From contig NZ_AUCB01000027.1 in NCBI RefSeq assembly GCF_000429545.1, positions 1 through 64,000 on the forward strand: a DNA stretch of 64,000 nt, read 5' to 3'. Position 1 is the stretch's first letter; each line of letters opens with the position of its first letter. The notes under the pieces were generated by a model. It was not told where the DNA came from, did no database searches, and saw only the letters and a program-made list of their open reading frames with translations. The position numbers and the translations under genes were made by a program. Shown here in pieces: positions 1 to 64,000 of the stretch. The DNA is from Arenibacter certesii DSM 19833 (GTDB lineage: Bacteria; Bacteroidota; Bacteroidia; Flavobacteriales; Flavobacteriaceae).

Positions 1-1
1 C

Positions 2-850
2 GATATTGAAGAGCAGATCCGTGAGGTCTATAATTTTGAGGTATCCACTTCCACCATATCTAGGATCACGGAAAGCATATCGGGTGATATAGTCGCTTGG
101 CAAAATCGCCCTTTGGAGCCTGTCTATCTCATTGTCTGGATGGACGGTATCGTCTTCAAAGTACGCGAAAACTCCAAGGTCATCAACAAAACGATCTACA
201 TTGCCGTTGGTCTGCGCCGAGACGGAAAAAAGGAGGTGCTGGGCCTATGGTTGGGCAAGAACGAGTCGGCTGCTTTCTGGATGAGCGTACTGACCGACAT
301 CAGGGCCCGTGGGACCGAGGACATCCTGATTACTGCCACCGATAACCTTAATGAATTTACGGATACTATCAAAAATGTCTTTCCGGAATCCAAGACCCAG
401 ATCTGTGTGGTCCACCAGATCCGAAATACGTGCAGGTACGTCGTATGGAAGGACAAGAAGGCCTTCACCGCGGACATGAAGCATATATACAACGCCCCCA
501 ACCAAGAGGCCGCCAAGATGGCCCTAGAGGATTTTGCCCAGAAATGGAAAGACAAATACTCCTATGCCATAAAGAGTTGGAGGGACAACTGGGAAGAGCT
601 CACGGTATTCTTTGAGTTCCCCATAGAGATCAGGAAAATAATCTATACTACGAACCTTATCGAGAACCTGAACGGGAAAATAAGAAAGTATACCAAGAAC
701 AAACTTTCCTTCCCTACGGACGATGCGGTGATGAAATCCGTATATTTGGCAGTGAGGGAAGCGACCAAAAAGTGGTCTATGCCAGTAAGGAACTGGGGAA
801 TCATTCTAAATCAGTTCCTAACGATCTATGAAAAAAGGGTCAGACTTTAA
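2..850 (+). CDS. IS256-family (mutator-type) transposase, 5'-truncated by the window edge
   Basis: This is the C-terminal 282 residues of a DDE transposase that cuts and pastes its own IS. The frame runs open from base 2, so any start inside the window is artificial. The mutator-family catalytic core is recognisable: the first Asp in WMDGIVF, the second Asp in ATDNLNEF, the family motif [13 protein letters not shown], and the catalytic Glu in the segment [13 protein letters not shown] near the C-terminus. The C-terminus looks complete and all three catalytic residues are present, so the enzyme may be active if its upstream part is intact. Confidence in the family is high. Confidence 0.9.
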
Positions 851-880
851 ATAAAAGTCCAACCCCTGTTATTTTAAACT

Positions 881-903
881 TACACAGTTTACGGGATAGT
901 GTC
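881..903. repeat. Putative right terminal inverted repeat of the IS256-family element
   Basis: The segment tacacagtttacgggatag plus gtgtc lies about 30 bp after the transposase stop, where IS256-family elements carry their right inverted repeat. The partner repeat is outside the window, so this is a positional inference. Confidence 0.4.
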
Positions 904-1132
904 TTAAAAAACAAATTATAACAGCACAGCTATTTATCACTCTTAATCCCCCTTCCTGTAATTAGATACTTTAATGTTTTACTGCTGAAAGTTTAATCAC
1001 AAACCCTGTGAGGTTGACCGTCTCTAATCTTTTACTCTCCCTCCTGAATACTAGATCGGTTTGTATTTGTTAATTTAGTTTTTTAACAACACAACTTTTC
1101 TTATTCAAACGTTGACAACAAGCATTAAAAAA

Positions 1133-2140
1133 ATGAAAAAACAGTTTATTACAGTCTTATTAATAATCCTAACATTCCAAGTTTCTACTGCGCAATCTGA
1201 AAATTTACAATGGTTAGATATTGAATTATCTAATTATAAATATCCTTATCCTGTTGCCTCAATCCAATTAAATATACAAGAACAGAATTTAAAAATGGCT
1301 TATATGGATATTAAGCCAGAGCACTATAACGGTAAAAACATTGTACTACTTCACGGAAAAAATTTTAATGGTGCCTATTGGAAGACCACAATAGAAGCCT
1401 TAACTAATGAAGGTTATCGTGTAATAGTTCCAGACCAAATAGGATTTGGGAAATCGTCTAAACCCACTCATTTTCATTACACATTTCAGCAATTAGCACA
1501 AAATACCAAGGCCTTATTAGCCACCTTAAAAGTAGATAAAGTCTCTGTATTAGGACATTCTATGGGTGGGATGTTAGCTACTAGATTCGTTTTAATGTAT
1601 CCTGATATTAGTGAAAAACTTATTTTAGAAAATCCAATTGGTCTAGAGGATTGGAAATTAAAAGCGCCCTATAAACCTGTAGAATGGTGGTATAATAATG
1701 AACTAAAAATAACCTATGAAGACATAAAAAAATATCAGTTAGTTAATTATTACGATAATAAATGGAAACCCCAATACGACGAATGGGTAAATTTACTTGC
1801 TGGCTGGACACTAAACTCCAATTATAATACCATTGCCTGGAATAATGCCTTAACTTTTGATATGATTTTTACGCAACCTGTGGTATATGAGTTTAAAAAC
1901 ATTAGCACACCAACATTACTCATTATTGGCACTAGAGACCGAACCGCGCTAGGGAAACCCTTGGTTACTGAAGAAGTGCGAAAAACTATGGGATTGTATA
2001 ACGAATTAGGAAAGAAAACGCAAAAGGCAATACCTAATTCAGCGTTAGTTGAATTAGAAAACGTGGGACATTTACCCCATATAGAAAAATTTGAAAGCTT
2101 TATTAATCCCTTAATACGATTTTTAAAAAAATATCGATAA
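1133..2140 (+). CDS. Exported alpha/beta-fold hydrolase
   Basis: Predicted serine hydrolase of 335 residues, exported by a Sec signal peptide (MKKQFITVLLIILTFQVSTA, cleavage before QSEN). The oxyanion HG pair is in VLLHGKNFNG (about residue 74). The nucleophile elbow GHSMGG places the catalytic Ser at about 143. The acid is in the later segment LLIIGTRDRTALG and the histidine in ENVGHLPHIEK. The start at 1133 is chosen because an upstream in-frame TTG at 1112 would add seven residues in front of the signal peptide. It stands alone after the IS element with no operon partner. The substrate cannot be read from sequence; ester hydrolysis or haloalkane-type chemistry are both possible. Confidence 0.85.
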   Translation: MKKQFITVLLIILTFQVSTAQSENLQWLDIELSNYKYPYPVASIQLNIQEQNLKMAYMDIKPEHYNGKNIVLLHGKNFNGAYWKTTIEALTNEGYRVIVPDQIGFGKSSKPTHFHYTFQQLAQNTKALLATLKVDKVSVLGHSMGGMLATRFVLMYPDISEKLILENPIGLEDWKLKAPYKPVEWWYNNELKITYEDIKKYQLVNYYDNKWKPQYDEWVNLLAGWTLNSNYNTIAWNNALTFDMIFTQPVVYEFKNISTPTLLIIGTRDRTALGKPLVTEEVRKTMGLYNELGKKTQKAIPNSALVELENVGHLPHIEKFESFINPLIRFLKKYR

Positions 2141-2447
2141 CCGACCTAGGCCTAGATAGTACCAACAAAAAATGCCTTTCTTGGTAAATATTTTTCCTCA
2201 TTCTATTTTATCCAAACGCTTCAGAAATAATTAGAAAGTGTAACCGATATAAATAGTATTAAACCTTAATAAGAACAGGATAGGAGATTATCCTATTAAG
2301 CCCTTAAAACTAATTGTAGTGAATTTACACCTACTTTATACTTTTTCAGTCTAAATTTAAAACAAGTTCCATAAAAAAAATGATTTATCATATTAAAAAT
2401 GTGTCCGAAATTTAAGGTAAACTAACAATGCTCAAATCATGCCTATT
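2141..2447. other. Intergenic region, no gene seen
   Basis: About 300 AT-rich bases without a convincing reading frame. A small perfect stem (ATAGGA, loop gatta, TCCTAT) lies at 2280-2296 but has no T-run after it. Nothing else is recognised. Confidence 0.4.
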
Positions 2448-2528
2448 ATGGAAAACAACTATAAGACTTAATAGAATCCTCGGAAGATTTTATTCTCATT
2501 TAGTAAGTACCTATCAAATAATATAGCA

Positions 2529-3335
2529 ATTAATAAACTAGAAGGTAAAACAGTTTTAATTACAGGTGGCGCTTCTGGAATTGGTAAAATAATGGTTCGT
2601 TTACTATTAGAACGAAATGCCAAGGTTATCATCTGGGATATTAATCAAGAAAAAATAGATGAAACAATAGCGCAATTCTATAACATAGGGAAGGTTTTGG
2701 GTTACCATGTAGCTGTTTCCGATATAGCGCAAATACAAGAAACAGCTAAAAAAGTTAAACAGGAGATAGGTATTGTTGATGTATTGATCAATCATGCTGG
2801 AATAATCGTTGGTAAATATTTTAGTGAGCATACGGTATCTGATATTTCTAAAACAATGGAAATTAATTCAAATGCTCCTATGCATATCACCAAGGTATTT
2901 CTTGATGATATGATGGAACAGAATTATGGTTACATTTGCAATATTGCTTCATCTGGAGGGCTCGTTTCCAATCCTAAAAAGTCTGTTTACGCTGCAAGCA
3001 AATGGGCGCTCATTGGTTGGTCTGATAGTTTGCGATTGGAAATGAAACAATTGAATAAAAAGGTGAATGTTACCACCATAATGCCTTACTACATCACTAC
3101 AGGAATGTTTGATGGTATACAATCAAAAATACCAATACTTGAACCAGAAGCTACAGCACTAACCATCGTGAAAGCCATTGAGAAGAATAAAAAAATGTTG
3201 AGTATTCCTGGGTATATATACAGGTTTACACGCTTTGGTCAGGCTATAATGTCGATAACTGTTTTTGATTGGTTTGCGGGAGATGTTCTCGGAATATACA
3301 AAACAATGGAGCATTTTAGAGGTCGTAAAAAGTAG
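2529..3335 (+). CDS. Short-chain dehydrogenase/reductase (SDR), N-terminus damaged
   Basis: NAD(P)-dependent oxidoreductase resembling retinol-dehydrogenase-like SDRs. The cofactor glycine motif (KTVLITGGASGIGK) is encoded at about 2544-2588, before the first in-frame ATG at 2592, so a start at 2592 would remove the dinucleotide site. The catalytic motif YAASK is present. The usual NNAG motif reads NHAG, an odd substitution. No ATG, GTG or TTG start lies between the upstream in-frame stop (2472) and the glycine motif. An ATG at 2448 in the same frame stops at 2469-2474. Between the two, another frame (2470-2520) encodes LGRFYSHLVSTYQ, which looks like a lost N-terminal segment. The likeliest reading is an original gene from 2448 with two compensating indels, or a rare ATT start at 2529. 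Confidence 0.7.
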   Translation: MNKLEGKTVLITGGASGIGKIMVRLLLERNAKVIIWDINQEKIDETIAQFYNIGKVLGYHVAVSDIAQIQETAKKVKQEIGIVDVLINHAGIIVGKYFSEHTVSDISKTMEINSNAPMHITKVFLDDMMEQNYGYICNIASSGGLVSNPKKSVYAASKWALIGWSDSLRLEMKQLNKKVNVTTIMPYYITTGMFDGIQSKIPILEPEATALTIVKAIEKNKKMLSIPGYIYRFTRFGQAIMSITVFDWFAGDVLGIYKTMEHFRGRKK

Positions 3336-3580
3336 TAATATTTTAGGGGGCATTGGAAAATTCACCTGATACTTTAGAACTACACTTTTACTTTTAGCCG
3401 GCTTAAATGCGGACTATTGTGGGAATTTATATTACAATAAGTAACATACAAAATATTATTTTTGTGGCGTCTTTTAAACTAGGTATTTCAATACAAAGGT
3501 GTTAGACCTAGTTATCATTAAGAATGCATATAGTGAACTCTATTTAAGTAAGCTCTTCAAACTCAATATACTTAATTTTT

Positions 3581-5053
3581 ATGAAATACATATTTCACTT
3601 ATTAATCCTTACAACCCTTACTATTGGCTGTAAAGACACTTCTAAGCAAAACGAAATTGAAAAGCCATCACAAATTAAGCTTGAGAAAAGTGAAGAAAAA
3701 CTAACGGATAGCATTCAGATAAAAAACATTCAAATAGGTTCGGAAACCACTTATGACAAGAATAGATTTCATTCTTCTTACCCAAGCACTACCTATCCTT
3801 TCATTAATGATCACCAGGAAGAATTCACCCAAACCTACTTAAATGAATTTAAAAATGCAGCAAAAGAGGAAGATGATAATGCTGTTGCAGGATTAGATTT
3901 TGGTCAACATTTTGAAGTAATAGCAAGTTCACCTTCCATTGTTGCTTTTTTAATAGAGCGTTATACTTCTTATGGGAACAACTATGACACACAATATTTT
4001 ACACACATTTATGATTTAAAAGAAAAAAAGAGACTTCAATTCTCGACTCTTTTTTCTCCACAAGAAAACTTTGATAAGCTTGCTGAAATTGTTAAATCGA
4101 AAACAGAAGATATTTTAAAAGAAAAAATCAATTCAATGGAAGGTCTAACAAATAGTGATAGAAATACTATTTGGAAAAGCACCCTAGACATGATTGATGA
4201 AGGAACCAAACCTACCGATAAAAACTACCATGCCTTTTCATGGGATAAATCTGGTACCCTAACTATTTATTTTGATAAATATCAAGTAGCATCAGGTAAT
4301 CATGGGAATATTCAAGTAACACTTTCTCCAAAAACCTATCAACATTTAGTGTCTGAAAAGTATCAATCTGTATTTCATATACAACCGGAAAAAATAGACA
4401 CATCCGCATCATCCATAGCGCGCGACAGTATTTCCAAAGAAACGTTTGAAATAGACTGCAGCAAAGAACCTTGTATAGCGATAACCTTTGATGATGGTCC
4501 AGCCAAACACACTACACAACTTTTAGACATATTAAAAAAGCATAATGTAAAGGCTACATTTTTTGTTATAGGTAAATCTGCCAAAGTGCAAAGGAACACC
4601 CTGTTAAGAGCTTACAAAGAAGGACATCAAATAGGAAATCACAGTTGGGATCATAAGGATCTAAAAAAGCTATCGGAGGAAGAAATTGCTAATCAAATAA
4701 TTAAAACTAATGATGTAATATCAAATATCACAGGGGAAGAAGTGCAGATCTTGCGTCCGCCTTACGGCTCTATTAACGACATGGTAAAAAATAAAGCCAA
4801 TATGCCCATAATTTTATGGAATTTAGATCCATTGGATTGGAAGGATCGAGATGCTGATACAGTAGCAAAAAGAATAAGTGAGGCTAATTTAAATGGAATA
4901 GTATTGGCCCATGATATTCATAAATCCACCGTAGAAGCTATGCCCGAGGTCATATCTCATTTTAAAGAAAAAGGATATCATTTAGTAACCATAGACAATC
5001 TGTTTGCTGATAAAAACCTAGCAAATGGAAAAGTTTATGATCGTAGACGATAA
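3581..5053 (+). CDS. Polysaccharide deacetylase lipoprotein with N-terminal DUF4163/DUF3298-like region (PdaC-like)
   Basis: Predicted cell-envelope N-deacetylase of 490 residues acting on peptidoglycan or another N-acetylated glycan. A lipoprotein signal ends in TLTIGC (Cys17), so it is anchored in a membrane facing the periplasm or outside. Residues about 50-265 resemble the DUF4163 plus DUF3298 module, including YHAFSWDKSGTLTIYFDKY. The NodB deacetylase domain occupies about 295-475. Its motif 1 is FDDGP (303-307, metal-binding and catalytic Asp), motif 2 is HSWDH (354-358, two metal-binding His), and later motifs are RPPYG and LAHD. This two-part arrangement matches Bacillus PdaC. It is a single gene with its own ATG and is not obviously in an operon. 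Substrate is inferred from the family only. Confidence 0.88.
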   Translation: MKYIFHLLILTTLTIGCKDTSKQNEIEKPSQIKLEKSEEKLTDSIQIKNIQIGSETTYDKNRFHSSYPSTTYPFINDHQEEFTQTYLNEFKNAAKEEDDNAVAGLDFGQHFEVIASSPSIVAFLIERYTSYGNNYDTQYFTHIYDLKEKKRLQFSTLFSPQENFDKLAEIVKSKTEDILKEKINSMEGLTNSDRNTIWKSTLDMIDEGTKPTDKNYHAFSWDKSGTLTIYFDKYQVASGNHGNIQVTLSPKTYQHLVSEKYQSVFHIQPEKIDTSASSIARDSISKETFEIDCSKEPCIAITFDDGPAKHTTQLLDILKKHNVKATFFVIGKSAKVQRNTLLRAYKEGHQIGNHSWDHKDLKKLSEEEIANQIIKTNDVISNITGEEVQILRPPYGSINDMVKNKANMPIILWNLDPLDWKDRDADTVAKRISEANLNGIVLAHDIHKSTVEAMPEVISHFKEKGYHLVTIDNLFADKNLANGKVYDRRR

Positions 5054-5156
5054 TAAAAAAAGGGAATATTTTATTTTTCTTCTAAACAATTCAATTGATC
5101 ACGGAACGGGCTAATGGTAGAATTCTATAATCTCACTTTTTGAATAAAAGAAAACT

Positions 5157-6329
5157 ATGAGCAAACACAATTTTACGGAACAAACAAAAAAAGCTTTTCC
5201 GTGGCTGATAATGATTTTAATGTCGTCCGTGACATTTGTAGGAATTCTGTCCGAGTTGATGCCTTCGGGTGTTCTTCCGTTAATGATGTCCGATTTGAAT
5301 ATCAGTGAAGTGCAAACGGGCAACCTAGTGGGATACTACGCTATAGCTTCCGCTATTTTTGCAATTCCGCTCATTTCTGTGACCATGCATTTTAACCGTA
5401 AATATTTATTGTTGCTTTTGCTTGCTGGCTTCGCTATTTCCAATATTATAGACGGACTTGTTCACAATTATACGATCATTATAATTCTTAGAATTATCGG
5501 TGGAATTTGTGCTGGGGTAATGTGGCCAATGATTGCCGCTTATGGGATGAGATTGGTAGGTGTAAAGCATCATGGGAAGGCTATCGCAGTTATCATGGCA
5601 GGGACTACATTAGGGATTAGTGTTGGGATGCCTATTATGACCACCATTGGTAATGATTATGGCTGGCGAACAGAATTCATAGGGCTTGGTATTGTTATTA
5701 TCGGTATTGCTTTAATCAGTTTATTTGCTTTACCCTCAATACCCGGGGAGAAACTAACTAAAAGCTCCTCCCCCTTTACACTATTAAAAATTCCAGCAGT
5801 TTTAATTGTGCTGCTGCTTACGTTGCTTGGCGTAATTGCACATTATGGTGTCTATGTATATATCACAAGCCTTGTGGATGAAATTCAGCTAGTTGGTGGG
5901 GTTGAACGGGCGTTATTATTTTTTGGGATTGGGTCTTTAATTTCTGTCTTATTAGCTATAAAATACACCGACAAACACCTTAGATTGCTCACTATCCTAA
6001 TGTTTGGCTTGCTGATTATCGCCATGATTATTTTTCTAACATTAAGTAAAACAACTATAATGGGATATGCTGCCTTTTTTTTATGGGGACTTTCATTTGG
6101 TCCCTTAGTAACTTTGTTGCAGGCAGCGGTGAGCAGACAGGTAGATACTGCCAAAGACGTCGCTACCTCTGTTCAGTCTTCTGTATTTAACTTCTCCATT
6201 ATGATGGCATCTTCCGCCGCGGGAATGTTGCTCGGAATGTACTCGCCCATGAGTTTAATTTATCTTGCCATTGCATTGTCCATCCCAGGTATAATTATTT
6301 CATTTTTATCTAAAAAGGCGTTAAGCTGA
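5157..6329 (+). CDS. MFS transporter, DHA1/AraJ-like efflux permease
   Basis: Integral inner-membrane protein of 390 residues with about 12 hydrophobic helices, typical of 12-TM major facilitator proteins. The first cytoplasmic loop region carries HFNRKYLLLLLLAGF and the fourth helix region ICAGVMWPMIAAYGMRLVG, as in arabinose-efflux-like DHA1 exporters. The expected role is proton-coupled export of a small molecule such as a sugar or drug. The start at 5157 is the first ATG of the frame. The next gene on the same strand is 160 bp away, so an operon is uncertain. The substrate is unknown. Confidence 0.82.
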   Translation: MSKHNFTEQTKKAFPWLIMILMSSVTFVGILSELMPSGVLPLMMSDLNISEVQTGNLVGYYAIASAIFAIPLISVTMHFNRKYLLLLLLAGFAISNIIDGLVHNYTIIIILRIIGGICAGVMWPMIAAYGMRLVGVKHHGKAIAVIMAGTTLGISVGMPIMTTIGNDYGWRTEFIGLGIVIIGIALISLFALPSIPGEKLTKSSSPFTLLKIPAVLIVLLLTLLGVIAHYGVYVYITSLVDEIQLVGGVERALLFFGIGSLISVLLAIKYTDKHLRLLTILMFGLLIIAMIIFLTLSKTTIMGYAAFFLWGLSFGPLVTLLQAAVSRQVDTAKDVATSVQSSVFNFSIMMASSAAGMLLGMYSPMSLIYLAIALSIPGIIISFLSKKALS

Positions 6330-6488
6330 CCTGTAGATACTCTATTATCTTTAAATTAAATCAGTCTTTTAAAGAATAAGATGAAAAAGGGTTTATTGGT
6401 TAAATATCAATTCTTTAAATAAAGAATACAGAACCTTTAGATTATAATTGGTAATTTTAAAAAACATAAATTCTAAAAAATAAGACGA

Positions 6489-7385
6489 ATGAATTATAAG
6501 AATATTACCGTAGCGGGAAGTGGTGTTCTAGGCTATCAAATTGCTTTTCAAGCTGCTTTTCATAATTTTAATGTAACAGTTTACGATATTAATGATGAAA
6601 TGTTAAACAAGGCAAAAGCTAAATTCAGCATAATGAGTAATGCCTTTAAAAGAGATTTAAATGCCACTGAAGAACAGCTTACTGCTGCTTATGCCAATTT
6701 AAAGTATAGTTCTAATCTAGAAGAAGCCGTAAAAGAGGCCGATTTATTAATTGAAGCTGTTCCGGAAAACCCAAATATAAAAATAGATTTTTACCAAAAG
6801 TTAGCAAAGGTTGCCGTAGAAAAAACAGTATTTGCTACAAATTCATCTACGCTTTTACCAAGTCAGTTTGCCGAAGTAACTGGTCGTCCTTCTAAATTTT
6901 TAGCACTTCATTTTGCCAATGATATTTGGAGGAACAATACTGCCGAAATCATGGGGCATCCAGGAACAGATCCTAATGTCTTTAAGGATGTAATAGCTTT
7001 TGCTAAAGCTATTGGCATGTTAGCATTGCCCTTACAAAAAGAACAACCGGGTTACATTTTAAACTCTTTATTAGTGCCTTTTTTAAGTGCTGCAACAAGT
7101 ATTATGGCTAATGAAGTAGCAGACCCTAAAGTAATAGACAAAACATGGATGAAAGCGACTGGAGCTCCATTAGGCCCTTTTGGGATTATAGATGTTGTAG
7201 GTATAAATACGGTGTATAATATCAATAAAATGGCTTCTGAAGAATCAAAAGATCCTTTAAAATTGAAAGCGACCAAATACTTAAAAGAAAACTTTATTGA
7301 CACCAACAAATTAGGAGTTTCCACCGGGGAAGGATTTTATAAATATCCTAATCCAGCTTACCAGAAAGATGATTTTTTAAGTTAA
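6489..7385 (+). CDS. 3-hydroxyacyl-CoA dehydrogenase family protein (short type)
   Basis: Soluble NAD-dependent enzyme of 298 residues that oxidises or reduces 3-hydroxyacyl-CoA, like 3-hydroxybutyryl-CoA dehydrogenases. The Rossmann motif is at the extreme N-terminus (VAGSGVLGYQIAFQ, about residues 8-21) followed by the NAD-selecting acid in VYDIND. The catalytic His is in the segment FLALHFANDIW and the partner Glu in AEIMGHP. The C-terminal dimerisation domain begins near residue 185. The gene is not next to thiolase or enoyl-CoA hydratase genes, so fatty-acid oxidation is not supported by context. It ends at a strong bidirectional terminator. Confidence 0.85.
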   Translation: MNYKNITVAGSGVLGYQIAFQAAFHNFNVTVYDINDEMLNKAKAKFSIMSNAFKRDLNATEEQLTAAYANLKYSSNLEEAVKEADLLIEAVPENPNIKIDFYQKLAKVAVEKTVFATNSSTLLPSQFAEVTGRPSKFLALHFANDIWRNNTAEIMGHPGTDPNVFKDVIAFAKAIGMLALPLQKEQPGYILNSLLVPFLSAATSIMANEVADPKVIDKTWMKATGAPLGPFGIIDVVGINTVYNINKMASEESKDPLKLKATKYLKENFIDTNKLGVSTGEGFYKYPNPAYQKDDFLS

Positions 7386-7452
7386 AATAAGGATTTGTTT
7401 ATTAACTCCTAACACGGAGCTATTGGATTCTAATCTAGAAATTAAAACATAT

Positions 7453-7500
7453 CAAAACAAGGAAACCCGGGAAGTAACTTTTTTGGGTTTCCTTGTTTTG
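7453..7500. terminator. Bidirectional rho-independent terminator
   Basis: A perfect 16-bp stem (caaaacaaggaaaccc at 7453-7468 and its complement at 7485-7500) encloses a 16-nt loop. A/T runs flank it on both sides. It lies between the convergent hydroxyacyl-CoA dehydrogenase and ABC-exporter genes, so it can end transcription from both directions. Confidence 0.9.
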
Positions 7501-7563
7501 TAAATGAAGGGATATTACTAAGCGGTAAACACCTGCATTAATAGTATAAAGGCACTTTAGCTT

Positions 7564-8238
7564 TTATCTTAAAATACGTCCATCCTCCATTTCGATTATC
7601 CTATCGGTACGCTTAGCAAAATCCTCGTCATGTGTTACTACTAAAAGGGATAATCCTTCCTCTTCTTTTAACCGTTTAAAAATACTAAATACATTTTCCG
7701 AATTATGGCTATCTAAATTCCCCGTAGGTTCATCGCCCATAAGAATAGATGGATTGTTAATTAGCGCTCTAGCAATGGCTACACGCTGCTTTTCGCCCCC
7801 CGAGATCCTAGATGCCTTTTGTTGGGCCAAATGATCTATATGCAGCATCCTAAGCTTTTCCATGGCGTCTTGCTCTATTTCTGCATGCGACTTATCTGCT
7901 AATTTCTTGGCGGGCAACATTACATTTTCCAAAACACTGAATTCTGATAGCAAATAATGAAATTGAAATACAAAACCGATATGTTTGTTACGGATACGCG
8001 AAAGATCTTGCTGCGGTTTCCCCGTTATCAGCTCCCCATTTAAATAGAGCTCTCCCGTATAATCCGTATCCATGGTAGAGAGAATATAGAGTAAAGTAGA
8101 TTTTCCGCATCCAGACTTCCCCATAATAGAAGCAAACTCCCCCTGCCCTACCTTAAAGGAAATATCCTTAATCACATGAAAATCCTTAGGCTTGTAAAAG
8201 TGTTTGTTAATATTTTTTGTCTCTAGAACCAGTTTCAT
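7564..8238 (-). CDS. ABC transporter ATP-binding protein, LolD/MacB type
   Basis: Nucleotide-binding subunit of 224 residues that powers the FtsX-like permease encoded just upstream. All ABC motifs are intact: Walker A GKSGCGKST, Q-loop VFQFHYLL, signature ISGGEKQRVA, Walker B ILMGDEPTGNLD and H-loop VVTHD. The EPTGNLD form is typical of the LolD/MacB/FtsE class. The start at 8238 (MKLVLETKNINKHF) is preferred. A longer frame to 8343 would add 35 residues that overlap the end of the permease gene and have no ABC similarity. It is the last gene of a three-gene operon (adaptor, permease, ATPase), 11 bp after the permease stop. Confidence 0.93.
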   Translation of the reverse strand: MKLVLETKNINKHFYKPKDFHVIKDISFKVGQGEFASIMGKSGCGKSTLLYILSTMDTDYTGELYLNGELITGKPQQDLSRIRNKHIGFVFQFHYLLSEFSVLENVMLPAKKLADKSHAEIEQDAMEKLRMLHIDHLAQQKASRISGGEKQRVAIARALINNPSILMGDEPTGNLDSHNSENVFSIFKRLKEEEGLSLLVVTHDEDFAKRTDRIIEMEDGRILR

Positions 8239-8249
8239 TTTTTCATGTA

Positions 8250-9512
8250 TTAAGTTCCGCGGATGATTTGCACCGGATCTATATGCTTTGCCTTGTATGA
8301 GGGCAACCATCCCGCAATAAATGTGGATAGCAATGCAAAGCATATTCCTATAACGTAATAGGATATTTTAAAATTGATGGGATAAGTCGTTATGGTAGGC
8401 AATGCCTCGGTCCCAAAAGGCACCTGGTCTATTATTACAGAAAGTACATAGCCTAAGATCAATCCCAATAGACCACCTAAAACTCCAATGATCATTGCCT
8501 GACTCATAAAAATCAATTGCACGTCTCTACCAGAAAATCCAGTAGCCTTTAGAATGGCAATATCCTTCATTTTCTCATAAATGAGCATGTTTAAAATATT
8601 ATAAATTCCGAAGCCAGCTACTATTAAAAGGGTAATAGATACGGCATATGTAATTAAGTTTCTGATGTTAGACCCAGTTTCAAATTGGGCGTTGGCCTGA
8701 TTGATATCTGTAGCGGTAAGCTTAAACTGACTCACCAAACTCTGGGCCATGGCAGGCGCCATTTCCAAATTGAATAACTTTACATTTATATCCGTGATAT
8801 AGTTTAAGGGTTCTCCCAAAATACGTTGTACCGTCTTTAGGTTGGCATAACTTTGAATATTGTCTATATCGGCAATTCCACTTTGATAGATACCTACGAT
8901 TTTTAGAGGGAAAACGTCTCCCCGCACTGTACTTATCTGTACCCTATCCCCCACCGTAAGTGACATTTTTGAAGCTAACCCAGACCCCAATAAAATACCG
9001 TTTTCTGTATTCTTAAGCGCCTCGGGATTTCCTCCAATAATATAATCACGCATATTGGAAAGTCGAGTTTCCTCCATAACATCAACCCCTACCAAATTCC
9101 CTCCCAGTTCAATGGAACCAGAGAGGTAAAAAATCTGTGCTCGCAGTTGGGGAGTTACCCCAAGTACCCGTTTATCATTCTTTAAATAATGTAAAATGGG
9201 AAGGGCATTATGGATTTTCTGCTGGCCTTGCTTTGGTTTTATCGAATGTACCACATTCATGGAATTTTTAAACTGATCGTAAAGAGCCACAGGTTGGTTG
9301 GCACTGGGTTTTATTTCGTTATATAGATGAATGTGGGGTGTCTGATTTAAAATAAGGTTATCTAACATTTCATTGAGTCCTGTCATAAAACTGACCAAGG
9401 TGATATAGGCCGCAATACCAAAAGTCACACCCAATGAAGCCGTGATCGTAGATTTCATCTTGGTCAGCAAGTGGGTCTGGGCAATTTTCAGTATTACTTT
9501 CCAATTGATCAT
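8250..9512 (-). CDS. FtsX-like ABC permease (MacB/DevC type)
   Basis: Inner-membrane subunit of 420 residues. One transmembrane helix near residues 22-45 is followed by a large periplasmic domain (about 46-280, MacB periplasmic-core like). Three more helices follow in the C-terminal 140 residues, including the coupling segment YEKMKDIAILKATGFSGRDV. This four-helix topology is that of mechanotransmission-type ABC systems. Such systems drive substrate release or export through a periplasmic adaptor instead of moving it through the membrane channel. It overlaps the adaptor gene by 4 bp (ATGA), so translation is probably coupled. The substrate is unknown. Confidence 0.88.
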   Translation of the reverse strand: MINWKVILKIAQTHLLTKMKSTITASLGVTFGIAAYITLVSFMTGLNEMLDNLILNQTPHIHLYNEIKPSANQPVALYDQFKNSMNVVHSIKPKQGQQKIHNALPILHYLKNDKRVLGVTPQLRAQIFYLSGSIELGGNLVGVDVMEETRLSNMRDYIIGGNPEALKNTENGILLGSGLASKMSLTVGDRVQISTVRGDVFPLKIVGIYQSGIADIDNIQSYANLKTVQRILGEPLNYITDINVKLFNLEMAPAMAQSLVSQFKLTATDINQANAQFETGSNIRNLITYAVSITLLIVAGFGIYNILNMLIYEKMKDIAILKATGFSGRDVQLIFMSQAMIIGVLGGLLGLILGYVLSVIIDQVPFGTEALPTITTYPINFKISYYVIGICFALLSTFIAGWLPSYKAKHIDPVQIIRGT

Positions 9513-10591
9513 TCCTCTGGTTTTATAAGCGCGGTATTTTCATTGATACCTTCTAGTATTTCTACGCGATCTAAATTTTGTAATCCTACCGAGACCTCCA
9601 CCCTCCCATTGGGTGTGTTCACTGTATTGCCATCTATAAGATAGGCTTTGGGGATGGTTAAAATATTTTCCTTTTCAGCAATAATTATATTGCCCTCACC
9701 CGCCAACCCTGGATATAAGGTCTTAGGAGGGGCGTCAAAAACGGCTTCAATCTTAAAAGTTTGGGAACGCTCGTCTTTTCTGGGATAGATTTTCTTAACT
9801 GTTGCCGTAAATATTTCCAAAGGATAGGCATCTAAGCTGATAAGGGCTTCTTGCCCAAGGGATAGTTTTACAATATCTACCTCATCTACCAATAATTCAA
9901 TCACAAAAACCGAAGCACTACCCACTGCTGCCAAGGGTTCCATTGTACTTACAATTTCTCCTGGCTCCTTAAAAAGCGCATACACTTTCCCATTAATCTT
10001 ACTGCTTACGGTAAAGTCCTTGGTATTTATCCTTGCCGATTCATAATTATTACGTGCCTGTTGCACATGGGTATGCAACTCTTTCTTAGAGCGGGCGTAC
10101 CTACTTTCTAAAATATTACGATTATTTTGTGAAAGTTCATAGGCCAAACGTCGGTTATCCAATTCTGCCTTTGATCCAATCTGCTGCGCCCATAACCGCC
10201 TTTGCCGAAAAAAGTTGATGGAATCATTTTTTAAATTTAAGGTTGCTGCCTGTATTTGCTCTTCTAAATCTTTTAATAGCGCTGCACTACCATTATAATT
10301 CTCCTCCGCCAACTGAAGGGAAAGTTTTGCATTTTCTGTATTTAGTTTCGGGGCGATATTTATGATCTGCAATAAGGGTGTTCCTAGTTGCACTATATCC
10401 CCTTCTTCCACTAAATTTCGCTCTAAAATTCCACTTACTGCCGCATAAACCCGATACAAGCTATCTGGTTGAACCGTGGCGGAAGCATAAACCGATTCTG
10501 TTAATGATGATTTTATTGGAAGTATTTCCTCCTGAGATCCTTTGCAGGAACCCAAAAAAAATGCAGTTAGCACAAGTAATAAATAACGCAT
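9509..10591 (-). CDS. Periplasmic adaptor (HlyD/MacA/DevB family) lipoprotein
   Basis: Membrane-fusion subunit of 360 residues of the exporter. A lipoprotein signal ends in FFLGSC (Cys16). A first half-lipoyl segment (about 50-75, AVSGILERNLVEEGDIVQLG) is followed by a long alpha-helical hairpin (about 85-190) rich in Gln, Arg and Leu. A second lipoyl half (INGKVYALFKEPGEIV) and beta-barrel domains complete it. First gene of the operon adaptor-permease-ATPase. No TolC-like gene is in the operon; one exists at 28732 with a different transporter. A perfect operator-like palindrome lies 160 bp upstream. Confidence 0.87.
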   Translation of the reverse strand: MRYLLLVLTAFFLGSCKGSQEEILPIKSSLTESVYASATVQPDSLYRVYAAVSGILERNLVEEGDIVQLGTPLLQIINIAPKLNTENAKLSLQLAEENYNGSAALLKDLEEQIQAATLNLKNDSINFFRQRRLWAQQIGSKAELDNRRLAYELSQNNRNILESRYARSKKELHTHVQQARNNYESARINTKDFTVSSKINGKVYALFKEPGEIVSTMEPLAAVGSASVFVIELLVDEVDIVKLSLGQEALISLDAYPLEIFTATVKKIYPRKDERSQTFKIEAVFDAPPKTLYPGLAGEGNIIIAEKENILTIPKAYLIDGNTVNTPNGRVEVSVGLQNLDRVEILEGINENTALIKPEE

Positions 10592-10720
10592 GGTTCTTAA
10601 ATTGGCAATAGTAAAATAACATTAATTTGAGCTGTAAAGACATGAGGAATGTCATTATTCCCTTTAAATTTTATCACAAACTTTAATAATCCTTTCATAA
10701 TTATTAGTTTTACGTTTTTT

Positions 10721-10764
10721 ATAAGGTATACCCCTTGTAACTAGCTTTTTATGACCAAGGTCAT
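10721..10764 (-). promoter_or_regulatory. Candidate Crp/Fnr-type operator and -7 box for the ABC exporter operon
   Basis: ATGACCAAGGTCAT (10751-10764) is a perfect 14-bp palindrome and the most symmetrical copy of the motif found in nine promoters here. On the minus strand, TACCTTAT at 10721-10728 lies with its centre 33 bp away, the same spacing as in the other copies. The -7 box is weaker than elsewhere (TAnnTT kept, last two bases not). Confidence 0.5.
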
Positions 10765-10807
10765 GTAAGCTATATTTAATTTTAATCTAGTACTTACCTT
10801 TTTCCTA

Positions 10808-10851
10808 CTGACCAATATCATAGTTTAAACAAGTAGGTGGATCTATTTTTA
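10808..10851 (+). promoter_or_regulatory. Promoter of first usp gene: Crp/Fnr-type site plus -7 box
   Basis: CTGACCAATATCAT (10808-10821) is followed by TATTTTTA (10844-10851). The centre-to-centre distance is 33 bp, which puts the activator site near -41 and transcription start near 10856, about 20 nt before the ATG. The same pattern occurs upstream of the four other usp genes. Confidence 0.7.
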
Positions 10852-10875
10852 TAGAAACCGATAATTGGAGGACTT

Positions 10876-11730
10876 ATGAAAAAAATATTAATTCCCACAG
10901 ATTTTTCCGAGAACTCCAAAAACGCCATACGTTATGCGCTTGATTTGTTTAAGGAGACTCCTTGCCATTTTTATGTACTGTATGTTAATGTAGATGGTTT
11001 AAAGCATTTTGAAAAACCAGCTTATAATTTGGGTACTAACATTTTGGTAGACAGGAAGCCTAAAATGATAGAGGAGAAATTAAAAGATGTAGAGAGCTTT
11101 ATAAATTCCGCTTCCGCCAAGGATTCGCAGCATCAAATTACTACGATTTGTGAAGAAGGTTTTTTTCTTAAAGCCATACGAAGACATATTTTGGAAAAGA
11201 ATATAGAACTTATTGTTATGGGAACCCGTGGAGCTACGGAAATTAAGGAGTTTTTTATGGGCAGCCATGCCGGGGATGTAATCACTAAGGTAGAATGTGA
11301 TGTTTTAATTATCCCAGATAAAGCGCGTTATGCAGCGTTTAAACAAGTAATCTTCCCAGTAGATTTTGAATCGCCCCTAAGTGAAGAGATCATTAAAACC
11401 ACCCGACAGTTAATCGGTTCGCATAAAACTCACATTAAACTACTCTATATCACCAAATCTGGAATCTCACTAATTAAAGAGATAGAAACATTACAAAAGC
11501 AGTGGATAGAAAAGCTAGCCACAACCTTACTCAATCCTACTAGCTTTCACAGGGTAGTCGCCAGTAAGATTGAGCACGGTATTGACCATTTTGCCAAAAG
11601 CACCAAAGCCGACCTCATTATTATGATTTCCAAAGATTATGGGCTACTACATAGACTGTTTTTAGACACCACGGTAGAAGAAATCGGCTTTTGCACGAAA
11701 ATTCCTCTTTTATCCATTCAAGGTTCCTAA
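10876..11730 (+). CDS. Universal stress protein, tandem UspA domains (copy 1)
   Basis: Cytoplasmic stress-adaptation protein of 284 residues with two Usp folds. The N-terminal domain (1-145) starts KKILIPTDFSENSKNAIRYA and keeps the ATP-binding signature G-2x-G-9x-G-S (116-130, GTRGATEIKEFFMGS). The C-terminal domain (about 150-284) begins KQVIFPVDFE but has no such signature, so only one ATP site is likely. A GGAGG ribosome-binding site lies 7 nt before the ATG. It has its own Crp/Fnr-type promoter and is the first of three usp genes in a row, each with its own promoter. The family helps survival under starvation, hypoxia or oxidative stress, but the exact client is unknown. Confidence 0.93.
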   Translation: MKKILIPTDFSENSKNAIRYALDLFKETPCHFYVLYVNVDGLKHFEKPAYNLGTNILVDRKPKMIEEKLKDVESFINSASAKDSQHQITTICEEGFFLKAIRRHILEKNIELIVMGTRGATEIKEFFMGSHAGDVITKVECDVLIIPDKARYAAFKQVIFPVDFESPLSEEIIKTTRQLIGSHKTHIKLLYITKSGISLIKEIETLQKQWIEKLATTLLNPTSFHRVVASKIEHGIDHFAKSTKADLIIMISKDYGLLHRLFLDTTVEEIGFCTKIPLLSIQGS

Positions 11731-11746
11731 CTTGAACAATTTTAAG

Positions 11747-11790
11747 CTGACTTTTATCATGTTAATTGAAAATTGGCTATTTTAATTTTA
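11747..11790 (+). promoter_or_regulatory. Promoter of second usp gene: Crp/Fnr-type site plus -7 box
   Basis: CTGACTTTTATCAT (11747-11760) and TAATTTTA (11783-11790) are spaced 33 bp centre to centre. The -7 box lies after the in-frame TTG at 11773, which rules that codon out as the start of the usp gene. Confidence 0.65.
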
Positions 11791-11814
11791 CTATATTATA
11801 CTAAATTCAACACT

Positions 11815-12651
11815 ATGGTTCGCATTCTTTTACCCACCGATTTTTCTGATAATTCTTTTCAGGCTATTCAATACGCTACGAAAGTCTATAACAAGACTGA
11901 ATGTATTTTTTATTTATTACACACCTATACCCCAGCCGTATATCAATCTGACTACCTAATGGGAAGTCCAGAACAAATAGAATTGGGAGATATATTGCAA
12001 AAAAGCAGTACCAATCAATTAGAGAAACTAAAAAGTAAATTGGAGGATTCCAATGGGAATCCTAAACACAAGTTTATTATTCACTCGGCCTTCAACACCC
12101 TTTTAGGTGAAATTTCATATATGGTAGACGAAGAGAAAATTGACTTGATAGTAATGGGTACCAAAGGCGCTACAGGTGCACAAGAAATTTTATTGGGGAC
12201 CAATGCCGTACACGTTTTAAAACGAGCTAAATGTCCAGTATTAGTAGTACCTCCAAATTATGAATACGAGGCTCCCAAGGAGATTTTGTTTCCCACCGAT
12301 TATGAAATCACCTATGAAAAGGAAAAAATGAGCCCACTACTTTCCATAGCAAATCTTCATAATTCTAGAATAAACGTAATGCACGTGCGAGCAGGCTACG
12401 AGCTTAATCCTACTCAGGAGAAAAATAAGGCCCAACTAGGACAAGTATTAGAGGAAAAAGGACAATTCCATGACGTGCCCGATAACGAGATTATAACAGC
12501 TATAAACGAATTTCAGGTAACGTCCAAATCTAACTTTTTGGTTATGGTCCAGAACAAACACACTTTTATAGAGAGATTGTTTATGCAGCCCGTCATTAAA
12601 AAAATCGGTTTTCATGTTACTATACCATTTATGGTTTTACCGCAACTTTAA
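11815..12651 (+). CDS. Universal stress protein, tandem UspA domains (copy 2)
   Basis: Two-domain Usp of 278 residues. The first domain opens MVRILLPTDFSDNSFQAIQY and carries GTKGATGAQEILLGT, which fits the G-2x-G-9x-G-T nucleotide signature. The second domain opens KEILFPTDYEI and has lost the glycine signature. The start at 11815 is chosen over the in-frame TTG at 11773 because the promoter's -7 box (11783-11790) lies between them, and because the Usp fold begins at this Met. The predicted transcript start near 11795 gives a 20-nt leader. Sequence differs enough from copy 1 to be an old paralogue, not a recent duplication. Confidence 0.92.
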   Translation: MVRILLPTDFSDNSFQAIQYATKVYNKTECIFYLLHTYTPAVYQSDYLMGSPEQIELGDILQKSSTNQLEKLKSKLEDSNGNPKHKFIIHSAFNTLLGEISYMVDEEKIDLIVMGTKGATGAQEILLGTNAVHVLKRAKCPVLVVPPNYEYEAPKEILFPTDYEITYEKEKMSPLLSIANLHNSRINVMHVRAGYELNPTQEKNKAQLGQVLEEKGQFHDVPDNEIITAINEFQVTSKSNFLVMVQNKHTFIERLFMQPVIKKIGFHVTIPFMVLPQL

Positions 12652-12774
12652 GCTTAAATACACACCAAGCTATATAAAACGCATAGCGCTCGTAACAACT
12701 CCGGGGGGATATCAGTCACTTATTATAAAAAATAAGCAGGCAGGTATCCCTCAACTTATTCTTAAAAGCATCAA

Positions 12775-12818
12775 CTGACCATTGTCATAGTTATCCTGCA
12801 CCTGCTACTTTATATTTA
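12775..12818 (+). promoter_or_regulatory. Promoter of third usp gene: Crp/Fnr-type site plus -7 box
   Basis: CTGACCATTGTCAT (12775-12788) and TATATTTA (12811-12818) are 33 bp apart centre to centre. Transcription would start near 12822, about 25 nt before the ATG. Confidence 0.68.
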
Positions 12819-12846
12819 CATAAGCAACTCCTAAAAAAGGGAACTC

Positions 12847-13686
12847 ATGATCAAAAGAATACTAGTTCCTACCGACTTTTCAAAAAATGCGCTTAATGCA
12901 GTGCGATATGCCCTAGATCTTTATAAAAAGATAAACTGTGAATTTTATTTACTAAATGTTTTTAGGCTAGACAGTTATACTACAAGTAACCTTTTGGTTC
13001 CTGAACCTGGAAGTACGGAGTATGAAAATGCTAAGGCAGAATCTGAGGAAGAATTCACAAAACTATTAGAGATGATAGCCCTGCATCAAGATAATTATAA
13101 ACATACCTATTACACCATATCCTCTTATAATTTTTTATCGGAGGCCTTAGAACAGACCATTGCCAATAAAGATATCGATTTGGTGATTATGGGAACCCAA
13201 GGGGCCTCAGGAACGAAGGGGGTTATATTTGGCAGTAATACGGTCAACACCATGGAAAAAGTCAGGGAATGTCCAGTATTGGCAATTCCAAAAAAAGTGC
13301 AGTTTACAGCGCCAAAGGAAATTGTTTTTCCTACCGATTTTAAATCCCGATACAAAAGAACGGAATTGAAATATCTCTTAGAAATTGCCAAAATACACCA
13401 AGCCATCATCAGAGTAATCTATGTGAATAAAAACATGGATTTAAATGAAACTCAAGAGAAAAACAAACAATTATTAAAAGAGATCTTTGAGACTGTAGAC
13501 CACAGTTTCCATACCATATCCAAAAAAGATGTAGCCGATGGAATTACCGCTTTTGCAGATAGTAGGAAGAGCGATATGATTGCTTTTATCAATCGGAAAC
13601 ACTTTTTATTTGGCAGCATATTTTCAAGGCCGTTAGTTAAAGAGATAGGTTATAATGCTACCATTCCAATTTTGGCGTTACCCTAA
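12847..13686 (+). CDS. Universal stress protein, tandem UspA domains (copy 3)
   Basis: Two-domain Usp of 279 residues. The first domain (MIKRILVPTDFSKNALNAVRY) carries the complete nucleotide-binding signature GTQGASGTKGVIFGS. The second domain (KEIVFPTDFKSRYKRTE) lacks it. Its closest relative in the window by eye is copy 5 at 40883; both share VRYALDLY/IKYALDLY and the ending FSRPLVKE-GY. The ATG is preceded by AAAAAAGGGAAC. The damaged eRF1-like gene follows after only 16 bp and is probably co-transcribed. Confidence 0.93.
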   Translation: MIKRILVPTDFSKNALNAVRYALDLYKKINCEFYLLNVFRLDSYTTSNLLVPEPGSTEYENAKAESEEEFTKLLEMIALHQDNYKHTYYTISSYNFLSEALEQTIANKDIDLVIMGTQGASGTKGVIFGSNTVNTMEKVRECPVLAIPKKVQFTAPKEIVFPTDFKSRYKRTELKYLLEIAKIHQAIIRVIYVNKNMDLNETQEKNKQLLKEIFETVDHSFHTISKKDVADGITAFADSRKSDMIAFINRKHFLFGSIFSRPLVKEIGYNATIPILALP

Positions 13687-13702
13687 AAAAATATAAAAAA
13701 CT

Positions 13703-14117
13703 ATGAAAAATTTTAGAATTTGGATGGACAAGAAAAAAGCGCACATTGTGAGGCTTGCTGGGCAACACGAAGGGTTTGGAAGTATCCTATCTGAATTTGA
13801 ATTTTATAGACCATCTGGTGGATCTGGTACTAAATCCGCAAAATGGAGACCCCCAAGATGTAATACAAGACAACAAGTTACTTGAAAGGGAAAAGCATCC
13901 GTTAAAGATGTACATCATCCAGCTTGGAGATGCCATTATAGAGGCAGATGCCTTAGCACTTTTTGATCCTAGAGATACGAACGAAAAGTTTAAAAAAGAA
14001 ATAACCAGCAATTACAAGTCTATAGCTACAAAACTAAAAACGGTCATCAAATTAGATAGCATGACAGAAAACCAAGTGAAAGCTTTGGTGCGAAACTATT
14101 TTAATGAAGGGAAGTAG
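13703..14117 (+). pseudogene. eRF1-domain-like ('translational machinery protein' type) gene with a +1 frameshift
   Basis: Two overlapping frames together encode one protein of about 137 residues. The N-terminal part (MKNFRIWMDKKKAHIVRL... to about codon 47, ending GGSGTKSAK) is in the frame starting at 13703. The C-terminal part (GDPQDVIQDNKLLEREKHPL to the end VKALVRNYFNEGK) is one base further on. Removing one base at 13844 (the T in AAATGGAGAC) joins them smoothly. The fold pattern, with an N-terminal WxDxxxAhI strand and a late DSMTENQVKALVRxYF helix, resembles small eRF1_1-like proteins often found near usp genes. It is a frameshifted pseudogene, a sequencing error, or much less likely a programmed +1 shift. 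Function unknown. Confidence 0.75.
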
Positions 14118-14139
14118 TTGATTAAAACATAATAGAACA

Positions 14140-14167
14140 CCGCTAAAAGGCTACGTTTTTTTGGCGG
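14140..14167 (+). terminator. Hairpin after the usp-eRF1-like unit
   Basis: CCGCTAAAA (14140-14148) pairs with TTTTGGCGG (14159-14167), nine pairs with one G-U. There is no clear T-run after it, so it may be a weak terminator or a processing hairpin. Confidence 0.4.
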
Positions 14168-14185
14168 AATAATAGGTCACATCAT

Positions 14186-15085
14186 ATGATAGAATTACTC
14201 GACTTTTTTGATAATCCCATTGTTACAAGGGTTACAAAACTTATACTATGGGTGGTCTTCATTGTTCTAATCATAGGATTTTTGAGGAAGCTTTTAAAAA
14301 AGCGGATAAGTGATGTATCTATACGGTATAAAGCCCAAAAAGGAGTGGAAGTATTTGGGTATCTGCTTATCGGTTTATTAATATTGCTATCCTTTACCGT
14401 AGAAAATATCGAAAACTACACCGTAATCATTGGTCTTTTTACTGCTGGGATCACCTTTACGCTGCAGGAACTTATCCTTAGTATAGCAGGCTCTTTTTAT
14501 ATCTTCTTTGTTCGGGTTTACAAACCTGGAGACCGGATAGAGATTAATGGAATTAAGGGAGATGTTATTGATATAGATAGTATTTACACCACTATGATGG
14601 AAATTGGCGAATGGGTAAGTAGCGATAATTATTCGGGTAGAATAGTGAAAATAAGCAATGCTTTTGTCTTTAAGGGTCCCATAAAGAACTATTCCATGGA
14701 TTTCCCATTTGTTTGGGACGAATTGGATATCCTAATCACGTTTGATTCAGATGTGGAATTGGCTAAAAAAATAATGTTGGATACCGCTACAAATCTGCTT
14801 TCGGAATATACGGAAAGCTATTTGGCAAAATGGGAGGAAATGGTAGCTCACTATTATATTGAAAATGCAAGACTAGAGCCAACCTTAGCCTTACGTTTAA
14901 CGGATAATTGGATTGCGATAAATTTAAGATATATCACAGATTACAAGTTGAGGAGGGTAACAAAGAATAATTTATATTACCATATATCACAGGCAGTTTT
15001 GGGTACCTACGGGAAGGTAACCCTAGCATCAACCACACTACAATTACTAAAAATACCCGAATTGGATGTAAACATTAAAAAATAG
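14186..15085 (+). CDS. Small-conductance mechanosensitive channel (MscS family)
   Basis: Inner-membrane channel of 299 residues that opens under membrane tension to release solutes during hypo-osmotic shock. Three hydrophobic helices lie at about 15-35, 60-77 and 80-115. The last holds the pore-lining segment and leads into the MscS beta domain (VYKPGDRIEINGIKGDVIDI, about 112-131). The mixed alpha/beta C-terminal region follows. The length is near that of E. coli MscS (286), so this is the simple form without an extra periplasmic part. It follows the usp block on the same strand and fits a stress-survival role. Confidence 0.88.
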   Translation: MIELLDFFDNPIVTRVTKLILWVVFIVLIIGFLRKLLKKRISDVSIRYKAQKGVEVFGYLLIGLLILLSFTVENIENYTVIIGLFTAGITFTLQELILSIAGSFYIFFVRVYKPGDRIEINGIKGDVIDIDSIYTTMMEIGEWVSSDNYSGRIVKISNAFVFKGPIKNYSMDFPFVWDELDILITFDSDVELAKKIMLDTATNLLSEYTESYLAKWEEMVAHYYIENARLEPTLALRLTDNWIAINLRYITDYKLRRVTKNNLYYHISQAVLGTYGKVTLASTTLQLLKIPELDVNIKK

Positions 15086-15131
15086 CTTAGGGATTACGAG
15101 TGATCTATTTTAATTTTTAAAAACATGCTAA

Positions 15132-16139
15132 ATGAAATTACTAGTCTATAGCGCCAAAGAATTTGAAATCCCATTTTTGGAAAAAGCCAATAAAGGAAAG
15201 TACAAGGTTTCTTTTTATAAGGAAGCCTTAGATACCCATACCGCAATTAAGGCTGTTGGTTACAATACCATTTCCATATTTTCTGGGGACGACCCCTCCC
15301 TCGTAGTATTAGAGAAACTATGGGATTTGGGGGTACGCAATATCACCCTTCGCGCTACGGGTCATAACAACATACAAATCCACACTGCAAAACGCTTTGG
15401 GTTTAAAGTTGCCAATGTACCTAACTATTCGCCCTATGCTATTGCGGAACATGCTACTTCTTTGCTGTTAACGCTAAATAGAAAAGTTATCTTGGCAAAT
15501 TTAAGGGCCAAAAACTACAACTTTATTCAAAATGACTTATTGGGCTTTGACCTTAATGGAAAAACGGTGGGTATCATTGGTACTGGGAATGTTGGAGCTG
15601 TTATGGCAAGGATTATGCACGGATTTGGTTGCCATATTTTAACCCATGATATAAAACCTAATTTAGACTTGGTTTCTAAATACGGGGCACGATATGCAGG
15701 TTTGGAAGAACTTTATTCAAAATCAGATATAATTAGTCTTCATGTGCCTCTAACACAAGAAACGCACTACTTAATTGGTAATTCTGCTTTCAAGATCATG
15801 AAAAACAATGTCATTCTGATCAATACGGCCAGAGGCGCAGTGGTAGATACCACTGCCTTGCTAAAGGCCTTAGGGAACCATTTAATTGGGGCCTATGGCA
15901 CTGACGTGTGCGAAAATGAAAAAGGAACCTTCTTTAGGGACAACTCCAAAACTGGCATTAAGGATGAGCAACTGAAAAAGCTTCTTTCCTTTTCTAATGT
16001 ACTTCTTACTCCGCATCAAGGTTTTATAACAAGGGAAGCACTTACCAACATTGCAGAATCTACTTTTTATAATTTAGACTGCTGGGCTGAGGGAATAGCT
16101 TGTAAAAATGAATTGGGATGGCAGATAAATACATTATAA
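15132..16139 (+). CDS. ldhA: D-lactate dehydrogenase (2-hydroxyacid dehydrogenase family)
   Basis: Cytoplasmic NADH-dependent enzyme of 335 residues that reduces pyruvate to D-lactate, a fermentative step that regenerates NAD. The NAD motif GIIGTGNVG is at about 147-155. The substrate-binding Arg is in NTARGAVVD (R234), the catalytic Glu in DVCENE (about E261) and the catalytic His in LTPHQGF (H295). The C-terminal half matches Bacteroidetes LdhA-type enzymes. The gene ends 3 bp past the end of the convergent cardiolipin synthase gene; the stop codons are the adjacent halves of TTATAA. Placement inside a Usp/N-ATPase stress block fits oxygen-limited metabolism, but its own upstream region shows no clear copy of the shared operator. 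Confidence 0.88.
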   Translation: MKLLVYSAKEFEIPFLEKANKGKYKVSFYKEALDTHTAIKAVGYNTISIFSGDDPSLVVLEKLWDLGVRNITLRATGHNNIQIHTAKRFGFKVANVPNYSPYAIAEHATSLLLTLNRKVILANLRAKNYNFIQNDLLGFDLNGKTVGIIGTGNVGAVMARIMHGFGCHILTHDIKPNLDLVSKYGARYAGLEELYSKSDIISLHVPLTQETHYLIGNSAFKIMKNNVILINTARGAVVDTTALLKALGNHLIGAYGTDVCENEKGTFFRDNSKTGIKDEQLKKLLSFSNVLLTPHQGFITREALTNIAESTFYNLDCWAEGIACKNELGWQINTL

Positions 16140-17540
16140 CAACGGACTAAAGACTTTTCCAAAACCTTCTTTTAATTTTTCAATCCAGGGTCTTCCCACA
16201 TATTCTTGATAGGAAAGCATTGTGCTAATATTGGCATCTTTAAGAAAATCGTTACGGAGCAGCTTTGCAAATTCCCTATCATAAATAATCGCATTTACCT
16301 CATAGTTTTGTTCAAAACTACGATCATCCAAATTGGCTGTCCCTATGGTAGAAACCGAATCGTCACTAACAATTATCTTGCTATGGAGGAAACCCTCTGG
16401 AAAGAGATAGATTTTTATACCTGACTTAAGCATCGATTCAAAATAAGAGCGCACGCACCACCCCACTATCTTGCTATCTACCTTTTCTGAAACCATAAGA
16501 CGTACATCTACCCCACTCCGTGCCGTAGTCTGTAACGCCTGCATAATTGCTTGCCCAGGAATTATATACGGATTGGTAATATATAGGTAGTCCGTTGCTT
16601 TATTGATAATGGTAAAGCAGGCCTGTTCTAAAGAGGGGAAATCGTCATCGGGTCCACCAGAAACAATCTGCACCAAGGAATCATGCCCTTGTATAAAGGT
16701 GGTTTGTGCTACTACCAAGGGGTCTAATATTATTTGGCTGACCAAATACCAATCCATCTCAAAAATAGTATTCAGGTGACTTGCTGCTTCCCCTTCTATT
16801 TCAATATGCATTTCGTGCCAATTGCCCAAAGCCGGGTCTCCTTTAAGATATTTATCGGAAATATTTATCCCTCCTGTAAAGGCAATTTTTCCATCTACTA
16901 CAATTATTTTTCGATGGTTCCTATAATTGAGGGAAGATAGAAAGCGTCCCAACTTAAAAGGAAGAAAAGGATACACCTCTACCCCCACGGCCAGTAATTG
17001 TTTTAGGTAGGCCTTACGCAATGAAAAACTCCCTATTCCATCATAAATCATCCGTATTTGAACCCCATGGGAAATTTTCTCTTTAAAAAGCAACAATAAA
17101 CGTTCTGCAAGCTCCCCGTCTTCAAAAATATAATATTGTAGGTGTATTTGTTTTTGGGCATTGCCCAATGCCTTAAAGATAGCCTCGAAAGTAGTTTTCC
17201 CATCTTTTAGAAGATGAATCCCATTATATTTCGTAGGTGGGAAAAAGGAGTTTTTATAAACCAATTTCATTAATTTTCCATACTCCCCATCAAGGGTGGA
17301 CATATGGGAGGCTGTTGGTTTCGGTAAATTTAAAAACGCTTTTTTTTTTAATTTGAGTAACTTGTTCTTCCTCCTATTTCTTCCCAATAACAAATACAAT
17401 AAAATACCACCTACGGGAACAGTAAATATGGCCAATAGCCAGGCTAAGGATTTAGACGGTCTTACCCCATGTAGTAGTACCGCAATTACAATAGCAGCAG
17501 CAAATAGAAAGTAAAGTGAAACCAGAATTATATACCACAT
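16134..17540 (-). CDS. cls: Cardiolipin synthase (two HKD phospholipase D motifs)
   Basis: Membrane enzyme of 468 residues that joins two phosphatidylglycerols to make cardiolipin and glycerol. Two N-terminal transmembrane helices (about 3-24 and 32-53, PLDc_N type) are followed by two phospholipase D domains. The HKD motifs are complete: H209-K211-D216 in HRKIIVVDG and H386-K388-D393 in HSKIIVSDD. Length and layout match bacterial ClsA. It is transcribed alone towards ldhA. A Crp/Fnr-type site with the shared 33-bp spacing lies 55-70 bp upstream, which links cardiolipin synthesis to the usp and N-ATPase promoters. Confidence 0.92.
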   Translation of the reverse strand: MWYIILVSLYFLFAAAIVIAVLLHGVRPSKSLAWLLAIFTVPVGGILLYLLLGRNRRKNKLLKLKKKAFLNLPKPTASHMSTLDGEYGKLMKLVYKNSFFPPTKYNGIHLLKDGKTTFEAIFKALGNAQKQIHLQYYIFEDGELAERLLLLFKEKISHGVQIRMIYDGIGSFSLRKAYLKQLLAVGVEVYPFLPFKLGRFLSSLNYRNHRKIIVVDGKIAFTGGINISDKYLKGDPALGNWHEMHIEIEGEAASHLNTIFEMDWYLVSQIILDPLVVAQTTFIQGHDSLVQIVSGGPDDDFPSLEQACFTIINKATDYLYITNPYIIPGQAIMQALQTTARSGVDVRLMVSEKVDSKIVGWCVRSYFESMLKSGIKIYLFPEGFLHSKIIVSDDSVSTIGTANLDDRSFEQNYEVNAIIYDREFAKLLRNDFLKDANISTMLSYQEYVGRPWIEKLKEGFGKVFSPLL

Positions 17541-17565
17541 AGTACCCGTATTTAATCGGTGTACT

Positions 17566-17609
17566 TCAATTTAAGGACCAATGCTAACAATTATCATGAT
17601 TTTGGTCAG
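17566..17609 (-). promoter_or_regulatory. Promoter of cls: Crp/Fnr-type site plus -7 box
   Basis: On the minus strand, CTGACCAAAATCAT (17609-17596) is identical in all 14 bases to the site of usp copy 4. TAAATTGA (17573-17566) is the -7 candidate, again centred 33 bp away. Transcription would start near 17562, about 20 nt before the ATG. Confidence 0.65.
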
Positions 17610-17775
17610 TTTTACAAAAGCCTTTGCGCATTGGGCAGTCCGTATAAATTTGAGATCCTGGGGTAACGAATCTATAAGGGAATCTTTACAAGATTGGGAT
17701 AGCTAACAATTTCAACCATTTTCTAGTCCAATTAGCAGAAACTCTAATCATCTTATTTTTAACTAGGTATAAAAA

Positions 17776-17812
17776 TAATTTTGCTGATAGGATATCTTTA
17801 TCGTAATATTAC
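17776..17812 (+). promoter_or_regulatory. Promoter and likely self-operator of the arsR-type gene
   Basis: TAATTTTG (17776-17783) fits the Bacteroidetes -7 consensus. Twenty bases further, GTAATATTAC (17803-17812) is a perfect 10-bp palindrome between the predicted transcription start and the ATG, the usual place for an ArsR autorepression site. Confidence 0.5.
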
Positions 17813-17828
17813 AATCAATTTATATAAA

Positions 17829-18158
17829 ATGGGAGTCACTAAAACTGAAATATTTACAGAAGAGCAAAATACCATTGCCTCATTTGCTAAAGTCCTTGGA
17901 CATCCTGCAAGAGTTGCAATCTTACAGCACCTATTTAAAATTGACTCTTGTGTTTGTGGGGATTTAGTAAACGAAATAGGACTCGCACAGCCCACCATTT
18001 CACAACATTTAAAGGAGCTTAAAAATCTAGGTCTCATTAAAGGCAACGTAGAAGGTACTAGCGTTTGCTATTGTATAGATACTGATAACTGGACCAAAAT
18101 GAAGGAGATTGTTTTACAGTTTTTAGATCAGGACGTTACAAAAAATACTTGCTGCTAA
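17829..18158 (+). CDS. ArsR/SmtB-family metal(loid)-responsive repressor
   Basis: Winged-helix repressor of 109 residues that leaves DNA on binding a metal or metalloid. The winged helix covers about residues 15-90 (FAKVLGHPARVAILQHLF; recognition helix AQPTISQHLKELKNLG). An SCVCGDL motif lies in the alpha-3 position, as in arsenite- or cadmium-sensing members (ELCVCDL). The C-terminus ends in a Cys-Cys pair. The start at 17829 is preferred over the in-frame TTG at 17781, which lies inside the -7 box. No arsenic or cadmium resistance gene follows. The next gene converges from the other side, so this is an orphan regulator with unlinked targets. Confidence 0.88.
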   Translation: MGVTKTEIFTEEQNTIASFAKVLGHPARVAILQHLFKIDSCVCGDLVNEIGLAQPTISQHLKELKNLGLIKGNVEGTSVCYCIDTDNWTKMKEIVLQFLDQDVTKNTCC

Positions 18159-18194
18159 AATTTTGTAAGAAACTCTTTAGAAAATACAACAACC

Positions 18195-18227
18195 GTGTAC
18201 AACTTTTGGGCTTGTCTTGTTGTACAC
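18195..18227. terminator. Inverted repeat between convergent arsR and DUF302 genes
   Basis: GTGTACAAC (18195-18203) and GTTGTACAC (18219-18227) form a perfect 9-bp stem with a 15-nt loop, 36 bp after the arsR stop and 41 bp from the DUF302 stop. Its position suits a bidirectional terminator. A strong T-run is missing. Confidence 0.5.
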
Positions 18228-18268
18228 CTCCTCAGCAATACTTTTATTCTCCTTACTACAGTTAACGG

Positions 18269-18655
18269 CTATACTCCTGCCACCACTTTTTCTAATTTTT
18301 GGGTTACATCAGTAGCCAATTCCTTTAAACTATCGTTATCAATTGCCATCATAGATGCTTTTGGGTTTACGGCGGCCACTTCTATCTTGCCCTCGCCTTT
18401 CTCTTGAACAATAACATTACAGGGCAGCATAGTACCCACTTTATCTTCTGCCAAAAGTGCGTTATGGGCATATCCTGGATTACATGCTCCTAGAATGGTA
18501 TATTTTCTAAAGTCAACATCCAATTTGTTTTTTAAAGTATTTTTAATGTCGATTTCGGTCAACACACCAAAGCCTTCTTTTTTTAATTCTTCTTTTACCT
18601 TGTTAACCACTTCATCAAAATTGCCTGTTACTGTTTTACTGATATGATATTTCAT
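18269..18655 (-). CDS. DUF302 family protein
   Basis: Small cytoplasmic protein of 128 residues covering one DUF302 domain. Typical features are KEELKKEGFGVLTEIDIKNT near residues 24-43, the YTILGACNPGYAHNAL segment near 53-68, and the later LLPCNVIV-type motif (here MLPCNVIVQE). DUF302 proteins are widespread and have no agreed biochemical role; some are linked to redox or metal stress. The promoter carries the same operator and spacing as the usp genes (18748-18791), giving an 88-nt leader. That makes membership of the same regulon likely. Confidence 0.87.
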   Translation of the reverse strand: MKYHISKTVTGNFDEVVNKVKEELKKEGFGVLTEIDIKNTLKNKLDVDFRKYTILGACNPGYAHNALLAEDKVGTMLPCNVIVQEKGEGKIEVAAVNPKASMMAIDNDSLKELATDVTQKLEKVVAGV

Positions 18656-18747
18656 CTGATCTTATTTAATTATTTAGTTATATGTATTTCCTTTTATTAA
18701 AATGTAATTTTTCATAATCGCCAACTTTTAGATGCTAGTTTAAAAAG

Positions 18748-18791
18748 TAAAGTTATGGCTTAAACCAAACATCTGAAATGATCTTTATCAG
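18748..18791 (-). promoter_or_regulatory. Promoter of the DUF302 gene: Fnr-like site plus -7 box
   Basis: On the minus strand the site reads CTGATAAAGATCAT (18791-18778), whose core TGAT-N4-ATCA is Fnr-like. It is followed by TAACTTTA (18755-18748), centred 33 bp away as in the other promoters. Transcription would start near 18744. Confidence 0.6.
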
Positions 18792-18896
18792 GAGTAAATC
18801 TGATTTATATTTCTCCTTACTGGCTCATGCTCTTTTAAATTCAACGCTTCTATTAAATTACGATTTTTTGATTTAAAATAACTCAATTTAAAAAAA

Positions 18897-18910
18897 TTGA
18901 TCCAAATCAA
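18897..18910. promoter_or_regulatory. Perfect FNR-consensus box upstream of usp copy 4
   Basis: TTGATCCAAATCAA is exactly TTGAT-N4-ATCAA, the binding consensus known for E. coli FNR. It is centred 36 bp upstream of the TGACC-type site of the same promoter. No -7 box lies at the 33-bp distance on either strand, so it may act as an auxiliary upstream site. Confidence 0.55.
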
Positions 18911-18932
18911 TTTGTATCATTACTTCCTTAAG

Positions 18933-18976
18933 CTGACCAAAATCATATTAATCAACAGTATTAGCTCGTAATTTTG
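18933..18976 (+). promoter_or_regulatory. Promoter of usp copy 4: Crp/Fnr-type site plus consensus -7 box
   Basis: CTGACCAAAATCAT (18933-18946) and TAATTTTG (18969-18976) are 33 bp apart centre to centre. The -7 box is a perfect TAnnTTTG. Transcription is expected near 18981. Confidence 0.68.
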
Positions 18977-18981
18977 AAATC

Positions 18982-19202
18982 ATCCTGTTCTATAAAGTAA
19001 AATCAAGTGTAGAGGTGATGTATTTACTTATTAAGTGCGGCTTACATGATTCGATCCTAGTTACAAAATGGTAACGTTAATTTCCATTCGAAGCTTTATT
19101 GGTCTGCCTTATGATAATTGACTTAGCTACGTATTTCACATGTTGTATCCGTATTGGAGAATTAGGTAGTCGAGCAAAAATGATATTTAATACTATATAT
19201 AA
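18982..19202 (+). other. Long leader of usp copy 4, no gene seen
   Basis: If the promoter at 18933-18976 is used, the mRNA has a leader of about 220 nt, while the other usp promoters with this motif give leaders of 20-30 nt. Only very short frames are present, such as 18 codons after an ATG at 19019. No clear riboswitch or terminator structure is recognised. Confidence 0.35.
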
Positions 19203-20057
19203 ATGAAGAACATACTTGTTGCCACCGATTTTTCTAATAATGCATATTGTGCTCTATTTTATGCAAGCCAATTACTTAAGTCACAGCCATGTACTTTTTA
19301 TTTATTGAACACCTACAATGAGCTTTCCCTTTTAGAAGGTGAAAAATTACCTGGTTTTGGTGGTAAAAAGGTGATGAAGCAATTGAAAGCAGCATCCGAG
19401 GAAGGCTTAGCACGGACATCTTATAGAATTGTTTTGGACACTGGGAATCCCAATCATCAATTTAAGACCATTTCCAAAAAGGGTGATTTAGGGAGAAGAA
19501 TCCTCAAACTAATTGATAAAAAAGAAATTGATTTGGTTGTAATGGGAAACAAGGGACAAACTCAAGCTGGAGAACTTTTCTTTGGTAGTAATACTATTAA
19601 AGTTGTAAATGAGATGACTACCTGCCCCGTACTGGCCATCCCAGGTGAAATGGATTATATATCTCCAAAAGAGATTGCTTTTGTAACCGATTTTAGAACA
19701 GGGTGCCAGGCAGAGACAATTTCCCCATTATTAGATCTAATTGCTATAACAGACGCTACAATTAAAATTATGCACATCAATGAAAATAAAGTTCTGAGTG
19801 ATATACAGGAAACTAATAAGGAAACCTTGCGTACTTGTTTTAACGGAATAGAACATTCCTTTCATGAGATTTATGAATTTAGTGACAAAGCCAAGACTAT
19901 TGACTCATCTTTGGATAAATATAAAATAGATCTGTTTTCTATGGTACATAATAGACGGAGCCTATTTGAACGATTAACACGTGAACCTGTTATTAAAGAT
20001 GTAAGCATGTATTCTGATGTACCCTTTTTGGTACTCCCAAATAAAAGTGGTAAATAG
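19203..20057 (+). CDS. Universal stress protein, tandem UspA domains (copy 4)
   Basis: Two-domain Usp of 284 residues. The first domain (MKNILVATDFSNNAYCALFYA) keeps the nucleotide signature as GNKGQTQAGELFFGS. The second (KEIAFVTDFRTGC) lacks it. It is more divergent than the other copies: the usual PTDFS is ATDFS and MGT is MGN. It is followed after 30 bp by a PPOX-family gene on the same strand, suggesting a two-gene unit. The promoter has two candidate Fnr/Crp-type boxes and an unusually long leader. Confidence 0.92.
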   Translation: MKNILVATDFSNNAYCALFYASQLLKSQPCTFYLLNTYNELSLLEGEKLPGFGGKKVMKQLKAASEEGLARTSYRIVLDTGNPNHQFKTISKKGDLGRRILKLIDKKEIDLVVMGNKGQTQAGELFFGSNTIKVVNEMTTCPVLAIPGEMDYISPKEIAFVTDFRTGCQAETISPLLDLIAITDATIKIMHINENKVLSDIQETNKETLRTCFNGIEHSFHEIYEFSDKAKTIDSSLDKYKIDLFSMVHNRRSLFERLTREPVIKDVSMYSDVPFLVLPNKSGK

Positions 20058-20087
20058 TACTTACGGTAATCATTAAAACTTAAAGCC

Positions 20088-20540
20088 ATGGCAGAATTAA
20101 CTATAAGTGAAAGCACGGGTATACTTAGAAACAATTATAATGGGCACTTATCCTATATATCGCAAGGAAAGCCTTTTGTAGTTCCCATAACGTTTTATTT
20201 TGATCCTTCGGATAATAGTATAATAAGTTATACAGGCGAAGGTCACAAAATAGATGCCATGCGAAAAAATCCATCGGTTTCCATGGTGACCGAACAGATT
20301 CAGTCGTTAGTAAACTGGAAGTCGGCCTTAATTCAAGGGGAGTTCGAAGAATTGGAGGGTAGTTATGCCAGGCAAAAATTGCATGATTTTTTTGAAGGAG
20401 TTAAGAGTATTATCCAAAGAACGGAGAATAAGGAAGTTAACTTTATTAATGAATTTTCTAGCAAGTCCTATGGTAGGGGCACTCCAATTGTTTATAAGAT
20501 AAAAATCCAAGAGATAACTGGAAGGAAACGGGAGGCGTAA
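20088..20540 (+). CDS. Pyridoxamine 5'-phosphate oxidase family (PPOX/NimA-like) flavin-binding protein
   Basis: Split-barrel flavoprotein of 150 residues. The N-terminal strand pattern GHLSYISQGKPFVVPITFYF and the segment YTGEGHKIDAMRKNPSVSM match the PPOX/NimA-type family, which binds FMN, FAD or F420 and often acts in redox stress or nitro-compound reduction. PNP oxidation itself is unlikely because the protein is short and lacks the classical PdxH C-terminus. It lies 30 bp after usp copy 4 and is probably in the same transcript, therefore under the same Fnr-like control. The substrate is unknown. Confidence 0.82.
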   Translation: MAELTISESTGILRNNYNGHLSYISQGKPFVVPITFYFDPSDNSIISYTGEGHKIDAMRKNPSVSMVTEQIQSLVNWKSALIQGEFEELEGSYARQKLHDFFEGVKSIIQRTENKEVNFINEFSSKSYGRGTPIVYKIKIQEITGRKREA

Positions 20541-20752
20541 GGCGTATATAACAATTTTATCTTCACAGTCAATGCTTAAATACTTTATGATAGAAATATT
20601 AGAATTTAGAGGCACTATTAAGCAAAAAAACTTTATTCGTGATAATAAATACCGCAAGGACAGTTGAACTTAAGGAATAATACGTAAAGACCCATTTACT
20701 ATAAAACGAATTTAGAATGGCTTGTAGCATGAAAATAGCACAATTTTATAGT

Positions 20753-21634
20753 TTACTTCTTTTTTAATGCTTCAAATCCCGCGATCACATCAAACAACTC
20801 CTCATCTATGGTACTTTGTCTAAGTCGGTTATACCTTAGATTTAACTCACCTAATACTTCATCAATATTCTTTTCCGCTCGCTGCATAGCCTCTAACCTA
20901 CTTGCATTCTCGGCCGAGAGCGATTCTGCACAAGCTTTATAAAGAGAAACAAATAAGTATTCGCTTATGAGCGTTCTTAACGTACTTTCTTCATCACCTA
21001 TTAACTCTGGTAGATTTTTTGAAGGCCATTTTATCTTATATATATCTCTATTCCACTCTTCCTCTGGCGGATAAAGTTGTTGACACTCTTGCTGGTACCC
21101 CACCATTGGCAAGGGCTTGTTGTGTAATATATAAAAGTGATATGAGTTATTTTTTTTGCGGTATTCTTCACTTAAGATTAAAATGTGGTTTACCAGTGGT
21201 GTAATGGCAGATACGGAATTAGGAACATTAAATAGTCGCTTAGGCGTATACCCTTCATCTACAAGCAAGAAATAGGCCCGTTCACCGACGGCCCATATTT
21301 CTACCTCCCCTTTTAAGTCTTTTAATGTATCTTGAGCTAAAGCAGCTATAGTTTCATTAAATCTACCCACAAGTCCTTGATCGGACCCAAAAACAACTGC
21401 TACAGTTAACTGCTCGTTGTTATTCTCCTTAGTGGCCGCAACGGAAAGTTTTTCGCGTTTTAAAGCTGTATGTAAACCTAGGGAAATGGTACGATAATAC
21501 TCTTGTAGCGATTGAACCGCCATTTCATATTGAGTAATATTGGAAGTTGCCATGGCTTTCATGGTACGTACGACCGATGCAAGGTCTCCTGCACTTTTTT
21601 TTCTTCTCTGAATGCTTATTAATGTATCACTCAC
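20753..21634 (-). CDS. atpG: N-type ATPase gamma subunit
   Basis: Central stalk subunit of 293 residues linking the alpha/beta hexamer to the c ring. The N-terminal helix ([29 protein letters not shown]) and the C-terminal helix ([20 protein letters not shown]) form the coiled-coil shaft and match the gamma pattern. The middle Rossmann-like part includes [15 protein letters not shown], the usual gamma core motif. It is the last gene of the operon and overlaps atpA by 8 bp. The sequence is clearly unlike a housekeeping gamma in its insert region, as expected for the N-type branch. Confidence 0.88.
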
Positions 21635-23186
21635 CGTTATTAGTTTTAATTTGCGTATCCCTTACTAGACTACCAAGGGCCTCATTTGCCATAGCTAAAA
21701 TAGTTTCTTCATCTGTTGCACTTAAAGGTTCAGAGGAGATAATACGTCGTAATAAATCGCTAGATAATTGAGTCGCTTTTTTTCTTACCAAGTCTTCGGC
21801 CTCTGTAATGCGATTAAGAGGAACTGCATCAAAAAGACCTTTAGTGAGTGCTACAAGAACAAGAATTTGCTCTGTCACGGAAACGGGCTGCATTTCAGGC
21901 TGTTTAAAAAGCAGACGAATCCTTTTTCCATGCTCAATAATTTTTTGGGTATCCTCATCTAGGCGGGTTCCGAATCTTGAGAATGTTTCCAATTCCTCCG
22001 ATTGAGCATAGGCCAATTTTAAATTTCCAGCAATTTTTCTATAGGCCCTCAACTGGGCCTTACCTCCTACTCGTGAAACAGACTTTCCGATATCTACAGC
22101 AGGAAGCAATCCTAATTCAAAAAGCTTGGGTGACAAGTAAATTTGTCCGTCCGTAATAGAGATTAGGTTAGTAGGAATATACGCAGAGATATCTTGCGCT
22201 TCAGTCTCTACTATGGGAAGGGCAGTTAACGACCCCCCGCCATGATTATCATTTAAGTGGGTAGCTCTTTCAAGTAAGCGCGAATGGATATAAAAAATAT
22301 CCCCAGGGAATGCTTCTCTACCTGGCGGCCTACGCAATAGAAGTGAAAGTTCTCGATATGCCCTAGCGTGATTGGTAAGATCGTCATAAACAATCAACAC
22401 ATCTTGTCCCTGTTCCATGAAATATTCTGCGATACTTGTGGCCGCATAAGGAGTAATATATTGAAGGCCTGGAGAGCTGTTGCCTTCAGAAACTACCACA
22501 ATGCTATACTCCAAAGCGCCTTTTTCAGAAAGTTCTGATACAACTTTAGCAACGGCTGCGGTACGCTGCCCTATGGCGCAATATATACATAGCACATCCT
22601 TATCATGCTGGTTAAGAATAGTATCAATTGCTATAGATGTTTTTCCTGTTTGACGATCACCCATTATAAGTTCGCGTTGCCCACGTCCAATAGGGATAAT
22701 CGCATCTATCACTTTTAAGCCAGTTTGCAAAGGAACATTTACCGCCTCTCTACTCATTATAGGTGGTGCAGGTCGTTCTATTGGGTAGTATTCATCATAA
22801 GATATTGGGCCTTTATCATCAATAGGGTTTCCTAAGGGATTAATAATACGTCCTATAAGACCTTTACCAACAGGTATGTCTGCCACTCTATGGGTTCTTG
22901 TCACTTTGTCCCCGGCTTGTATTTGGTCGTCCTCACCTAAGAGCACAACACCAATATCATCTTCATCCAAATTAAAAGCAATACCATAAATATCATTTGA
23001 AAATTGAAGCAACTCTTCAAAGCCTGTACCAGGTAACCCAGAAACTGTAGCAATTCCCGCAGAAACGTTCTTAACCGTTCCCATCTCCTGAAGCTGAGGG
23101 CCGGGTTTATAATTCTCTCGTTTATCCCTTATTTCAGTGAAGGTATCATCTAATATTTTATTTAAATTAAGCTGATTCATTATCAT
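21627..23186 (-). CDS. atpA: N-type ATPase alpha subunit
   Basis: Non-catalytic nucleotide-binding subunit of the F1-like head, 519 residues. The Walker A motif is GDRQTGKT (176-183), followed by the alpha-type [10 protein letters not shown] segment and [11 protein letters not shown]. The gene overlaps atpF by 20 bp; an internal ATG at 23180 would shorten the protein by two residues and the overlap to 14 bp. The alpha subunit lies after atpF and before atpG. With no atpH in between, this is the N-ATPase order and not the usual atpHAGDC order. Confidence 0.93.
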
Positions 23187-23931
23187 TATCTTTGGTAATG
23201 CTATTGTTCTTTAAAACCTCTAGATATGCTTCAATATTCCAAGACAGCTGGTAACTTTTTGTATTAATTTCTACACCACTAATCAATTCTGGATCTATGC
23301 TATACTGAAAATCTGTTTCTAGACCAGTTATATCCTTAAGGGTTTTTTGAAGGACAGATTTGGAGATAGGTGAAAGTTCAAATGCACTGGTAACGTTTAT
23401 TATCTCATTATTATTAAACGCATTTTTAAGTTTTGATAAGTTATCCTTATCCAAATTCTCAATTTTATTTATAAATACTTTTACAACTTGCTGGTCTAAC
23501 TTCGTATCGGCTAGATCGGCTAGTGTTTTCTCTGTGATTGCAAAAACCTCTTCTTTAGTTCTGCGTTTAAGCTTAACAGTTAGGTCCTTTTCTCGTTGTT
23601 TAAGGGACGCCTCATATTTTTTTCGCAAAGCGGTAGCCTCCTCTCTTATTCCATGGTACAGGCGCTGTTTTTCCAAATCTGCTTCTTCATATACGCTATT
23701 CATTTGTGCTGCACGCTCTTTGTCGAATATGTCATTTTTTTGTAAAAACTTGTCGTATTCTTTTTCTGCCTCGGCTTTTTTTGCCGCGGCATTTTCAAGT
23801 TGGGAAGCAATCTTTTTATCTCGCTCATCAATAGCTGTTAATACAGGCTTATATAAAAACCTTTTTAACAACCAAACAAGAACTAAAAAATTGATTATCT
23901 GTGCTATTACCGTAAACCAATTTATATTCAT
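23167..23931 (-). CDS. atpF: N-type ATPase subunit b with delta-like C-terminal extension
   Basis: Peripheral stalk subunit of 254 residues. A single N-terminal helix (about 1-22, [25 protein letters not shown]) anchors it. A long charged coiled coil runs to about 150. The C-terminal part (about 165-254) contains [20 protein letters not shown], which resembles the C-terminal signature of the F-type delta/OSCP subunit. The protein is about 100 residues longer than a usual b subunit (near 156), and no separate delta gene exists in the operon. The extension therefore probably supplies the delta function; this is inference from sequence and gene content. Confidence 0.85.
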
Positions 23932-24131
23932 TTTTATTTTATTTATATACTGTTTAGGACATAGTATTGCTTAAAATTATATCCAATTTCCACTTATTCT
24001 CATTATAATTATTTCATACATCTATTTACCTCTCCCTCGTTTTGAAAATTAAAATAGATAGTCCTACGTCATAAAATTCTTTCTAAAATCCCAGAGAGCG
24101 TTATACTTCTAATACTGAAGTAACTCCAGTC
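23932..24131 (-). other. 200-bp gap inside the ATPase operon
   Basis: All other neighbours in this operon overlap or lie within about 110 bp, but atpE and atpF are 200 bp apart. The gap is AT-rich, has no reading frame, and shows no strong terminator. It may hold an mRNA processing site that allows more c subunit than b subunit to be made; this is speculation. Confidence 0.3.
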
Positions 24132-24398
24132 TTATCCTAGAAAGTGATTCCAAAAAGGATTTGCAAAAATGAGTATCATTGAGAGTACAAAACAATAAAT
24201 AGCTGTTGATTCAATCATAGCCAATCCCACAAAGAGTGTCCTAGTAATTGTTGGTGCAGCATCTGGTTGTTGGGCTATGGACTCTAATGCTTTGGAAACT
24301 GCTCTTCCTTCCCCTATTGCAGGCATCATACTTCCTATAGCGGTTGTAAAGCCTGCCGTAATAATTGATGCCATTGCTATAATCGTTGTATTATCCAT
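24132..24398 (-). CDS. atpE: N-type ATPase c-ring subunit with two glutamates
   Basis: Rotor proteolipid of 88 residues with two transmembrane helices and the polar loop AQQPDA. Ion-site residues can be read directly: Glu30 in PAIGEGRA on helix 1 and Glu63-Ser64-Thr65 with Tyr68 (MIESTAIY) on helix 2. Ser, Thr and Tyr at these places are the sodium-coordinating set of Ilyobacter-type c rings. A second carboxylate on helix 1 in place of Gln is typical of N-ATPases. N-ATPases were first proposed to pump sodium, but a studied N-type ring with two carboxylates was reported to be proton-specific, so the ion cannot be assigned from sequence. Confidence 0.92.
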   Translation of the reverse strand: MDNTTIIAMASIITAGFTTAIGSMMPAIGEGRAVSKALESIAQQPDAAPTITRTLFVGLAMIESTAIYCFVLSMILIFANPFWNHFLG

Positions 24399-24505
24399 AA
24401 TTTTACTGTTTATTTAATTTTTAATTACTGAATCTTATCTGATTTAATTTCTAGGGTAAAATATTTTACATTTAGCACTATATAGTCGGTTATAATTCAT
24501 CATAC

Positions 24506-25216
24506 TCAATTGTTACCGGACCTAGGTGCGTTGGCTTGCACTTTTTTCACCTTTGCATCTTGGGTAGCAGCCGTTATATATACCCCTGCTAGGATAGCGA
24601 ATATATATGCCTGTATCATTCCGGTTAAAAGCCCTAAAGCACTCATTATTATGGGAAAGAAAAACGGCGCAATGGAAAGCAATACAGAAACAATTAAACC
24701 ACCACTCATAATATTTCCAAATAACCTTACCGCCAGTGCTAATGTCCGTGAAATTTCGCTAATAATATTAAAAGGCAGCATTATAAAGTTAGGTTGCAAA
24801 TACGATTTAAGATATCCCTTTAATCCGCCTTCGGCAATTCCAAAAACAGGTACGGCAATAAACACACTAATGGCCAACGCTACTGTTGTTGAAAGAGAAC
24901 CTGTGGGGGGTTCATACCAAGGAATAATAGACAAAAGGTTTGATGTTGCAATAAATAGAAATAACGTTCCAATAAAACCTATATACTTTTCAGGGTCTTT
25001 TAGACCTACTTCTTTAATTTGATCCCTGATCATTATGATCAACATTTCTAAAACACTTTGCCACCGTGTGGTTTTGATATTCGATTTTAAACCGCGAGTA
25101 ATGGCCCATGCCCCGAGTACCATGAGCAACATTAGTGCCCATGTGGTAACAATGGTAAGGTTTAACTTTACAAACCCGTACTCCCAAAAAATCATTTCAT
25201 CGGGACTAAGTCTCAT
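24506..25216 (-). CDS. atpB: N-type ATPase subunit a
   Basis: Membrane stator subunit of 236 residues that forms the ion half-channels beside the c ring. Five to six hydrophobic helices are visible. The essential Arg is R164 in the motif LALAVRLFGNIMSGG, preceded by SEISRT and followed by a final helix with GLLTGMIQAYIFAILAGVYI. The protein starts 11 bp inside the end of the atpR gene. Its place directly after atpR and before atpE is diagnostic of the N-ATPase gene order. Confidence 0.92.
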   Translation of the reverse strand: MRLSPDEMIFWEYGFVKLNLTIVTTWALMLLMVLGAWAITRGLKSNIKTTRWQSVLEMLIIMIRDQIKEVGLKDPEKYIGFIGTLFLFIATSNLLSIIPWYEPPTGSLSTTVALAISVFIAVPVFGIAEGGLKGYLKSYLQPNFIMLPFNIISEISRTLALAVRLFGNIMSGGLIVSVLLSIAPFFFPIIMSALGLLTGMIQAYIFAILAGVYITAATQDAKVKKVQANAPRSGNN

Positions 25217-25526
25217 CGCTCATTTGATTTATAATTGGAGTTTCCAAACTCTTCTGTTTGTGGGTATATCGGGTAATTACTACTCTAGCTATTAAAAAGC
25301 CAACTAGGCATGCTAACATCTTTTGCCAACTGTTAGCACCTATATAGTAAAAGCCTAGAAGTATAATTAACATCCTTAAAATTAAGCTGCCCGTAAATAT
25401 TAATCCTGCTTTTGAAGAACGTAGTCCAACCCTTACAGTATACCAAAGTCCACCAAAAAAAACAACTCCAAGTACGATCCCTGCAAATAATGCTGGAATT
25501 ACGATTATAACGTCATTCATTTCCAT
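25206..25526 (-). CDS. atpR: N-ATPase-specific membrane subunit AtpR
   Basis: Small hydrophobic protein of 106 residues with three predicted helices (about 5-27, 38-57 and 68-85). The feature YTVRVGLRSSKAGLIFTGSLI, with positive charges between helices 1 and 2, resembles the AtpR family found only in N-ATPase operons. AtpR is thought to act with AtpQ in assembly of the c ring or in stabilising the stator. The gene overlaps atpQ by 14 bp and atpB by 11 bp, so the three are probably translationally coupled. Identification rests on size, topology and position. Confidence 0.8.
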   Translation of the reverse strand: MEMNDVIIVIPALFAGIVLGVVFFGGLWYTVRVGLRSSKAGLIFTGSLILRMLIILLGFYYIGANSWQKMLACLVGFLIARVVITRYTHKQKSLETPIINQMSDET

Positions 25527-25836
25527 CTTTATTCGTGTTATGTATTTCCTTATCTTCTTTTCTAACCCAGTTCCAAGCGATTAAACAACCTAGTATTAAG
25601 CCCATAAGCAACAAGCTAAGGGTCCAAGAAAAATCTTGATCAAAATTTTTATCGAGCCATATACCAAAGGCTGCTCCTAGTATAGTAGGAACCGCAATTG
25701 ACCAACCAACTAAGCCGAAGAGCCCCAGGCCTGCCCATACGCTTTTATTGCTACGCTGAGCCTGTAATTTTCTTTCTTCCTTATCTCCCACTATATTGCT
25801 GAGAGACTTGTTCTTAGGTCTGTTATTTTTCGCCAC
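25513..25836 (-). CDS. atpQ: N-ATPase-specific membrane subunit AtpQ (AtpZ/gene-1-like)
   Basis: Membrane protein of 107 residues. A charged N-terminus of about 32 residues is followed by two helices (about 34-60 and 70-90). The pattern SVWAGLGLFGLVGWSIAVPT then GAAFGIWLDKNF matches the F0F1-ATPase 'gene 1'/AtpZ-like family to which AtpQ belongs. Members are proposed to help c-ring assembly or divalent ion transport. The start is 1 bp after atpC ends. The order D-C-Q-R-B is exactly that described for N-ATPase operons. Confidence 0.82.
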   Translation of the reverse strand: MAKNNRPKNKSLSNIVGDKEERKLQAQRSNKSVWAGLGLFGLVGWSIAVPTILGAAFGIWLDKNFDQDFSWTLSLLLMGLILGCLIAWNWVRKEDKEIHNTNKDGNE

Positions 25837-25837
25837 T

Positions 25838-26236
25838 TTATTTTCTTAATTTCTGAAAACTTCGCATAAATCCAGTTTCCAATTTAGCCATTACGCTTCG
25901 GGCGTTTATTTCTAATTCATCCAGTTGCATCATTTCCTGTTCTACCAAATTACGTAGTTTTCCAAGCGGTGCATCTCCCATTGCATTCCTAACGGATACT
26001 GACACTTCACTTCCTGCCTTAATTAATATCCCATTGTCCAAGGCAACGTATTTTATCCCTTCAGACTCCGTTTGGTACATTAAGATACCTGGCACTAATG
26101 CTGCTGTACAATCCAATCTTCGAGGTAAAATTCCGTATGCTCCCGCTGTTGTTTCAACTACAATTTTTTTAACGTTTTTAATATCTGCAAATACTTTATA
26201 GGGCAACAGAATTTTTAAATGCATTGTTGTCTCCAT
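25838..26236 (-). CDS. atpC: N-type ATPase epsilon subunit
   Basis: Epsilon-like subunit of 132 residues that binds gamma and can inhibit ATP hydrolysis. An N-terminal beta-barrel (MHLKILLPYKVFADIKNVKKI, then AYGILPRRLDCTAALVPGILM) is followed by a helical hairpin from about residue 90 (LRNLVEQEMMQLDELEINAR). The motif LPRRLDCTAALVPG differs from the usual LPGHAPL of housekeeping epsilon and is characteristic of the N-type version. It starts 3 bp after the atpD stop codon. Confidence 0.85.
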   Translation of the reverse strand: METTMHLKILLPYKVFADIKNVKKIVVETTAGAYGILPRRLDCTAALVPGILMYQTESEGIKYVALDNGILIKAGSEVSVSVRNAMGDAPLGKLRNLVEQEMMQLDELEINARSVMAKLETGFMRSFQKLRK

Positions 26237-26239
26237 CGT

Positions 26240-27676
<1,437 letters not shown>

Positions 27677-27685
27677 TTAAAAGAG

Positions 27686-27729
27686 TAAATATAGGAACAC
27701 AGGAATCAACTAAGAATGACCAATATCAT
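27686..27729 (-). promoter_or_regulatory. Promoter of the N-ATPase operon: Crp/Fnr-type site plus -7 box
   Basis: ATGACCAATATCAT (27716-27729 on the plus strand) lies upstream of atpD. On the minus strand TATATTTA (27693-27686) is centred 33 bp away, as in the usp promoters. The site is in the opposite orientation to the others, which is possible for a near-palindrome. Transcription would start near 27681. Confidence 0.65.
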
Positions 27730-27857
27730 GTGAGGAGAAGAATAGTAAAATAATAAGTACAACAGTTTAGGCAACCAGAACGAAACACAATTAATTAAAT
27801 ATCAATGCCTTAAAACCTTAATAATTAAAAATTACTCTAAATCTAAAATATAATTTG

Positions 27858-27881
27858 TAGATTTGTTAACCATATGGTTAA
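27858..27881 (+). promoter_or_regulatory. TetR-type promoter/operator upstream of the efflux regulator
   Basis: TAGATTTG (27858-27865) is a consensus -7 box. It is followed directly by TTAACCATATGGTTAA (27866-27881), a perfect 16-bp palindrome covering the expected transcription start. This is the classic layout for self-repression by the TetR-family protein encoded 31 bp further on. Confidence 0.7.
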
Positions 27882-27911
27882 ACCTAATAGTTAAACTGAG
27901 AAGTTAATAAA

Positions 27912-28523
27912 ATGAAAAAGCCAAAAAATCAAGATACTGAAGCGCTAATTTTGGAGTCGGCCAAAGAAGTGTTTCAGAAAAAAGGCATGGATGGCGCACG
28001 GATGCAGGAGATTGCGAATAAGGCGGGCATAAATAAAGCCATGCTCCATTATTATTATAGAAGTAAACAAATGCTATTTGAGGCGGTGTTTCATAATGCT
28101 TTCTCACTCCTTGCTCCAGAGCTCAACAAAGTTTTAAAGGACGACTCCAGCATAGAGGAAAAAGTGAGAAGTTTTACCCATAATTATATTTCCTTTATTA
28201 TGAAGCACCCCTATTTACCCAATTTCATAATTCAGGAATTGAACCGAAATCCGATTTTTTTTGAAACACTACGGAAAAATGCCGCATTCCCTAGTTTAGA
28301 GAAATTTGAAAATCAAGTAGCCTACGAGGTGGAGCAAGGCATTCTAAAACCTATAGATGGGAAACAGCTATTTATTCATATTCTTTCCCTCAATGTATTC
28401 CCTTTTGTGGCATCTCCACTCATAAAAGGCCTTTTACATATAGAAGATAACGGATTTAAGGAATTAATGGAGGAAAGAAAAACAGCTGTTGCCGAATTCA
28501 TTATTGCATCCATAAAGAAGTAG
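27912..28523 (+). CDS. TetR/AcrR-family transcriptional regulator (CecR-like)
   Basis: One-component repressor of 203 residues. The N-terminal helix-turn-helix (about 10-56, LILESAKEVFQKKGMDGARM then GINKAMLHYYYRSKQMLFEAVF) is of the TetR type, and the rest is an all-helical ligand and dimer domain. It stands 209 bp before, and in the same direction as, a TolC/HlyD/ABC-2 operon. In E. coli the TetR-family CecR (YbiH) controls the similar ybhGFSR cluster, so control of this operon is likely. The palindrome at 27866 is a plausible own operator. The ligand is unknown. Confidence 0.88.
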   Translation: MKKPKNQDTEALILESAKEVFQKKGMDGARMQEIANKAGINKAMLHYYYRSKQMLFEAVFHNAFSLLAPELNKVLKDDSSIEEKVRSFTHNYISFIMKHPYLPNFIIQELNRNPIFFETLRKNAAFPSLEKFENQVAYEVEQGILKPIDGKQLFIHILSLNVFPFVASPLIKGLLHIEDNGFKELMEERKTAVAEFIIASIKK

Positions 28524-28586
28524 TACTATTTATGAATAATACAACAATAGCACAAGGAACACCTGAAAGGGATTAAACGATACTAT

Positions 28587-28722
28587 TATGAAATGAGCAT
28601 GACCGAAAACTCGTCGCCAGCCCGAAAGATGCATTCTGGCGGGCAAACACAAATGTAGACCTGCGAATCGCATCCGCCATAATTACGCAGTCGGGCAGGT
28701 ATGACCGTTAAAAAACAACAAA
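28587..28722 (+). repeat. Dispersed leader repeat, copy A
   Basis: The 5' block (28587-28617, beginning TATGAAATGAGCATGA) and the 3' block (28690-28722, GTCGGGCAGGTATGAC then GTTAAAAAACAA) match copy B at 55461 almost base for base. The middle differs. The 3' block ends 9 nt before the TolC start codon. Confidence 0.75.
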
Positions 28723-28731
28723 TATGTCCAT

Positions 28732-29991
28732 ATGAAAAGTCATCTATTACTCCTATTCATCTTTGCTTCTCTCTCTGCTTTTTCACAGCAGGTATTAACG
28801 TTAGAAGCTTGTTATGAGCTCGCGGAAAAAACATATCCTCTAGCCAAACAGAGTGTTCTGTTAGAGGCAAGGTCCAGAATGGAGGTAGGTGTAATTAATA
28901 AGGAGCGATTACCAAAATTAGATTTGAATGCCCAGGCAACCTACCAATCAGACGTAATCCATTTCCCAATCGCACTACCAAATATTAGTATAGCATCTCC
29001 CAACCAAGATCAGTACCGTGCTACCTTAGATGCCAATCAACTTATTTATCATGGTGGAAGTGTTGATGCGAATATCAATCTAAAGGAAGCAGAACTACAA
29101 ACGAAACAACAGCAAGTAGAAGTCACTCTTTATGCTTTACGAACACGTATTAATCAGAGTTACTTCCGAGTGCTTTTCTATCAGGAACAAGCCAAACTCC
29201 TGACTTCAAAAATGCAGGAAGTAGAGACAAGACTAAAGGAAATTGAAGCCGGCGTAAAACACGGTGCAATACTAGCTTCTGCACAACAAGCCTTACGAGC
29301 AGAAAGCCTAAAATTGGAACAACAATTTTCTGAATTAAATTATGATCGTAAAAAAGCGTTGGCAAGTCTATCAGCCTTAGTCTCCAAGGATATGGACAAT
29401 AACACTATTCTTCAAAGACCTAGTACCGACATTTTATCTGAAACTAATTCCGAGCGACCCGAACTGAAACTTTTCGATTTACAACAAAGTCAATTAGAAA
29501 TCACAAAAGAGGTCATCTCCAAATCCAATTCCCCTCAATTAATTGGATTTGGACAAGTGGGATATGGAAATCCAGGCTTAAATATGCTAGACAACTCTTT
29601 TCAAGACTTCTATATGCTAGGAGTGAAAATGAAATGGAATGTTTTGGATTGGGGAAAATCGAAAGAAAAGAAACAAATAATAGCGATTTCAAAGGAAATC
29701 CTTACTACCGAGAAAGAAACTTTTGTAGTGAATAATTCTATTGAATTAGAGGAAGCCAAAAGCGATATAGCCAAGTTTGAAGAAATGCTACGAACAGATG
29801 ATGAGATCATCCAATTGCGAGAGCAGGTTTTAAATGCTACGACCTCACAATTTAAGAATGGATCTATACCTTCTTCAGCATATATTACCGAATTAAACAA
29901 TCTATACGAAGCAAAAATCACCCAGGAAATACATATAACGCAGCTAAGCTTAGCAAGAGTTAATTATAAGCTAGTTATAGGAAATTTATAA
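28732..29991 (+). CDS. TolC-family outer-membrane efflux protein
   Basis: Outer-membrane channel subunit of 419 residues for the ABC-2 exporter encoded downstream. A signal peptide (MKSHLLLLFIFASLSAFSQQ) is followed by two internally similar TolC halves of long alpha-helices rich in Gln, Glu and Leu. The first half begins LTLEACYELAEKTYPLAKQS and a typical motif in the second is YMLGVKMKWNVLDWGKSKEKK. First gene of the operon TolC-HlyD. Its start codon follows the 3' end of repeat copy A by 9 nt, so the repeat forms its leader. Confidence 0.9.
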   Translation: MKSHLLLLFIFASLSAFSQQVLTLEACYELAEKTYPLAKQSVLLEARSRMEVGVINKERLPKLDLNAQATYQSDVIHFPIALPNISIASPNQDQYRATLDANQLIYHGGSVDANINLKEAELQTKQQQVEVTLYALRTRINQSYFRVLFYQEQAKLLTSKMQEVETRLKEIEAGVKHGAILASAQQALRAESLKLEQQFSELNYDRKKALASLSALVSKDMDNNTILQRPSTDILSETNSERPELKLFDLQQSQLEITKEVISKSNSPQLIGFGQVGYGNPGLNMLDNSFQDFYMLGVKMKWNVLDWGKSKEKKQIIAISKEILTTEKETFVVNNSIELEEAKSDIAKFEEMLRTDDEIIQLREQVLNATTSQFKNGSIPSSAYITELNNLYEAKITQEIHITQLSLARVNYKLVIGNL

Positions 29992-30004
29992 TCAAGATAC
30001 TGAG

Positions 30005-30892
30005 ATGAAATCAATCAAATTACTTATTCCAATAAGCTTCATAGCGCTACTACTGTCGTGCTCTAATGACAAAAAAGCAGATGGTTATGGCAATTTTGAG
30101 GCTACAGAAATCACTATTTCATCGGAAGCCAATGGAAAACTTCAATTCCTAAACATAGAAGAAGGGCAACTAGTGGAAAAGGGTGCTGTATTAGGATTGG
30201 TAGATACCCTCCAACCCTATTTAAACAAACAGCAACTGCTGGCAACCAAAGCTACGGTAGCCTCTAAATCTGGTGGAGTATGGTCGCAAGTAGAAATGCT
30301 ACAAGAAGAATTAAAGAACATAAAAATTGAACAGCAACGCGTACAAAACATGTTTGCTGACAATGCTGCCACCCAGCAGCAATTAGATCAAGCTAACAGT
30401 CGAGTAGACGTTTTGAAAAAGCAGATTAAAAATGTAGAGAGTAAAAATTCACCTATTATAAATGAAGGTAAAGCCATAGCCGCACAGGTGGCACTGGTTG
30501 AGGAGCAAATTACAAGGAGCAATATAATTAACCCAATTAATGGTACCGTCCTCGCCAAATATGCCGAGCCTGGAGAACTAGTTTCCTTTGGCAAACCCTT
30601 GTATAAGGTTGCCAATTTAAATCTCATGGAGTTGCGGGTCTATCTGAGTCAGACTCAACTATCAAATATTAAAATTGGTCAGCAGGTCACTGTAAAAGTC
30701 GACTCTGGAGATACAATGAAAGAGTATACGGGTAAAATAAGCTGGATATCCTCTTCGGCCGAATTCACTCCCAAGATTATTCAGACTAAAGAAGAGCGCG
30801 TCAATTTAGTGTATGCCATAAAAATTATAATCGAAAACGATGGAAGTCTAAAAATAGGAATGCCCGCTGAGATGTGGATCCATGGTCAGTAG
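30005..30892 (+). CDS. HlyD/YbhG-type periplasmic adaptor lipoprotein
   Basis: Membrane-fusion subunit of 295 residues. A lipoprotein signal ends in ALLLSC (Cys19). One lipoyl half (SEANGKLQFLNIEEGQLVEKG), an alpha hairpin of about 90 residues, and the second lipoyl half (NPINGTVLAKYAEPGELV) are in order. The C-terminal barrel contains LMELRVYLSQTQLSNIKIGQ. The short hairpin is like YbhG. It bridges the TolC-like channel (13 bp upstream) to the ABC-2 permeases at 33727-35954. The lipoprotein and OsmC genes lie between, so the export unit is interrupted but on one strand. Confidence 0.9.
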   Translation: MKSIKLLIPISFIALLLSCSNDKKADGYGNFEATEITISSEANGKLQFLNIEEGQLVEKGAVLGLVDTLQPYLNKQQLLATKATVASKSGGVWSQVEMLQEELKNIKIEQQRVQNMFADNAATQQQLDQANSRVDVLKKQIKNVESKNSPIINEGKAIAAQVALVEEQITRSNIINPINGTVLAKYAEPGELVSFGKPLYKVANLNLMELRVYLSQTQLSNIKIGQQVTVKVDSGDTMKEYTGKISWISSSAEFTPKIIQTKEERVNLVYAIKIIIENDGSLKIGMPAEMWIHGQ

Positions 30893-30987
30893 ATTCTCAT
30901 TTATTCGATGAAAAGGAAAGCTGACCACAAATCATAAAACCTTCCCCTATGGCGAGAAATTTATAAACTCAAATTAAAATACGCATT

Positions 30988-31479
30988 ATGAAGAAAACAA
31001 TTTTAACAACAGTAATGATTACAGCACTATTTATTAACTGTAAGGATTCCCAGGACAAAAGTAATGTCTCTACAAACGTGGAAAGCACTGAAACTATTCA
31101 TGAAAGCGTACACGAAGATGATAAAATGGTATTAAACAATTCTTGGGTAACCGAAATTCAACTAAATAGTGGTAACAAATGGGAAGCCAATATAGAAACC
31201 ACGGAAGGAGTTGAGAATATGTTGGAATTGATTAAAGAAAACAATTACAAATCCGTGGGCGATTATCACCAACTAGCATCAAAATTAAATGATGAGAAAA
31301 ACTACGTGGTAAAGGAATGTACTATGACAGGACCCTCACATGATAACCTACACGTTTTTCTGCATCCCCTTATTAAGAAAATTGATGCTTTAGGAAACGT
31401 AAATTCTGTTGAAAACGGGAAAGTAACCATAAAGAGTATAAAAGAAAACTTAGACGGGTATTACACTTACTTTAAATAA
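30988..31479 (+). CDS. Hypothetical lipoprotein, unrecognised
   Basis: Protein of 163 residues with a lipoprotein signal ending in ALFINC (Cys18), a low-complexity Ser/Thr/Glu linker to about residue 45, then a compact soluble domain of about 110 residues. The segment ECTMTGPSHDNLHVFLHPLI, with several histidines and one cysteine, could bind metal but this is a guess. No family is recognised with confidence. It lies inside the efflux operon, 95 bp after HlyD and 8 bp before OsmC, so it may share regulation with them. Confidence 0.7.
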   Translation: MKKTILTTVMITALFINCKDSQDKSNVSTNVESTETIHESVHEDDKMVLNNSWVTEIQLNSGNKWEANIETTEGVENMLELIKENNYKSVGDYHQLASKLNDEKNYVVKECTMTGPSHDNLHVFLHPLIKKIDALGNVNSVENGKVTIKSIKENLDGYYTYFK

Positions 31480-31487
31480 ATAAAACT

Positions 31488-31943
31488 ATGGATAAACATG
31501 AATTTAAGGTCAATTTAAAATGGGTAGAAGAGCGAAAAGGCGTACTTACTTCTCCTGAACTTTCGGCAGGTGAAAGTGCTACAGATAATAGTATTGAAGT
31601 GGCTACCCCACCGGAGTTCCCCAAGGGCATGCCCCATATTTGGTCGCCAGAACATTTATTTACAGCTTCTGTGAGCAGTTGCTTGCTAACTACTTTTTTG
31701 GCCATCGCCGAGAATTCCAAATTGGAGTTTACCTCCTTTGAATGCGAGGCGGTTGGAATCGTGGAAAAAGTAGGAAAAAAGCTATTGATGACGGAAATAA
31801 TCCTAAAACCAAAACTGATAATCATACACGAAAAAGACAGGGATAGAGCTGAACGAGTTCTTCTAAAGTCTGAAGAGGCCTGCCTAATATCAAACTCAAT
31901 AAATACCAAGGTTTCCATGGAAATAACTGTAGCTGTGGTCTAA
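31488..31943 (+). CDS. OsmC/Ohr-family peroxiredoxin-like protein
   Basis: Cytoplasmic thiol peroxidase-type protein of 151 residues that detoxifies organic hydroperoxides in characterised family members. The first redox cysteine is in FTASVSSCLLTTFLAIA and the second in SEEACLISNSI, the two positions required in OsmC/Ohr. The segment WSPEHLFTASV is the family's active-site helix start. It is encoded between the exporter adaptor and the ATPase genes, 8 bp after a lipoprotein gene. It may deal with oxidised or reactive substrates of the exporter; this is inference from position. Confidence 0.87.
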   Translation: MDKHEFKVNLKWVEERKGVLTSPELSAGESATDNSIEVATPPEFPKGMPHIWSPEHLFTASVSSCLLTTFLAIAENSKLEFTSFECEAVGIVEKVGKKLLMTEIILKPKLIIIHEKDRDRAERVLLKSEEACLISNSINTKVSMEITVAVV

Positions 31944-32069
31944 GAATCTAGCCTGCTCAAGGTAATTAATGCCCATGACTGGAAAGAAAATATAAGACGC
32001 TGATAATACAATAAATACATAATTCAGGGCATTGGGTTTACCTGATGCCCTAAATATAAATCACAAATA

Positions 32070-32975
32070 ATGGGTATTTCCTTAAGCAATATCGACAAGT
32101 CTTACAAGAAGCAAATTGCAGTACGGAACATTACTTTTGATGTAAATCCGGGGGAGTTATTTGGACTTATTGGGCCAGATGGCGCGGGAAAGACCACTAT
32201 TTTTAGAATTTTAACCACACTTTTATTGCCAGATAATGGGAAGGCAACCGTAGCAGGATTGGATATAATTAAAGATTACAAAGCCATCCGAAATTCGGTA
32301 GGATATATGCCTGGGCGTTTTTCCCTCTATCAAGATCTTACTGTAGAAGAAAACCTCAACTTTTTCGCTACCATCTTCGGAACTACTATTGCCGAAAACT
32401 ACGATTTAATCAAGGATATTTATGAGCAGATAGCCCCTTTTAAAGATCGCCGAGCAGGTAAACTATCGGGTGGGATGAAACAAAAACTCGCCCTTTCCTG
32501 TGCCCTTATCCATAAACCTAAGGTGCTTTTCTTGGATGAACCTACCACAGGAGTAGACCCCGTTTCTAGAAAGGAGTTTTGGGAGATGCTCAAAAGACTG
32601 CAAAAACGGGGAATTACCATCTTGGTATCTACGCCATACATGGATGAAGCGGCCCTATGTGACCGTATAGCCCTAATCCAAGATGGCGAGATATTAGCTA
32701 TAGATATGCCCCAAGCTGTTGTAAATAAGTTTCCAAAAGACATTTACAACGTTAAGGCAGACAATATGTATAAGTTGATACAGACCTTACAACGCTATGA
32801 ACATACCTATAGCGTATTTCCCTTTGGCGAGTTTGTACACTACACCGATAAAAGGGTCATTTTTAAAACGGCAGAATTACAACAACATTTAGAATCCTCT
32901 GGTCTCAATGGCATTACCATTGCCCCCACCCATGCCGATATTGAGGATGCATTTATGGAATTAGCGAAAAAATGA
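32070..32975 (+). CDS. ABC transporter ATPase, YbhF N-half equivalent, H-loop lost
   Basis: ATP-binding subunit of 301 residues corresponding to the N-terminal half of the fused E. coli YbhF. Walker A is GPDGAGKTT, the signature LSGGMKQKLA is canonical and Walker B is VLFLDEPTTGVDP. The H-loop reads VSTPYMDEA with Pro in place of His, so its own ATP site is probably hydrolysis-poor. The C-terminal 90 residues are a regulatory extension. The next gene overlaps by 4 bp and encodes the partner half, in which the defects are reversed. The two should form one heterodimer. Confidence 0.92.
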   Translation: MGISLSNIDKSYKKQIAVRNITFDVNPGELFGLIGPDGAGKTTIFRILTTLLLPDNGKATVAGLDIIKDYKAIRNSVGYMPGRFSLYQDLTVEENLNFFATIFGTTIAENYDLIKDIYEQIAPFKDRRAGKLSGGMKQKLALSCALIHKPKVLFLDEPTTGVDPVSRKEFWEMLKRLQKRGITILVSTPYMDEAALCDRIALIQDGEILAIDMPQAVVNKFPKDIYNVKADNMYKLIQTLQRYEHTYSVFPFGEFVHYTDKRVIFKTAELQQHLESSGLNGITIAPTHADIEDAFMELAKK

Positions 32976-33706
32976 AAAACGAAAACGTCATAGAGGTAGA
33001 AAATTTAACCAAAGCATTTGGTGCTTTTAAAGCGGTGAATGCCATAAGTTTTGAAGTTAAAAAAGGAGAGATATTTGGTTTTTTGGGTGCCAATGGTGCA
33101 GGGAAAACAACCGCGATAAAAATGTTGATCGGAATTTCCCATCCCACTTCGGGCAAAGCGAAGGTGGTGGACTTCGATGTGTATACCCAACCCGAGGCTA
33201 TTAAAAGAAATATCGGATATATGAGTCAGCGATTCGCACTCTATGATGACCTTACCGTACAAGAAAATATAAACTTTTTTGGAGGGATCTATGGTTTGTC
33301 ACGTAAAGCCATTAGGCAGAAGAGTAAAGACTCGCTAGTAGAATTAGGCATGCATGAAATTTCGAGCAAATTGGTAGGTTCCCTGCCGTTGGGATGGAAA
33401 CAAAAACTCTCCTTTTCAGTTGCGCTGCTTCACGAGCCAAAAATTGTTTTTTTGGATGAACCCACAGGTGGTGTAGACCCCATTACCCGACGGCAATTTT
33501 GGGAAATGATCTATAAAGCTGCAGACCAAGGCACCACCATTTTTGTCACCACACATTATATGGATGAAGCCGAGTATTGTGATAGAGTCTCCATCATGGT
33601 AGAAGGGAAAATAGAAGCATTGGATACACCAAAAAATCTAAAACAACAATTTAAAGTTGCTTCCATGAACGAGGTGTTTTTAAAATTGGCTAGGAATATT
33701 GAATAA
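32972..33706 (+). CDS. ABC transporter ATPase, YbhF C-half equivalent, signature motif degenerate
   Basis: ATP-binding subunit of 244 residues. Walker A (GANGAGKTT), Walker B (IVFLDEPTGGVDP) and the H-loop (VTTHYMDEA) are intact. The signature LSGGQ-type motif reads LPLGWKQKLS. In an ABC dimer each ATP site uses Walker motifs of one half and the signature of the other. Pairing with the preceding gene product gives one complete site (this Walker A/B/H plus the partner's LSGG) and one degenerate site. E. coli YbhF joins two such halves in one chain. Confidence 0.92.
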   Translation: MKNENVIEVENLTKAFGAFKAVNAISFEVKKGEIFGFLGANGAGKTTAIKMLIGISHPTSGKAKVVDFDVYTQPEAIKRNIGYMSQRFALYDDLTVQENINFFGGIYGLSRKAIRQKSKDSLVELGMHEISSKLVGSLPLGWKQKLSFSVALLHEPKIVFLDEPTGGVDPITRRQFWEMIYKAADQGTTIFVTTHYMDEAEYCDRVSIMVEGKIEALDTPKNLKQQFKVASMNEVFLKLARNIE

Positions 33707-33726
33707 GGAAAGATGATCTCACACAG

Positions 33727-34833
33727 ATGAAACGATTTATAGGTTTTATAAGAAAAGAATTCTACCATATCTTTAGGGATAGGCGCTCGCTTTTTATCTT
33801 GTTTGGAATGCCAATTGCCCAGATATTGCTTTTCGGATTTGCCATAACCAATGAGATCAACAACGTAAATATTGCTATCCTGGATCATTCTAAAGATACT
33901 TCTACCCTAGAAATCATCAATAAAATTTCCAACTCCAAATACTTTAGTATTAAGCAGATAATTTCTCGGGAAGCGGAAATTGAAAGCGTTTTTCAAAAAG
34001 GAAAAATAAAAGCGGTCTTAAATTTTGAGAAAGACTTTGGTAGAAATCTCATCAAAAAAAAAAGCGCTCAAATTCAAATAATAACCGATGCCACCGATCC
34101 TAATACCGCCAATTCTATAACCAATTACATAAACGCCATCCTTCAAAATTATCTACAAGAAAAAAACAAGAGTATTCAATTAGACTATCAGATTATTCCG
34201 CAAACTCGCATGGTCTATAACCAAGAGCTAAAGAGCGTATTCCTGTTTGTTCCTGGAGTAATGACCATTATTTTAATGCTGGTTTCGGCAATGATGACTT
34301 CTATTTCTATCACTCGAGAAAAAGAATTGGGGACCATGGAGATTCTCCTGGTTTCTCCTTTAAAACCGTTCCAAGTGATTATAGGGAAAGTGGTCCCATA
34401 TATATTCCTATCTATAATCAACGCAGCTGTCATTGTACTTTTAAGCATATTTATATTTAAAATGCCAGTGGAGGGTAGTTTAATTTTGTTAGGGGCAGAA
34501 AGTGTTTTGTTTATCATTACCTCCTTAGCACTTGGAATTTTGATTTCCACTATTTCAGACACGCAACAATCTGCTATGATGATTTCACTAATGGGGTTAA
34601 TGCTTCCCGTAATACTTCTTTCGGGCTTTATTTTTCCCATTTCTAGTATGCCAGCACCACTACAAGTAATCAGTAATATTATTCCCGCCAAATGGTTTAT
34701 CATCATCATTAAAGGTATTATGCTCAAGGGTGTTGGACTGGCATTTGTTTGGAAGGAAACTCTGATTCTGATAGGTATGACTGTTTTTTTTATTGCCGTA
34801 AGCGTCAAGAAATATAAAATTAGGCTGGACTAA
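33727..34833 (+). CDS. ABC-2 family permease (YbhS-like)
   Basis: Inner-membrane permease of 368 residues. One N-terminal helix (about 20-42) is followed by a large periplasmic domain (about 43-175) and five C-terminal helices. The segment ITREKELGTMEILLVSPLKPFQVIIGK after the second helix is the typical ABC-2 coupling loop. It shares this layout with the next gene, with which it overlaps by one base (TAATG), and the two form the membrane heterodimer. Similar systems export cationic drugs or sodium/lithium in E. coli; the substrate here is not known. Confidence 0.9.
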   Translation: MKRFIGFIRKEFYHIFRDRRSLFILFGMPIAQILLFGFAITNEINNVNIAILDHSKDTSTLEIINKISNSKYFSIKQIISREAEIESVFQKGKIKAVLNFEKDFGRNLIKKKSAQIQIITDATDPNTANSITNYINAILQNYLQEKNKSIQLDYQIIPQTRMVYNQELKSVFLFVPGVMTIILMLVSAMMTSISITREKELGTMEILLVSPLKPFQVIIGKVVPYIFLSIINAAVIVLLSIFIFKMPVEGSLILLGAESVLFIITSLALGILISTISDTQQSAMMISLMGLMLPVILLSGFIFPISSMPAPLQVISNIIPAKWFIIIIKGIMLKGVGLAFVWKETLILIGMTVFFIAVSVKKYKIRLD

Positions 34834-35954
34834 TGAGAACTATAGGCTATATCGTACAAAAGGAATTTAAACAGATCTTTAGAAATAAAGGGATGTTGCC
34901 AATTATTTTCATCTTGCCCATCCTTCAACTGGTCATTCTCTCCAATGCTGCTACCTATGAGGTGAAAAATATAAAATTCGCCTATATCGATGCTGATCGT
35001 ACCTCCACTTCTCGTTCCCTAATCGAAAAATTTAATGCCTCCTCTTATTTTGATGTCTTAATGGACTTCCCATCCAATAAGATAGCGAATTTCGCTATGC
35101 TTGCTGGTGAAGTAGATGTGGTCTTGGAAATACCAATTCATTTTGAACGGAATTTGATAAAGGAAAAATCTGCTACACTTGGTATTAGCATCAATGCGAT
35201 AGATGGCGCAGCAGCAGGATTAGAAAGTGTTTATATCAATCAAATAATTCAAGGCTATAATCGTGATATTCGGGTAAGCCTTATGGATACTTCCCATCGG
35301 AGTATTAAGCCAATAAATATTAGTAGTAGTCCTTCTTTTTGGTATAATACAAGCTTGGATTACAAAACTTTTATGGTGCCTGGTATTTTGGTGTTGTTGG
35401 TGACCATGATCACCCTCTTCCTGTCTGGGATGAATATAGTTAGGGAAAAGGAGATAGGTACGTTAGAGCAGATTAATGTAACCCCAATTAAAAAAAGTCA
35501 ATTTATCATGGGAAAGCTATTTCCATTTTGGATTATTGGGATGGGTTTATTAACGATCGGCCTGATTTTAGCAAAATTAATTTTCAATACGCCCATGTTG
35601 GGCAACATTCCATTGCTCTATCTCTATACTTCTATTTACATTCTGGTGATATTGGGAATGGGATTACTAATTTCAAACTTTACCGATACCCAACAGCAGG
35701 CTATGTTTATTGCGTGGTTTTTTATAGTCATCTTTATTTTAATGAGTGGCCTATTTACCCCAATAGAAAGTATGCCCCAATGGGCACAAATTTTCACCGA
35801 AATTAATCCAATAAAATATTTTGTTGAAGTAATGCGGATGGTGCTTTTAAAAGGCGCTGGTCTTCAGGTTATACTACCCCAACTACTAAAAACTTTGGCT
35901 TATGCGTTAGTGATGAATGCGTTAGCCGTATGGAGTTATAAGAAAGTTAACTAA
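34833..35954 (+). CDS. ABC-2 family permease (YbhR-like)
   Basis: Second inner-membrane permease of 373 residues with the same order as its partner: one N-terminal helix (about 22-40), a periplasmic domain, then five helices. The coupling loop reads NIVREKEIGTLEQINVTPIKKSQ. The motif FTDTQQQAMFIAWFF in the last part parallels ISDTQQSAMMISLMG in the first permease. It starts in the stop codon of the previous gene and ends in the start of the LOG-family gene (one-base overlap), so all are co-transcribed. Confidence 0.9.
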   Translation: MRTIGYIVQKEFKQIFRNKGMLPIIFILPILQLVILSNAATYEVKNIKFAYIDADRTSTSRSLIEKFNASSYFDVLMDFPSNKIANFAMLAGEVDVVLEIPIHFERNLIKEKSATLGISINAIDGAAAGLESVYINQIIQGYNRDIRVSLMDTSHRSIKPINISSSPSFWYNTSLDYKTFMVPGILVLLVTMITLFLSGMNIVREKEIGTLEQINVTPIKKSQFIMGKLFPFWIIGMGLLTIGLILAKLIFNTPMLGNIPLLYLYTSIYILVILGMGLLISNFTDTQQQAMFIAWFFIVIFILMSGLFTPIESMPQWAQIFTEINPIKYFVEVMRMVLLKGAGLQVILPQLLKTLAYALVMNALAVWSYKKVN

Positions 35955-36661
35955 TGGAAAAAGAAATCAAATATCACTTACAAAAAAGCGAATCCAAATT
36001 TTTAAAAGGACCGCGTTCTAGGTTTAAAGAATTGAGTTTTTCCTTTAAGGTTTTGTATCAATTTGTACGTGGATTTCGAAAGATGCACTTTATAGGTCCT
36101 TGTGTAACCGTTTACGGTTCTGCTAGATTCCGACCAGATTCGGATCACTATAAAAGTGCAGAAAAAATTGGGGCAGATCTCGCTAAGTTAGGGTTTTCCA
36201 TTATGACTGGTGGTGGTCCCGGTATCATGGAAGCTGCAAATAAAGGAGCGTAGGAAAACGGTGGTAATTCGGTTGGAGTAAATATTATCTTGCCTTTCGA
36301 GCAAAAGCCCAACCCGTATTTGCATAAATGGATTGACATCCCGTATTTTTTTGTTCGGAAATATTTATTGATGAAATACTCCTACGCCTTTGTGATAATG
36401 CCTGGTGGTATGGGAACTTTGGACGAATTATTTGAGGCAGTTACTTTAATTCAAACCCGGATGATTGAAAATTTTCCGGTCGTTATTTTCGACAAGGAAT
36501 ACCACAAAGAATTAATTCAGCATATAGAATTAATGACAAAAAGCGAAAGCATAAGCCATGAAGATATGAAATTGATCTTTACGACAGATTCTGCGGAGGA
36601 GGTTGTAAATCATATAAAAGTCCATGCTATAGATAAATTCGATTTGGTAAAGAAAAAATAG
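35954..36661 (+). pseudogene. LOG-family (TIGR00730) nucleoside-monophosphate phosphoribohydrolase gene with in-frame TAG
   Basis: A continuous frame of about 235 codons interrupted only by TAG at 36251-36253 (codon 100). Before the stop, the nucleotide-binding GGGPGIMEAANKGA is intact; after it, ENGGNSVGVNIILPFEQKPN and the family motif PGGMGTLDELFE follow in the same frame. LOG proteins release free bases such as cytokinins from nucleoside monophosphates. The break separates the two halves of the active site, so the gene is inactive unless the stop is read through or is a sequence error. Its ATG overlaps the permease stop by one base. No rescue start close after the stop has a good ribosome site. 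Confidence 0.85.
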
Positions 36662-36713
36662 GAACCGAAATGGTGGTATGGGGAAAACCGTAGAAGATTT
36701 TAAAGCCTAAGTC

Positions 36714-37103
36714 GTGAAGAAAAACCAGCTGTTTAGATACGTTACTGGTACTGCATTAATCATTTTTGCAATACTAACCCTGTTTATGAGTGGTTCGTTT
36801 ATATTTGATTGGTATGGAATACGCAATCAACAAGGGGCCTACGTTCCATTTATAGTATGGACCAATTTCATTGCCGGATTTCTGTATCTATTAGCAGTCT
36901 ATGGATTCTTTAAAGCAATGAACTGGACCTATTGGGTTTTGATCGGGATAACTATTCTTCTGATTTTTGCTGCTATTGCGTTGATGATTTATATAAACCA
37001 AGACGGTATTTTTGAAATTAAGACGATAGGTGCTATGAATTTTAGGATTATTCTTACCTTAGTTTTCTCAGTACTGGCCTATTATAAAATCAGAAAACAT
37101 TAG
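36714..37103 (+). CDS. Small four-helix membrane protein, unrecognised
   Basis: Hydrophobic protein of 129 residues with four predicted helices (about 9-30, 43-66, 71-95 and 103-125). The start is GTG at 36714 (VKKNQLFRYVTG); no suitable ATG lies upstream in frame. No family is recognised. It is 52 bp after the LOG gene and 10 bp before the ATP-cone gene, so it is probably part of the same transcript as the exporter. A role in the envelope is all that can be inferred. Confidence 0.65.
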   Translation: MKKNQLFRYVTGTALIIFAILTLFMSGSFIFDWYGIRNQQGAYVPFIVWTNFIAGFLYLLAVYGFFKAMNWTYWVLIGITILLIFAAIALMIYINQDGIFEIKTIGAMNFRIILTLVFSVLAYYKIRKH

Positions 37104-37113
37104 CATAAAAATC

Positions 37114-37956
37114 ATGGAAAACAATCCAATATATATTAAGAAATTTAATGGAGAGATTGAAGAATTTAAAATCGAAAAATTAAAAAACTCTCTAAGAAGA
37201 AGTAAGGCATCCGAGGCGGAAATAGATATGATTGTGGAGTATATTACCCCAACACTTTATGATGGCATGCCTTCCAAAGAAATATATAAAAGGGCTTTTT
37301 CCATATTAAAAAAACACAACCGCGTCTCCGCTTCCAAGTACAGTTTAAAGCGTGCCATATTGGATCTAGGACCAACAGGGTTTCCTTTTGAACGATTAAT
37401 TGGTGCTTTGCTCCGTCAAAAAGGTTTTGAAACGGAGGTTAGTGTAATTCTGCAGGGGGAATGCGTTACCCATGAAGTGGATGTGCTAGCCGAAAAAGAC
37501 GGTAACTCGTATGCAGTAGAATGCAAATTTCATTCAGATCCTAGAACCGTCAGCAATATCAGAGTTCCATTATATATAAATTCACGCTTTCTAGATATTC
37601 AAAATCGTTGGAATAAGGACCCTTTAAAAAAATCGCACCTCAAACAAGGCTGGTTGGTTACCAACACTCGATTTTCTTCAGATGCCATAGCTTATTCCAA
37701 ATGTGTGGGACTGCAATTATTAAGTTGGGATTACCCAGAAAACAATGGAATAAAACACAACGTAGATCACTATGCACTTTATCCTATAACCACCTTAACT
37801 ACGCTGTCTAAAAAAGAAAAACACCAACTTATTGAGAACGATATTATTTTAACCCTTGAGCTTTTTAATGCTCCTCTAGCACTGGAGAAAATTGGAATTT
37901 CATCCTTAAGAAAAAGAAAGGTTATGAACGAAATAAAGGATTTATGTGATCTGTAA
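37114..37956 (+). CDS. ATP-cone domain fused to a restriction-endonuclease-like fold
   Basis: Soluble protein of 280 residues. The N-terminal 90 residues (IYIKKFNGEIEEFKIEKLKN to SASKYSLKRAIL) are an ATP-cone, the nucleotide-sensing module of ribonucleotide reductases and NrdR. Residues about 95-215 look like an Mrr-type PD-(D/E)xK nuclease: HEVDVLAEKDGNSYAVECKFH gives Asp, then Glu-x-Lys spaced as in active enzymes. A GWLVTNTRFSSDAI segment follows. No methyltransferase or specificity gene is nearby, so this is not an ordinary restriction system. The fusion suggests nuclease activity controlled by ATP/dATP level. It is last in the run of genes behind the exporter. Confidence 0.82.
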   Translation: MENNPIYIKKFNGEIEEFKIEKLKNSLRRSKASEAEIDMIVEYITPTLYDGMPSKEIYKRAFSILKKHNRVSASKYSLKRAILDLGPTGFPFERLIGALLRQKGFETEVSVILQGECVTHEVDVLAEKDGNSYAVECKFHSDPRTVSNIRVPLYINSRFLDIQNRWNKDPLKKSHLKQGWLVTNTRFSSDAIAYSKCVGLQLLSWDYPENNGIKHNVDHYALYPITTLTTLSKKEKHQLIENDIILTLELFNAPLALEKIGISSLRKRKVMNEIKDLCDL

Positions 37957-37988
37957 TTTTACAAACAACATAGTAAACAAATTAAGGT

Positions 37989-38252
37989 TTAAGCCATTTC
38001 TACCCTTATTTCTTTATTTGGGTGATTTTGCTCAAATCCACTAATCGAACAAGCTTTGATGGGAAAACCTATTCGCCATAACTCTCGTTGCGCCTCCTCA
38101 AAAACGACAGAAGTGGAATATAGAAAGTTGATGGTACTTGTTTCAATATTGACCTCAAGAACCCTGACATTCATAATCCGACTTAGATTTCGAATAATAA
38201 TTTGTTTATCTGCATTGCAGTTTAAGTTTTCCAATTTAGCCCTAGCTTTCAT
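37989..38252 (-). CDS. Heavy-metal-associated-like small protein lacking the CxxC motif
   Basis: Protein of 87 residues with the beta-alpha-beta-beta-alpha-beta pattern of HMA domains: KLENLNCNADKQIIIRNLS, then MNVRVLEVNIETSTINFLY, then a final LWRIGFPIKA. The usual metal-binding CxxC is reduced to CNAD, one cysteine. An alternative upstream ATG at 38294 adds 14 residues; the start at 38252 is preferred because the domain begins just after it. The gene converges on the ATP-cone gene. With a single Cys it may not bind copper as a classical chaperone does. Function is unclear. Confidence 0.6.
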   Translation of the reverse strand: MKARAKLENLNCNADKQIIIRNLSRIMNVRVLEVNIETSTINFLYSTSVVFEEAQRELWRIGFPIKACSISGFEQNHPNKEIRVEMA

Positions 38253-38425
38253 ACGTCTCAATTTTAATATTATACCATATTCTCGAGACCGCATTTACCC
38301 CTTTAATTTGATCCTGAGATCAACAAATTTAATCTACCCCTTTCTCTTTTGGAATGATATATATCACCTTAGCCTTTTTTGCTGAAAAATTCATCTTAAA
38401 CCATTGGAGTCGCCTTTTTACTGAT

Positions 38426-40714
38426 TTATTTTATAGATATTTCATCCATAAAGATCCATGCATCTCCTTTTCTCAAATGCCACTCTGGTAATGTTCCTCG
38501 ATTCTTGGCAGTAATTTTAATATAGAAAACCGTTTGATTAGCAAAATTAGCCTCTATTTTTTTTATAATGGGTTCTCTCTCCTCTACGGTTTCTATGGCT
38601 CCGTTTAAAACAGTCTTATAGTCGTGTCCATCTTTCGAAATGGATATGGTGACATGTGTAGGAAGCATTACGGAAGTGGCCCCTATGTCCTGATAGTAAT
38701 TAAGCCCTACGAAAGACAGTTCCTTGGCATCACCAAGATCTACCACTACTTCAAAATCTTTTTTCGGAATACCCTGCCAATTAGGATCGTCTCCACGGGC
38801 AGTGGCAAATTTATTATTTACAAGTGCCCTATCCCCTCCTCCACTATAGGTCTCGTCATAGGGATTGGTATAAGTTATTGTTGCCTGATCTCCAAAGCCA
38901 GTAGAGAACATTTTAATTAAGGGAAACCCAATAGCCTTACCATTCCTAAAAGATTGAGCATTTAATTCAATAGTAGAAGCATATTCAATTGGCGCTGAAT
39001 ACAGTTTGGATTCCATTGATGGCTCGGAACCATCCAAGGTGTATCTAATGTCGTATAGATCTAGTTCGTTAAACAGACTAAGGCTAAATACCTTATTCCC
39101 CTTATTATAACTTACCTCATAGTTGGGAGATATGGCACTCCCAGCAAAATTATAGCCCAAGTCTTGAAATCTATCTAACTGAAAATCTAATTTTTCTTTA
39201 AAATATTCCTTTTCCTTATGATCAGATTTTGTCCAAAGTGCTTCGGAAAGGGCGGTGAGTCTAGGCAGCATCATATATTGAACATGGTTTAAGGTTTCTA
39301 TCTGCTCTGTCCATAGATTGGCTTGTCCGCCTAAAATATGGTGCCTTTTATCTGCCTCAATAGCTGTGGGAATAGGATCAAAGTTGTACACTTTTAATAG
39401 GTTATTATAACCGCCCCAGGAGGGAGGTTCAAATTCACTTTTACCTTGACTATGATCAAAATATAAAGGGTCTCCCGGTGACATTACTACATCATGTCCG
39501 GCATTAGCTGCTTCTATTCCGCCTACAACCCCTCTCCAAGACATCACCGTGGCTCGTTCTGGCAAGCCTCCTTCTAGAATCTCATCCCATCCAATAAGCT
39601 TCCTATTTTTAGAATGTATAAACTTTTCCATTCTTTTTACAAAATAGCTTTGCAGTTCTTCTCCATTTTGCAAGTTTTCCTCTTGCATTCTTATTTTGCA
39701 TTTATCACAATTTAACCATGAATCCTTTCCCACTTCATCCCCACCAATATGCAGATATTCATTAGGAAACAATTCTACTACCTCACTAATTATATTTTCT
39801 AAAAATTGAAAGGTTCCATCGTTACCAGCGCAATACACACCAGTAATATCTTTGGTATCACAAGAGAATTCTGGGTAACATTGTAAAGCGGCTTCCGAAT
39901 GCCCTGGCATTTCTATTTCAGGAATCACATCTATATACCGGTCCTTTGCATAGGCTACTATCTCCCTAATATCCTCCTTGGTATAGTAACCTCCATACAC
40001 TTCCTCATCTGCATTTTCTTCAGTCACTTCAAAATCTTCCCATGGTTTCTTGTTTTCTTTTACTTTACGCCATGCCCCTTTTTTGGTGAGCTCTGGGTAA
40101 GCATCAATTTGAATTCTCCATCCTATCCCATCTACCAAATGCCAGTGAAATTTATTCATCTTATGCATTGCTAGTACATCTATCACTTTTTTTACAGCAT
40201 CTTTAGGCATAAAATGACGAGATACATCCAACATCATTCCTCTCCATCCAAATTCTGGGGCATCTCTAATGGTTACGTAGTTTAGGACAGGTTCTTTTAC
40301 GGCTGATTTTGGCGTTAGTAGTTGCTTTAACGACTGAATACCATAAAACAAGCCTTGGTAAGTGCCTCCTTTAATCGTCACCCCTGTTTTATCGATAGTC
40401 AGGCCATAAGCTCCTTCTGGTTCATCCTCATCAGAAAGGATCAATTGAATGGCATTATCCTGATTCTCAGAGGTTGCCTTAAGGTCTAAATTAAAATTGG
40501 CTCTTAAAAATGATTGCAATTCGGCTGTTAGCTTTTTACCCTCAAACGTACTATCAACGACAATTATAGTGCTTTTATTCATTTCAAAAGAACCTTTTTG
40601 ATAGGTGATTTCATTAGGTTGTGGAATTATTCCTGTAAAAATGGGTTCTTTTTTTTTGCAGGAGGTGATAATTAAAATAAGAAGAAAAGGGAGTAATTTA
40701 AATACTTTCATCAT
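38426..40714 (-). CDS. GH20 beta-N-acetylhexosaminidase, large lipoprotein form
   Basis: Exported glycoside hydrolase of 762 residues that removes terminal N-acetylglucosamine or -galactosamine from chitin-like or glycan chains. A lipoprotein signal ends in LIITSC (Cys19). An N-terminal GH20b domain (about 25-145, IPQPNEITYQKGSF) precedes the TIM barrel (about 150-500). HWHLVDGIGWRIQ lies at 190-202 and the catalytic Asp-Glu pair is D326-E327 in HIGGDEVG. C-terminal parts are a chitobiase-type segment (LDGSEPSMESKLY) and a discoidin-like region. It is transcribed away from usp copy 5. A second, shorter GH20 at 42594 lacks the C-terminal domains. Confidence 0.93.
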   Translation of the reverse strand: MMKVFKLLPFLLILIITSCKKKEPIFTGIIPQPNEITYQKGSFEMNKSTIIVVDSTFEGKKLTAELQSFLRANFNLDLKATSENQDNAIQLILSDEDEPEGAYGLTIDKTGVTIKGGTYQGLFYGIQSLKQLLTPKSAVKEPVLNYVTIRDAPEFGWRGMMLDVSRHFMPKDAVKKVIDVLAMHKMNKFHWHLVDGIGWRIQIDAYPELTKKGAWRKVKENKKPWEDFEVTEENADEEVYGGYYTKEDIREIVAYAKDRYIDVIPEIEMPGHSEAALQCYPEFSCDTKDITGVYCAGNDGTFQFLENIISEVVELFPNEYLHIGGDEVGKDSWLNCDKCKIRMQEENLQNGEELQSYFVKRMEKFIHSKNRKLIGWDEILEGGLPERATVMSWRGVVGGIEAANAGHDVVMSPGDPLYFDHSQGKSEFEPPSWGGYNNLLKVYNFDPIPTAIEADKRHHILGGQANLWTEQIETLNHVQYMMLPRLTALSEALWTKSDHKEKEYFKEKLDFQLDRFQDLGYNFAGSAISPNYEVSYNKGNKVFSLSLFNELDLYDIRYTLDGSEPSMESKLYSAPIEYASTIELNAQSFRNGKAIGFPLIKMFSTGFGDQATITYTNPYDETYSGGGDRALVNNKFATARGDDPNWQGIPKKDFEVVVDLGDAKELSFVGLNYYQDIGATSVMLPTHVTISISKDGHDYKTVLNGAIETVEEREPIIKKIEANFANQTVFYIKITAKNRGTLPEWHLRKGDAWIFMDEISIK

Positions 40715-40818
40715 TAGACCTAAATTATGTATTCGATAAAAATAATCAATTCCTTCAGGGTAGTATATTGGTTGTCTAACAAACGGGAATATACTCTAAA
40801 CTTTCCCTAATAATCTTC

Positions 40819-40862
40819 CTGACCAATATCATAGTATCTAATTTAAATACAGGTTATTATTG
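40819..40862 (+). promoter_or_regulatory. Promoter of usp copy 5: Crp/Fnr-type site plus -7 box
   Basis: CTGACCAATATCAT (40819-40832) is identical to the site of usp copy 1, 30 kb away. TATTATTG (40855-40862) is the -7 box with one mismatch, centred 33 bp from the site. The start of transcription would be near 40867, 16 nt before the ATG. Confidence 0.67.
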
Positions 40863-40882
40863 GTTCTTATTATAGATAAAAA

Positions 40883-41740
40883 ATGGATTGCATACGTATT
40901 TTACTCCCAACTGATTTTTCGGTGAATGCCTTGAATGCTATAAAATATGCTTTAGACCTTTATTCTAAGCAAAAATGTGAGTTTTACCTACTTCACACTT
41001 ATGAGGTGGATGGTTATGCCCTTAGTGGAGCAACCAAGGTTGTAAAACCCAAACAGTTCTTGTACGAAACGGCAAAAAAAGAAGCCGAAGCGCTTTTTAG
41101 AAAACTAATGAAGGTTGTCCAATTACATTCCTATAATTACGATCATAGCTTCCATTCCATTATTACTTACGACACTCTAATTAACGCTACAAAGGATATT
41201 ATAACCAAGAATAACATAGATATTGTAGTAATGGGTACAAAAGGAATTACTGGGTCTAGATTGGTAGTTTATGGCACCAATACCATTAGTCTTATGGAAC
41301 ATATTAGTGAATGTCCAATACTCGCAATTCCTGAAAACCAGAAATTTATCCTTCCAAGGGAAATCGTTTTTCCAACAGACTATACTATTTCTCATAAACC
41401 CGTAGAATTAAGGCACCTAATTAGCATCGCGAAGATGCACCATGCTATAATTCAGGTTCTGCATATTGTTACGAAGTCTGAAAAACTTCATAAAACACAA
41501 CAGGCTAACAAAGCCCTTTTAACAACACTGTTTAAAGACATTGAATTTAGTTTTCACGAATTAGCAGGATCCTCAATTCACGAAGAAATCAATGCCTTTA
41601 TTGATGGTCGTGATACGAATATGATTGCCTTTATTAACCCTAAACATAACTTCTTTAGTATGATGTTTTCTAGACCTTTAGTAAAGGAATTAGGATATTA
41701 CTCCCGGATTCCGCTACTTGCTTTAAAAATTAAAAACTGA
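40883..41740 (+). CDS. Universal stress protein, tandem UspA domains (copy 5)
   Basis: Two-domain Usp of 285 residues. The first domain (MDCIRILLPTDFSVNALNAIKYA) carries GTKGITGSRLVVYGT, a complete G-2x-G-9x-G-T signature. The second (REIVFPTDYTISHKPVELRHL) has none. It lies 27 kb from the other four copies, between two GH20 genes, but uses the same promoter design. This argues that the operator and not gene clustering defines the group. Closest to copy 3 by eye. Confidence 0.93.
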   Translation: MDCIRILLPTDFSVNALNAIKYALDLYSKQKCEFYLLHTYEVDGYALSGATKVVKPKQFLYETAKKEAEALFRKLMKVVQLHSYNYDHSFHSIITYDTLINATKDIITKNNIDIVVMGTKGITGSRLVVYGTNTISLMEHISECPILAIPENQKFILPREIVFPTDYTISHKPVELRHLISIAKMHHAIIQVLHIVTKSEKLHKTQQANKALLTTLFKDIEFSFHELAGSSIHEEINAFIDGRDTNMIAFINPKHNFFSMMFSRPLVKELGYYSRIPLLALKIKN

Positions 41741-41769
41741 AAATAGGTAATTGACTATTTTGAAATACC

Positions 41770-41800
41770 TTCCCAAACTTTTGTGTTGGGGGATTTTTAT
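41770..41800 (+). terminator. Rho-independent terminator after usp copy 5
   Basis: CCCAAAC (41772-41778) pairs with GTTGGG (41785-41790) with one bulged A. A GGATTTTTAT stretch follows, giving a stem plus T-run. Confidence 0.5.
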
Positions 41801-41825
41801 TAACATCACTATTAAAAATTATACT

Positions 41826-41908
41826 TATGAAATGAGCCATAACAATTAAGTTGATACCAACCGAAATGTTTAATGGCGAATTACATCTGACCGATAAGAA
41901 ACAATAAA
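41826..41908 (+). repeat. Dispersed leader repeat, degenerate copy C
   Basis: TATGAAATGAGC (41826-41837) matches the 5' block of copies A and B. GACCGATAAGAAACAATAAA (41889-41908) matches their 3' block. The middle part is shorter and different. It ends 10 nt before the start of the gene at 41919. Confidence 0.5.
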
Positions 41909-41918
41909 AATTAAACAG

Positions 41919-42332
41919 ATGAAAGATAACAACGAAGCATTTAGCACTGCACCAAAAATTGAAAAATTACATTGGCACATACAACATTGGAAATCAGACC
42001 TTCAGTTTATGGAGAACGAAACAAGTTTTATTCACCAATTGTTAAACTCCGATATTTTTAAGCCCAATACTCCTAATTTATTTGAAAGAATACAGAAATA
42101 TTTAACGAGATTAGGAGAGTTTGAAGCTCGTAAATCAAAGCTAAGACAACTGATTTCGAAACACGAAAATCATCTTGGGGGTTTAGCACAGTTCAGAAAA
42201 GAAACCTTTGATGCTACGTTTTATCACAAACACGACGATCTGGAAATGGAAGTATTGGATTGTACAGATGATTTTAAAACCCTAAAGGCCGAGATTTATA
42301 ACTATGTGAGCGGCACTATTAAAAAAGCTTAG
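41919..42332 (+). CDS. Hypothetical helical protein, unrecognised
   Basis: Cytoplasmic protein of 137 residues, mostly alpha-helical and probably coiled-coil (KIEKLHWHIQHWKSDLQFME; LFERIQKYLTRLGEFEARKS). It is rich in Glu, Lys and His and has no membrane segment or signal. No family is recognised. Its start codon follows copy C of the dispersed leader repeat by 10 nt, linking it to the TolC gene at 28732 and the CBS-domain gene at 55600. It follows usp copy 5 on the same strand but after a terminator. Confidence 0.7.
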   Translation: MKDNNEAFSTAPKIEKLHWHIQHWKSDLQFMENETSFIHQLLNSDIFKPNTPNLFERIQKYLTRLGEFEARKSKLRQLISKHENHLGGLAQFRKETFDATFYHKHDDLEMEVLDCTDDFKTLKAEIYNYVSGTIKKA

Positions 42333-42593
42333 TGTGCATATAGTACATATAGCAAGAAAGCATATACTCCTCTTTGAAGAAAAGTGGTAGGATAGGTACT
42401 GTTATAGAATCAACATAAAACCATTCCAAAGTAAGTTAATTTTCGACTTGGTTAGAGGTACTATTTTTAATTATTCCGTAGATTTAGACCTAAATTAATG
42501 GTTGGCATCTACAAAATCCCCAGCCTTTAAAGCAGGGCAACCATATTTATTCCGTAATTAAACCTAATCCAATATCAATTCAAATAAATTAAA

Positions 42594-44216
42594 ATGAATA
42601 AAAGGAGTATAGCGTTTTCATTGAGTTTGTTATTTCTAGTTCCAATTCTTTTAATAGCACAACCTTCCAACATTAGTGTTATTCCGCAACCCAATGTCGT
42701 AGAACTTAAGAACGGAGTTTATTCTTTTGGAGAGGAGCTTCAGGTTTCTGGGGATAATACAACACTTAATCATTTATTAAGATATACTTCTAACATGTTA
42801 GAAGCGGATTTTAATTGGAAATCAGTAATAAGTACTGATAAGAGGAAATCAGATTTAAAATTACAGCTCAGCAAAAAAGCAAATCCAACCGATGGCGCTT
42901 ACAGCTTAACGGTAGACAAAAAAGGGATCCTTATCTCTTCTGCCAATGAACAAGGATTGTTTTACGGTTTGCAGACACTTCGCCAACTTCTTGTACAAAA
43001 AGAAGGGAAGAGGGAATTAGAATATATCAATATCATAGATGTACCCCGCTTTGGATGGAGGGCTTTTATGTTGGATGAAGGACGTTACTTTCAAGGAAAA
43101 GAACAGGTTAAGAAGCTACTAAACGAGATGGCCAGATTAAAAATGAACGTTTTCCACTGGCATTTGGTAGATGATCAAGGATGGCGAATAGAGATTAAAA
43201 AATACCCGTTATTGACCCAAGTGGGATCCAAAAGATTAAGCACCCAAGTGGGTCCTAGAAAATGGAATAGCCCAATACAGTCTGGTGTACCTCATGAGGG
43301 CTTTTACACCCAAGAAGATATAAAAGAGATTCTGACCTACGCCAAAGAGCGATACATAACAGTAGTGCCAGAGATAGAAATGCCCGGACATTCTTCCGCT
43401 GCAATAGCAGCCTACCCATGGCTAGGTTCCTCTGGCAAACAAATAGAAGTCCCAATAAATTTTGGGGTAAGTAAGGATATTTTTAACGTGGTAGATCCTA
43501 AGGTCTTCTCATTTCTTACCGATGTCTTAGACGAGGTAATGGCCTTATTCCCTTCCGAAGTAATTCACATAGGTGGGGATGAAGCAAAATACGATCACTG
43601 GGAGAATTCCGAGCAGATCAGGAAATATATGAAAGAGAATAACCTAAAAACCTTCGCCGACCTACAGGTAGATTTCACCAATAGGATTTCTAACTACATT
43701 GAAAGTAAAGGAAGAAAAATGATGGGGTGGAACGAGATTCTAGGGACTAATGTTCATGAATATCAAGCTGAAAAGGATAGTGAAGCAGAAACCGAACTTT
43801 CCAAATCTGCTGTAATTCATTTCTGGAGAGGAGATATTAAACTTATGACAGAAGCAGCCAAAGAAGGTTATAATATTGTGAATTCGCTGCATACGGAGAC
43901 GTATCTAGATTATTCTTATGGAGATATCCCATTAAATAGGGCCTATAATTTTAATCCCATTCCTAACGATTTAGACGCTAAATATCACAATAGGATAATT
44001 GGAACTGGAAGTCAGATGTGGGGAGAATGGATACCCACTAGCGGATATATGGATTTTATGACCTTTCCACGAATAGCTGCCTATGCGGAAGCAGGTTGGA
44101 CCCATCCTCAGCAGAAAGATTTTGATCGTTTCCTAAATGCCCTTCCCAACCTATTGGAAATCTGGAAAAACAATGGTATTTATTACGCTCCGTTAGAAGA
44201 GGCAATGCCTAAATAA
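42594..44216 (+). CDS. GH20 beta-N-acetylhexosaminidase, short form
   Basis: Exported GH20 enzyme of 540 residues. A Sec signal peptide (MNKRSIAFSLSLLFLVPILL, cleavage near AQPSN) replaces the lipid anchor of the large form. An N-terminal GH20b domain (about 28-145) precedes the catalytic barrel: HWHLVDDQGWRIE at 188-200 and the Asp-Glu pair D329-E330 in HIGGDE. The chain ends right after the barrel, with no chitobiase or discoidin parts. It is a single gene with a terminator behind it. Together with the lipoprotein form this suggests processing of N-acetylated glycans both in the periplasm and at the cell surface. Confidence 0.92.
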   Translation: MNKRSIAFSLSLLFLVPILLIAQPSNISVIPQPNVVELKNGVYSFGEELQVSGDNTTLNHLLRYTSNMLEADFNWKSVISTDKRKSDLKLQLSKKANPTDGAYSLTVDKKGILISSANEQGLFYGLQTLRQLLVQKEGKRELEYINIIDVPRFGWRAFMLDEGRYFQGKEQVKKLLNEMARLKMNVFHWHLVDDQGWRIEIKKYPLLTQVGSKRLSTQVGPRKWNSPIQSGVPHEGFYTQEDIKEILTYAKERYITVVPEIEMPGHSSAAIAAYPWLGSSGKQIEVPINFGVSKDIFNVVDPKVFSFLTDVLDEVMALFPSEVIHIGGDEAKYDHWENSEQIRKYMKENNLKTFADLQVDFTNRISNYIESKGRKMMGWNEILGTNVHEYQAEKDSEAETELSKSAVIHFWRGDIKLMTEAAKEGYNIVNSLHTETYLDYSYGDIPLNRAYNFNPIPNDLDAKYHNRIIGTGSQMWGEWIPTSGYMDFMTFPRIAAYAEAGWTHPQQKDFDRFLNALPNLLEIWKNNGIYYAPLEEAMPK

Positions 44217-44283
44217 CATGTTTGAATGTAGCTGGACTTTTGGTAGTCTACTGATTTATTCTTCCTCTGAACCAAGGATACTA

Positions 44284-44307
44284 AAAACCGCCAAAAATGG
44301 CGGTTTT
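44284..44307. terminator. Terminator between GH20 and the convergent small-protein gene
   Basis: AAAACCGCCA (44284-44293) and TGGCGGTTTT (44298-44307) form a perfect 10-bp stem with a four-base loop, with A and T runs on both sides. Works in both directions. Confidence 0.85.
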
Positions 44308-44357
44308 CTACTTTTATAAATTATCGATCTTGGTTGGCCCCCTATTTTGGAAGGCAA

Positions 44358-44486
44358 TTATAAGACGTATCCCAACAGATAATAGAGGATTATAAAAACA
44401 ACAATAGTTCCTATACACCCACATTTACCTCCTCCTATTTTCTTTGCACCCCATCCGGCCAACAATGCTTTTATAATATTTTTCAT
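44358..44486 (-). CDS. Small single-helix membrane protein (42 residues)
   Basis: The reading frame MKNIIKALLAGWGAKKIGGG, then KCGCIGTIV and a hydrophobic C-terminal helix (about 26-42), is a complete small protein. A basic, glycine-rich first half with a CGC motif followed by one membrane helix is a pattern seen in short flavobacterial proteins of unknown function. It lies 33 bp after the DUF2383-like gene on the same strand, so the two are probably co-transcribed, and it is followed by a strong terminator. No weight is placed on a ribosome site, which is weak. Confidence 0.6.
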   Translation of the reverse strand: MKNIIKALLAGWGAKKIGGGKCGCIGTIVVFIILYYLLGYVL

Positions 44487-44519
44487 GATTATGTTGATTA
44501 TTTTTTATTCGTAATACAA

Positions 44520-44981
44520 TTAAAAATTATTTTCCTCCAAGTTCAGCTCCAATATCAATTTTTGGGCTATATCGTTTATATCTTCTGCCTGCGACTGCAA
44601 AATTGCATTGGTGGCGTCAGGAATATTTTCATAATTTAATACCTCCTGATACTTTCTTATGAGATCTTGCTCCCGCTGTAATATTAGTCGGTCCACTTCA
44701 ATAGAGGTTAGGCCTGTGCTATTCACTTTTTCAGCTACATTGTCAAAAATACAAGCTCCTTCTTTTTTCCGTTTGAACACCCCTCCCTCCTTCACGGCTA
44801 TAATCTCGTCACTTAATATTTGTTCAAAATCCAGTCGCTGCTCAGCTTGCTCTTTAAAAAATTGACGTTTAAGCGGAATATCTTCCGTCAGTGATAATTT
44901 ACTATAAGCTTCCTTTGAAGAAATTACCTCACAAAGCAGATCATCAAGTCTTGTTATCCAAATTCCTCTATCCGTTTCCAT
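44520..44981 (-). CDS. DUF2383-type (PA2169-like) four-helix bundle protein
   Basis: Cytoplasmic protein of 153 residues, all alpha-helical. The opening ITRLDDLLCEVISSKEAYSK and the helix RQFFKEQAEQRLDFEQILSD match the first helices of the ferritin-like DUF2383 family, in which a tyrosine follows a conserved acidic turn. Whether it binds iron is not shown: the usual ferritin EExxH motif is not seen. Such proteins are often induced by general stress. It is probably co-transcribed with the 42-residue membrane protein. Confidence 0.65.
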   Translation of the reverse strand: METDRGIWITRLDDLLCEVISSKEAYSKLSLTEDIPLKRQFFKEQAEQRLDFEQILSDEIIAVKEGGVFKRKKEGACIFDNVAEKVNSTGLTSIEVDRLILQREQDLIRKYQEVLNYENIPDATNAILQSQAEDINDIAQKLILELNLEENNF

Positions 44982-45032
44982 TATATATCGATTAAAAGAT
45001 TACTATTCCTATTGGTGTTACAAGCTTCTTTA

Positions 45033-45851
45033 TTAACCATTGGTGGTAAATCCTGGGTAACACGTCATACCACCATCTACAAAGATGGTTGTACCATTTA
45101 TATACTCAGATTCATCGGAAGCCAACCAGCTGGCAACACTCCCAATATCCTCGGGAATCCCAATCCTTTTATAGGGAATAAGCTTTAACATTCCCTCTGC
45201 GCCTTCTTTAGTGCTCCAAACGTCTTTGTTGATCTCTGTTTTTATGGCTCCTGGGGCAATACTGTTACAGCGTATTTTATCTGGTCCATATTCTTGGCAG
45301 ATGCTCTCCATCAACATCAACAACCCTCCTTTAGAGGCAGCATAATTAGCATGGCCTGCCCAAGGGATAACTTCATGTACAGAACTCATATGTATAATCT
45401 TACCCAGGGATTTGGAAACACCTTTTCTCATTCCCCTTCTTTTAAATTCGATTATGGATTCCTTGGCACATAAAAATTGTCCTGTTAAATTAACATCCAA
45501 CACTTTTTGCCAGTCTTTTAAGGGCATTTCATGTAATGGATGATCTATTTGGATTCCGGCATTCGCCACGCAAACTTCTACTGTACCGAAATGAGCGATC
45601 GTTTTTTTAAACATGGCTTTCACCTCACTCTCTTTACTAACATCACATTTAAAAACAATAGCTTGTCCGCAATCGGAATTCTCACTTATCCAATGTGCCA
45701 ATTCTTCGGCTTCCTTTTTACCAGAGTTATAATTTACTACAATATTACCGCCTTCCATGCCCATAGATTTGGCAACTGCCTTACCTATGCCAGAGCTAGC
45801 GCCTGTTATAATACAGGTTTGATTTTCCAATCTTCTATTTGGTTTTTGCAT
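45033..45851 (-). CDS. Short-chain dehydrogenase, glucose 1-dehydrogenase-like
   Basis: NAD(P)-dependent oxidoreductase of 272 residues. The cofactor motif is TGASSGIG (about 16-23). The catalytic Ser is in MSSVHEVIPWAGHANYAASKGG, with Tyr and Lys in YAASK. The C-terminus GGMTCYPGFTTNG is like the GGMTLYPGF end of glucose 1-dehydrogenases, which supports that substrate class. A likely role is oxidation of a sugar or polyol with supply of NADPH, or stress protection as for the related YdaD/GsiB-type general stress genes. It stands alone on the minus strand. Confidence 0.87.
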   Translation of the reverse strand: MQKPNRRLENQTCIITGASSGIGKAVAKSMGMEGGNIVVNYNSGKKEAEELAHWISENSDCGQAIVFKCDVSKESEVKAMFKKTIAHFGTVEVCVANAGIQIDHPLHEMPLKDWQKVLDVNLTGQFLCAKESIIEFKRRGMRKGVSKSLGKIIHMSSVHEVIPWAGHANYAASKGGLLMLMESICQEYGPDKIRCNSIAPGAIKTEINKDVWSTKEGAEGMLKLIPYKRIGIPEDIGSVASWLASDESEYINGTTIFVDGGMTCYPGFTTNG

Positions 45852-46093
45852 GTTTTTGCTTTATATAAATTTACAGAATTTCTAATTACAAAGGGGCTAA
45901 TATTGCCTTAAAGGAAAAGTTTAAACGGATTGCGTTAAAATTTTAACCAACCATAAGCAAATCTATTATCAGCCCATTAAAACCCTTTAATGTAGATTAG
46001 CAATTCGGGGTAGTATAGTAGGTGTTAGCCTGCACCATAGAATAAAAATACCCCGCCACAAGACAGGGTATATAAAATTCAGGTATATGTTGA

Positions 46094-46627
46094 TTACTTT
46101 AAAGGAACATAGGCTAGTCTTTGTCCACCTACAGATAAATCTGCCATAAGCCCTTTTTTAGGAATTACAAATACTACCACTCCATCATTATAATTTGCGT
46201 TGGCAGCAACTCCTTCTTCTAAGGCTATCGCTTTTGCCTCGGCAGAAAACTCATATTTACCTTGTTTAAAATGATTTAATGCGTCTTCGGTTTCAAAAAA
46301 GATAATTTCTGTAAAGGTTTGTCCACCTGCTTGAAGGCCCACATCCAATTTTTTAAGGTCGGCCATTCCAACCAATATACCATTCTCATAAACTGCACCA
46401 TTTCCAGAAGCACCTCCTACAATAAAGGCACCCTCCCCAACATTAGGGAATATTACGTAGCCAGATGCATTATTAAAGAAAAGATCTAACCCTGCATCCA
46501 TGTTTTCGGCATTCATTTTTGCTTCTTCTGCTGCGTTAATTATTTTTTGATTTTTATCATCCTGAGCAAAAGAAGTAAAGGTTACCAATAGGACAACCAT
46601 AGTAGTTACACATTTTAAAGTTTTCAT
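46094..46627 (-). CDS. Exported SYLF/YSC84-domain protein
   Basis: Secreted protein of 177 residues. A Sec signal (MKTLKCVTTMVVLLVTFTSF, cleavage near AQDDK) is followed by one SYLF domain: LDLFFNNASGYVIFPNVGEG, then GGASGNGAVYENGILVG, and LDVGLQAGGQTFTEIIFFET. The bacterial family is linked to lipid binding. The start at 46627 is chosen because the longer frame to 46756 places 43 unrelated residues before the signal peptide. It is a single gene, divergent from DUF808. A short stem (taccc/gggta, 46049-46070) after it may end transcription. Confidence 0.87.
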   Translation of the reverse strand: MKTLKCVTTMVVLLVTFTSFAQDDKNQKIINAAEEAKMNAENMDAGLDLFFNNASGYVIFPNVGEGAFIVGGASGNGAVYENGILVGMADLKKLDVGLQAGGQTFTEIIFFETEDALNHFKQGKYEFSAEAKAIALEEGVAANANYNDGVVVFVIPKKGLMADLSVGGQRLAYVPLK

Positions 46628-46966
46628 ACAGTATATTTTTAGTTTAACATTTATTTTTAAAAGCTCTTCCGAAGCGGGTGTTCTCAATCCTCTTAGGAAA
46701 ACTCTCCTGAATGTCAAATTTAAAATACTGTCTACAAGCACATTAACCCTAATCATAAAAGTTTTAGTGTGTTTGGTAATTATACTCGCGAAAAATTAAA
46801 CCGAATCTATTTTCAAAAGGAAGACGAATTGGTACAGTCTAACTCCAAATCAATCAACTTGGGAAAATTATCGTAATAGCAATAAGAAAATCCGCTTTTA
46901 AAGCATTAAAAAAAATAAAAATTACGTAATCTTGCTTTCCACTTTATTAAATTAAAACAAATAAAT

Positions 46967-47833
46967 ATGGCGTCAGGTTTTTTTGCATTGCTGGATGATA
47001 TTGCAGCTCTAATGGATGATGTAGCAGCAATGAGTAAAATTGCAGGTAAGAAAACTGCTGGTATTCTAGGGGATGATCTTGCTGTAAATGCCGAAAAAGC
47101 CTCTGGATTTGTTTCCTCTCGTGAATTACCGGTTTTATGGGCCATTACCAAGGGGTCCATGCTCAATAAATTAATAATTTTACCAGTTGCCTTTGCTCTT
47201 AGTGCATTTTTGCCCGTCGCGGTTACAATAATTCTATTGCTGGGTGGACTATATTTAGCCTATGAGGGAGCAGAAAAAGTTCATGAGTTTCTATTTCATC
47301 GCAATCATGGGGCAAAAGAAGTGGTGCATGAGGAGCTTACAAAAGCGCAGATATTAGCTCAAGAAAAGGATAAGATTAAATCAGCTGTCATTACTGATTT
47401 TATTCTTTCGGTTGAAATAGTGATTATTGCTTTGGGAACTGTGGTGAGTCAGCCGATTACGATCCAGATAATAGTAGTATCAATTATTGCCCTTATCGCA
47501 ACGGTAGGCGTATACGGCATTGTAGCCCTTATCGTTAGAATGGACGATTTTGGCTTTAAATTAATTGATCTCAATGAAGAGGATGATAGTATTTCTGATA
47601 AAATAGGTCGGTTTTTGGTAAACGCTCTCCCGGTTGTAATTAGAAGTCTGTCCGTAATAGGAACTATTGCCTTGCTATTGGTAGCTGGGGGGATTTTTAT
47701 GCATAACCTGGAATTCCTTCACCATTGGTTTACAGGTATTCCATCCATTATTAGTGAATTTATAGTAGGGTTGATAGTTGGAGTTATTTGTTTATTAATC
47801 GTATTACTAGTAAAAAGGGTAATAAAGCGATAA
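46967..47833 (+). CDS. DUF808 family (YedI-like) membrane protein
   Basis: Inner-membrane protein of 288 residues. The N-terminus (MASGFFALLDDIAALMDDVA, then KKTAGILGDDLAVNAEKASG) is the conserved DUF808 opening. About five to six helices follow, with GGLYLAYEGAEKVHEFL after the second. E. coli YedI belongs here; the activity of the family is not established. It stands alone, divergent from the SYLF gene. The motif LLLVAGGIFMHN and the C-terminal two helices are complete, so the gene looks intact. Confidence 0.88.
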   Translation: MASGFFALLDDIAALMDDVAAMSKIAGKKTAGILGDDLAVNAEKASGFVSSRELPVLWAITKGSMLNKLIILPVAFALSAFLPVAVTIILLLGGLYLAYEGAEKVHEFLFHRNHGAKEVVHEELTKAQILAQEKDKIKSAVITDFILSVEIVIIALGTVVSQPITIQIIVVSIIALIATVGVYGIVALIVRMDDFGFKLIDLNEEDDSISDKIGRFLVNALPVVIRSLSVIGTIALLLVAGGIFMHNLEFLHHWFTGIPSIISEFIVGLIVGVICLLIVLLVKRVIKR

Positions 47834-47948
47834 GGAATTAATGGCTAGAATAGTAAACCCTAATGACATAAATAAGGCCTAAGATCCTATGTACACTGAT
47901 TGTTAAATTTTGTAATGGGGTAATTATGGTATTAAAAGCATTTGAAAT

Positions 47949-48356
47949 TTACTTTTTATACTCTTGTCCCTTATCAATATTGCGGTTCGATATTTTAAAT
48001 ATGATCCGTAAAATCTCTTTTTTCAATTGATTTTCATCGATGGGTTTATTGATGATATATTCTGGATTCGCTTTTTGAGCTCTTTCTAAAGTAGTTTGGT
48101 CCGAATTTCCGGTGATAAAAACAATGGAAATACCGTATTTTTCATTGATCAACTCAGCAATTTCTATCCCGTTTCGTTCTCCATTTAATCCAATATCTAA
48201 AAGGACAAGATCTGGAACTTCCTCCTCCATAATTGCTAACGCCTCTTCACCATTATTAGCTGTTGTAATAGCTACATTCTCAATCTCATCAATGGTACAT
48301 TCCAAAAACATTTGGATAACCATGTTATCCTCAACAATTAGTATTTTTGTCAACAT
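47949..48356 (-). CDS. Single-domain response regulator
   Basis: Receiver protein of 135 residues without an output domain. The phospho-accepting Asp is D54 in LVLLDIGLNGERNG, the acidic pocket is in IVEDN (9-10), and the conserved Thr/Lys are in FITGNSD and INKPI. The C-terminal tail after residue 120 is short. Its gene begins 3 bp after the histidine kinase gene ends, so the two are a pair. The output is probably a protein partner and not DNA. Confidence 0.9.
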   Translation of the reverse strand: MLTKILIVEDNMVIQMFLECTIDEIENVAITTANNGEEALAIMEEEVPDLVLLDIGLNGERNGIEIAELINEKYGISIVFITGNSDQTTLERAQKANPEYIINKPIDENQLKKEILRIIFKISNRNIDKGQEYKK

Positions 48357-48359
48357 AGT

Positions 48360-49919
48360 CTACAAAATTTCTTCTATTTCTTGAAATGTAATTATATAGT
48401 GAGTTCCAGGTTTTGATGAATCTTTTTCAATGTCTCCTTTAATCTGGACAACTAGTTTATGTATTAATTTTAACCCAAGGGATTTCGTATTTTTAAATTC
48501 CACCTCCTCCGGAAACCCAATACCATCATCGCCTATTTTAAGAATGTAATTTGGATATTTTAATTTTTCGATCTCTATATAAATATTACCTTCTGCTCCA
48601 TTAACAATGCCATACTTTAATGAATTGGTAACTATTTCATTGATTATAAGACCCAAGGGAACAGAAGTATCCAAATTGAGATAAAGCTCATCAGCGTTAA
48701 CGTTTAGATGTATGTTGGAATCCCCCCCTTTCATAGAAGCAATAAGATTGGTCACTAATCGTATTAAATATTCCCCATAATCTATTTTTGTTAAATCATC
48801 GGATTGGTATAGCATTTCATGAATTATAGACATGGAATTTATCCTATACTGTCCATATCTAAAAAGCCCCTTTGTCTTCTCGTCCTTTATAAAACTCGAC
48901 TGCAAGCTTAATAAACCAGTAATAACCTGAAGATTATTTTTTACCCTATGATGAATTTCTTTAAGTAGCAGATCCCTTTCTCTAATCCGGATTTCCACCT
49001 TCTTATTTAAAACATATATAGCGGAATTCTTTCTGTACAAGCTATAGATTATGAAAAGAAATAAAACCACCCCAGTATTCAACAAGAAGGCATATAAAAA
49101 GGTCCTATTCTTATAGTCCTTCACTTTTTTGTCAATAAGCTCATTATTGATTTTAGTATAAAGTGTAAAAAGGGTTTTACCTTCTAAATTTACTGCACGA
49201 TATGAATATATTGGATTCTCATTTCGATTTTTTTGAAGTAATTCCTCTTCAGAAATAGAGTACAATTCCCCGTAACCAACAGGTAAATCCTTTCTATTAT
49301 CGGTTAGCAATCCAACATGTTGACGTTTAAAATGAGTAAGCCAATTTTGAGCTTTTAAATTCAATCCTACAATTCCCCTTAGTTCATCGTTAAGAAATAA
49401 GGGCGTAAAAAATCGAATGGTTGGCCTATACGGAATTTCTATTTCACCATGCTCCATATTAAGATCCAAATTAGAAACATATAAATCTCCCTGCTTTAGT
49501 CTTATGGACTCTTTAAAAAAATAGCGATTTCCTTTATACTGAATGATATCTGCATCCGATATTTTATTATCCTCAACACGAATTATTTCCATCCCCAAAG
49601 GATCTATAAATCGGGCTAAGAAATAATTGTCATCGGTCTTTAGAAACATACCTAGTTTTTCTTTAATTAATTCAATAGAAAGATCTGATTCTAGATCTAA
49701 TTTGATAAGGTCCCTAATAAAAAACACATGTTTTTTACTAAAATCATATAAATTTTCTAATTGATAATTGGCAGTGGAAAGACGGTTAGCAGCTTTAATA
49801 TTTTCTACCAGCTCTACATTACTCTGGTACACATCAACTCTTTGATAAGATATTCTCCAAATGGTAGCTGTTGTTACTACGAATAACGCTAAGGATATAA
49901 ATACGAGTCTTTTTTCCAT
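48360..49919 (-). CDS. Membrane sensor histidine kinase, HisKA_2 type
   Basis: Sensor kinase of 519 residues. One helix at about 5-21, an extracytoplasmic region (about 30-275) and a second helix (about 276-296) define the sensor part, which resembles a Cache-type fold (RFFTPLFLNDELRGIVGLNL). The cytoplasmic part has the HisKA_2 phospho-site KEIHHRVKNNLQVITGLLSL (His323/324), then an ATP-binding domain with INEIVTNSLKYG (N box) and IGDDGIGFPEEV (G1). HisKA_2 kinases often signal through single-domain regulators, as here. The sensed ligand is unknown. The upstream 560 bp contain no other gene. Confidence 0.9.
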   Translation of the reverse strand: MEKRLVFISLALFVVTTATIWRISYQRVDVYQSNVELVENIKAANRLSTANYQLENLYDFSKKHVFFIRDLIKLDLESDLSIELIKEKLGMFLKTDDNYFLARFIDPLGMEIIRVEDNKISDADIIQYKGNRYFFKESIRLKQGDLYVSNLDLNMEHGEIEIPYRPTIRFFTPLFLNDELRGIVGLNLKAQNWLTHFKRQHVGLLTDNRKDLPVGYGELYSISEEELLQKNRNENPIYSYRAVNLEGKTLFTLYTKINNELIDKKVKDYKNRTFLYAFLLNTGVVLFLFIIYSLYRKNSAIYVLNKKVEIRIRERDLLLKEIHHRVKNNLQVITGLLSLQSSFIKDEKTKGLFRYGQYRINSMSIIHEMLYQSDDLTKIDYGEYLIRLVTNLIASMKGGDSNIHLNVNADELYLNLDTSVPLGLIINEIVTNSLKYGIVNGAEGNIYIEIEKLKYPNYILKIGDDGIGFPEEVEFKNTKSLGLKLIHKLVVQIKGDIEKDSSKPGTHYIITFQEIEEIL

Positions 49920-50481
49920 TATTTCATTAGCCTAATTTAAAATTTAATTTTAAAAATAATGGGGTTTTTCTAGACCGAATTACCATTTTTTGCGTTGTAC
50001 AATGCCTTTTAAATTAAACAACTTGAACGCTATTAACCCTAATGTAAAACATAGAAATTTTATACTTACTCTATATCATTCTCAAGTATTAAACATGCAT
50101 TCTACCGTCGGGCTTTAATGTAATCTGTTCATTACAGTGATCCTTACGGAAAACGATATCGGCATCAGTAGCCAGACGATTGCGCACCAAAATACTTGGA
50201 GAAGTAGTATGATAAAAATTTATGACCCGTTAAATGCGCCAAATTAGTCACAATTACTTACAAAATAAAATTTTGAATCTTACTTTTTTAATATTTTCAT
50301 GAATTCCATAAAATAATCCAGATACCGTTTCCGTGTTCCACTACATCATAATAAGCAACAACTCCTAATTAGGTACATACTAATTTACTTGGGACTTAGG
50401 TTTAGGGATTACGCTACACTGGAATTACTGCAGCTGTTTTTTGGTCTACATTCTATCCATCAATTCCCTTAGGAAACAGGA
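49920..50481. other. Long intergenic region with a possible gene remnant
   Basis: Most of this region is AT-rich and empty. On the minus strand between about 50235 and 50095 an open stretch of about 45 codons without a start encodes residues such as TTSPSILVRNRLATDADIVF. It is richer in G and C than its flanks and is bounded by stops. It may be the decayed end of a lost gene. No family is recognised, and chance cannot be excluded. Confidence 0.3.
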
Positions 50482-52062
50482 TTATTTTATGGTATTTTCC
50501 AGAATAATAACAGACGGGCTAGTAGAAAGCCATTTTTTTCCCAGTCCCGTAGTATCCCCTGCTGGGGTGAAATAAACAAAAGACCCCAAGGCCACGTCTA
50601 CATCTCCGTCCCCGTCCAGATCCTCGGCATCCATAACGATCCACCTGCCATTTGTAGATTGAGGGAAGGTGTAGTCTTCAAAATCCAATTCCCCTTTATT
50701 TTCCAAATAAACAAAACTCTCTTCTGGATGGCTGATGTAGTCCGGAAAGAAAGATATAGCCGCGATATCCAGATCTCCATCTAGGTCAAAATCCCTCGCC
50801 ACAGCCTTATACGCCCCATTGAGAGGATAAAAGTACGCTTGTTTAAATTGTAGGTCCCCTTCATTGATAAATATATAAATCCCGTGATAATTTTTCAGGA
50901 ATGGGGTTTTATCCGCATTATCCCCACATACATAGAGTATATCATCCAAACCATCATTGTTAAAATCAGCCAGTTCTATATATTGTGATCCATATAAGGG
51001 CAGAAATGATAACAGTCGTTTTTCTTCAAAAGAACTGTCTCCCTTATTTTCATAATAGAAGACCCCTTCATCGCCTTGCGCCATCAACACTATGATATCC
51101 TTTAGCCCATCCCCATTCATATCCTTTATTACTGCTGAAATAGCTCCTGGCCTATTATTTAGTAACTGCTCTCTGTAACCTTTCTCTCCTTCATTAAAAT
51201 AACAAACTAACCTTCCTGTTTGGTTCCCAAACTCACAGGAAACAATATCCTCTCTTCCATTGTTATTTAAATCTCCATATGCTATAAATACGGGACGTTG
51301 CATATTTTCTATGAGTACTTCCGTGCTATTTAATTGCATCCCAGGTCCAGAAGTGGTTATCTTTTGAAGGGTTCCCTCCGCTGCATCATTTGGAAAAATA
51401 TTTTTACCTGCCGTAGTCACATAAAGAGTATTATTTATTTCACGGTATTGAACGGGACTCGTTTTTAATCGTACTACCTGTTCCTTTTCCAAATTAGGTG
51501 TCAGGAAGGTTAGACTATTTATATGTTGCTTTCCATCTGCATACACCACACCCTTTCCTTCTGGCCTAATTTTCACCATAGTGGTTAATGGAGGTCTTTG
51601 TGAATAAGCTACTTCCTTATAAATAAAATGTGTTAAGCCCATCCTTATTTTTTTAGAGTACGATATGGATGGCATAGCGTCTGGCGCACTATCAATATAA
51701 TAATTCACAATTTTATCCCAGTCCGCCTTAGCCAATAGGGGTTGATCCGGAAAAATATTGGCATTTCTGACTCTATCTCCACCACTACCCTTTTCAAATA
51801 GGCTATCTGGTTGCTGATCACCATCAAAAATCCCCAACCGAAAAGCCATAGCCGGAAGCACGTCCTCCCTCCAACTAAACTTTGGCAAACTATCTGGGGG
51901 AACAAAAAGATGACAACGGGAACAATGGATACGTGCTAACGCCTCCCCTTGAAGTTTTGAAACTGGTACGTCTTTGATTTCTGAATTTTGAGTTGCTTTT
52001 TTTCTTTCTATACAAGAGGTAAACAGCATCAATAAAACACCTAATAGAACATATCTCCTCAT
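50482..52062 (-). CDS. Lipoprotein with cytochrome c motif and FG-GAP/VCBS repeats
   Basis: Exported protein of 526 residues. A lipoprotein signal ends in LMLFTSC (Cys17). One heme-c motif CSRCH (47-51) with the pattern EALARIHCSRCHLFVPPDSLP resembles the start of a c-type cytochrome domain of about 90 residues. The remainder is a beta-propeller with calcium-type repeats: DLNNNGREDIVSCEFG, DMNGDGLKDIIV, DFNNDGLDDILYV, DFDLDGDLDIAAI and DLDGDGDVDVALGSF. A possible distal Met ligand for the heme is in LPAMAFRLG. The substrate is unknown; a role in carbohydrate oxidation or surface electron transfer is possible. Confidence 0.88.
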   Translation of the reverse strand: MRRYVLLGVLLMLFTSCIERKKATQNSEIKDVPVSKLQGEALARIHCSRCHLFVPPDSLPKFSWREDVLPAMAFRLGIFDGDQQPDSLFEKGSGGDRVRNANIFPDQPLLAKADWDKIVNYYIDSAPDAMPSISYSKKIRMGLTHFIYKEVAYSQRPPLTTMVKIRPEGKGVVYADGKQHINSLTFLTPNLEKEQVVRLKTSPVQYREINNTLYVTTAGKNIFPNDAAEGTLQKITTSGPGMQLNSTEVLIENMQRPVFIAYGDLNNNGREDIVSCEFGNQTGRLVCYFNEGEKGYREQLLNNRPGAISAVIKDMNGDGLKDIIVLMAQGDEGVFYYENKGDSSFEEKRLLSFLPLYGSQYIELADFNNDGLDDILYVCGDNADKTPFLKNYHGIYIFINEGDLQFKQAYFYPLNGAYKAVARDFDLDGDLDIAAISFFPDYISHPEESFVYLENKGELDFEDYTFPQSTNGRWIVMDAEDLDGDGDVDVALGSFVYFTPAGDTTGLGKKWLSTSPSVIILENTIK

Positions 52063-52312
52063 ACCAGTTTACCTTACTCAATACTACATATTGCACTCGT
52101 ATAAATTAGAATGCAAACATGGATAGAACACAAAATAGCACTTTAAATCCAATGATTTCAACTTGAAATAGCATAAATGTCTGTATCCTACCCAATAATG
52201 ACCCATCGAGAATCCGTTATTTCTATTATTACAAGCCGCAAACTACCTAAGCACCTTATATTTGGATCATTTAATTAATGTGTAATCCTGAAGCCAGTAG
52301 TCCTTGCTGTAA

Positions 52313-54130
52313 CTAGAGCATACGCGTTAACAATACTGTAGCCAAGACCCATAAAATAAGGCTCAGTATTCCTCCTATGATAAAAAAATGTTTGAATTTA
52401 TAGTTGCCAATACCGTAGATCAGGGTATTGGTCTGATATCCTACCGGGGTAAAAAAACTAAAATTAGCGGCAAACATTACTGCTAGTATAAACGGTTTAA
52501 AATCTAATTGCAGACCATGGGCTACTGCTATCGCAATAGGTGTCATAATAATCGCAGTAGCATTATTGCTAACCACCCCGCTCATAACCATGGTTACAAA
52601 AAAAAGCGTTCCTATGACCACCATTTGGGGCTGTCCCTCCAAGAACCCCAATAATTGTTCTGAGATCCATGTATCGGCACCAGTATTATTCATGGCGAGA
52701 CCCAAAGGAATCATCCCTGCGAGTAGAAAGAATATCTGCCAATTCACTTTTTTATACACCCTATCAAGGTATAGTTGATTAGTCAGCAACAGCAGGGCCA
52801 CTCCCGATAGTGCACTTACCATAATAGATAAGACTCCTGTTGCGGCCAAAGCAACCACCATTAGAAGGACTGCTAAGGAAAAGTATTTTTTAATGGGCGC
52901 ATTGTTTTCTGGTCTATCCAATTGTTGAAGCAACACAATATTTTCTATAGCCTCTAAGGATTGCACATTTTCCCTACTAACATCTACCAATAATCTATCA
53001 CCTGCTTTTAGAACCAGTTTATTTACACTACTTCGCACCATTCTTTGATGAATGTTGGTAAGCGTTTTCCGCTTTTTAATGGCAATAGGCAGTACATCTT
53101 GTTGCATATACCCTCTAAGATTACCCAATGTTTTTCCCAAGAGCGCTGCACCAGGCAACATTAGGAGTTCCACAAATACACGTTCATCCAATTTGGATCC
53201 TTTCTCTCCTTCTTCCGTTGGTTTATCAGGAATCATCCAATGATGCTGCTCATTTACACCCAGGCCCTGAGATTCATTTAATTTGGATAGGTTTTTTATA
53301 TCGCACATAAGAAGCAATTCATCGTTCTCCTTAAGGGTAATATATTTTCCCGGTGCGTTATGCACTCGGTTGTCTCGTACTAGTTGTAGTAAGGACAGTT
53401 CTGGATTATTGTATAAAAAGGTATTTTCTATTCTTTTATCCACTAAATGGGATTCGCTCTTAATACGCACACTAGTGATATAGTTATCTAAACTATAATC
53501 CTCATTTAGATCCTTATCCTTACTCCATGGCAACCACCTCAGGGCCAACGTAAGGTATATTATAGAAACCCCAAGAAAAATAAGTCCTATTGCAGTAAAT
53601 TCGAAGAAACCCAAAGCAGGAGCTCCCAAATTTTTACCGACTGCATTAACGATTAAGTTGGTGGAGGTCCCCATTAGGGTACAGGATCCACCCAAAATAC
53701 CCGCAAAGGAAATGGGAAGCAATAATTTTGATTTTGGGACTTTAAATCGTTCGGAGAGCTGATTTATTATTTTAATAAAAACGATGACTACTGCGGTTGT
53801 ACTGATAAAGGCCGAAATACTCGCAGTAACCACCATAAACAATGGGGCCATGACATAGATAGATAATCCTTTTAACTTTCCCAAGCCAGAAGTGAGCCAT
53901 GAAATAACGCCGTTTTCCTCCATGGCAATGGCCAAAATCATTAAAGCCAAGACGGCTATAGTGGCACTGTTGGAAAATCCGCTGATAGCTTCTTCAGGAG
54001 AAATTAATCCTAGTAATGTTAGCGATACGATTATGAAAAAGGCAATTTTATCAACGGGGAATATCTCTAGTGCAAATAATACAATTACCGTTGCCAGTAC
54101 TAGAAATACTAGGATTATGTCTACTGTCAT
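52313..54130 (-). CDS. SLC13/DASS-family transporter with TrkA-C (RCK_C) domains
   Basis: Inner-membrane transporter of 605 residues. About 5-6 helices (1-195) are followed by a cytoplasmic insert (about 205-405) holding two RCK_C-like domains (IKSESHLVDKRIENTFLYNN; LPGAALLGKTLGNLRGYMQQ). A second set of helices (about 415-600) then follows. The motifs LMGTSTNLIVNAV and GVVSNNATAIIMTP are the paired SNT-type substrate and sodium hairpins of the DASS family. Candidate substrates are sulfate, dicarboxylates or other anions. The RCK_C domains suggest control by a nucleotide ligand. It is divided from the Csp-like gene by 38 bp on the same strand. Confidence 0.88.
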   Translation of the reverse strand: MTVDIILVFLVLATVIVLFALEIFPVDKIAFFIIVSLTLLGLISPEEAISGFSNSATIAVLALMILAIAMEENGVISWLTSGLGKLKGLSIYVMAPLFMVVTASISAFISTTAVVIVFIKIINQLSERFKVPKSKLLLPISFAGILGGSCTLMGTSTNLIVNAVGKNLGAPALGFFEFTAIGLIFLGVSIIYLTLALRWLPWSKDKDLNEDYSLDNYITSVRIKSESHLVDKRIENTFLYNNPELSLLQLVRDNRVHNAPGKYITLKENDELLLMCDIKNLSKLNESQGLGVNEQHHWMIPDKPTEEGEKGSKLDERVFVELLMLPGAALLGKTLGNLRGYMQQDVLPIAIKKRKTLTNIHQRMVRSSVNKLVLKAGDRLLVDVSRENVQSLEAIENIVLLQQLDRPENNAPIKKYFSLAVLLMVVALAATGVLSIMVSALSGVALLLLTNQLYLDRVYKKVNWQIFFLLAGMIPLGLAMNNTGADTWISEQLLGFLEGQPQMVVIGTLFFVTMVMSGVVSNNATAIIMTPIAIAVAHGLQLDFKPFILAVMFAANFSFFTPVGYQTNTLIYGIGNYKFKHFFIIGGILSLILWVLATVLLTRML

Positions 54131-54168
54131 TCCATATAGAATTAACTATTGATTGAGTAACCCTAGGT

Positions 54169-54489
54169 TTATGCAGCTAGAATCTTTCTACACTCTTCCA
54201 TGCACTTAACACACGAATTGGCACAATCCTCACAATGTTTATGATCGTGCTGCCCACATTGCTCTGCGCACCATTGACATACTTCTGCACATAATCTACA
54301 ATATTCCTTGGCAAAACTACTATCGGCCATTAAAAACTTCATAGTTGTAGTACATGCCTCTATACATAAAATACAACATTTGGGACAATCGTTCTTACTT
54401 TCCATCCCAGCCATCTGTATTAAACAATACTCACAATCCCTTATACACTTTAGACAGGCGTCTATACAATCTTGATACTTTAGCTCCAT
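54169..54489 (-). CDS. Cys-rich four-helix-bundle copper-binding protein (Csp/DUF326-like)
   Basis: Small cytoplasmic protein of 106 residues with 20 cysteines, arranged mostly as CxxC and CxxxC pairs along four helices (Cys8, 12, 15, 19, 22; 35, 38, 39, 42, 46; 64, 67, 71, 74, 78; 86, 89, 93, 96, 100). The segment CGQHDHKHCEDC adds three His. This matches cytosolic copper-storage protein Csp3, in which Cys line the core of the bundle and bind many Cu(I). There is no signal peptide, so storage or buffering inside the cell is likely. It lies directly upstream of the SLC13 gene and may be co-transcribed. Confidence 0.9.
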   Translation of the reverse strand: MELKYQDCIDACLKCIRDCEYCLIQMAGMESKNDCPKCCILCIEACTTTMKFLMADSSFAKEYCRLCAEVCQWCAEQCGQHDHKHCEDCANSCVKCMEECRKILAA

Positions 54490-54819
54490 GGTGATCTTAT
54501 TTTAGTTAACCTTAAAATTATAGTATTCCTCATCTAGAGATGCACTTTATTGGATAATTTATAGACACAAATGACCTTGATTTTATTGCATTACGAGAGC
54601 AATATTAGGGTCATTCCAGTTGCCGAATTGGCTTATAGAATTTGGGATCAAAAGCAGTAGAACATCTTGGTTTTACTTTTAAAAGGGGAATTACAAATTT
54701 GGTTAGGCATACTGCACTGTGCACTGTAGACTCTTATCCCATGCGCCTATGAAGGCCCATTTTTTCCCTAATTTTCTAAAAAACAGTAATCTCTTATAGG
54801 TTCGCTTTTTCTAGCTAAA
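54490..54819. other. Intergenic region, no gene seen
   Basis: About 330 bp between the Csp-like gene and a response-regulator gene on the same strand. No reading frame or strong hairpin is recognised. ATGACCTTGATTTT near 54571 superficially resembles the shared operator but lacks its second half. Confidence 0.35.
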
Positions 54820-55254
54820 TCAATATCTCACAATAAATTCGGAATCCACTCCATACTTCTCCTCTAAGACGGAATTTATAGCTTTTTCCAAGGATTCCTT
54901 TAGTTGAGGAAAGGATTTAGGCTTTTTTAAGTATTTATTTGCCCCACCATCTTTAACTGCATCCACCATCTTAGGATCCAAGTAGGTAGAATAGATAACC
55001 ACTGGAATAGCAGCCAAGCTTGGTTCCCTTCTAATATCGGCCAAACATTCCTCCCCATTCATCAAGGGCATGTTCAGATCAAGGAAAATGATATCAGGAA
55101 GCTTTTGGTTCCTGTCCAATAAACTGGCCATCAGGTCCACTCCATTATCAAAAGTAAGTATTATAGAATCTGGACGTTGTTCATTTAACGCCTCTGAAAA
55201 CAGCATTCGATCGTCCTCATCATCATCTGCAAGAAAAATATAGTTTTTATTCAT
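54820..55254 (-). CDS. Single-domain response regulator (Rcp1-like)
   Basis: Receiver protein of 144 residues. The acidic triad FLADDDEDD (about 7-15), the phospho-accepting Asp59 in IIFLDLNMPLMNG and the later YLKKPKSF (Lys) are intact. This DDDEDD and LNMPxMNG pattern is typical of Rcp1-type regulators that receive phosphate from phytochrome-like or hybrid kinases. There is no output domain, and no kinase gene adjoins it, so its partner is encoded elsewhere. It is transcribed divergently from the cNMP/CBS gene. Confidence 0.88.
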   Translation of the reverse strand: MNKNYIFLADDDEDDRMLFSEALNEQRPDSIILTFDNGVDLMASLLDRNQKLPDIIFLDLNMPLMNGEECLADIRREPSLAAIPVVIYSTYLDPKMVDAVKDGGANKYLKKPKSFPQLKESLEKAINSVLEEKYGVDSEFIVRY

Positions 55255-55460
55255 ACTGCAATCTTATTAAACAATATTGGACATTAGTCTTCAAATTTAA
55301 GTAATTCACCTTAATAAAAAAGGCATCAATTGGACTTTCTTTTGTTCCTATGTATAAGTATCATTGTATTTTATAGTGAATTAAAATAGAGAAATTTTTT
55401 TGTGTATCTTTTTTCTTTTAATGATGAACCTTATAAAGTAATTTTATCCAAAATACCGGT

Positions 55461-55590
55461 TATGAAATGAGCATGAACGAAAACTTGTCGCATATTCGAA
55501 TGAAGAAATGCGAACCTGACTGTCGTCAGGCAAGTTTACACCCGCCTGAACGAGGTAGTCGGGCAGGTATGACTGTTAAAAAACAATAAA
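55461..55590 (+). repeat. Dispersed leader repeat, copy B, with a 40-codon frame
   Basis: The 5' block (55461-55491) and 3' block (55558-55590) match copy A, differing at two bases in the 5' block and two in the 3' block. The centre contains the inverted repeat CCTGAC-tgtc-GTCAGG. A frame from 55467 to 55589 encodes 40 residues (MSMNENLSHIRMKKCEPDCR, then QASLHPPERG, SRAGMTVKKQ). Copies A and C do not keep this frame, so it is not supported as a gene. The block ends 9 nt before the next start codon. Confidence 0.75.
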
Positions 55591-55599
55591 CATCTCCAA

Positions 55600-57516
55600 A
55601 TGAAAAATACCATTTCCCATAGGGTTGCCGATTTTTTAAAAAACTTTCCCCCATTTAATCTGTTGAACAAATCCGATCTTCTAACGTTGTCTGAACAGAT
55701 CACCATAATTTACAAAGAAAAAGGCAACCCGGTTTTTTTGGAGAACGACAGTCCACACGGTCATTTTTATGTCGTCTACAAAGGAGCCATCGCCCTAAAA
55801 AAAAGTAATGAAAAGAGCATGATGGACCTGTGTGACGAAGGGGATATATTTGGTCTTAGACCGCTTATGGCATCGGAGAATTACAAAATGGAAGCCAAGG
55901 CACAGGAAGAAAGTATTTTATATGCGATTCCCATAGATATTTTTAAACCTTACGCCCAACAGAATAATGAAGTAGGTGATTATTTGATAGCCAGTTTTGC
56001 ATCAAATACCAGGAATCCATATTCTATTAACCACCGCGGAAAATTATACGAAGAGGTATTGGAGCCCGTGGCCCCTCATACGCCATTAATGGACCTACAA
56101 TCGGTTCAGTATTCCAAAAAACTGATAACTTGTACTGAGGATACCCCGGTAAAGAAAGTCGCAGAAAAAATGACAGAAAATAAGGTTGGGGCCATGCTAA
56201 TCTTAAGAAATAAACTGCCAATAGGGATAATAACGGACAGGGACTTACGCAATAATATTGTTACCGGGAAATACCCCATAACCATAGAAGCATCCAAGAT
56301 TATGGTCTCTCCCGTTACCACGTTTAAAAAAAACATCACTATTACACAAGCACAGATGGCCATGATGAAGAGTAATATTAGTCATCTGTGTATTACCAAG
56401 GACGGCACATCTGACACCAAAGCGATTGGGATTTTGTCTAAACACGATATTATGGTCGCTATGGGAAATAACCCGGCGGTCTTGATCAAAGCCATAACGA
56501 GGGCCAAGAAAATAAAAAATATTAAACGGATACGAAAAAGTATAGATCATCTGTTGACCGGGTATTTGGAACAGAATATACCCATGACGCTCACTTCCAA
56601 GATTATTACCGAATTGAACGATGCTTGTATCAAGCGAATTATAGCAATTTCTTTGAAAGAAATGCCGAGTAAACCTCCTGTAAAATTCACATGGCTCTCT
56701 TTGGGAAGTCAAGGTAGAAGTGAACAGTTACTGCAGACCGATCAAGATAATGCCATATTATTTGAAAATGTTCCCGAAGAGGAACTTGAAGAAACAACCG
56801 ATTATTTCCTAAAACTGGCAAAGATCATTAACAAAGGTTTGTTTGATATTGGCTACGAATATTGTCCTGCAGAGATGATGGCTTCCAATCCAAATTGGTG
56901 CCATAGCTTGGATGAATGGAAAACTAAAGTTTCTGAATGGATTACTAATCCGGGCGCAGATGAAGTGTTGTTATCTTCCATATTTTTTGATTACAATGTT
57001 ACCTATGGTGATGTGGGCTTGGCCGATAAATTATCTGATCATATATTTGAAACTACACAAAACTACCCCATTTTCTATTTGCATTTGGCCAGTGGGGCCC
57101 TTCAGAATCCGTCTCCTACAGGTTTCTTTAGGCAGATGTTACTGGAGGCAGATGGAGAGCATAAAGATACATTCGATTTAAAACGCAGAGCATTAATGCC
57201 CCTTACCGATGCAGCAAGAGTACTTATTCTGTCCCATTCCGTTAAATTTGTAAACAATACTTTTGAACGTTTCGAAAAATTAGCCGAATTGGAACCTAAT
57301 AATGAGGAAACCTTTTTAGCCTGCTCTTACGCCACTAAGGCCCTACTAAAATTTAGGACCAAACAAGGCTTAATGCACAACGATTCTGGTAGATATATTG
57401 CAATTGAACAGCTCTCCAAGGAGGAGCGTATAAAGCTTAAGCGGACATTTAAGACGATCAAGGATATCCAGGAATTGATCAGTGTAAGATTCAAGGTTTC
57501 AAATTTAATGAGATGA
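55600..57516 (+). CDS. cNMP-binding, CBS-pair and DUF294 nucleotidyltransferase protein
   Basis: Cytoplasmic signalling protein of 638 residues. A cyclic-nucleotide-binding fold covers about 10-140 (HGHFYVVYKGAIALKK). A pair of CBS domains follows at about 170-295 (MTENKVGAMLIL, GIITDRDLR, then SHLCITKDGT). A DUF294 nucleotidyltransferase domain (about 330-480) has the motif GSQGRSEQ (369-376) and two acidic residues D381 and D383, as in GlnD-type enzymes. DUF294_C runs to the end. There is no DNA-binding domain. Its ATG follows the leader repeat B, and its last codons overlap the exonuclease gene (ATGA), so the two are coupled. The ligand and target are unknown. Confidence 0.92.
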   Translation: MKNTISHRVADFLKNFPPFNLLNKSDLLTLSEQITIIYKEKGNPVFLENDSPHGHFYVVYKGAIALKKSNEKSMMDLCDEGDIFGLRPLMASENYKMEAKAQEESILYAIPIDIFKPYAQQNNEVGDYLIASFASNTRNPYSINHRGKLYEEVLEPVAPHTPLMDLQSVQYSKKLITCTEDTPVKKVAEKMTENKVGAMLILRNKLPIGIITDRDLRNNIVTGKYPITIEASKIMVSPVTTFKKNITITQAQMAMMKSNISHLCITKDGTSDTKAIGILSKHDIMVAMGNNPAVLIKAITRAKKIKNIKRIRKSIDHLLTGYLEQNIPMTLTSKIITELNDACIKRIIAISLKEMPSKPPVKFTWLSLGSQGRSEQLLQTDQDNAILFENVPEEELEETTDYFLKLAKIINKGLFDIGYEYCPAEMMASNPNWCHSLDEWKTKVSEWITNPGADEVLLSSIFFDYNVTYGDVGLADKLSDHIFETTQNYPIFYLHLASGALQNPSPTGFFRQMLLEADGEHKDTFDLKRRALMPLTDAARVLILSHSVKFVNNTFERFEKLAELEPNNEETFLACSYATKALLKFRTKQGLMHNDSGRYIAIEQLSKEERIKLKRTFKTIKDIQELISVRFKVSNLMR

Positions 57517-58178
57517 TAAATATCTTTAGGAGAAAACCCGTGCAATATCCTAAGTTTTGGGAAGATTATGCACAAAGTTTTGAGCAAAAGTTGCCCACAG
57601 ACCTCAACGAAATCCGTTTTGTAGTGTTGGACACGGAAACGACTGGATTTGATTATATACATGATAGAATACTATCTATTGGGGCACTCACCTTACAAAA
57701 CAAAATGATTGAGGTCTCGCGAAACTTAGAACTTTATTTAGAGCAGGATCATCATAATGCCGATAGCATTAAAATTCATGGTATCTTAAAAAGTGAGGCA
57801 ATATACCGAATAAGTGAGGAAGACGCGCTGCAACAACTATTAGCGTATTTGCAAAATGCCGTGATTATAGCTCACCATGCTGTATTTGACCTAAATATGA
57901 TTAATAAAGCCTTGGAAAGAAACGGACTTCCCAAGTTAAAAAATCCGGCAATAGACACTTCCAATTTGTACAAACACACCCTTTTAACCACTAATCTGGT
58001 TAAGAAAAAGGACCATTATTCGCTGGATGAACTAGCTGATAAATTTGATATATCAAAAAAAGATAGGCATACCGCTATGGGGGATGCCTATATTACTGCT
58101 ATAGCCTTTTTGAAAATAAAATCCCGTCTGAAAGAAAAGGATTCCTTAAAACTAAAAGATCTTTTAAAAATGGGCTAA
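57513..58178 (+). CDS. DnaQ-like 3'-5' exonuclease
   Basis: Exonuclease of 221 residues of the DEDDh class. ExoI is FVVLDTETTGFD (D40, E42), ExoII HHAVFDLNMINKAL (Asp in FD) and ExoIII RHTAMGDAYITA (His and Asp). About 30 N-terminal residues precede the domain. It is a free exonuclease like the proofreading epsilon subunit but is coupled to a cNMP/CBS/DUF294 gene. This pairing recurs in bacteria and points to a shared process, not replication proofreading. The gene order suggests nucleotide or RNA turnover under a cNMP or adenosine-nucleotide signal; that is inference. Confidence 0.9.
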   Translation: MINIFRRKPVQYPKFWEDYAQSFEQKLPTDLNEIRFVVLDTETTGFDYIHDRILSIGALTLQNKMIEVSRNLELYLEQDHHNADSIKIHGILKSEAIYRISEEDALQQLLAYLQNAVIIAHHAVFDLNMINKALERNGLPKLKNPAIDTSNLYKHTLLTTNLVKKKDHYSLDELADKFDISKKDRHTAMGDAYITAIAFLKIKSRLKEKDSLKLKDLLKMG

Positions 58179-58182
58179 TATC

Positions 58183-59142
58183 TTATTTTTGAGAATCGGT
58201 TAAATAGTGGACCACATTGGTCTCTATTCGCTCCTGAATATTGGAAATATCACCTTTTATAAACTTCTCTCCTGTAATATTTTCATATAATTCAATATAC
58301 CTTTCGGATACGGTTTGGATATACTCATCGGTCATCTCGGGAACTACTTGCCCTTCCAGACCTTGAAAATTATTACTGATTAACCATTGCCTTACAAACT
58401 CTTTGGACAATTGCTTCTGCATTTCTCCTTTATCCTGTCTTTCCTGATAGCCATCTGCATAGAAATAACGTGAAGAATCTGGAGTATGAATTTCATCTAT
58501 TAAAACAATCTCTCCCGTTTTTGTCTTTCCAAATTCATACTTGGTATCCACAAGAATAAGCCCTCTTTTAGCCGCTATTTCAGTTCCTCTTTGAAAAAGT
58601 GCCCTAGTGTATTTTTCCAAGATTACATAATCTTCTTCACTAACAATCCCCCGCTCAAGAATAGCTTCTCTAGAAATATCCTCATCATGGTCTCCCATTT
58701 CCGCTTTGGTGGCAGGAGTAAGAATAGGGGTCGGGAACTTATCGTTCTCTTCCATCCCGTTAGGCATGGCAACACCACATAATTCGCGTTTCCCAAGTTT
58801 ATATTCCCTTGCTGCATGTCCGGATAAGTATCCTCGGATAACCATTTCTACCTTAAAAGGTTCGCAGGCATGACCTACGGCAACATTGGGGTCTGGAGTT
58901 GCCAATAACCAATTAGGCACAATATCTGCAGTATCGGCCATCATTTTAGTGGCAATTTGGTTAAGGATCTGCCCCTTATACGGTATACCTTTCGGCATCA
59001 CTACATCAAAGGCAGAAAGCCTGTCCGTAGCTACCATTACCAATAAATTATTTTCCAAGGTATACACCTCTCTTACTTTTCCCTTATAAACCTCTTTCTG
59101 ACCCGGGAAATTAAAATTCGTATCTATTATTGTGCTGCTCAT
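58183..59142 (-). CDS. purC: Phosphoribosylaminoimidazole-succinocarboxamide synthase (SAICAR synthetase)
   Basis: Purine biosynthesis enzyme of 319 residues that condenses CAIR with aspartate, using ATP. The N-terminal [27 protein letters not shown] pattern, the motif [19 protein letters not shown], the catalytic-region GRELCGV-like and the segment [28 protein letters not shown] are all present. The length fits the long PurC form of Bacteroidetes and yeast type. The start is ATG at 59142; the codon before it is TTG and would only add one residue. It is 9 bp after phoH ends and is transcribed with it. Confidence 0.95.
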
Positions 59143-59151
59143 CAAAAAAAA

Positions 59152-60105
59152 TCAATTATTATGCTCAATACCTTTATAGGCTTCTATTACTTTTTTTACC
59201 AATTTATGTCTTATCACGTCCTTTTCGTCTAGATATATAATTTCGATACCTTCTATATTCTGTAATACCAACAAGGCTTCTTTAAGTCCGGAAACAAAAC
59301 GTCTTGGCAAATCTATTTGCCCGGGATCCCCATTGATCAGAAATTTAGCGTTCTTACCCATTCTGGTAAGGAACATTTTCATTTGGGCATGGGTCGTATT
59401 TTGCGCCTCATCCAGGATTACAAAGGCATTATCCAAGGTTCTACCACGCATAAATGCCATAGGTGCTATCTGTATGGTCCCATTCTCTATATAATGGGCC
59501 AATTTTTCAGGGGCAATCATATCCCTAAGGGCATCATACAATGGCTGCATATAGGGGTCTAATTTTTCTTTAAGATCTCCGGGAAGAAAACCTAAATTTT
59601 CCCCTGCCTCTACTGCGGGCCTAGTTAGAATAATACGTTTAACCTGTTTTTCCTTAAGTGCTTTCACTGCCAGGGCAACGCCGGTATAGGTTTTACCAGT
59701 CCCAGCAGGACCTACGGCAAAAACCATATCGTTTTTAGTTGCAGCATCTACCAGTTTTCGTTGATTGGAAGTTACTGCGCGAATGAGTCGGCCATTAGTA
59801 CCATGTACCAATACTTCTCCACTAGCCTGCGAAGCCTCTACCTCTTCTTTACCATTAACGGTAAGTAAATGCTCTATACTATTAACATCCAGCTTATTGT
59901 ATTTGGCATAATGTGAAGTTAGCATATCAAATCTACGATCAAACTCGTCCAGCTGTTTTTCATCACCGTAAACTTTTATTTTATTGCCACGCGCAACGAT
60001 TTTCAGCTTTGGGAAATGCTTTTTCAACAAATCAATGTTCTCATTGTTCTGTCCAAAAAACTCTCTTGGGCCAATGTCTGTAAGTTCAATTATTAGTTCG
60101 TTCAA
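59152..60105 (-). CDS. phoH: PhoH family P-loop ATPase
   Basis: Cytoplasmic ATPase of 317 residues. An N-terminal KH-like segment (about 15-75) is followed by the PhoH domain. Walker A is GPAGTGKT (132-139), the motif ILTRPAVEAGENLGFLPGDL follows it, and Walker B is FVILDEAQNTTHAQMKMFL. Members share the domain of the phosphate-starvation protein PhoH and are linked to RNA handling and ribosome maturation with YbeZ-type neighbours. Here it precedes purC. A divergent promoter region of 135 bp separates it from the SAM hydrolase gene. Confidence 0.93.
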   Translation of the reverse strand: MNELIIELTDIGPREFFGQNNENIDLLKKHFPKLKIVARGNKIKVYGDEKQLDEFDRRFDMLTSHYAKYNKLDVNSIEHLLTVNGKEEVEASQASGEVLVHGTNGRLIRAVTSNQRKLVDAATKNDMVFAVGPAGTGKTYTGVALAVKALKEKQVKRIILTRPAVEAGENLGFLPGDLKEKLDPYMQPLYDALRDMIAPEKLAHYIENGTIQIAPMAFMRGRTLDNAFVILDEAQNTTHAQMKMFLTRMGKNAKFLINGDPGQIDLPRRFVSGLKEALLVLQNIEGIEIIYLDEKDVIRHKLVKKVIEAYKGIEHNN

Positions 60106-60146
60106 AAATTAGGTATATTAGAAAGGTTTAGAAAAAAATATAATAT

Positions 60147-60176
60147 TTTGGTTCGATAATTTTTTGTGTAATTTTG
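60147..60176 (+). promoter_or_regulatory. Bacteroidetes-type promoter of the SAM-hydrolase gene
   Basis: TTTG (60147-60150) and TAATTTTG (60169-60176) are 18 bp apart, close to the -33/-7 consensus of Bacteroidetes promoters. There is no copy of the Usp-type operator, unlike the stress genes. Confidence 0.5.
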
Positions 60177-60240
60177 TCTAACAAAATCAAAATTAAGTAA
60201 AAAACTACTTACCAAACCAAAAACATATCAACAGTCCTCT

Positions 60241-61071
60241 ATGCCTATAATTACATTAACTACTGATTTTGGATATAAAGATCATTTTGTAGGCGCCATT
60301 AAGGGAACTATTTACAAGGAATTGGGTGATCCAAAAATTGTTGATATATCCCATTCCATAGCCCCTTTCAATATTCAGGAGTGTGCTTACATCCTTAAAA
60401 ATTCGTATAAGAATTTTCCTGATGGAAGTATTCATATTGTAGGAGTAGATTCTGAACTTTCACCTGAAAATCAACATATTGCGGTCTTTGCGGACAACCA
60501 CTATTTTATAATGGCCAATAATGGCGTAATAGGTTTAATAACTTCCGAAATAGTTCCAGAAAAAGTTGTGGAAATTCAATTACCTAATTCGGTAGATGGC
60601 GCGTTTCCAGTTTTGGACGTTTTTGTTAAGGTTGCCTGTCACATTGCTAGGGGTGGAAAGCTAGAGGTTATAGGGAGAGACTTTAAGGCATTAAAAGACC
60701 TTAGAAACGTTAAACCAAGGTTATCGGATGATGGTGCTACGCTCTATGGAAGTGTTATCTATATAGATAATTATGGCAATATTGTTACCAATATAGAACA
60801 AAGTGACTTTTTATTGCACGGAAAGGGAAAGAAATTTCAGCTTTTGGTACGCAACAAAGTAATTAAACAAATACACCGAAAATATGGTGAAATTGTGGAT
60901 TATGAACAAGATAAGGAAAAGCGGAAAACCCCTGGAGATCTTCTCGCCTTATTTAATACTGCCGGTTATCTGGAAATTGCGATTTATAAGAGTGATCTAA
61001 ATACGGTTGGTGGGGCTTCTACCCTATTGGGACTAGATTACAGGGATACCATAGTTATTAACTTCGAATAA
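60241..61071 (+). CDS. SAM hydroxide adenosyltransferase (DUF62 family)
   Basis: Enzyme of 276 residues predicted to split S-adenosylmethionine to adenosine and methionine using water, as characterised DUF62 members do (relatives use fluoride or chloride). The opening ITLTTDFGYKDHFVGAIKGT holds the conserved Asp that binds the adenosine ribose. Further motifs are IVDISHSIAPFNIQECAYIL, ADNHYFIMANNGVIG, and later IYIDNYGNIVTNI. The fluorinase-specific loop is absent, so it is a hydrolase, not a halogenase. It is 12 bp upstream of the ABM gene and divergent from phoH. Confidence 0.9.
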   Translation: MPIITLTTDFGYKDHFVGAIKGTIYKELGDPKIVDISHSIAPFNIQECAYILKNSYKNFPDGSIHIVGVDSELSPENQHIAVFADNHYFIMANNGVIGLITSEIVPEKVVEIQLPNSVDGAFPVLDVFVKVACHIARGGKLEVIGRDFKALKDLRNVKPRLSDDGATLYGSVIYIDNYGNIVTNIEQSDFLLHGKGKKFQLLVRNKVIKQIHRKYGEIVDYEQDKEKRKTPGDLLALFNTAGYLEIAIYKSDLNTVGGASTLLGLDYRDTIVINFE

Positions 61072-61083
61072 GCGTCCTGTCCT

Positions 61084-61368
61084 ATGATAGTAAGAATAGT
61101 TAAATTAACCTTTGAATCAGAAAACATCGCAAGTTTTAAATCCATCTTCGAAGCGCACAAAAAAGCCATCCGAAACGTGGAGGGCTGTACATTCCTAGAG
61201 TTGCTTCAGGATGTAAATGACGAACGTATATTTTTCACCCATAGTTATTGGAACAGCATCGCCGATCTGGAAAATTATAGGAAGTCCGACTATTTTGTTC
61301 AAGTATGGAAGGCCACCAAATTGCTTTTTGCGGAAAAACCGGAAGCTTGGTCTTTGCAGAAAAGTTAA
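61084..61368 (+). CDS. Antibiotic-biosynthesis-monooxygenase (ABM)-like small protein
   Basis: Dimeric alpha+beta barrel type protein of 94 residues. The pattern VRIVKLTFESENIASFKSIF, then HKKAIRNVEGCTFLELLQD and FFTHSYWNSIADLENYRKSD matches ABM-domain proteins, some of which are cofactor-free quinol monooxygenases. The conserved HSYW and final aromatic residues are present. It lies between the SAM hydrolase and gldF, 12 and 18 bp away. This position is probably conserved in gliding flavobacteria (inference), but a link to gliding is not shown. Confidence 0.82.
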   Translation: MIVRIVKLTFESENIASFKSIFEAHKKAIRNVEGCTFLELLQDVNDERIFFTHSYWNSIADLENYRKSDYFVQVWKATKLLFAEKPEAWSLQKS

Positions 61369-61386
61369 AAACACGAATCAAAACAA

Positions 61387-62118
61387 ATGATCGCTATTTT
61401 CAAAAAAGAAATCCAATCGTTCTTTACCTCTCCTATAGGCTATTTGGTTATTGGACTATTCTTAGTTCTCAATGGACTATTCTTATGGGTCTTTAAAGGA
61501 CCTTTCAATATATTTGAGTATGGATTTGCCGATATGGGCCAGTTTTTTCTCCTTGCCCCGTGGGTGTTTTTATTTCTAATACCCGCTATTACCATGAAGA
61601 GTTTTTCCGAAGAGAAAAAGATGGGGACCTTAGAACTTCTTTTTATAAAACCAATTTCCCTTAGGGATTTGGTTTTAGGGAAATTCCTGGGGACTTTTAT
61701 CCTCGCTTTAATCTCCGTATTGCCCACCTTACTCTATGTCTATACCATATGGGAATTGGGTACTACAGTTGGTAATCTGGACATGGGAATGATAATAGGA
61801 TCCTATTTTGGCCTTTTGTTCCTTATTGCGGGATATACAGCTATAGGGTTGTTTGCCTCTAGCCTATCTGAAAATCAAATTGTGGCGTTTATCCTGTCTA
61901 TGGTTATCAGTTTTCTACTATTTTACGGATTTGATGCAATTGCCACACTCATTCCGTCTGGCGATATGCACTTGATAGTAAAAAAGTTGGGGATGAAAGC
62001 CCATTTTGATAGTATTGCCCGAGGGGTTATAGACACTAGGGATATCGTCTATTTTATTGGGATTTGTGCATTTTTCCTATTCCTGACCATTAATCAGCTT
62101 AAAAATCAAAAGAGATAA
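61387..62118 (+). CDS. gldF: Gliding-motility ABC transporter permease GldF
   Basis: Inner-membrane permease of 243 residues required for gliding in Flavobacterium johnsoniae-type organisms. The N-terminus AIFKKEIQSFFTSPIGYLVI is characteristic of GldF, followed by six hydrophobic helices. The segment SFSEEKKMGTLELLFIKPIS is the ABC-2 coupling loop. The gene ends one base inside gldG (TAATG). The matching ATPase GldA is not in the window. Together with gldG it indicates a gliding flavobacterium. Confidence 0.95.
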   Translation: MIAIFKKEIQSFFTSPIGYLVIGLFLVLNGLFLWVFKGPFNIFEYGFADMGQFFLLAPWVFLFLIPAITMKSFSEEKKMGTLELLFIKPISLRDLVLGKFLGTFILALISVLPTLLYVYTIWELGTTVGNLDMGMIIGSYFGLLFLIAGYTAIGLFASSLSENQIVAFILSMVISFLLFYGFDAIATLIPSGDMHLIVKKLGMKAHFDSIARGVIDTRDIVYFIGICAFFLFLTINQLKNQKR

Positions 62119-63782
62119 TGAGAAGCAGTTTATTATCCGTATTAAAGGCCCTAGTGGTCCTGATTTTGCTGAATGTAGTAGGAAATATTTTCTATACCCG
62201 AGCAGATCTTACAGAGGACAAAAGATATACTCTTTCTGTTCCTGCTATTAATGCTGTAGCGAAGTTGGGTTCTCCGGTCATGATAGACATCTTATTGGAT
62301 GGGAATCTTCCGCCAGAGTTTTTAAGATTAAAGGACGAAACCCGACAATTGTTAGAAGAATTCGCCGCCAAAAATAAAAGTATACAATTCGCCTTTGTTG
62401 ATCCCTTAAAAGATGCCGCATCCACAGAAGAAGTAATAGCGGAATTACATGGACTGGGCCTCACCCCTACCCACGTAATGGTAGACCAGGGAGGGAAAGT
62501 CTCCCAGGAGATAATATTTCCCTGGGCAATAATAAATTACGATCAAAAATCGGTGAAGGTCCCCTTGTTAAAGAACAAAATAGGAACCACTACCGAAGAC
62601 CGGGTAAACAATTCCGTACAACATTTAGAATATGCCTTTGCCAACGCCTTTGCCCAATTAAACCTTACCGATAAAAAGCGTGTGGCAATTATAAAGGGAA
62701 ATGGACAGTTAGAGGATTTATTCATAGCCGATTTCCTAACAACCATTAGGGACTATTACAATTTAGGAGCCATTACGCTAGACTCTGTTGCCAATAATCC
62801 GCAAAAGGTATTGGATCAGTTAAGGGAATTTGACCTGGCCCTTATTGCAAAACCCACCGAAGCGTTCACGGATGAGGAGAAATTTATCATGGACCAATAC
62901 ATCACTGGAGGAGGAAAGTCGCTCTGGCTAATAGATCAGGTGGCTATGGAGGTAGACAGTCTTTATAATGAGAATGGTACTGCCATGGCCTTCCCACGAC
63001 AGCTAAACCTCAACGATTTTTTCTTTAGGTATGGGGTTAGGCTGAATGCCAATCTAGTTAACGATATGTACTTTACTCAGATTGTATTGGCTACCGGTGA
63101 GGATAACGATTCCCAGTATAACCCGGTTCCCTGGTACTACCACCCTATGGTCTTCTCTAAGAACGATCATCCGATTAATACCAATATAGAAGCGGTTAGA
63201 TTCCAGTTTACAGGCTCTATGGACACCCTTCCCAATGCATATAGTAAAAAGATATTGCTACAAAGCTCGCCACTTTCAAAAATAGAAGGTGTACCTAGGC
63301 AAATCAGCCTCGACATTATCAATACAGCTCCGGACAAGGAATCGTATGCAAACGGCAATAAACCCTTGGCCGTTTTGGTAGAAGGGGAATTTAACTCTAC
63401 TTTCACCAATAGGGTTAAACCCGTTGCCCTAAATGAAGTGTTAGATAAGGGTCCGGCCAATAAGATGATTGTTATAGCAGATGGCGATGTTATTAAGAAC
63501 CAAATTAGGAACGGAAGACCCTTAGAGTTGGGATATGACAAATGGACAAATAACTATTATGGCAACAAAGAATTCCTAATAAATTCCCTTAATTACCTTT
63601 TAGACGATAATGGACTTATAAACATTCGTACAAAGCAAGTTGCGATTCCATTTTTAGATGAGGTGAAAATTGAAGAACAAAAAAACAAATGGCAGTTGAT
63701 AAATATTGGCCTTCCGCTGGTTTTGACACTTATATTTGGGTGGGCAATAAATGCCTTAAGAAGGAAAAAATACAGCCGATAA
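62118..63782 (+). CDS. gldG: Gliding-motility ABC transporter substrate-binding protein GldG
   Basis: Membrane-anchored protein of 554 residues. An N-terminal helix (about 5-25, SVLKALVVLILLNVVGNIFY), a long extracytoplasmic part typical of ABC_transp_aux (RADLTEDKRYTLSVPAINAV; WLIDQVAMEVDSL; MIVIADGDVI) and a C-terminal helix (about 530-548) define GldG. It pairs with GldF and GldA in the gliding ABC complex. It starts in the stop codon of gldF. The region after it leads into dnaN, the gene order gldF-gldG-dnaN seen in flavobacteria. Confidence 0.95.
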   Translation: MRSSLLSVLKALVVLILLNVVGNIFYTRADLTEDKRYTLSVPAINAVAKLGSPVMIDILLDGNLPPEFLRLKDETRQLLEEFAAKNKSIQFAFVDPLKDAASTEEVIAELHGLGLTPTHVMVDQGGKVSQEIIFPWAIINYDQKSVKVPLLKNKIGTTTEDRVNNSVQHLEYAFANAFAQLNLTDKKRVAIIKGNGQLEDLFIADFLTTIRDYYNLGAITLDSVANNPQKVLDQLREFDLALIAKPTEAFTDEEKFIMDQYITGGGKSLWLIDQVAMEVDSLYNENGTAMAFPRQLNLNDFFFRYGVRLNANLVNDMYFTQIVLATGEDNDSQYNPVPWYYHPMVFSKNDHPINTNIEAVRFQFTGSMDTLPNAYSKKILLQSSPLSKIEGVPRQISLDIINTAPDKESYANGNKPLAVLVEGEFNSTFTNRVKPVALNEVLDKGPANKMIVIADGDVIKNQIRNGRPLELGYDKWTNNYYGNKEFLINSLNYLLDDNGLINIRTKQVAIPFLDEVKIEEQKNKWQLINIGLPLVLTLIFGWAINALRRKKYSR

Positions 63783-63821
63783 GTGTTAATAAGTTTGTTT
63801 CCTTAAAAAGGACATTTAAAA

Positions 63822-63829
63822 TATCTTTG
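63822..63829 (+). promoter_or_regulatory. Candidate -7 box upstream of dnaN
   Basis: TATCTTTG fits the TAnnTTTG consensus and lies 97 bp before the dnaN start. A convincing -33 element at the right distance is not seen. Confidence 0.4.
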
Positions 63830-63925
63830 TTTTTGATTGAGATGAAAGGAATCTTGCTGAATATAGCCTAATTAACCTAATGGGAAATTTGAAATTTAGG
63901 TTCCTTAAAAATAAATAAGAGACAC

Positions 63926-64000
63926 ATGAAATTTATAGTATCTAGTACCTATTTACTAAAACAACTCCAAATTTTGGGCGGGGTTATCAACAACAGTAAC
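63926..64000 (+). CDS. dnaN: DNA polymerase III beta subunit (sliding clamp), 5' end only
   Basis: Only the first 25 codons are inside the window: MKFIVSSTYLLKQLQILGGV then INNSN. This matches the start of Bacteroidetes DnaN, in which a strand FIVSS is followed by helix LLKQLQILGGVI. The clamp encircles DNA and keeps the polymerase attached. The short length limits certainty, but the sequence together with the upstream gldF-gldG pair makes the call safe. The frame runs off the right edge. Confidence 0.85.
   Translation, partial: MKFIVSSTYLLKQLQILGGVINNSN

Follow-up and report, generated by a model that had tools for sequence, protein, structure and literature searches.

A fixed operator-promoter arrangement of Arenibacter certesii recurs across Flavobacteriaceae and may define a low-oxygen regulon shared by two Crp/Fnr-type regulator classes

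The FNR/ANR regulon of Proteobacteria relies on class-II promoters, in which a TGAY...RTCA palindrome lies near -41; its targets are of the ccoN and hemN types and its regulator carries N-terminal cysteines. In rhizobia, the FixL-FixJ-FixK system links a PAS kinase, a receiver, and a CRP/FNR module to the genes of the cbb3 oxidase. The DosS/DosT-DosR hypoxia regulon of mycobacteria employs heme-type sensor kinases, and usp genes lie beside its two-component genes. Flavobacteriaceae are common in marine polymer degradation. In this study, we analysed a 64,000-nt stretch of DNA from the flavobacterium Arenibacter certesii DSM 19833 (the window), in which an initial annotation had proposed that one Crp/Fnr-family activator controls nine promoters.

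The operator consensus is the 13-mer TGAYNNNNRTCAT, an FNR-type palindrome, followed by N22 and a TANNTTTR box; the predicted start lies about 41 bp downstream of the TGAYNNNNRTCAT centre. All nine annotated 14-mers were found in the window sequence at the positions and on the strands given. The 33-bp distance annotated between the centres of 14-mer and box was also recovered; it leaves 22 nt from the 13-mer TGAYNNNNRTCAT to the box. As annotated, TANNTTTR is exact in six of the nine sites, with one mismatch at 17566-17608 and at 40820-40862 and two at 10721-10763. One exact site, the tenth below, was missing from the earlier list. The sites are as follows.

10721..10763, minus strand: operator and TACCTTAT box (two mismatches), preceding hlyD of the ABC exporter (9509-10591 and on)
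10809..10851, plus strand: operator and TATTTTTA box, preceding usp1 (10876-11730)
11748..11790, plus strand: operator and TAATTTTA box, preceding usp2 (Usp domain from 11821, to 12651)
12776..12818, plus strand: operator and TATATTTA box, preceding usp3 (12847-13686)
17566..17608, minus strand: operator and TAAATTGA box (one mismatch), preceding cls (16134-17540)
18748..18790, minus strand: operator and TAACTTTA box, preceding the DUF302 gene (18269-18655)
18934..18976, plus strand: operator and TAATTTTG box, preceding usp4 (19203-20057), whose start is 226 bp past the box
27686..27728, minus strand: operator and TATATTTA box, preceding the N-ATPase-type operon (beta 26240-27655 to gamma 20753-21634)
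40820..40862, plus strand: operator and TATTATTG box (one mismatch), preceding usp5 (40883-41740)
38324..38366, minus strand: tenth site, operator and TAAATTTG box, preceding a 101-aa ORF (37989-38294)

The earlier gene assignments (five Usp proteins, cardiolipin synthase, DUF302, an F-type ATPase operon, and HlyD, MacB-FtsX, and ABC ATPase proteins) hold. The sites do stand before usp, N-ATPase, and cls genes, which had been proposed to form one regulon. The target genes are listed below.

7564..10591, minus strand: operon of a HlyD-type fusion protein, a MacB/FtsX permease, and an ABC ATPase
10876..13686, plus strand: usp1 to usp3
16134..17540, minus strand: cls, cardiolipin synthase (TIGR04265, 428.7 bits against a cut-off of 290)
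18269..18655, minus strand: DUF302 gene
19203..20057, plus strand: usp4
20753..27655, minus strand: N-ATPase-type operon (beta, epsilon, two small membrane proteins, a, c, b, alpha, gamma)
40883..41740, plus strand: usp5

The gene order beta-epsilon-...-a-c-b-alpha-gamma is taken here to be the mark of N-ATPases.

The spacing between operator and box is fixed. The window holds 13 operators, nine of which have a box 0-60 nt behind them, at a gap of 22 in seven. Four loci retrieved by the usp1 protein, independently of the motif (L033-L036), hold 53 operators with 30 such boxes, 26 of them at gap 22, so that the pooled share is 33 of 39. One of these loci shows the same operator/box site before the usp1 orthologue of Arenibacter latericius (L033). 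The single peak at gap 22 rules out flexible spacing and puts the operator centre about 41 bp from the predicted start, as would fit the class-II-like geometry claimed earlier.

A genome-wide scan for motif and spacing and a comparison with related flavobacteria, both called for by the initial annotation, gave clear enrichment. Across the A. certesii genome, gaps of 15-23 yielded 22 matches against two for a reversed control, 18 of them at exactly 22, the value of the -41 geometry. None of the 18 exact sites lies inside an ORF of at least 150 aa. For 16 of them, an ORF (at least 60 aa) starts on the correct strand no more than 230 bp away; for the other two, L012 and L015, this distance is 679 and 327 bp, respectively. 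The remaining four matches, with gaps other than 22, comprise two inside ORFs of at least 150 aa and two, at gaps 20 and 23, that precede genes. With one mismatch permitted, 46 matches were obtained against nine in the control. The operator is present at 12 of the 21 usp genes of the genome. A count over 299 Flavobacteriaceae genomes gave 1,771 instances of the fixed-gap pattern (a script sum of hand-copied counts) against 17 for the reversed control (tallied by eye). Most genomes of the family have the arrangement, frequently next to genes connected with a low-oxygen lifestyle. The putative regulon is much larger than the window and family-wide. TAnnTTTG is common in AT-rich genomes, and chance or general promoter composition might on that ground be invoked; the counts and the one-value spacing peak refute this explanation, the probability of which we regard as negligible.

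The targets in relatives include ccoN-, hemN-, usp-, nadA-, HPF-, and mlaE-type genes. All 86 exact sites of 12 genomes were surveyed, seven with the FNR-like regulator described below only (FNR-only) and five with the receiver-CRP regulator only (RR-only). A CcoN-like (COX1) target was found in 7/7 FNR-only and 4/5 RR-only genomes, and a HemN-like target in 6/7 and 5/5, respectively. Usp proteins account for 1/42 targets in the FNR-only genomes versus 8/42 in the RR-only genomes (Fisher p 0.03). The base preceding TGA is A in 71% and C in 22% of the 86 sites, and not T. No clear operator difference between the two groups was seen in the variable 13-mer positions (TGAC half in 19/43 FNR-only versus 12/43 RR-only sites; GTCA in 16 versus 18).

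The activator had been expected to be encoded outside the window, and two candidate classes do lie elsewhere in the genome. The first is an FNR-like protein with four conserved cysteines, whose gene adjoins a ccoI-like gene. It matches PF00027 and PF13545 above cut-off, which gives a cNMP-binding domain plus HTH_Crp (CRP fold). Its best PDB match is 2gau (Crp/Fnr family, 2.9e-24), followed by the FNR-type regulator entries 9qlt and 5cvr (9.5e-23 and 6.5e-22). Cys4, Cys7, Cys52, and Cys109 are kept in 10/10 aligned orthologues; the third N-terminal cysteine of E. coli FNR numbering is presumably absent. We use the name FNR-like, not Fnr of NCBIfam NF008365, because the protein scores 107.7 bits, under the curated cut-off of 228. 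It is probably an Fe-S oxygen sensor. The ccoI-like gene of A. certesii carries a one-mismatch site only (CATCTTTG box), and ccoN was not located in this genome.

The second class, RR-CRP, is a receiver domain (PF00072, 105.2 bits) fused to a CRP/FNR module. A. certesii has two copies, and in both cases the gene follows that of a histidine kinase bearing a FixL-type PAS domain. The Asp of CDIMMP is conserved in 8/8 aligned proteins, and a kinase ORF lies upstream in 19/20 retrieved genomes and at both A. certesii copies. RR-CRP thus has the features of a response regulator, a receiver with a phosphorylatable Asp beside a kinase gene, and would be phosphorylated by that kinase. It has no LuxR/FixJ-type HTH; its output is a cNMP-binding plus HTH_Crp_2 module. 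For the proximal His and distal Arg expected of a FixL-type heme PAS, the kinase PAS domain has a His in 21/21 and an Arg in 18/21 sequences, both A. certesii kinases included. The His is not a general PAS_9 feature in A. certesii: among 30 of the 39 PAS_9 domains found, aligned by MAFFT --add at low identity, only those of the two RR-CRP kinases have His and Arg. For the PAS domain of one kinase (C6), 12 of 14 PDB matches are labelled FixL, DosP, or heme PAS, the best being a FixL heme PAS; a thirteenth (yddU) is Dos. The other kinase (C21) also matches FixL (E 8.5e-11). The C6 kinase scores 89.4 bits in NCBIfam NF041777 (FixL), under the curated cut-off of 850.

Operator sites and RR-CRP genes are also linked in position. 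Among 31 genomes with positions for both (G032 and G212 excluded, G125 entered with 16 of its 17 sites), 11 have an RR-CRP gene with a site no more than 2 kb away, where 0.24 is expected; in nine genomes, the distance is 24-96 bp. In Maribacter orientalis (L034, retrieved by usp1 alone), histidine kinase and RR-CRP matches adjoin the usp cluster, with sites on both sides.

A search for Crp/Fnr genes and a comparison of recognition helices, likewise called for earlier, showed that the two classes have a helix motif in common. ATE[ST]xIRxxSxFKK occurs in 18/18 aligned regulators (10 FNR-like and 8 RR-CRP, picked among the closest matches), and overall identity between the classes is 27-30%. Both classes seem to contact DNA through almost identical residues. 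The motif is absent from the two other above-cut-off CRPs of A. certesii, whose helices are unrelated. Nor is it universal, as the FNR of G284, a genome with 11 sites, has ATELLIRTLTKFKK.

Site number follows the presence of the regulators. In the 299 genomes, where FNR-minus denotes no match below E 1e-45 and related genomes are not independent, the mean number of sites is 10.6 with both classes (n=82, no zeros), 4.6 with FNR only (n=99, three zeros), 7.3 with RR-CRP only (n=56, no zeros), and 0.7 with neither (n=62, 46 zeros). Small or incomplete genomes do not account for the low last value, since the 12 of these 62 genomes with at least 2.5 Mb and at least 95% completeness still have a mean of 0.9. 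Fifteen of 63 same-genus pairs differ in regulator number; the richer genome has more sites in 13, fewer in one, and the same number in one (sign test, p 0.002). The extreme pair is G073, without a PF13545 match at E<=1e-6 and with 0 sites, and G284, with both classes and 11 sites. Some genomes with neither class have at least two sites. Five are incomplete (73-88%): G048 (8), G238 (7), G147 (6), G051 (2), and G251 (2). Four are 99% complete: G205 (4), G138 (3), G086 (2), and G188 (2). The ATE[ST]xIR helix is absent in G205 and G138, G086 has a VETVIR helix, and G188 has no PF13545 match at E<=1e-6. Conversely, G026, G128, and G234 have FNR and zero exact sites; the helix is slightly changed in G026 and G234. 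The RR-only class is not fully clean, because related helices are also found in further proteins of some FNR-minus genomes (L225 in G108, L227 in G211); going by match counts, G027 and G101 have nothing but RR-CRP at E<=1e-15. RR-CRP occurs in 21/31 genomes from other families of the class. Outside the order, its association with the sites is not visible (mean 1.5 exact sites with RR-CRP, n=21, versus 1.1 without, n=10, counted by hand; zero in 7/21 RR-CRP genomes).

Our main reading, to which we give a probability of about 0.78, is that the nine sites (ten with 38324-38366) are class-II operators of a family-wide low-oxygen FNR/FixK-like regulon, in which two regulator classes share the operator. 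The oxygen link suggested by the initial annotation gains weight from the same arrangement before CcoN-like and HemN-like genes in relatives. Its single activator is not supported: the operator suits two classes, which have the helix motif in common, and we reject a sole regulator because sites persist with either class alone and are rare when both are absent.

A version in which only the FNR-like protein uses the operator, and RR-CRP co-occurs because a rich micro-oxic life keeps both, would suit the ccoI-like neighbour of the FNR-like gene, the sites of FNR-only genomes, and the failure of RR-CRP alone to raise site number outside the order. We consider it improbable, given the 56 family genomes with RR-CRP and without a close FNR orthologue, none of them devoid of sites, the site kept at CcoN- and HemN-like genes of RR-only genomes, the sites close to RR-CRP genes, and the common helix motif. 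It is rather unlikely, too, that the classes prefer different targets through subtly different sites, RR-CRP the usp and maintenance genes and FNR the respiratory genes. The unequal Usp shares and the usp genes adjoining RR-CRP favour such a split, but the two groups differ little at the variable operator positions, and both have the operator at CcoN- and HemN-like genes. Another, unlisted Crp-type regulator following the same phylogeny might explain the few sites of G205 and G138, and further CRP proteins with related helices do occur in some genomes. However, the other two A. certesii CRPs have unrelated helices and within-genus site differences track the two named classes, which makes this explanation very improbable.

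Under the shared-operator reading, the operator is centred about 41 bp before the predicted start, so that a dimer bound there would contact RNA polymerase at a promoter of the Bacteroidota type (TAnnTTTG). When oxygen falls, the FNR-like protein would assemble its cluster, the kinase would phosphorylate RR-CRP, or both would happen; the PAS domain of this kinase is similar to the heme PAS domains of FixL and DosP. A bound dimer of either protein would then activate the cbb3 oxidase and oxygen-independent heme synthesis; the expanded Usp set, N-ATPase, cardiolipin synthase, and other maintenance genes would be activated mainly via RR-CRP.

This arrangement shares with FNR/ANR the TGAY...RTCA palindrome near -41, ccoN- and hemN-type targets, and N-terminal cysteines. 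It differs in having A or C, not T, before TGA, a Bacteroidota promoter box, a displaced third cysteine, many usp targets, and a second regulator class on the same operator. Like FixL-FixJ-FixK, it ties a FixL-type PAS kinase, a receiver, and a CRP/FNR module to cbb3 oxidase genes; unlike it, receiver and CRP module form one protein, so that the FixJ-to-FixK transcriptional step would be missing, and oxygen sensing is our proposal. With mycobacterial DosS/DosT-DosR it has in common heme-type sensor kinases, usp beside two-component genes, and a proposed role in hypoxic maintenance, the last of which we infer here. DosR, however, is of the NarL type, recognizes another DNA site, and is not homologous to RR-CRP. 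Tentatively, and at somewhat less than even odds, flavobacteria may have compressed the FixL-FixJ-FixK cascade into a heme-PAS kinase and a receiver-CRP fusion, parallel to an Fe-S FNR; both branches would act on a single operator, through recognition helices that have stayed almost identical while the proteins diverged by about 70%. Together, the expanded usp family, the Na+-type N-ATPase, and cardiolipin synthase would then serve maintenance under hypoxia, as a convergent analogue of the Dos regulon of mycobacteria.

CRP/FNR predictions for Flavobacteriales have been derived from a MalR matrix, and carbon sensing was proposed (PMC8510549); the available parts of that paper do not describe the TGAYNNNNRTCAT operator. 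None of the terms sought occurs in PMC12531629, and no description of this operator, of RR-CRP proteins in Bacteroidota, or of an FNR-type regulon for Flavobacteriaceae was found in our searches of the open-access literature.

The analysis yields a testable low-oxygen regulon for Flavobacteriaceae, with candidate regulators, operator, and targets all named, and hypoxia is proposed as the condition for the expanded Usp family. Two regulators that differ in signal logic yet seem interchangeable on one operator would offer a clean natural experiment on how regulation is rewired.

All nine sites reported in the initial annotation, and the genes behind them (five Usp genes, cls, a DUF302 gene, an N-ATPase-type operon and an ABC exporter), were present as described. 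The pattern TGAYNNNNRTCAT-N22-TANNTTTR, an operator followed by a promoter box at a gap of 22 nt, matched exactly at six of the nine sites. The inexact sites, and one further exact site, are as follows.

17566-17608, site with one box mismatch
40820-40862, site with one box mismatch
10721-10763, site with two box mismatches
38324-38366 (-), additional exact site, beyond the nine

The window holds 7 of the 18 exact gap-22 sites of the A. certesii genome, against 0.23 expected. An ORF of 101 aa at 37989-38294 (-) and one of 89 aa on contig C6 (L017) are similar in style, and both lie near operator sites; for the 101-aa ORF, Pfam gave no match, and the sole similarity was to a copper chaperone, below threshold.

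For the spacing count, each TANNTTTR box located 0-60 nt downstream of each TGAYNNNNRTCAT was considered. The gap was 22 for 7 of 9 boxes in the window and for 26 of 30 boxes in four loci from Arenibacter latericius and three Maribacter species, which were fetched with usp1 as protein query. A scan of the A. certesii genome with gaps of 15-23 allowed gave 22 matches, 18 of them at gap 22, and the reversed-pattern control gave 2. Occurrence at chance frequency within genes, named in the initial annotation as evidence against a regulon, was not found: none of the 18 sites lay inside an ORF of at least 150 aa, and 16 had an ORF start no more than 230 bp away. With one mismatch allowed, 46 matches were obtained versus 9 in the control. 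In this last scan, an inverted repeat, AACGGGG(G/A)TCATGACCCCCGTTA with a T run behind it, appeared in near-identical copies at C5:521-563, C26:292-334 and C59:8837-8879; by its look it is probably a repeated terminator or element end, not a regulon site.

The proposed comparison with related flavobacteria bore out the pattern. The fixed-gap form with TANNTTTG had 1,771 matches in 250 of 299 genomes of the family (control, 17). Among 247 genomes drawn from the phylum, it was found in 27/27 of the family, 3/3 of a second family of the same order, 20/31 of other families of the class (42 matches; control, 1) and 17/186 of other classes (25 matches; control, 4).

The suggested search for Crp/Fnr genes, with comparison of helices, yielded five A. 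certesii proteins above the HTH_Crp_2 cut-off; the recognition helices of two (L003 and L005) are unrelated to those of the other three. L001 is an FNR-like protein with cNMP-binding and HTH_Crp domains. Its gene is divergent from a P-type ATPase gene (Pfam E1-E2_ATPase, HMA, ATPase-cat_bd), which we take to be of the CcoI/FixI type; the shared intergenic region carries a one-mismatch site, and the usp gene behind L001 is preceded by an exact site. L002 (C6) and L004 (C21) are receiver-CRP fusions (RR-CRP). Upstream of each lies a gene for a PAS histidine kinase, and downstream an operator-bearing usp gene, the C21 operator having one mismatch. Overall identity between the FNR and RR-CRP classes is 27-30%, and in an alignment of 18 proteins (10 FNR, 8 RR-CRP) taken from among the closest matches both classes share A-T-E-[ST]-x-I-R-x-x-S-x-F-K-K; FNR orthologues farther off deviate from it (G284, G026, G234). 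The FNR-like protein and the kinase are not assigned to the NCBIfam models for Fnr and rhizobial FixL, respectively, as both scored below the cut-offs. Another CRP-type protein, about 360 aa long and with the related helix TATETAIR or TAKETAIR (L225 in G108, L227 in G211), may be a third regulator that reads this operator.

The PAS domain of the C6 kinase matched FixL and DosP heme-PAS structures (best E 3.4e-13). Twelve of the 14 structure matches listed were labelled FixL, DosP or heme PAS, and a 13th is presumably Dos. The position aligned with the FixL heme histidine was His in 21/21 kinases, and that aligned with the distal arginine was Arg in 18/21; we take these positions to be the FixL ligands. 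Of the 30 PAS_9 domains examined in A. certesii (39 found), only those of the two RR-CRP-linked kinases had both residues.

An FNR orthologue (E<1e-45) was present in 181 and an RR-CRP (E<=1e-40) in 138 of the 299 family genomes. Exact sites averaged 10.6 with both classes (n=82), 4.6 with FNR only (n=99, 3 zeros), 7.3 with RR-CRP only (n=56) and 0.7 with neither (n=62, 46 zeros; 0.9 in 12 large complete genomes). Among same-genus pairs, a comparison in which phylogenetic dependence is lowered and still present, 15 of 63 differed in regulator number: 13 as expected, 1 against and 1 tie. Two genomes, G205 (4 exact sites) and G138 (3), are 99% complete, and neither a regulator class nor an ATE[ST]xIR helix was found in them. 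RR-CRP occurred in 21/31 genomes of the class outside the order and in 0/186 of other classes. Against the assignment, those 21 averaged 1.5 exact sites (7 zeros), barely more than the 1.1 of the 10 genomes that lack RR-CRP (counted by hand); either the regulon is small there, or it uses another box and spacing. In other families of the class, RR-CRP is common in the absence of exact gap-22 sites (e.g., G300, G333, G414).

Among 31 genomes with place lists for both sites and RR-CRP (two with partial lists were excluded), 11 had a site no farther than 2 kb from an RR-CRP gene, against 0.24 expected, and in nine of these the distance was within 100 bp. G448 and G452, two of the 11, belong outside the order, as does G418. 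The Maribacter orientalis locus (L034) has a usp cluster that contains a relative of usp1; matches to the kinase and to RR-CRP directly precede this cluster, with sites on both sides. A kinase match directly precedes the usp cluster of M. arcticus (L036); the stretch fetched from M. caenipelagi (L035) had no kinase or RR-CRP match. In A. certesii, the usp1 cluster and the kinase-RR-CRP genes are on separate contigs.

The target survey covered every one of the 86 exact sites in 12 genomes, seven FNR-only and five RR-only; by the rule used, 85 had a downstream ORF (84 distinct). In the Pfam tallies, where five RR-only proteins present in both lists were counted as RR-only, COX1/CcoN-like targets occurred in 7/7 FNR-only and 4/5 RR-only genomes, and HemN-like radical SAM targets in 6/7 and 5/5. 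Cytochrome c, NadA, MlaE, Ribosomal_S30AE (HPF), phosphotransacetylase, PFL, POR, PPDK and others were also found. Usp targets numbered 1/42 in FNR-only versus 8/42 in RR-only genomes (p 0.03). In A. certesii, 25 Usp domain matches were merged into 21 genes, 12 of which have an upstream site that matches 14 or more of 15 positions. The remaining nine reach at most 12/15; one of them lies behind a site-bearing hemN, and two follow a usp gene on C6 that has the operator. Between subunits a and b of the window N-ATPase, a small ORF (23932-24505, -) encodes a c subunit that carries GEGR and IESTAIY, presumably the pattern of Na+-translocating rings; by sequence, the enzyme is probably of the Na+ type. 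The b subunit (23167-23931, -; 254 aa) has an additional match to OSCP/delta, in the C-terminal half of that family (PF00213, 4.6e-8), which would suit a b-delta fusion.

The mechanism that follows is inferred. The operator would be centred near -41 and overlap the -33 region, and a degenerate -33 element may be represented by the T-rich positions 15-16 directly behind it (77% and 71%). The base preceding TGA is A (71%) or C (22%), not T; E. coli FNR has Ser212 where the flavobacterial helix has Ile, and this replacement would fit A/C, not T. A search of open-access literature found no description of the operator or regulon; the nearest paper used a MalR matrix to link CRP/FNR homologues of flavobacteria with carbon sensing (PMC8510549). 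The simplest reading would be class-II activation at low oxygen by either predicted dimer, FNR or RR-CRP, in a system that would work like an FNR/FixK class-II regulon and add a FixL-type branch.
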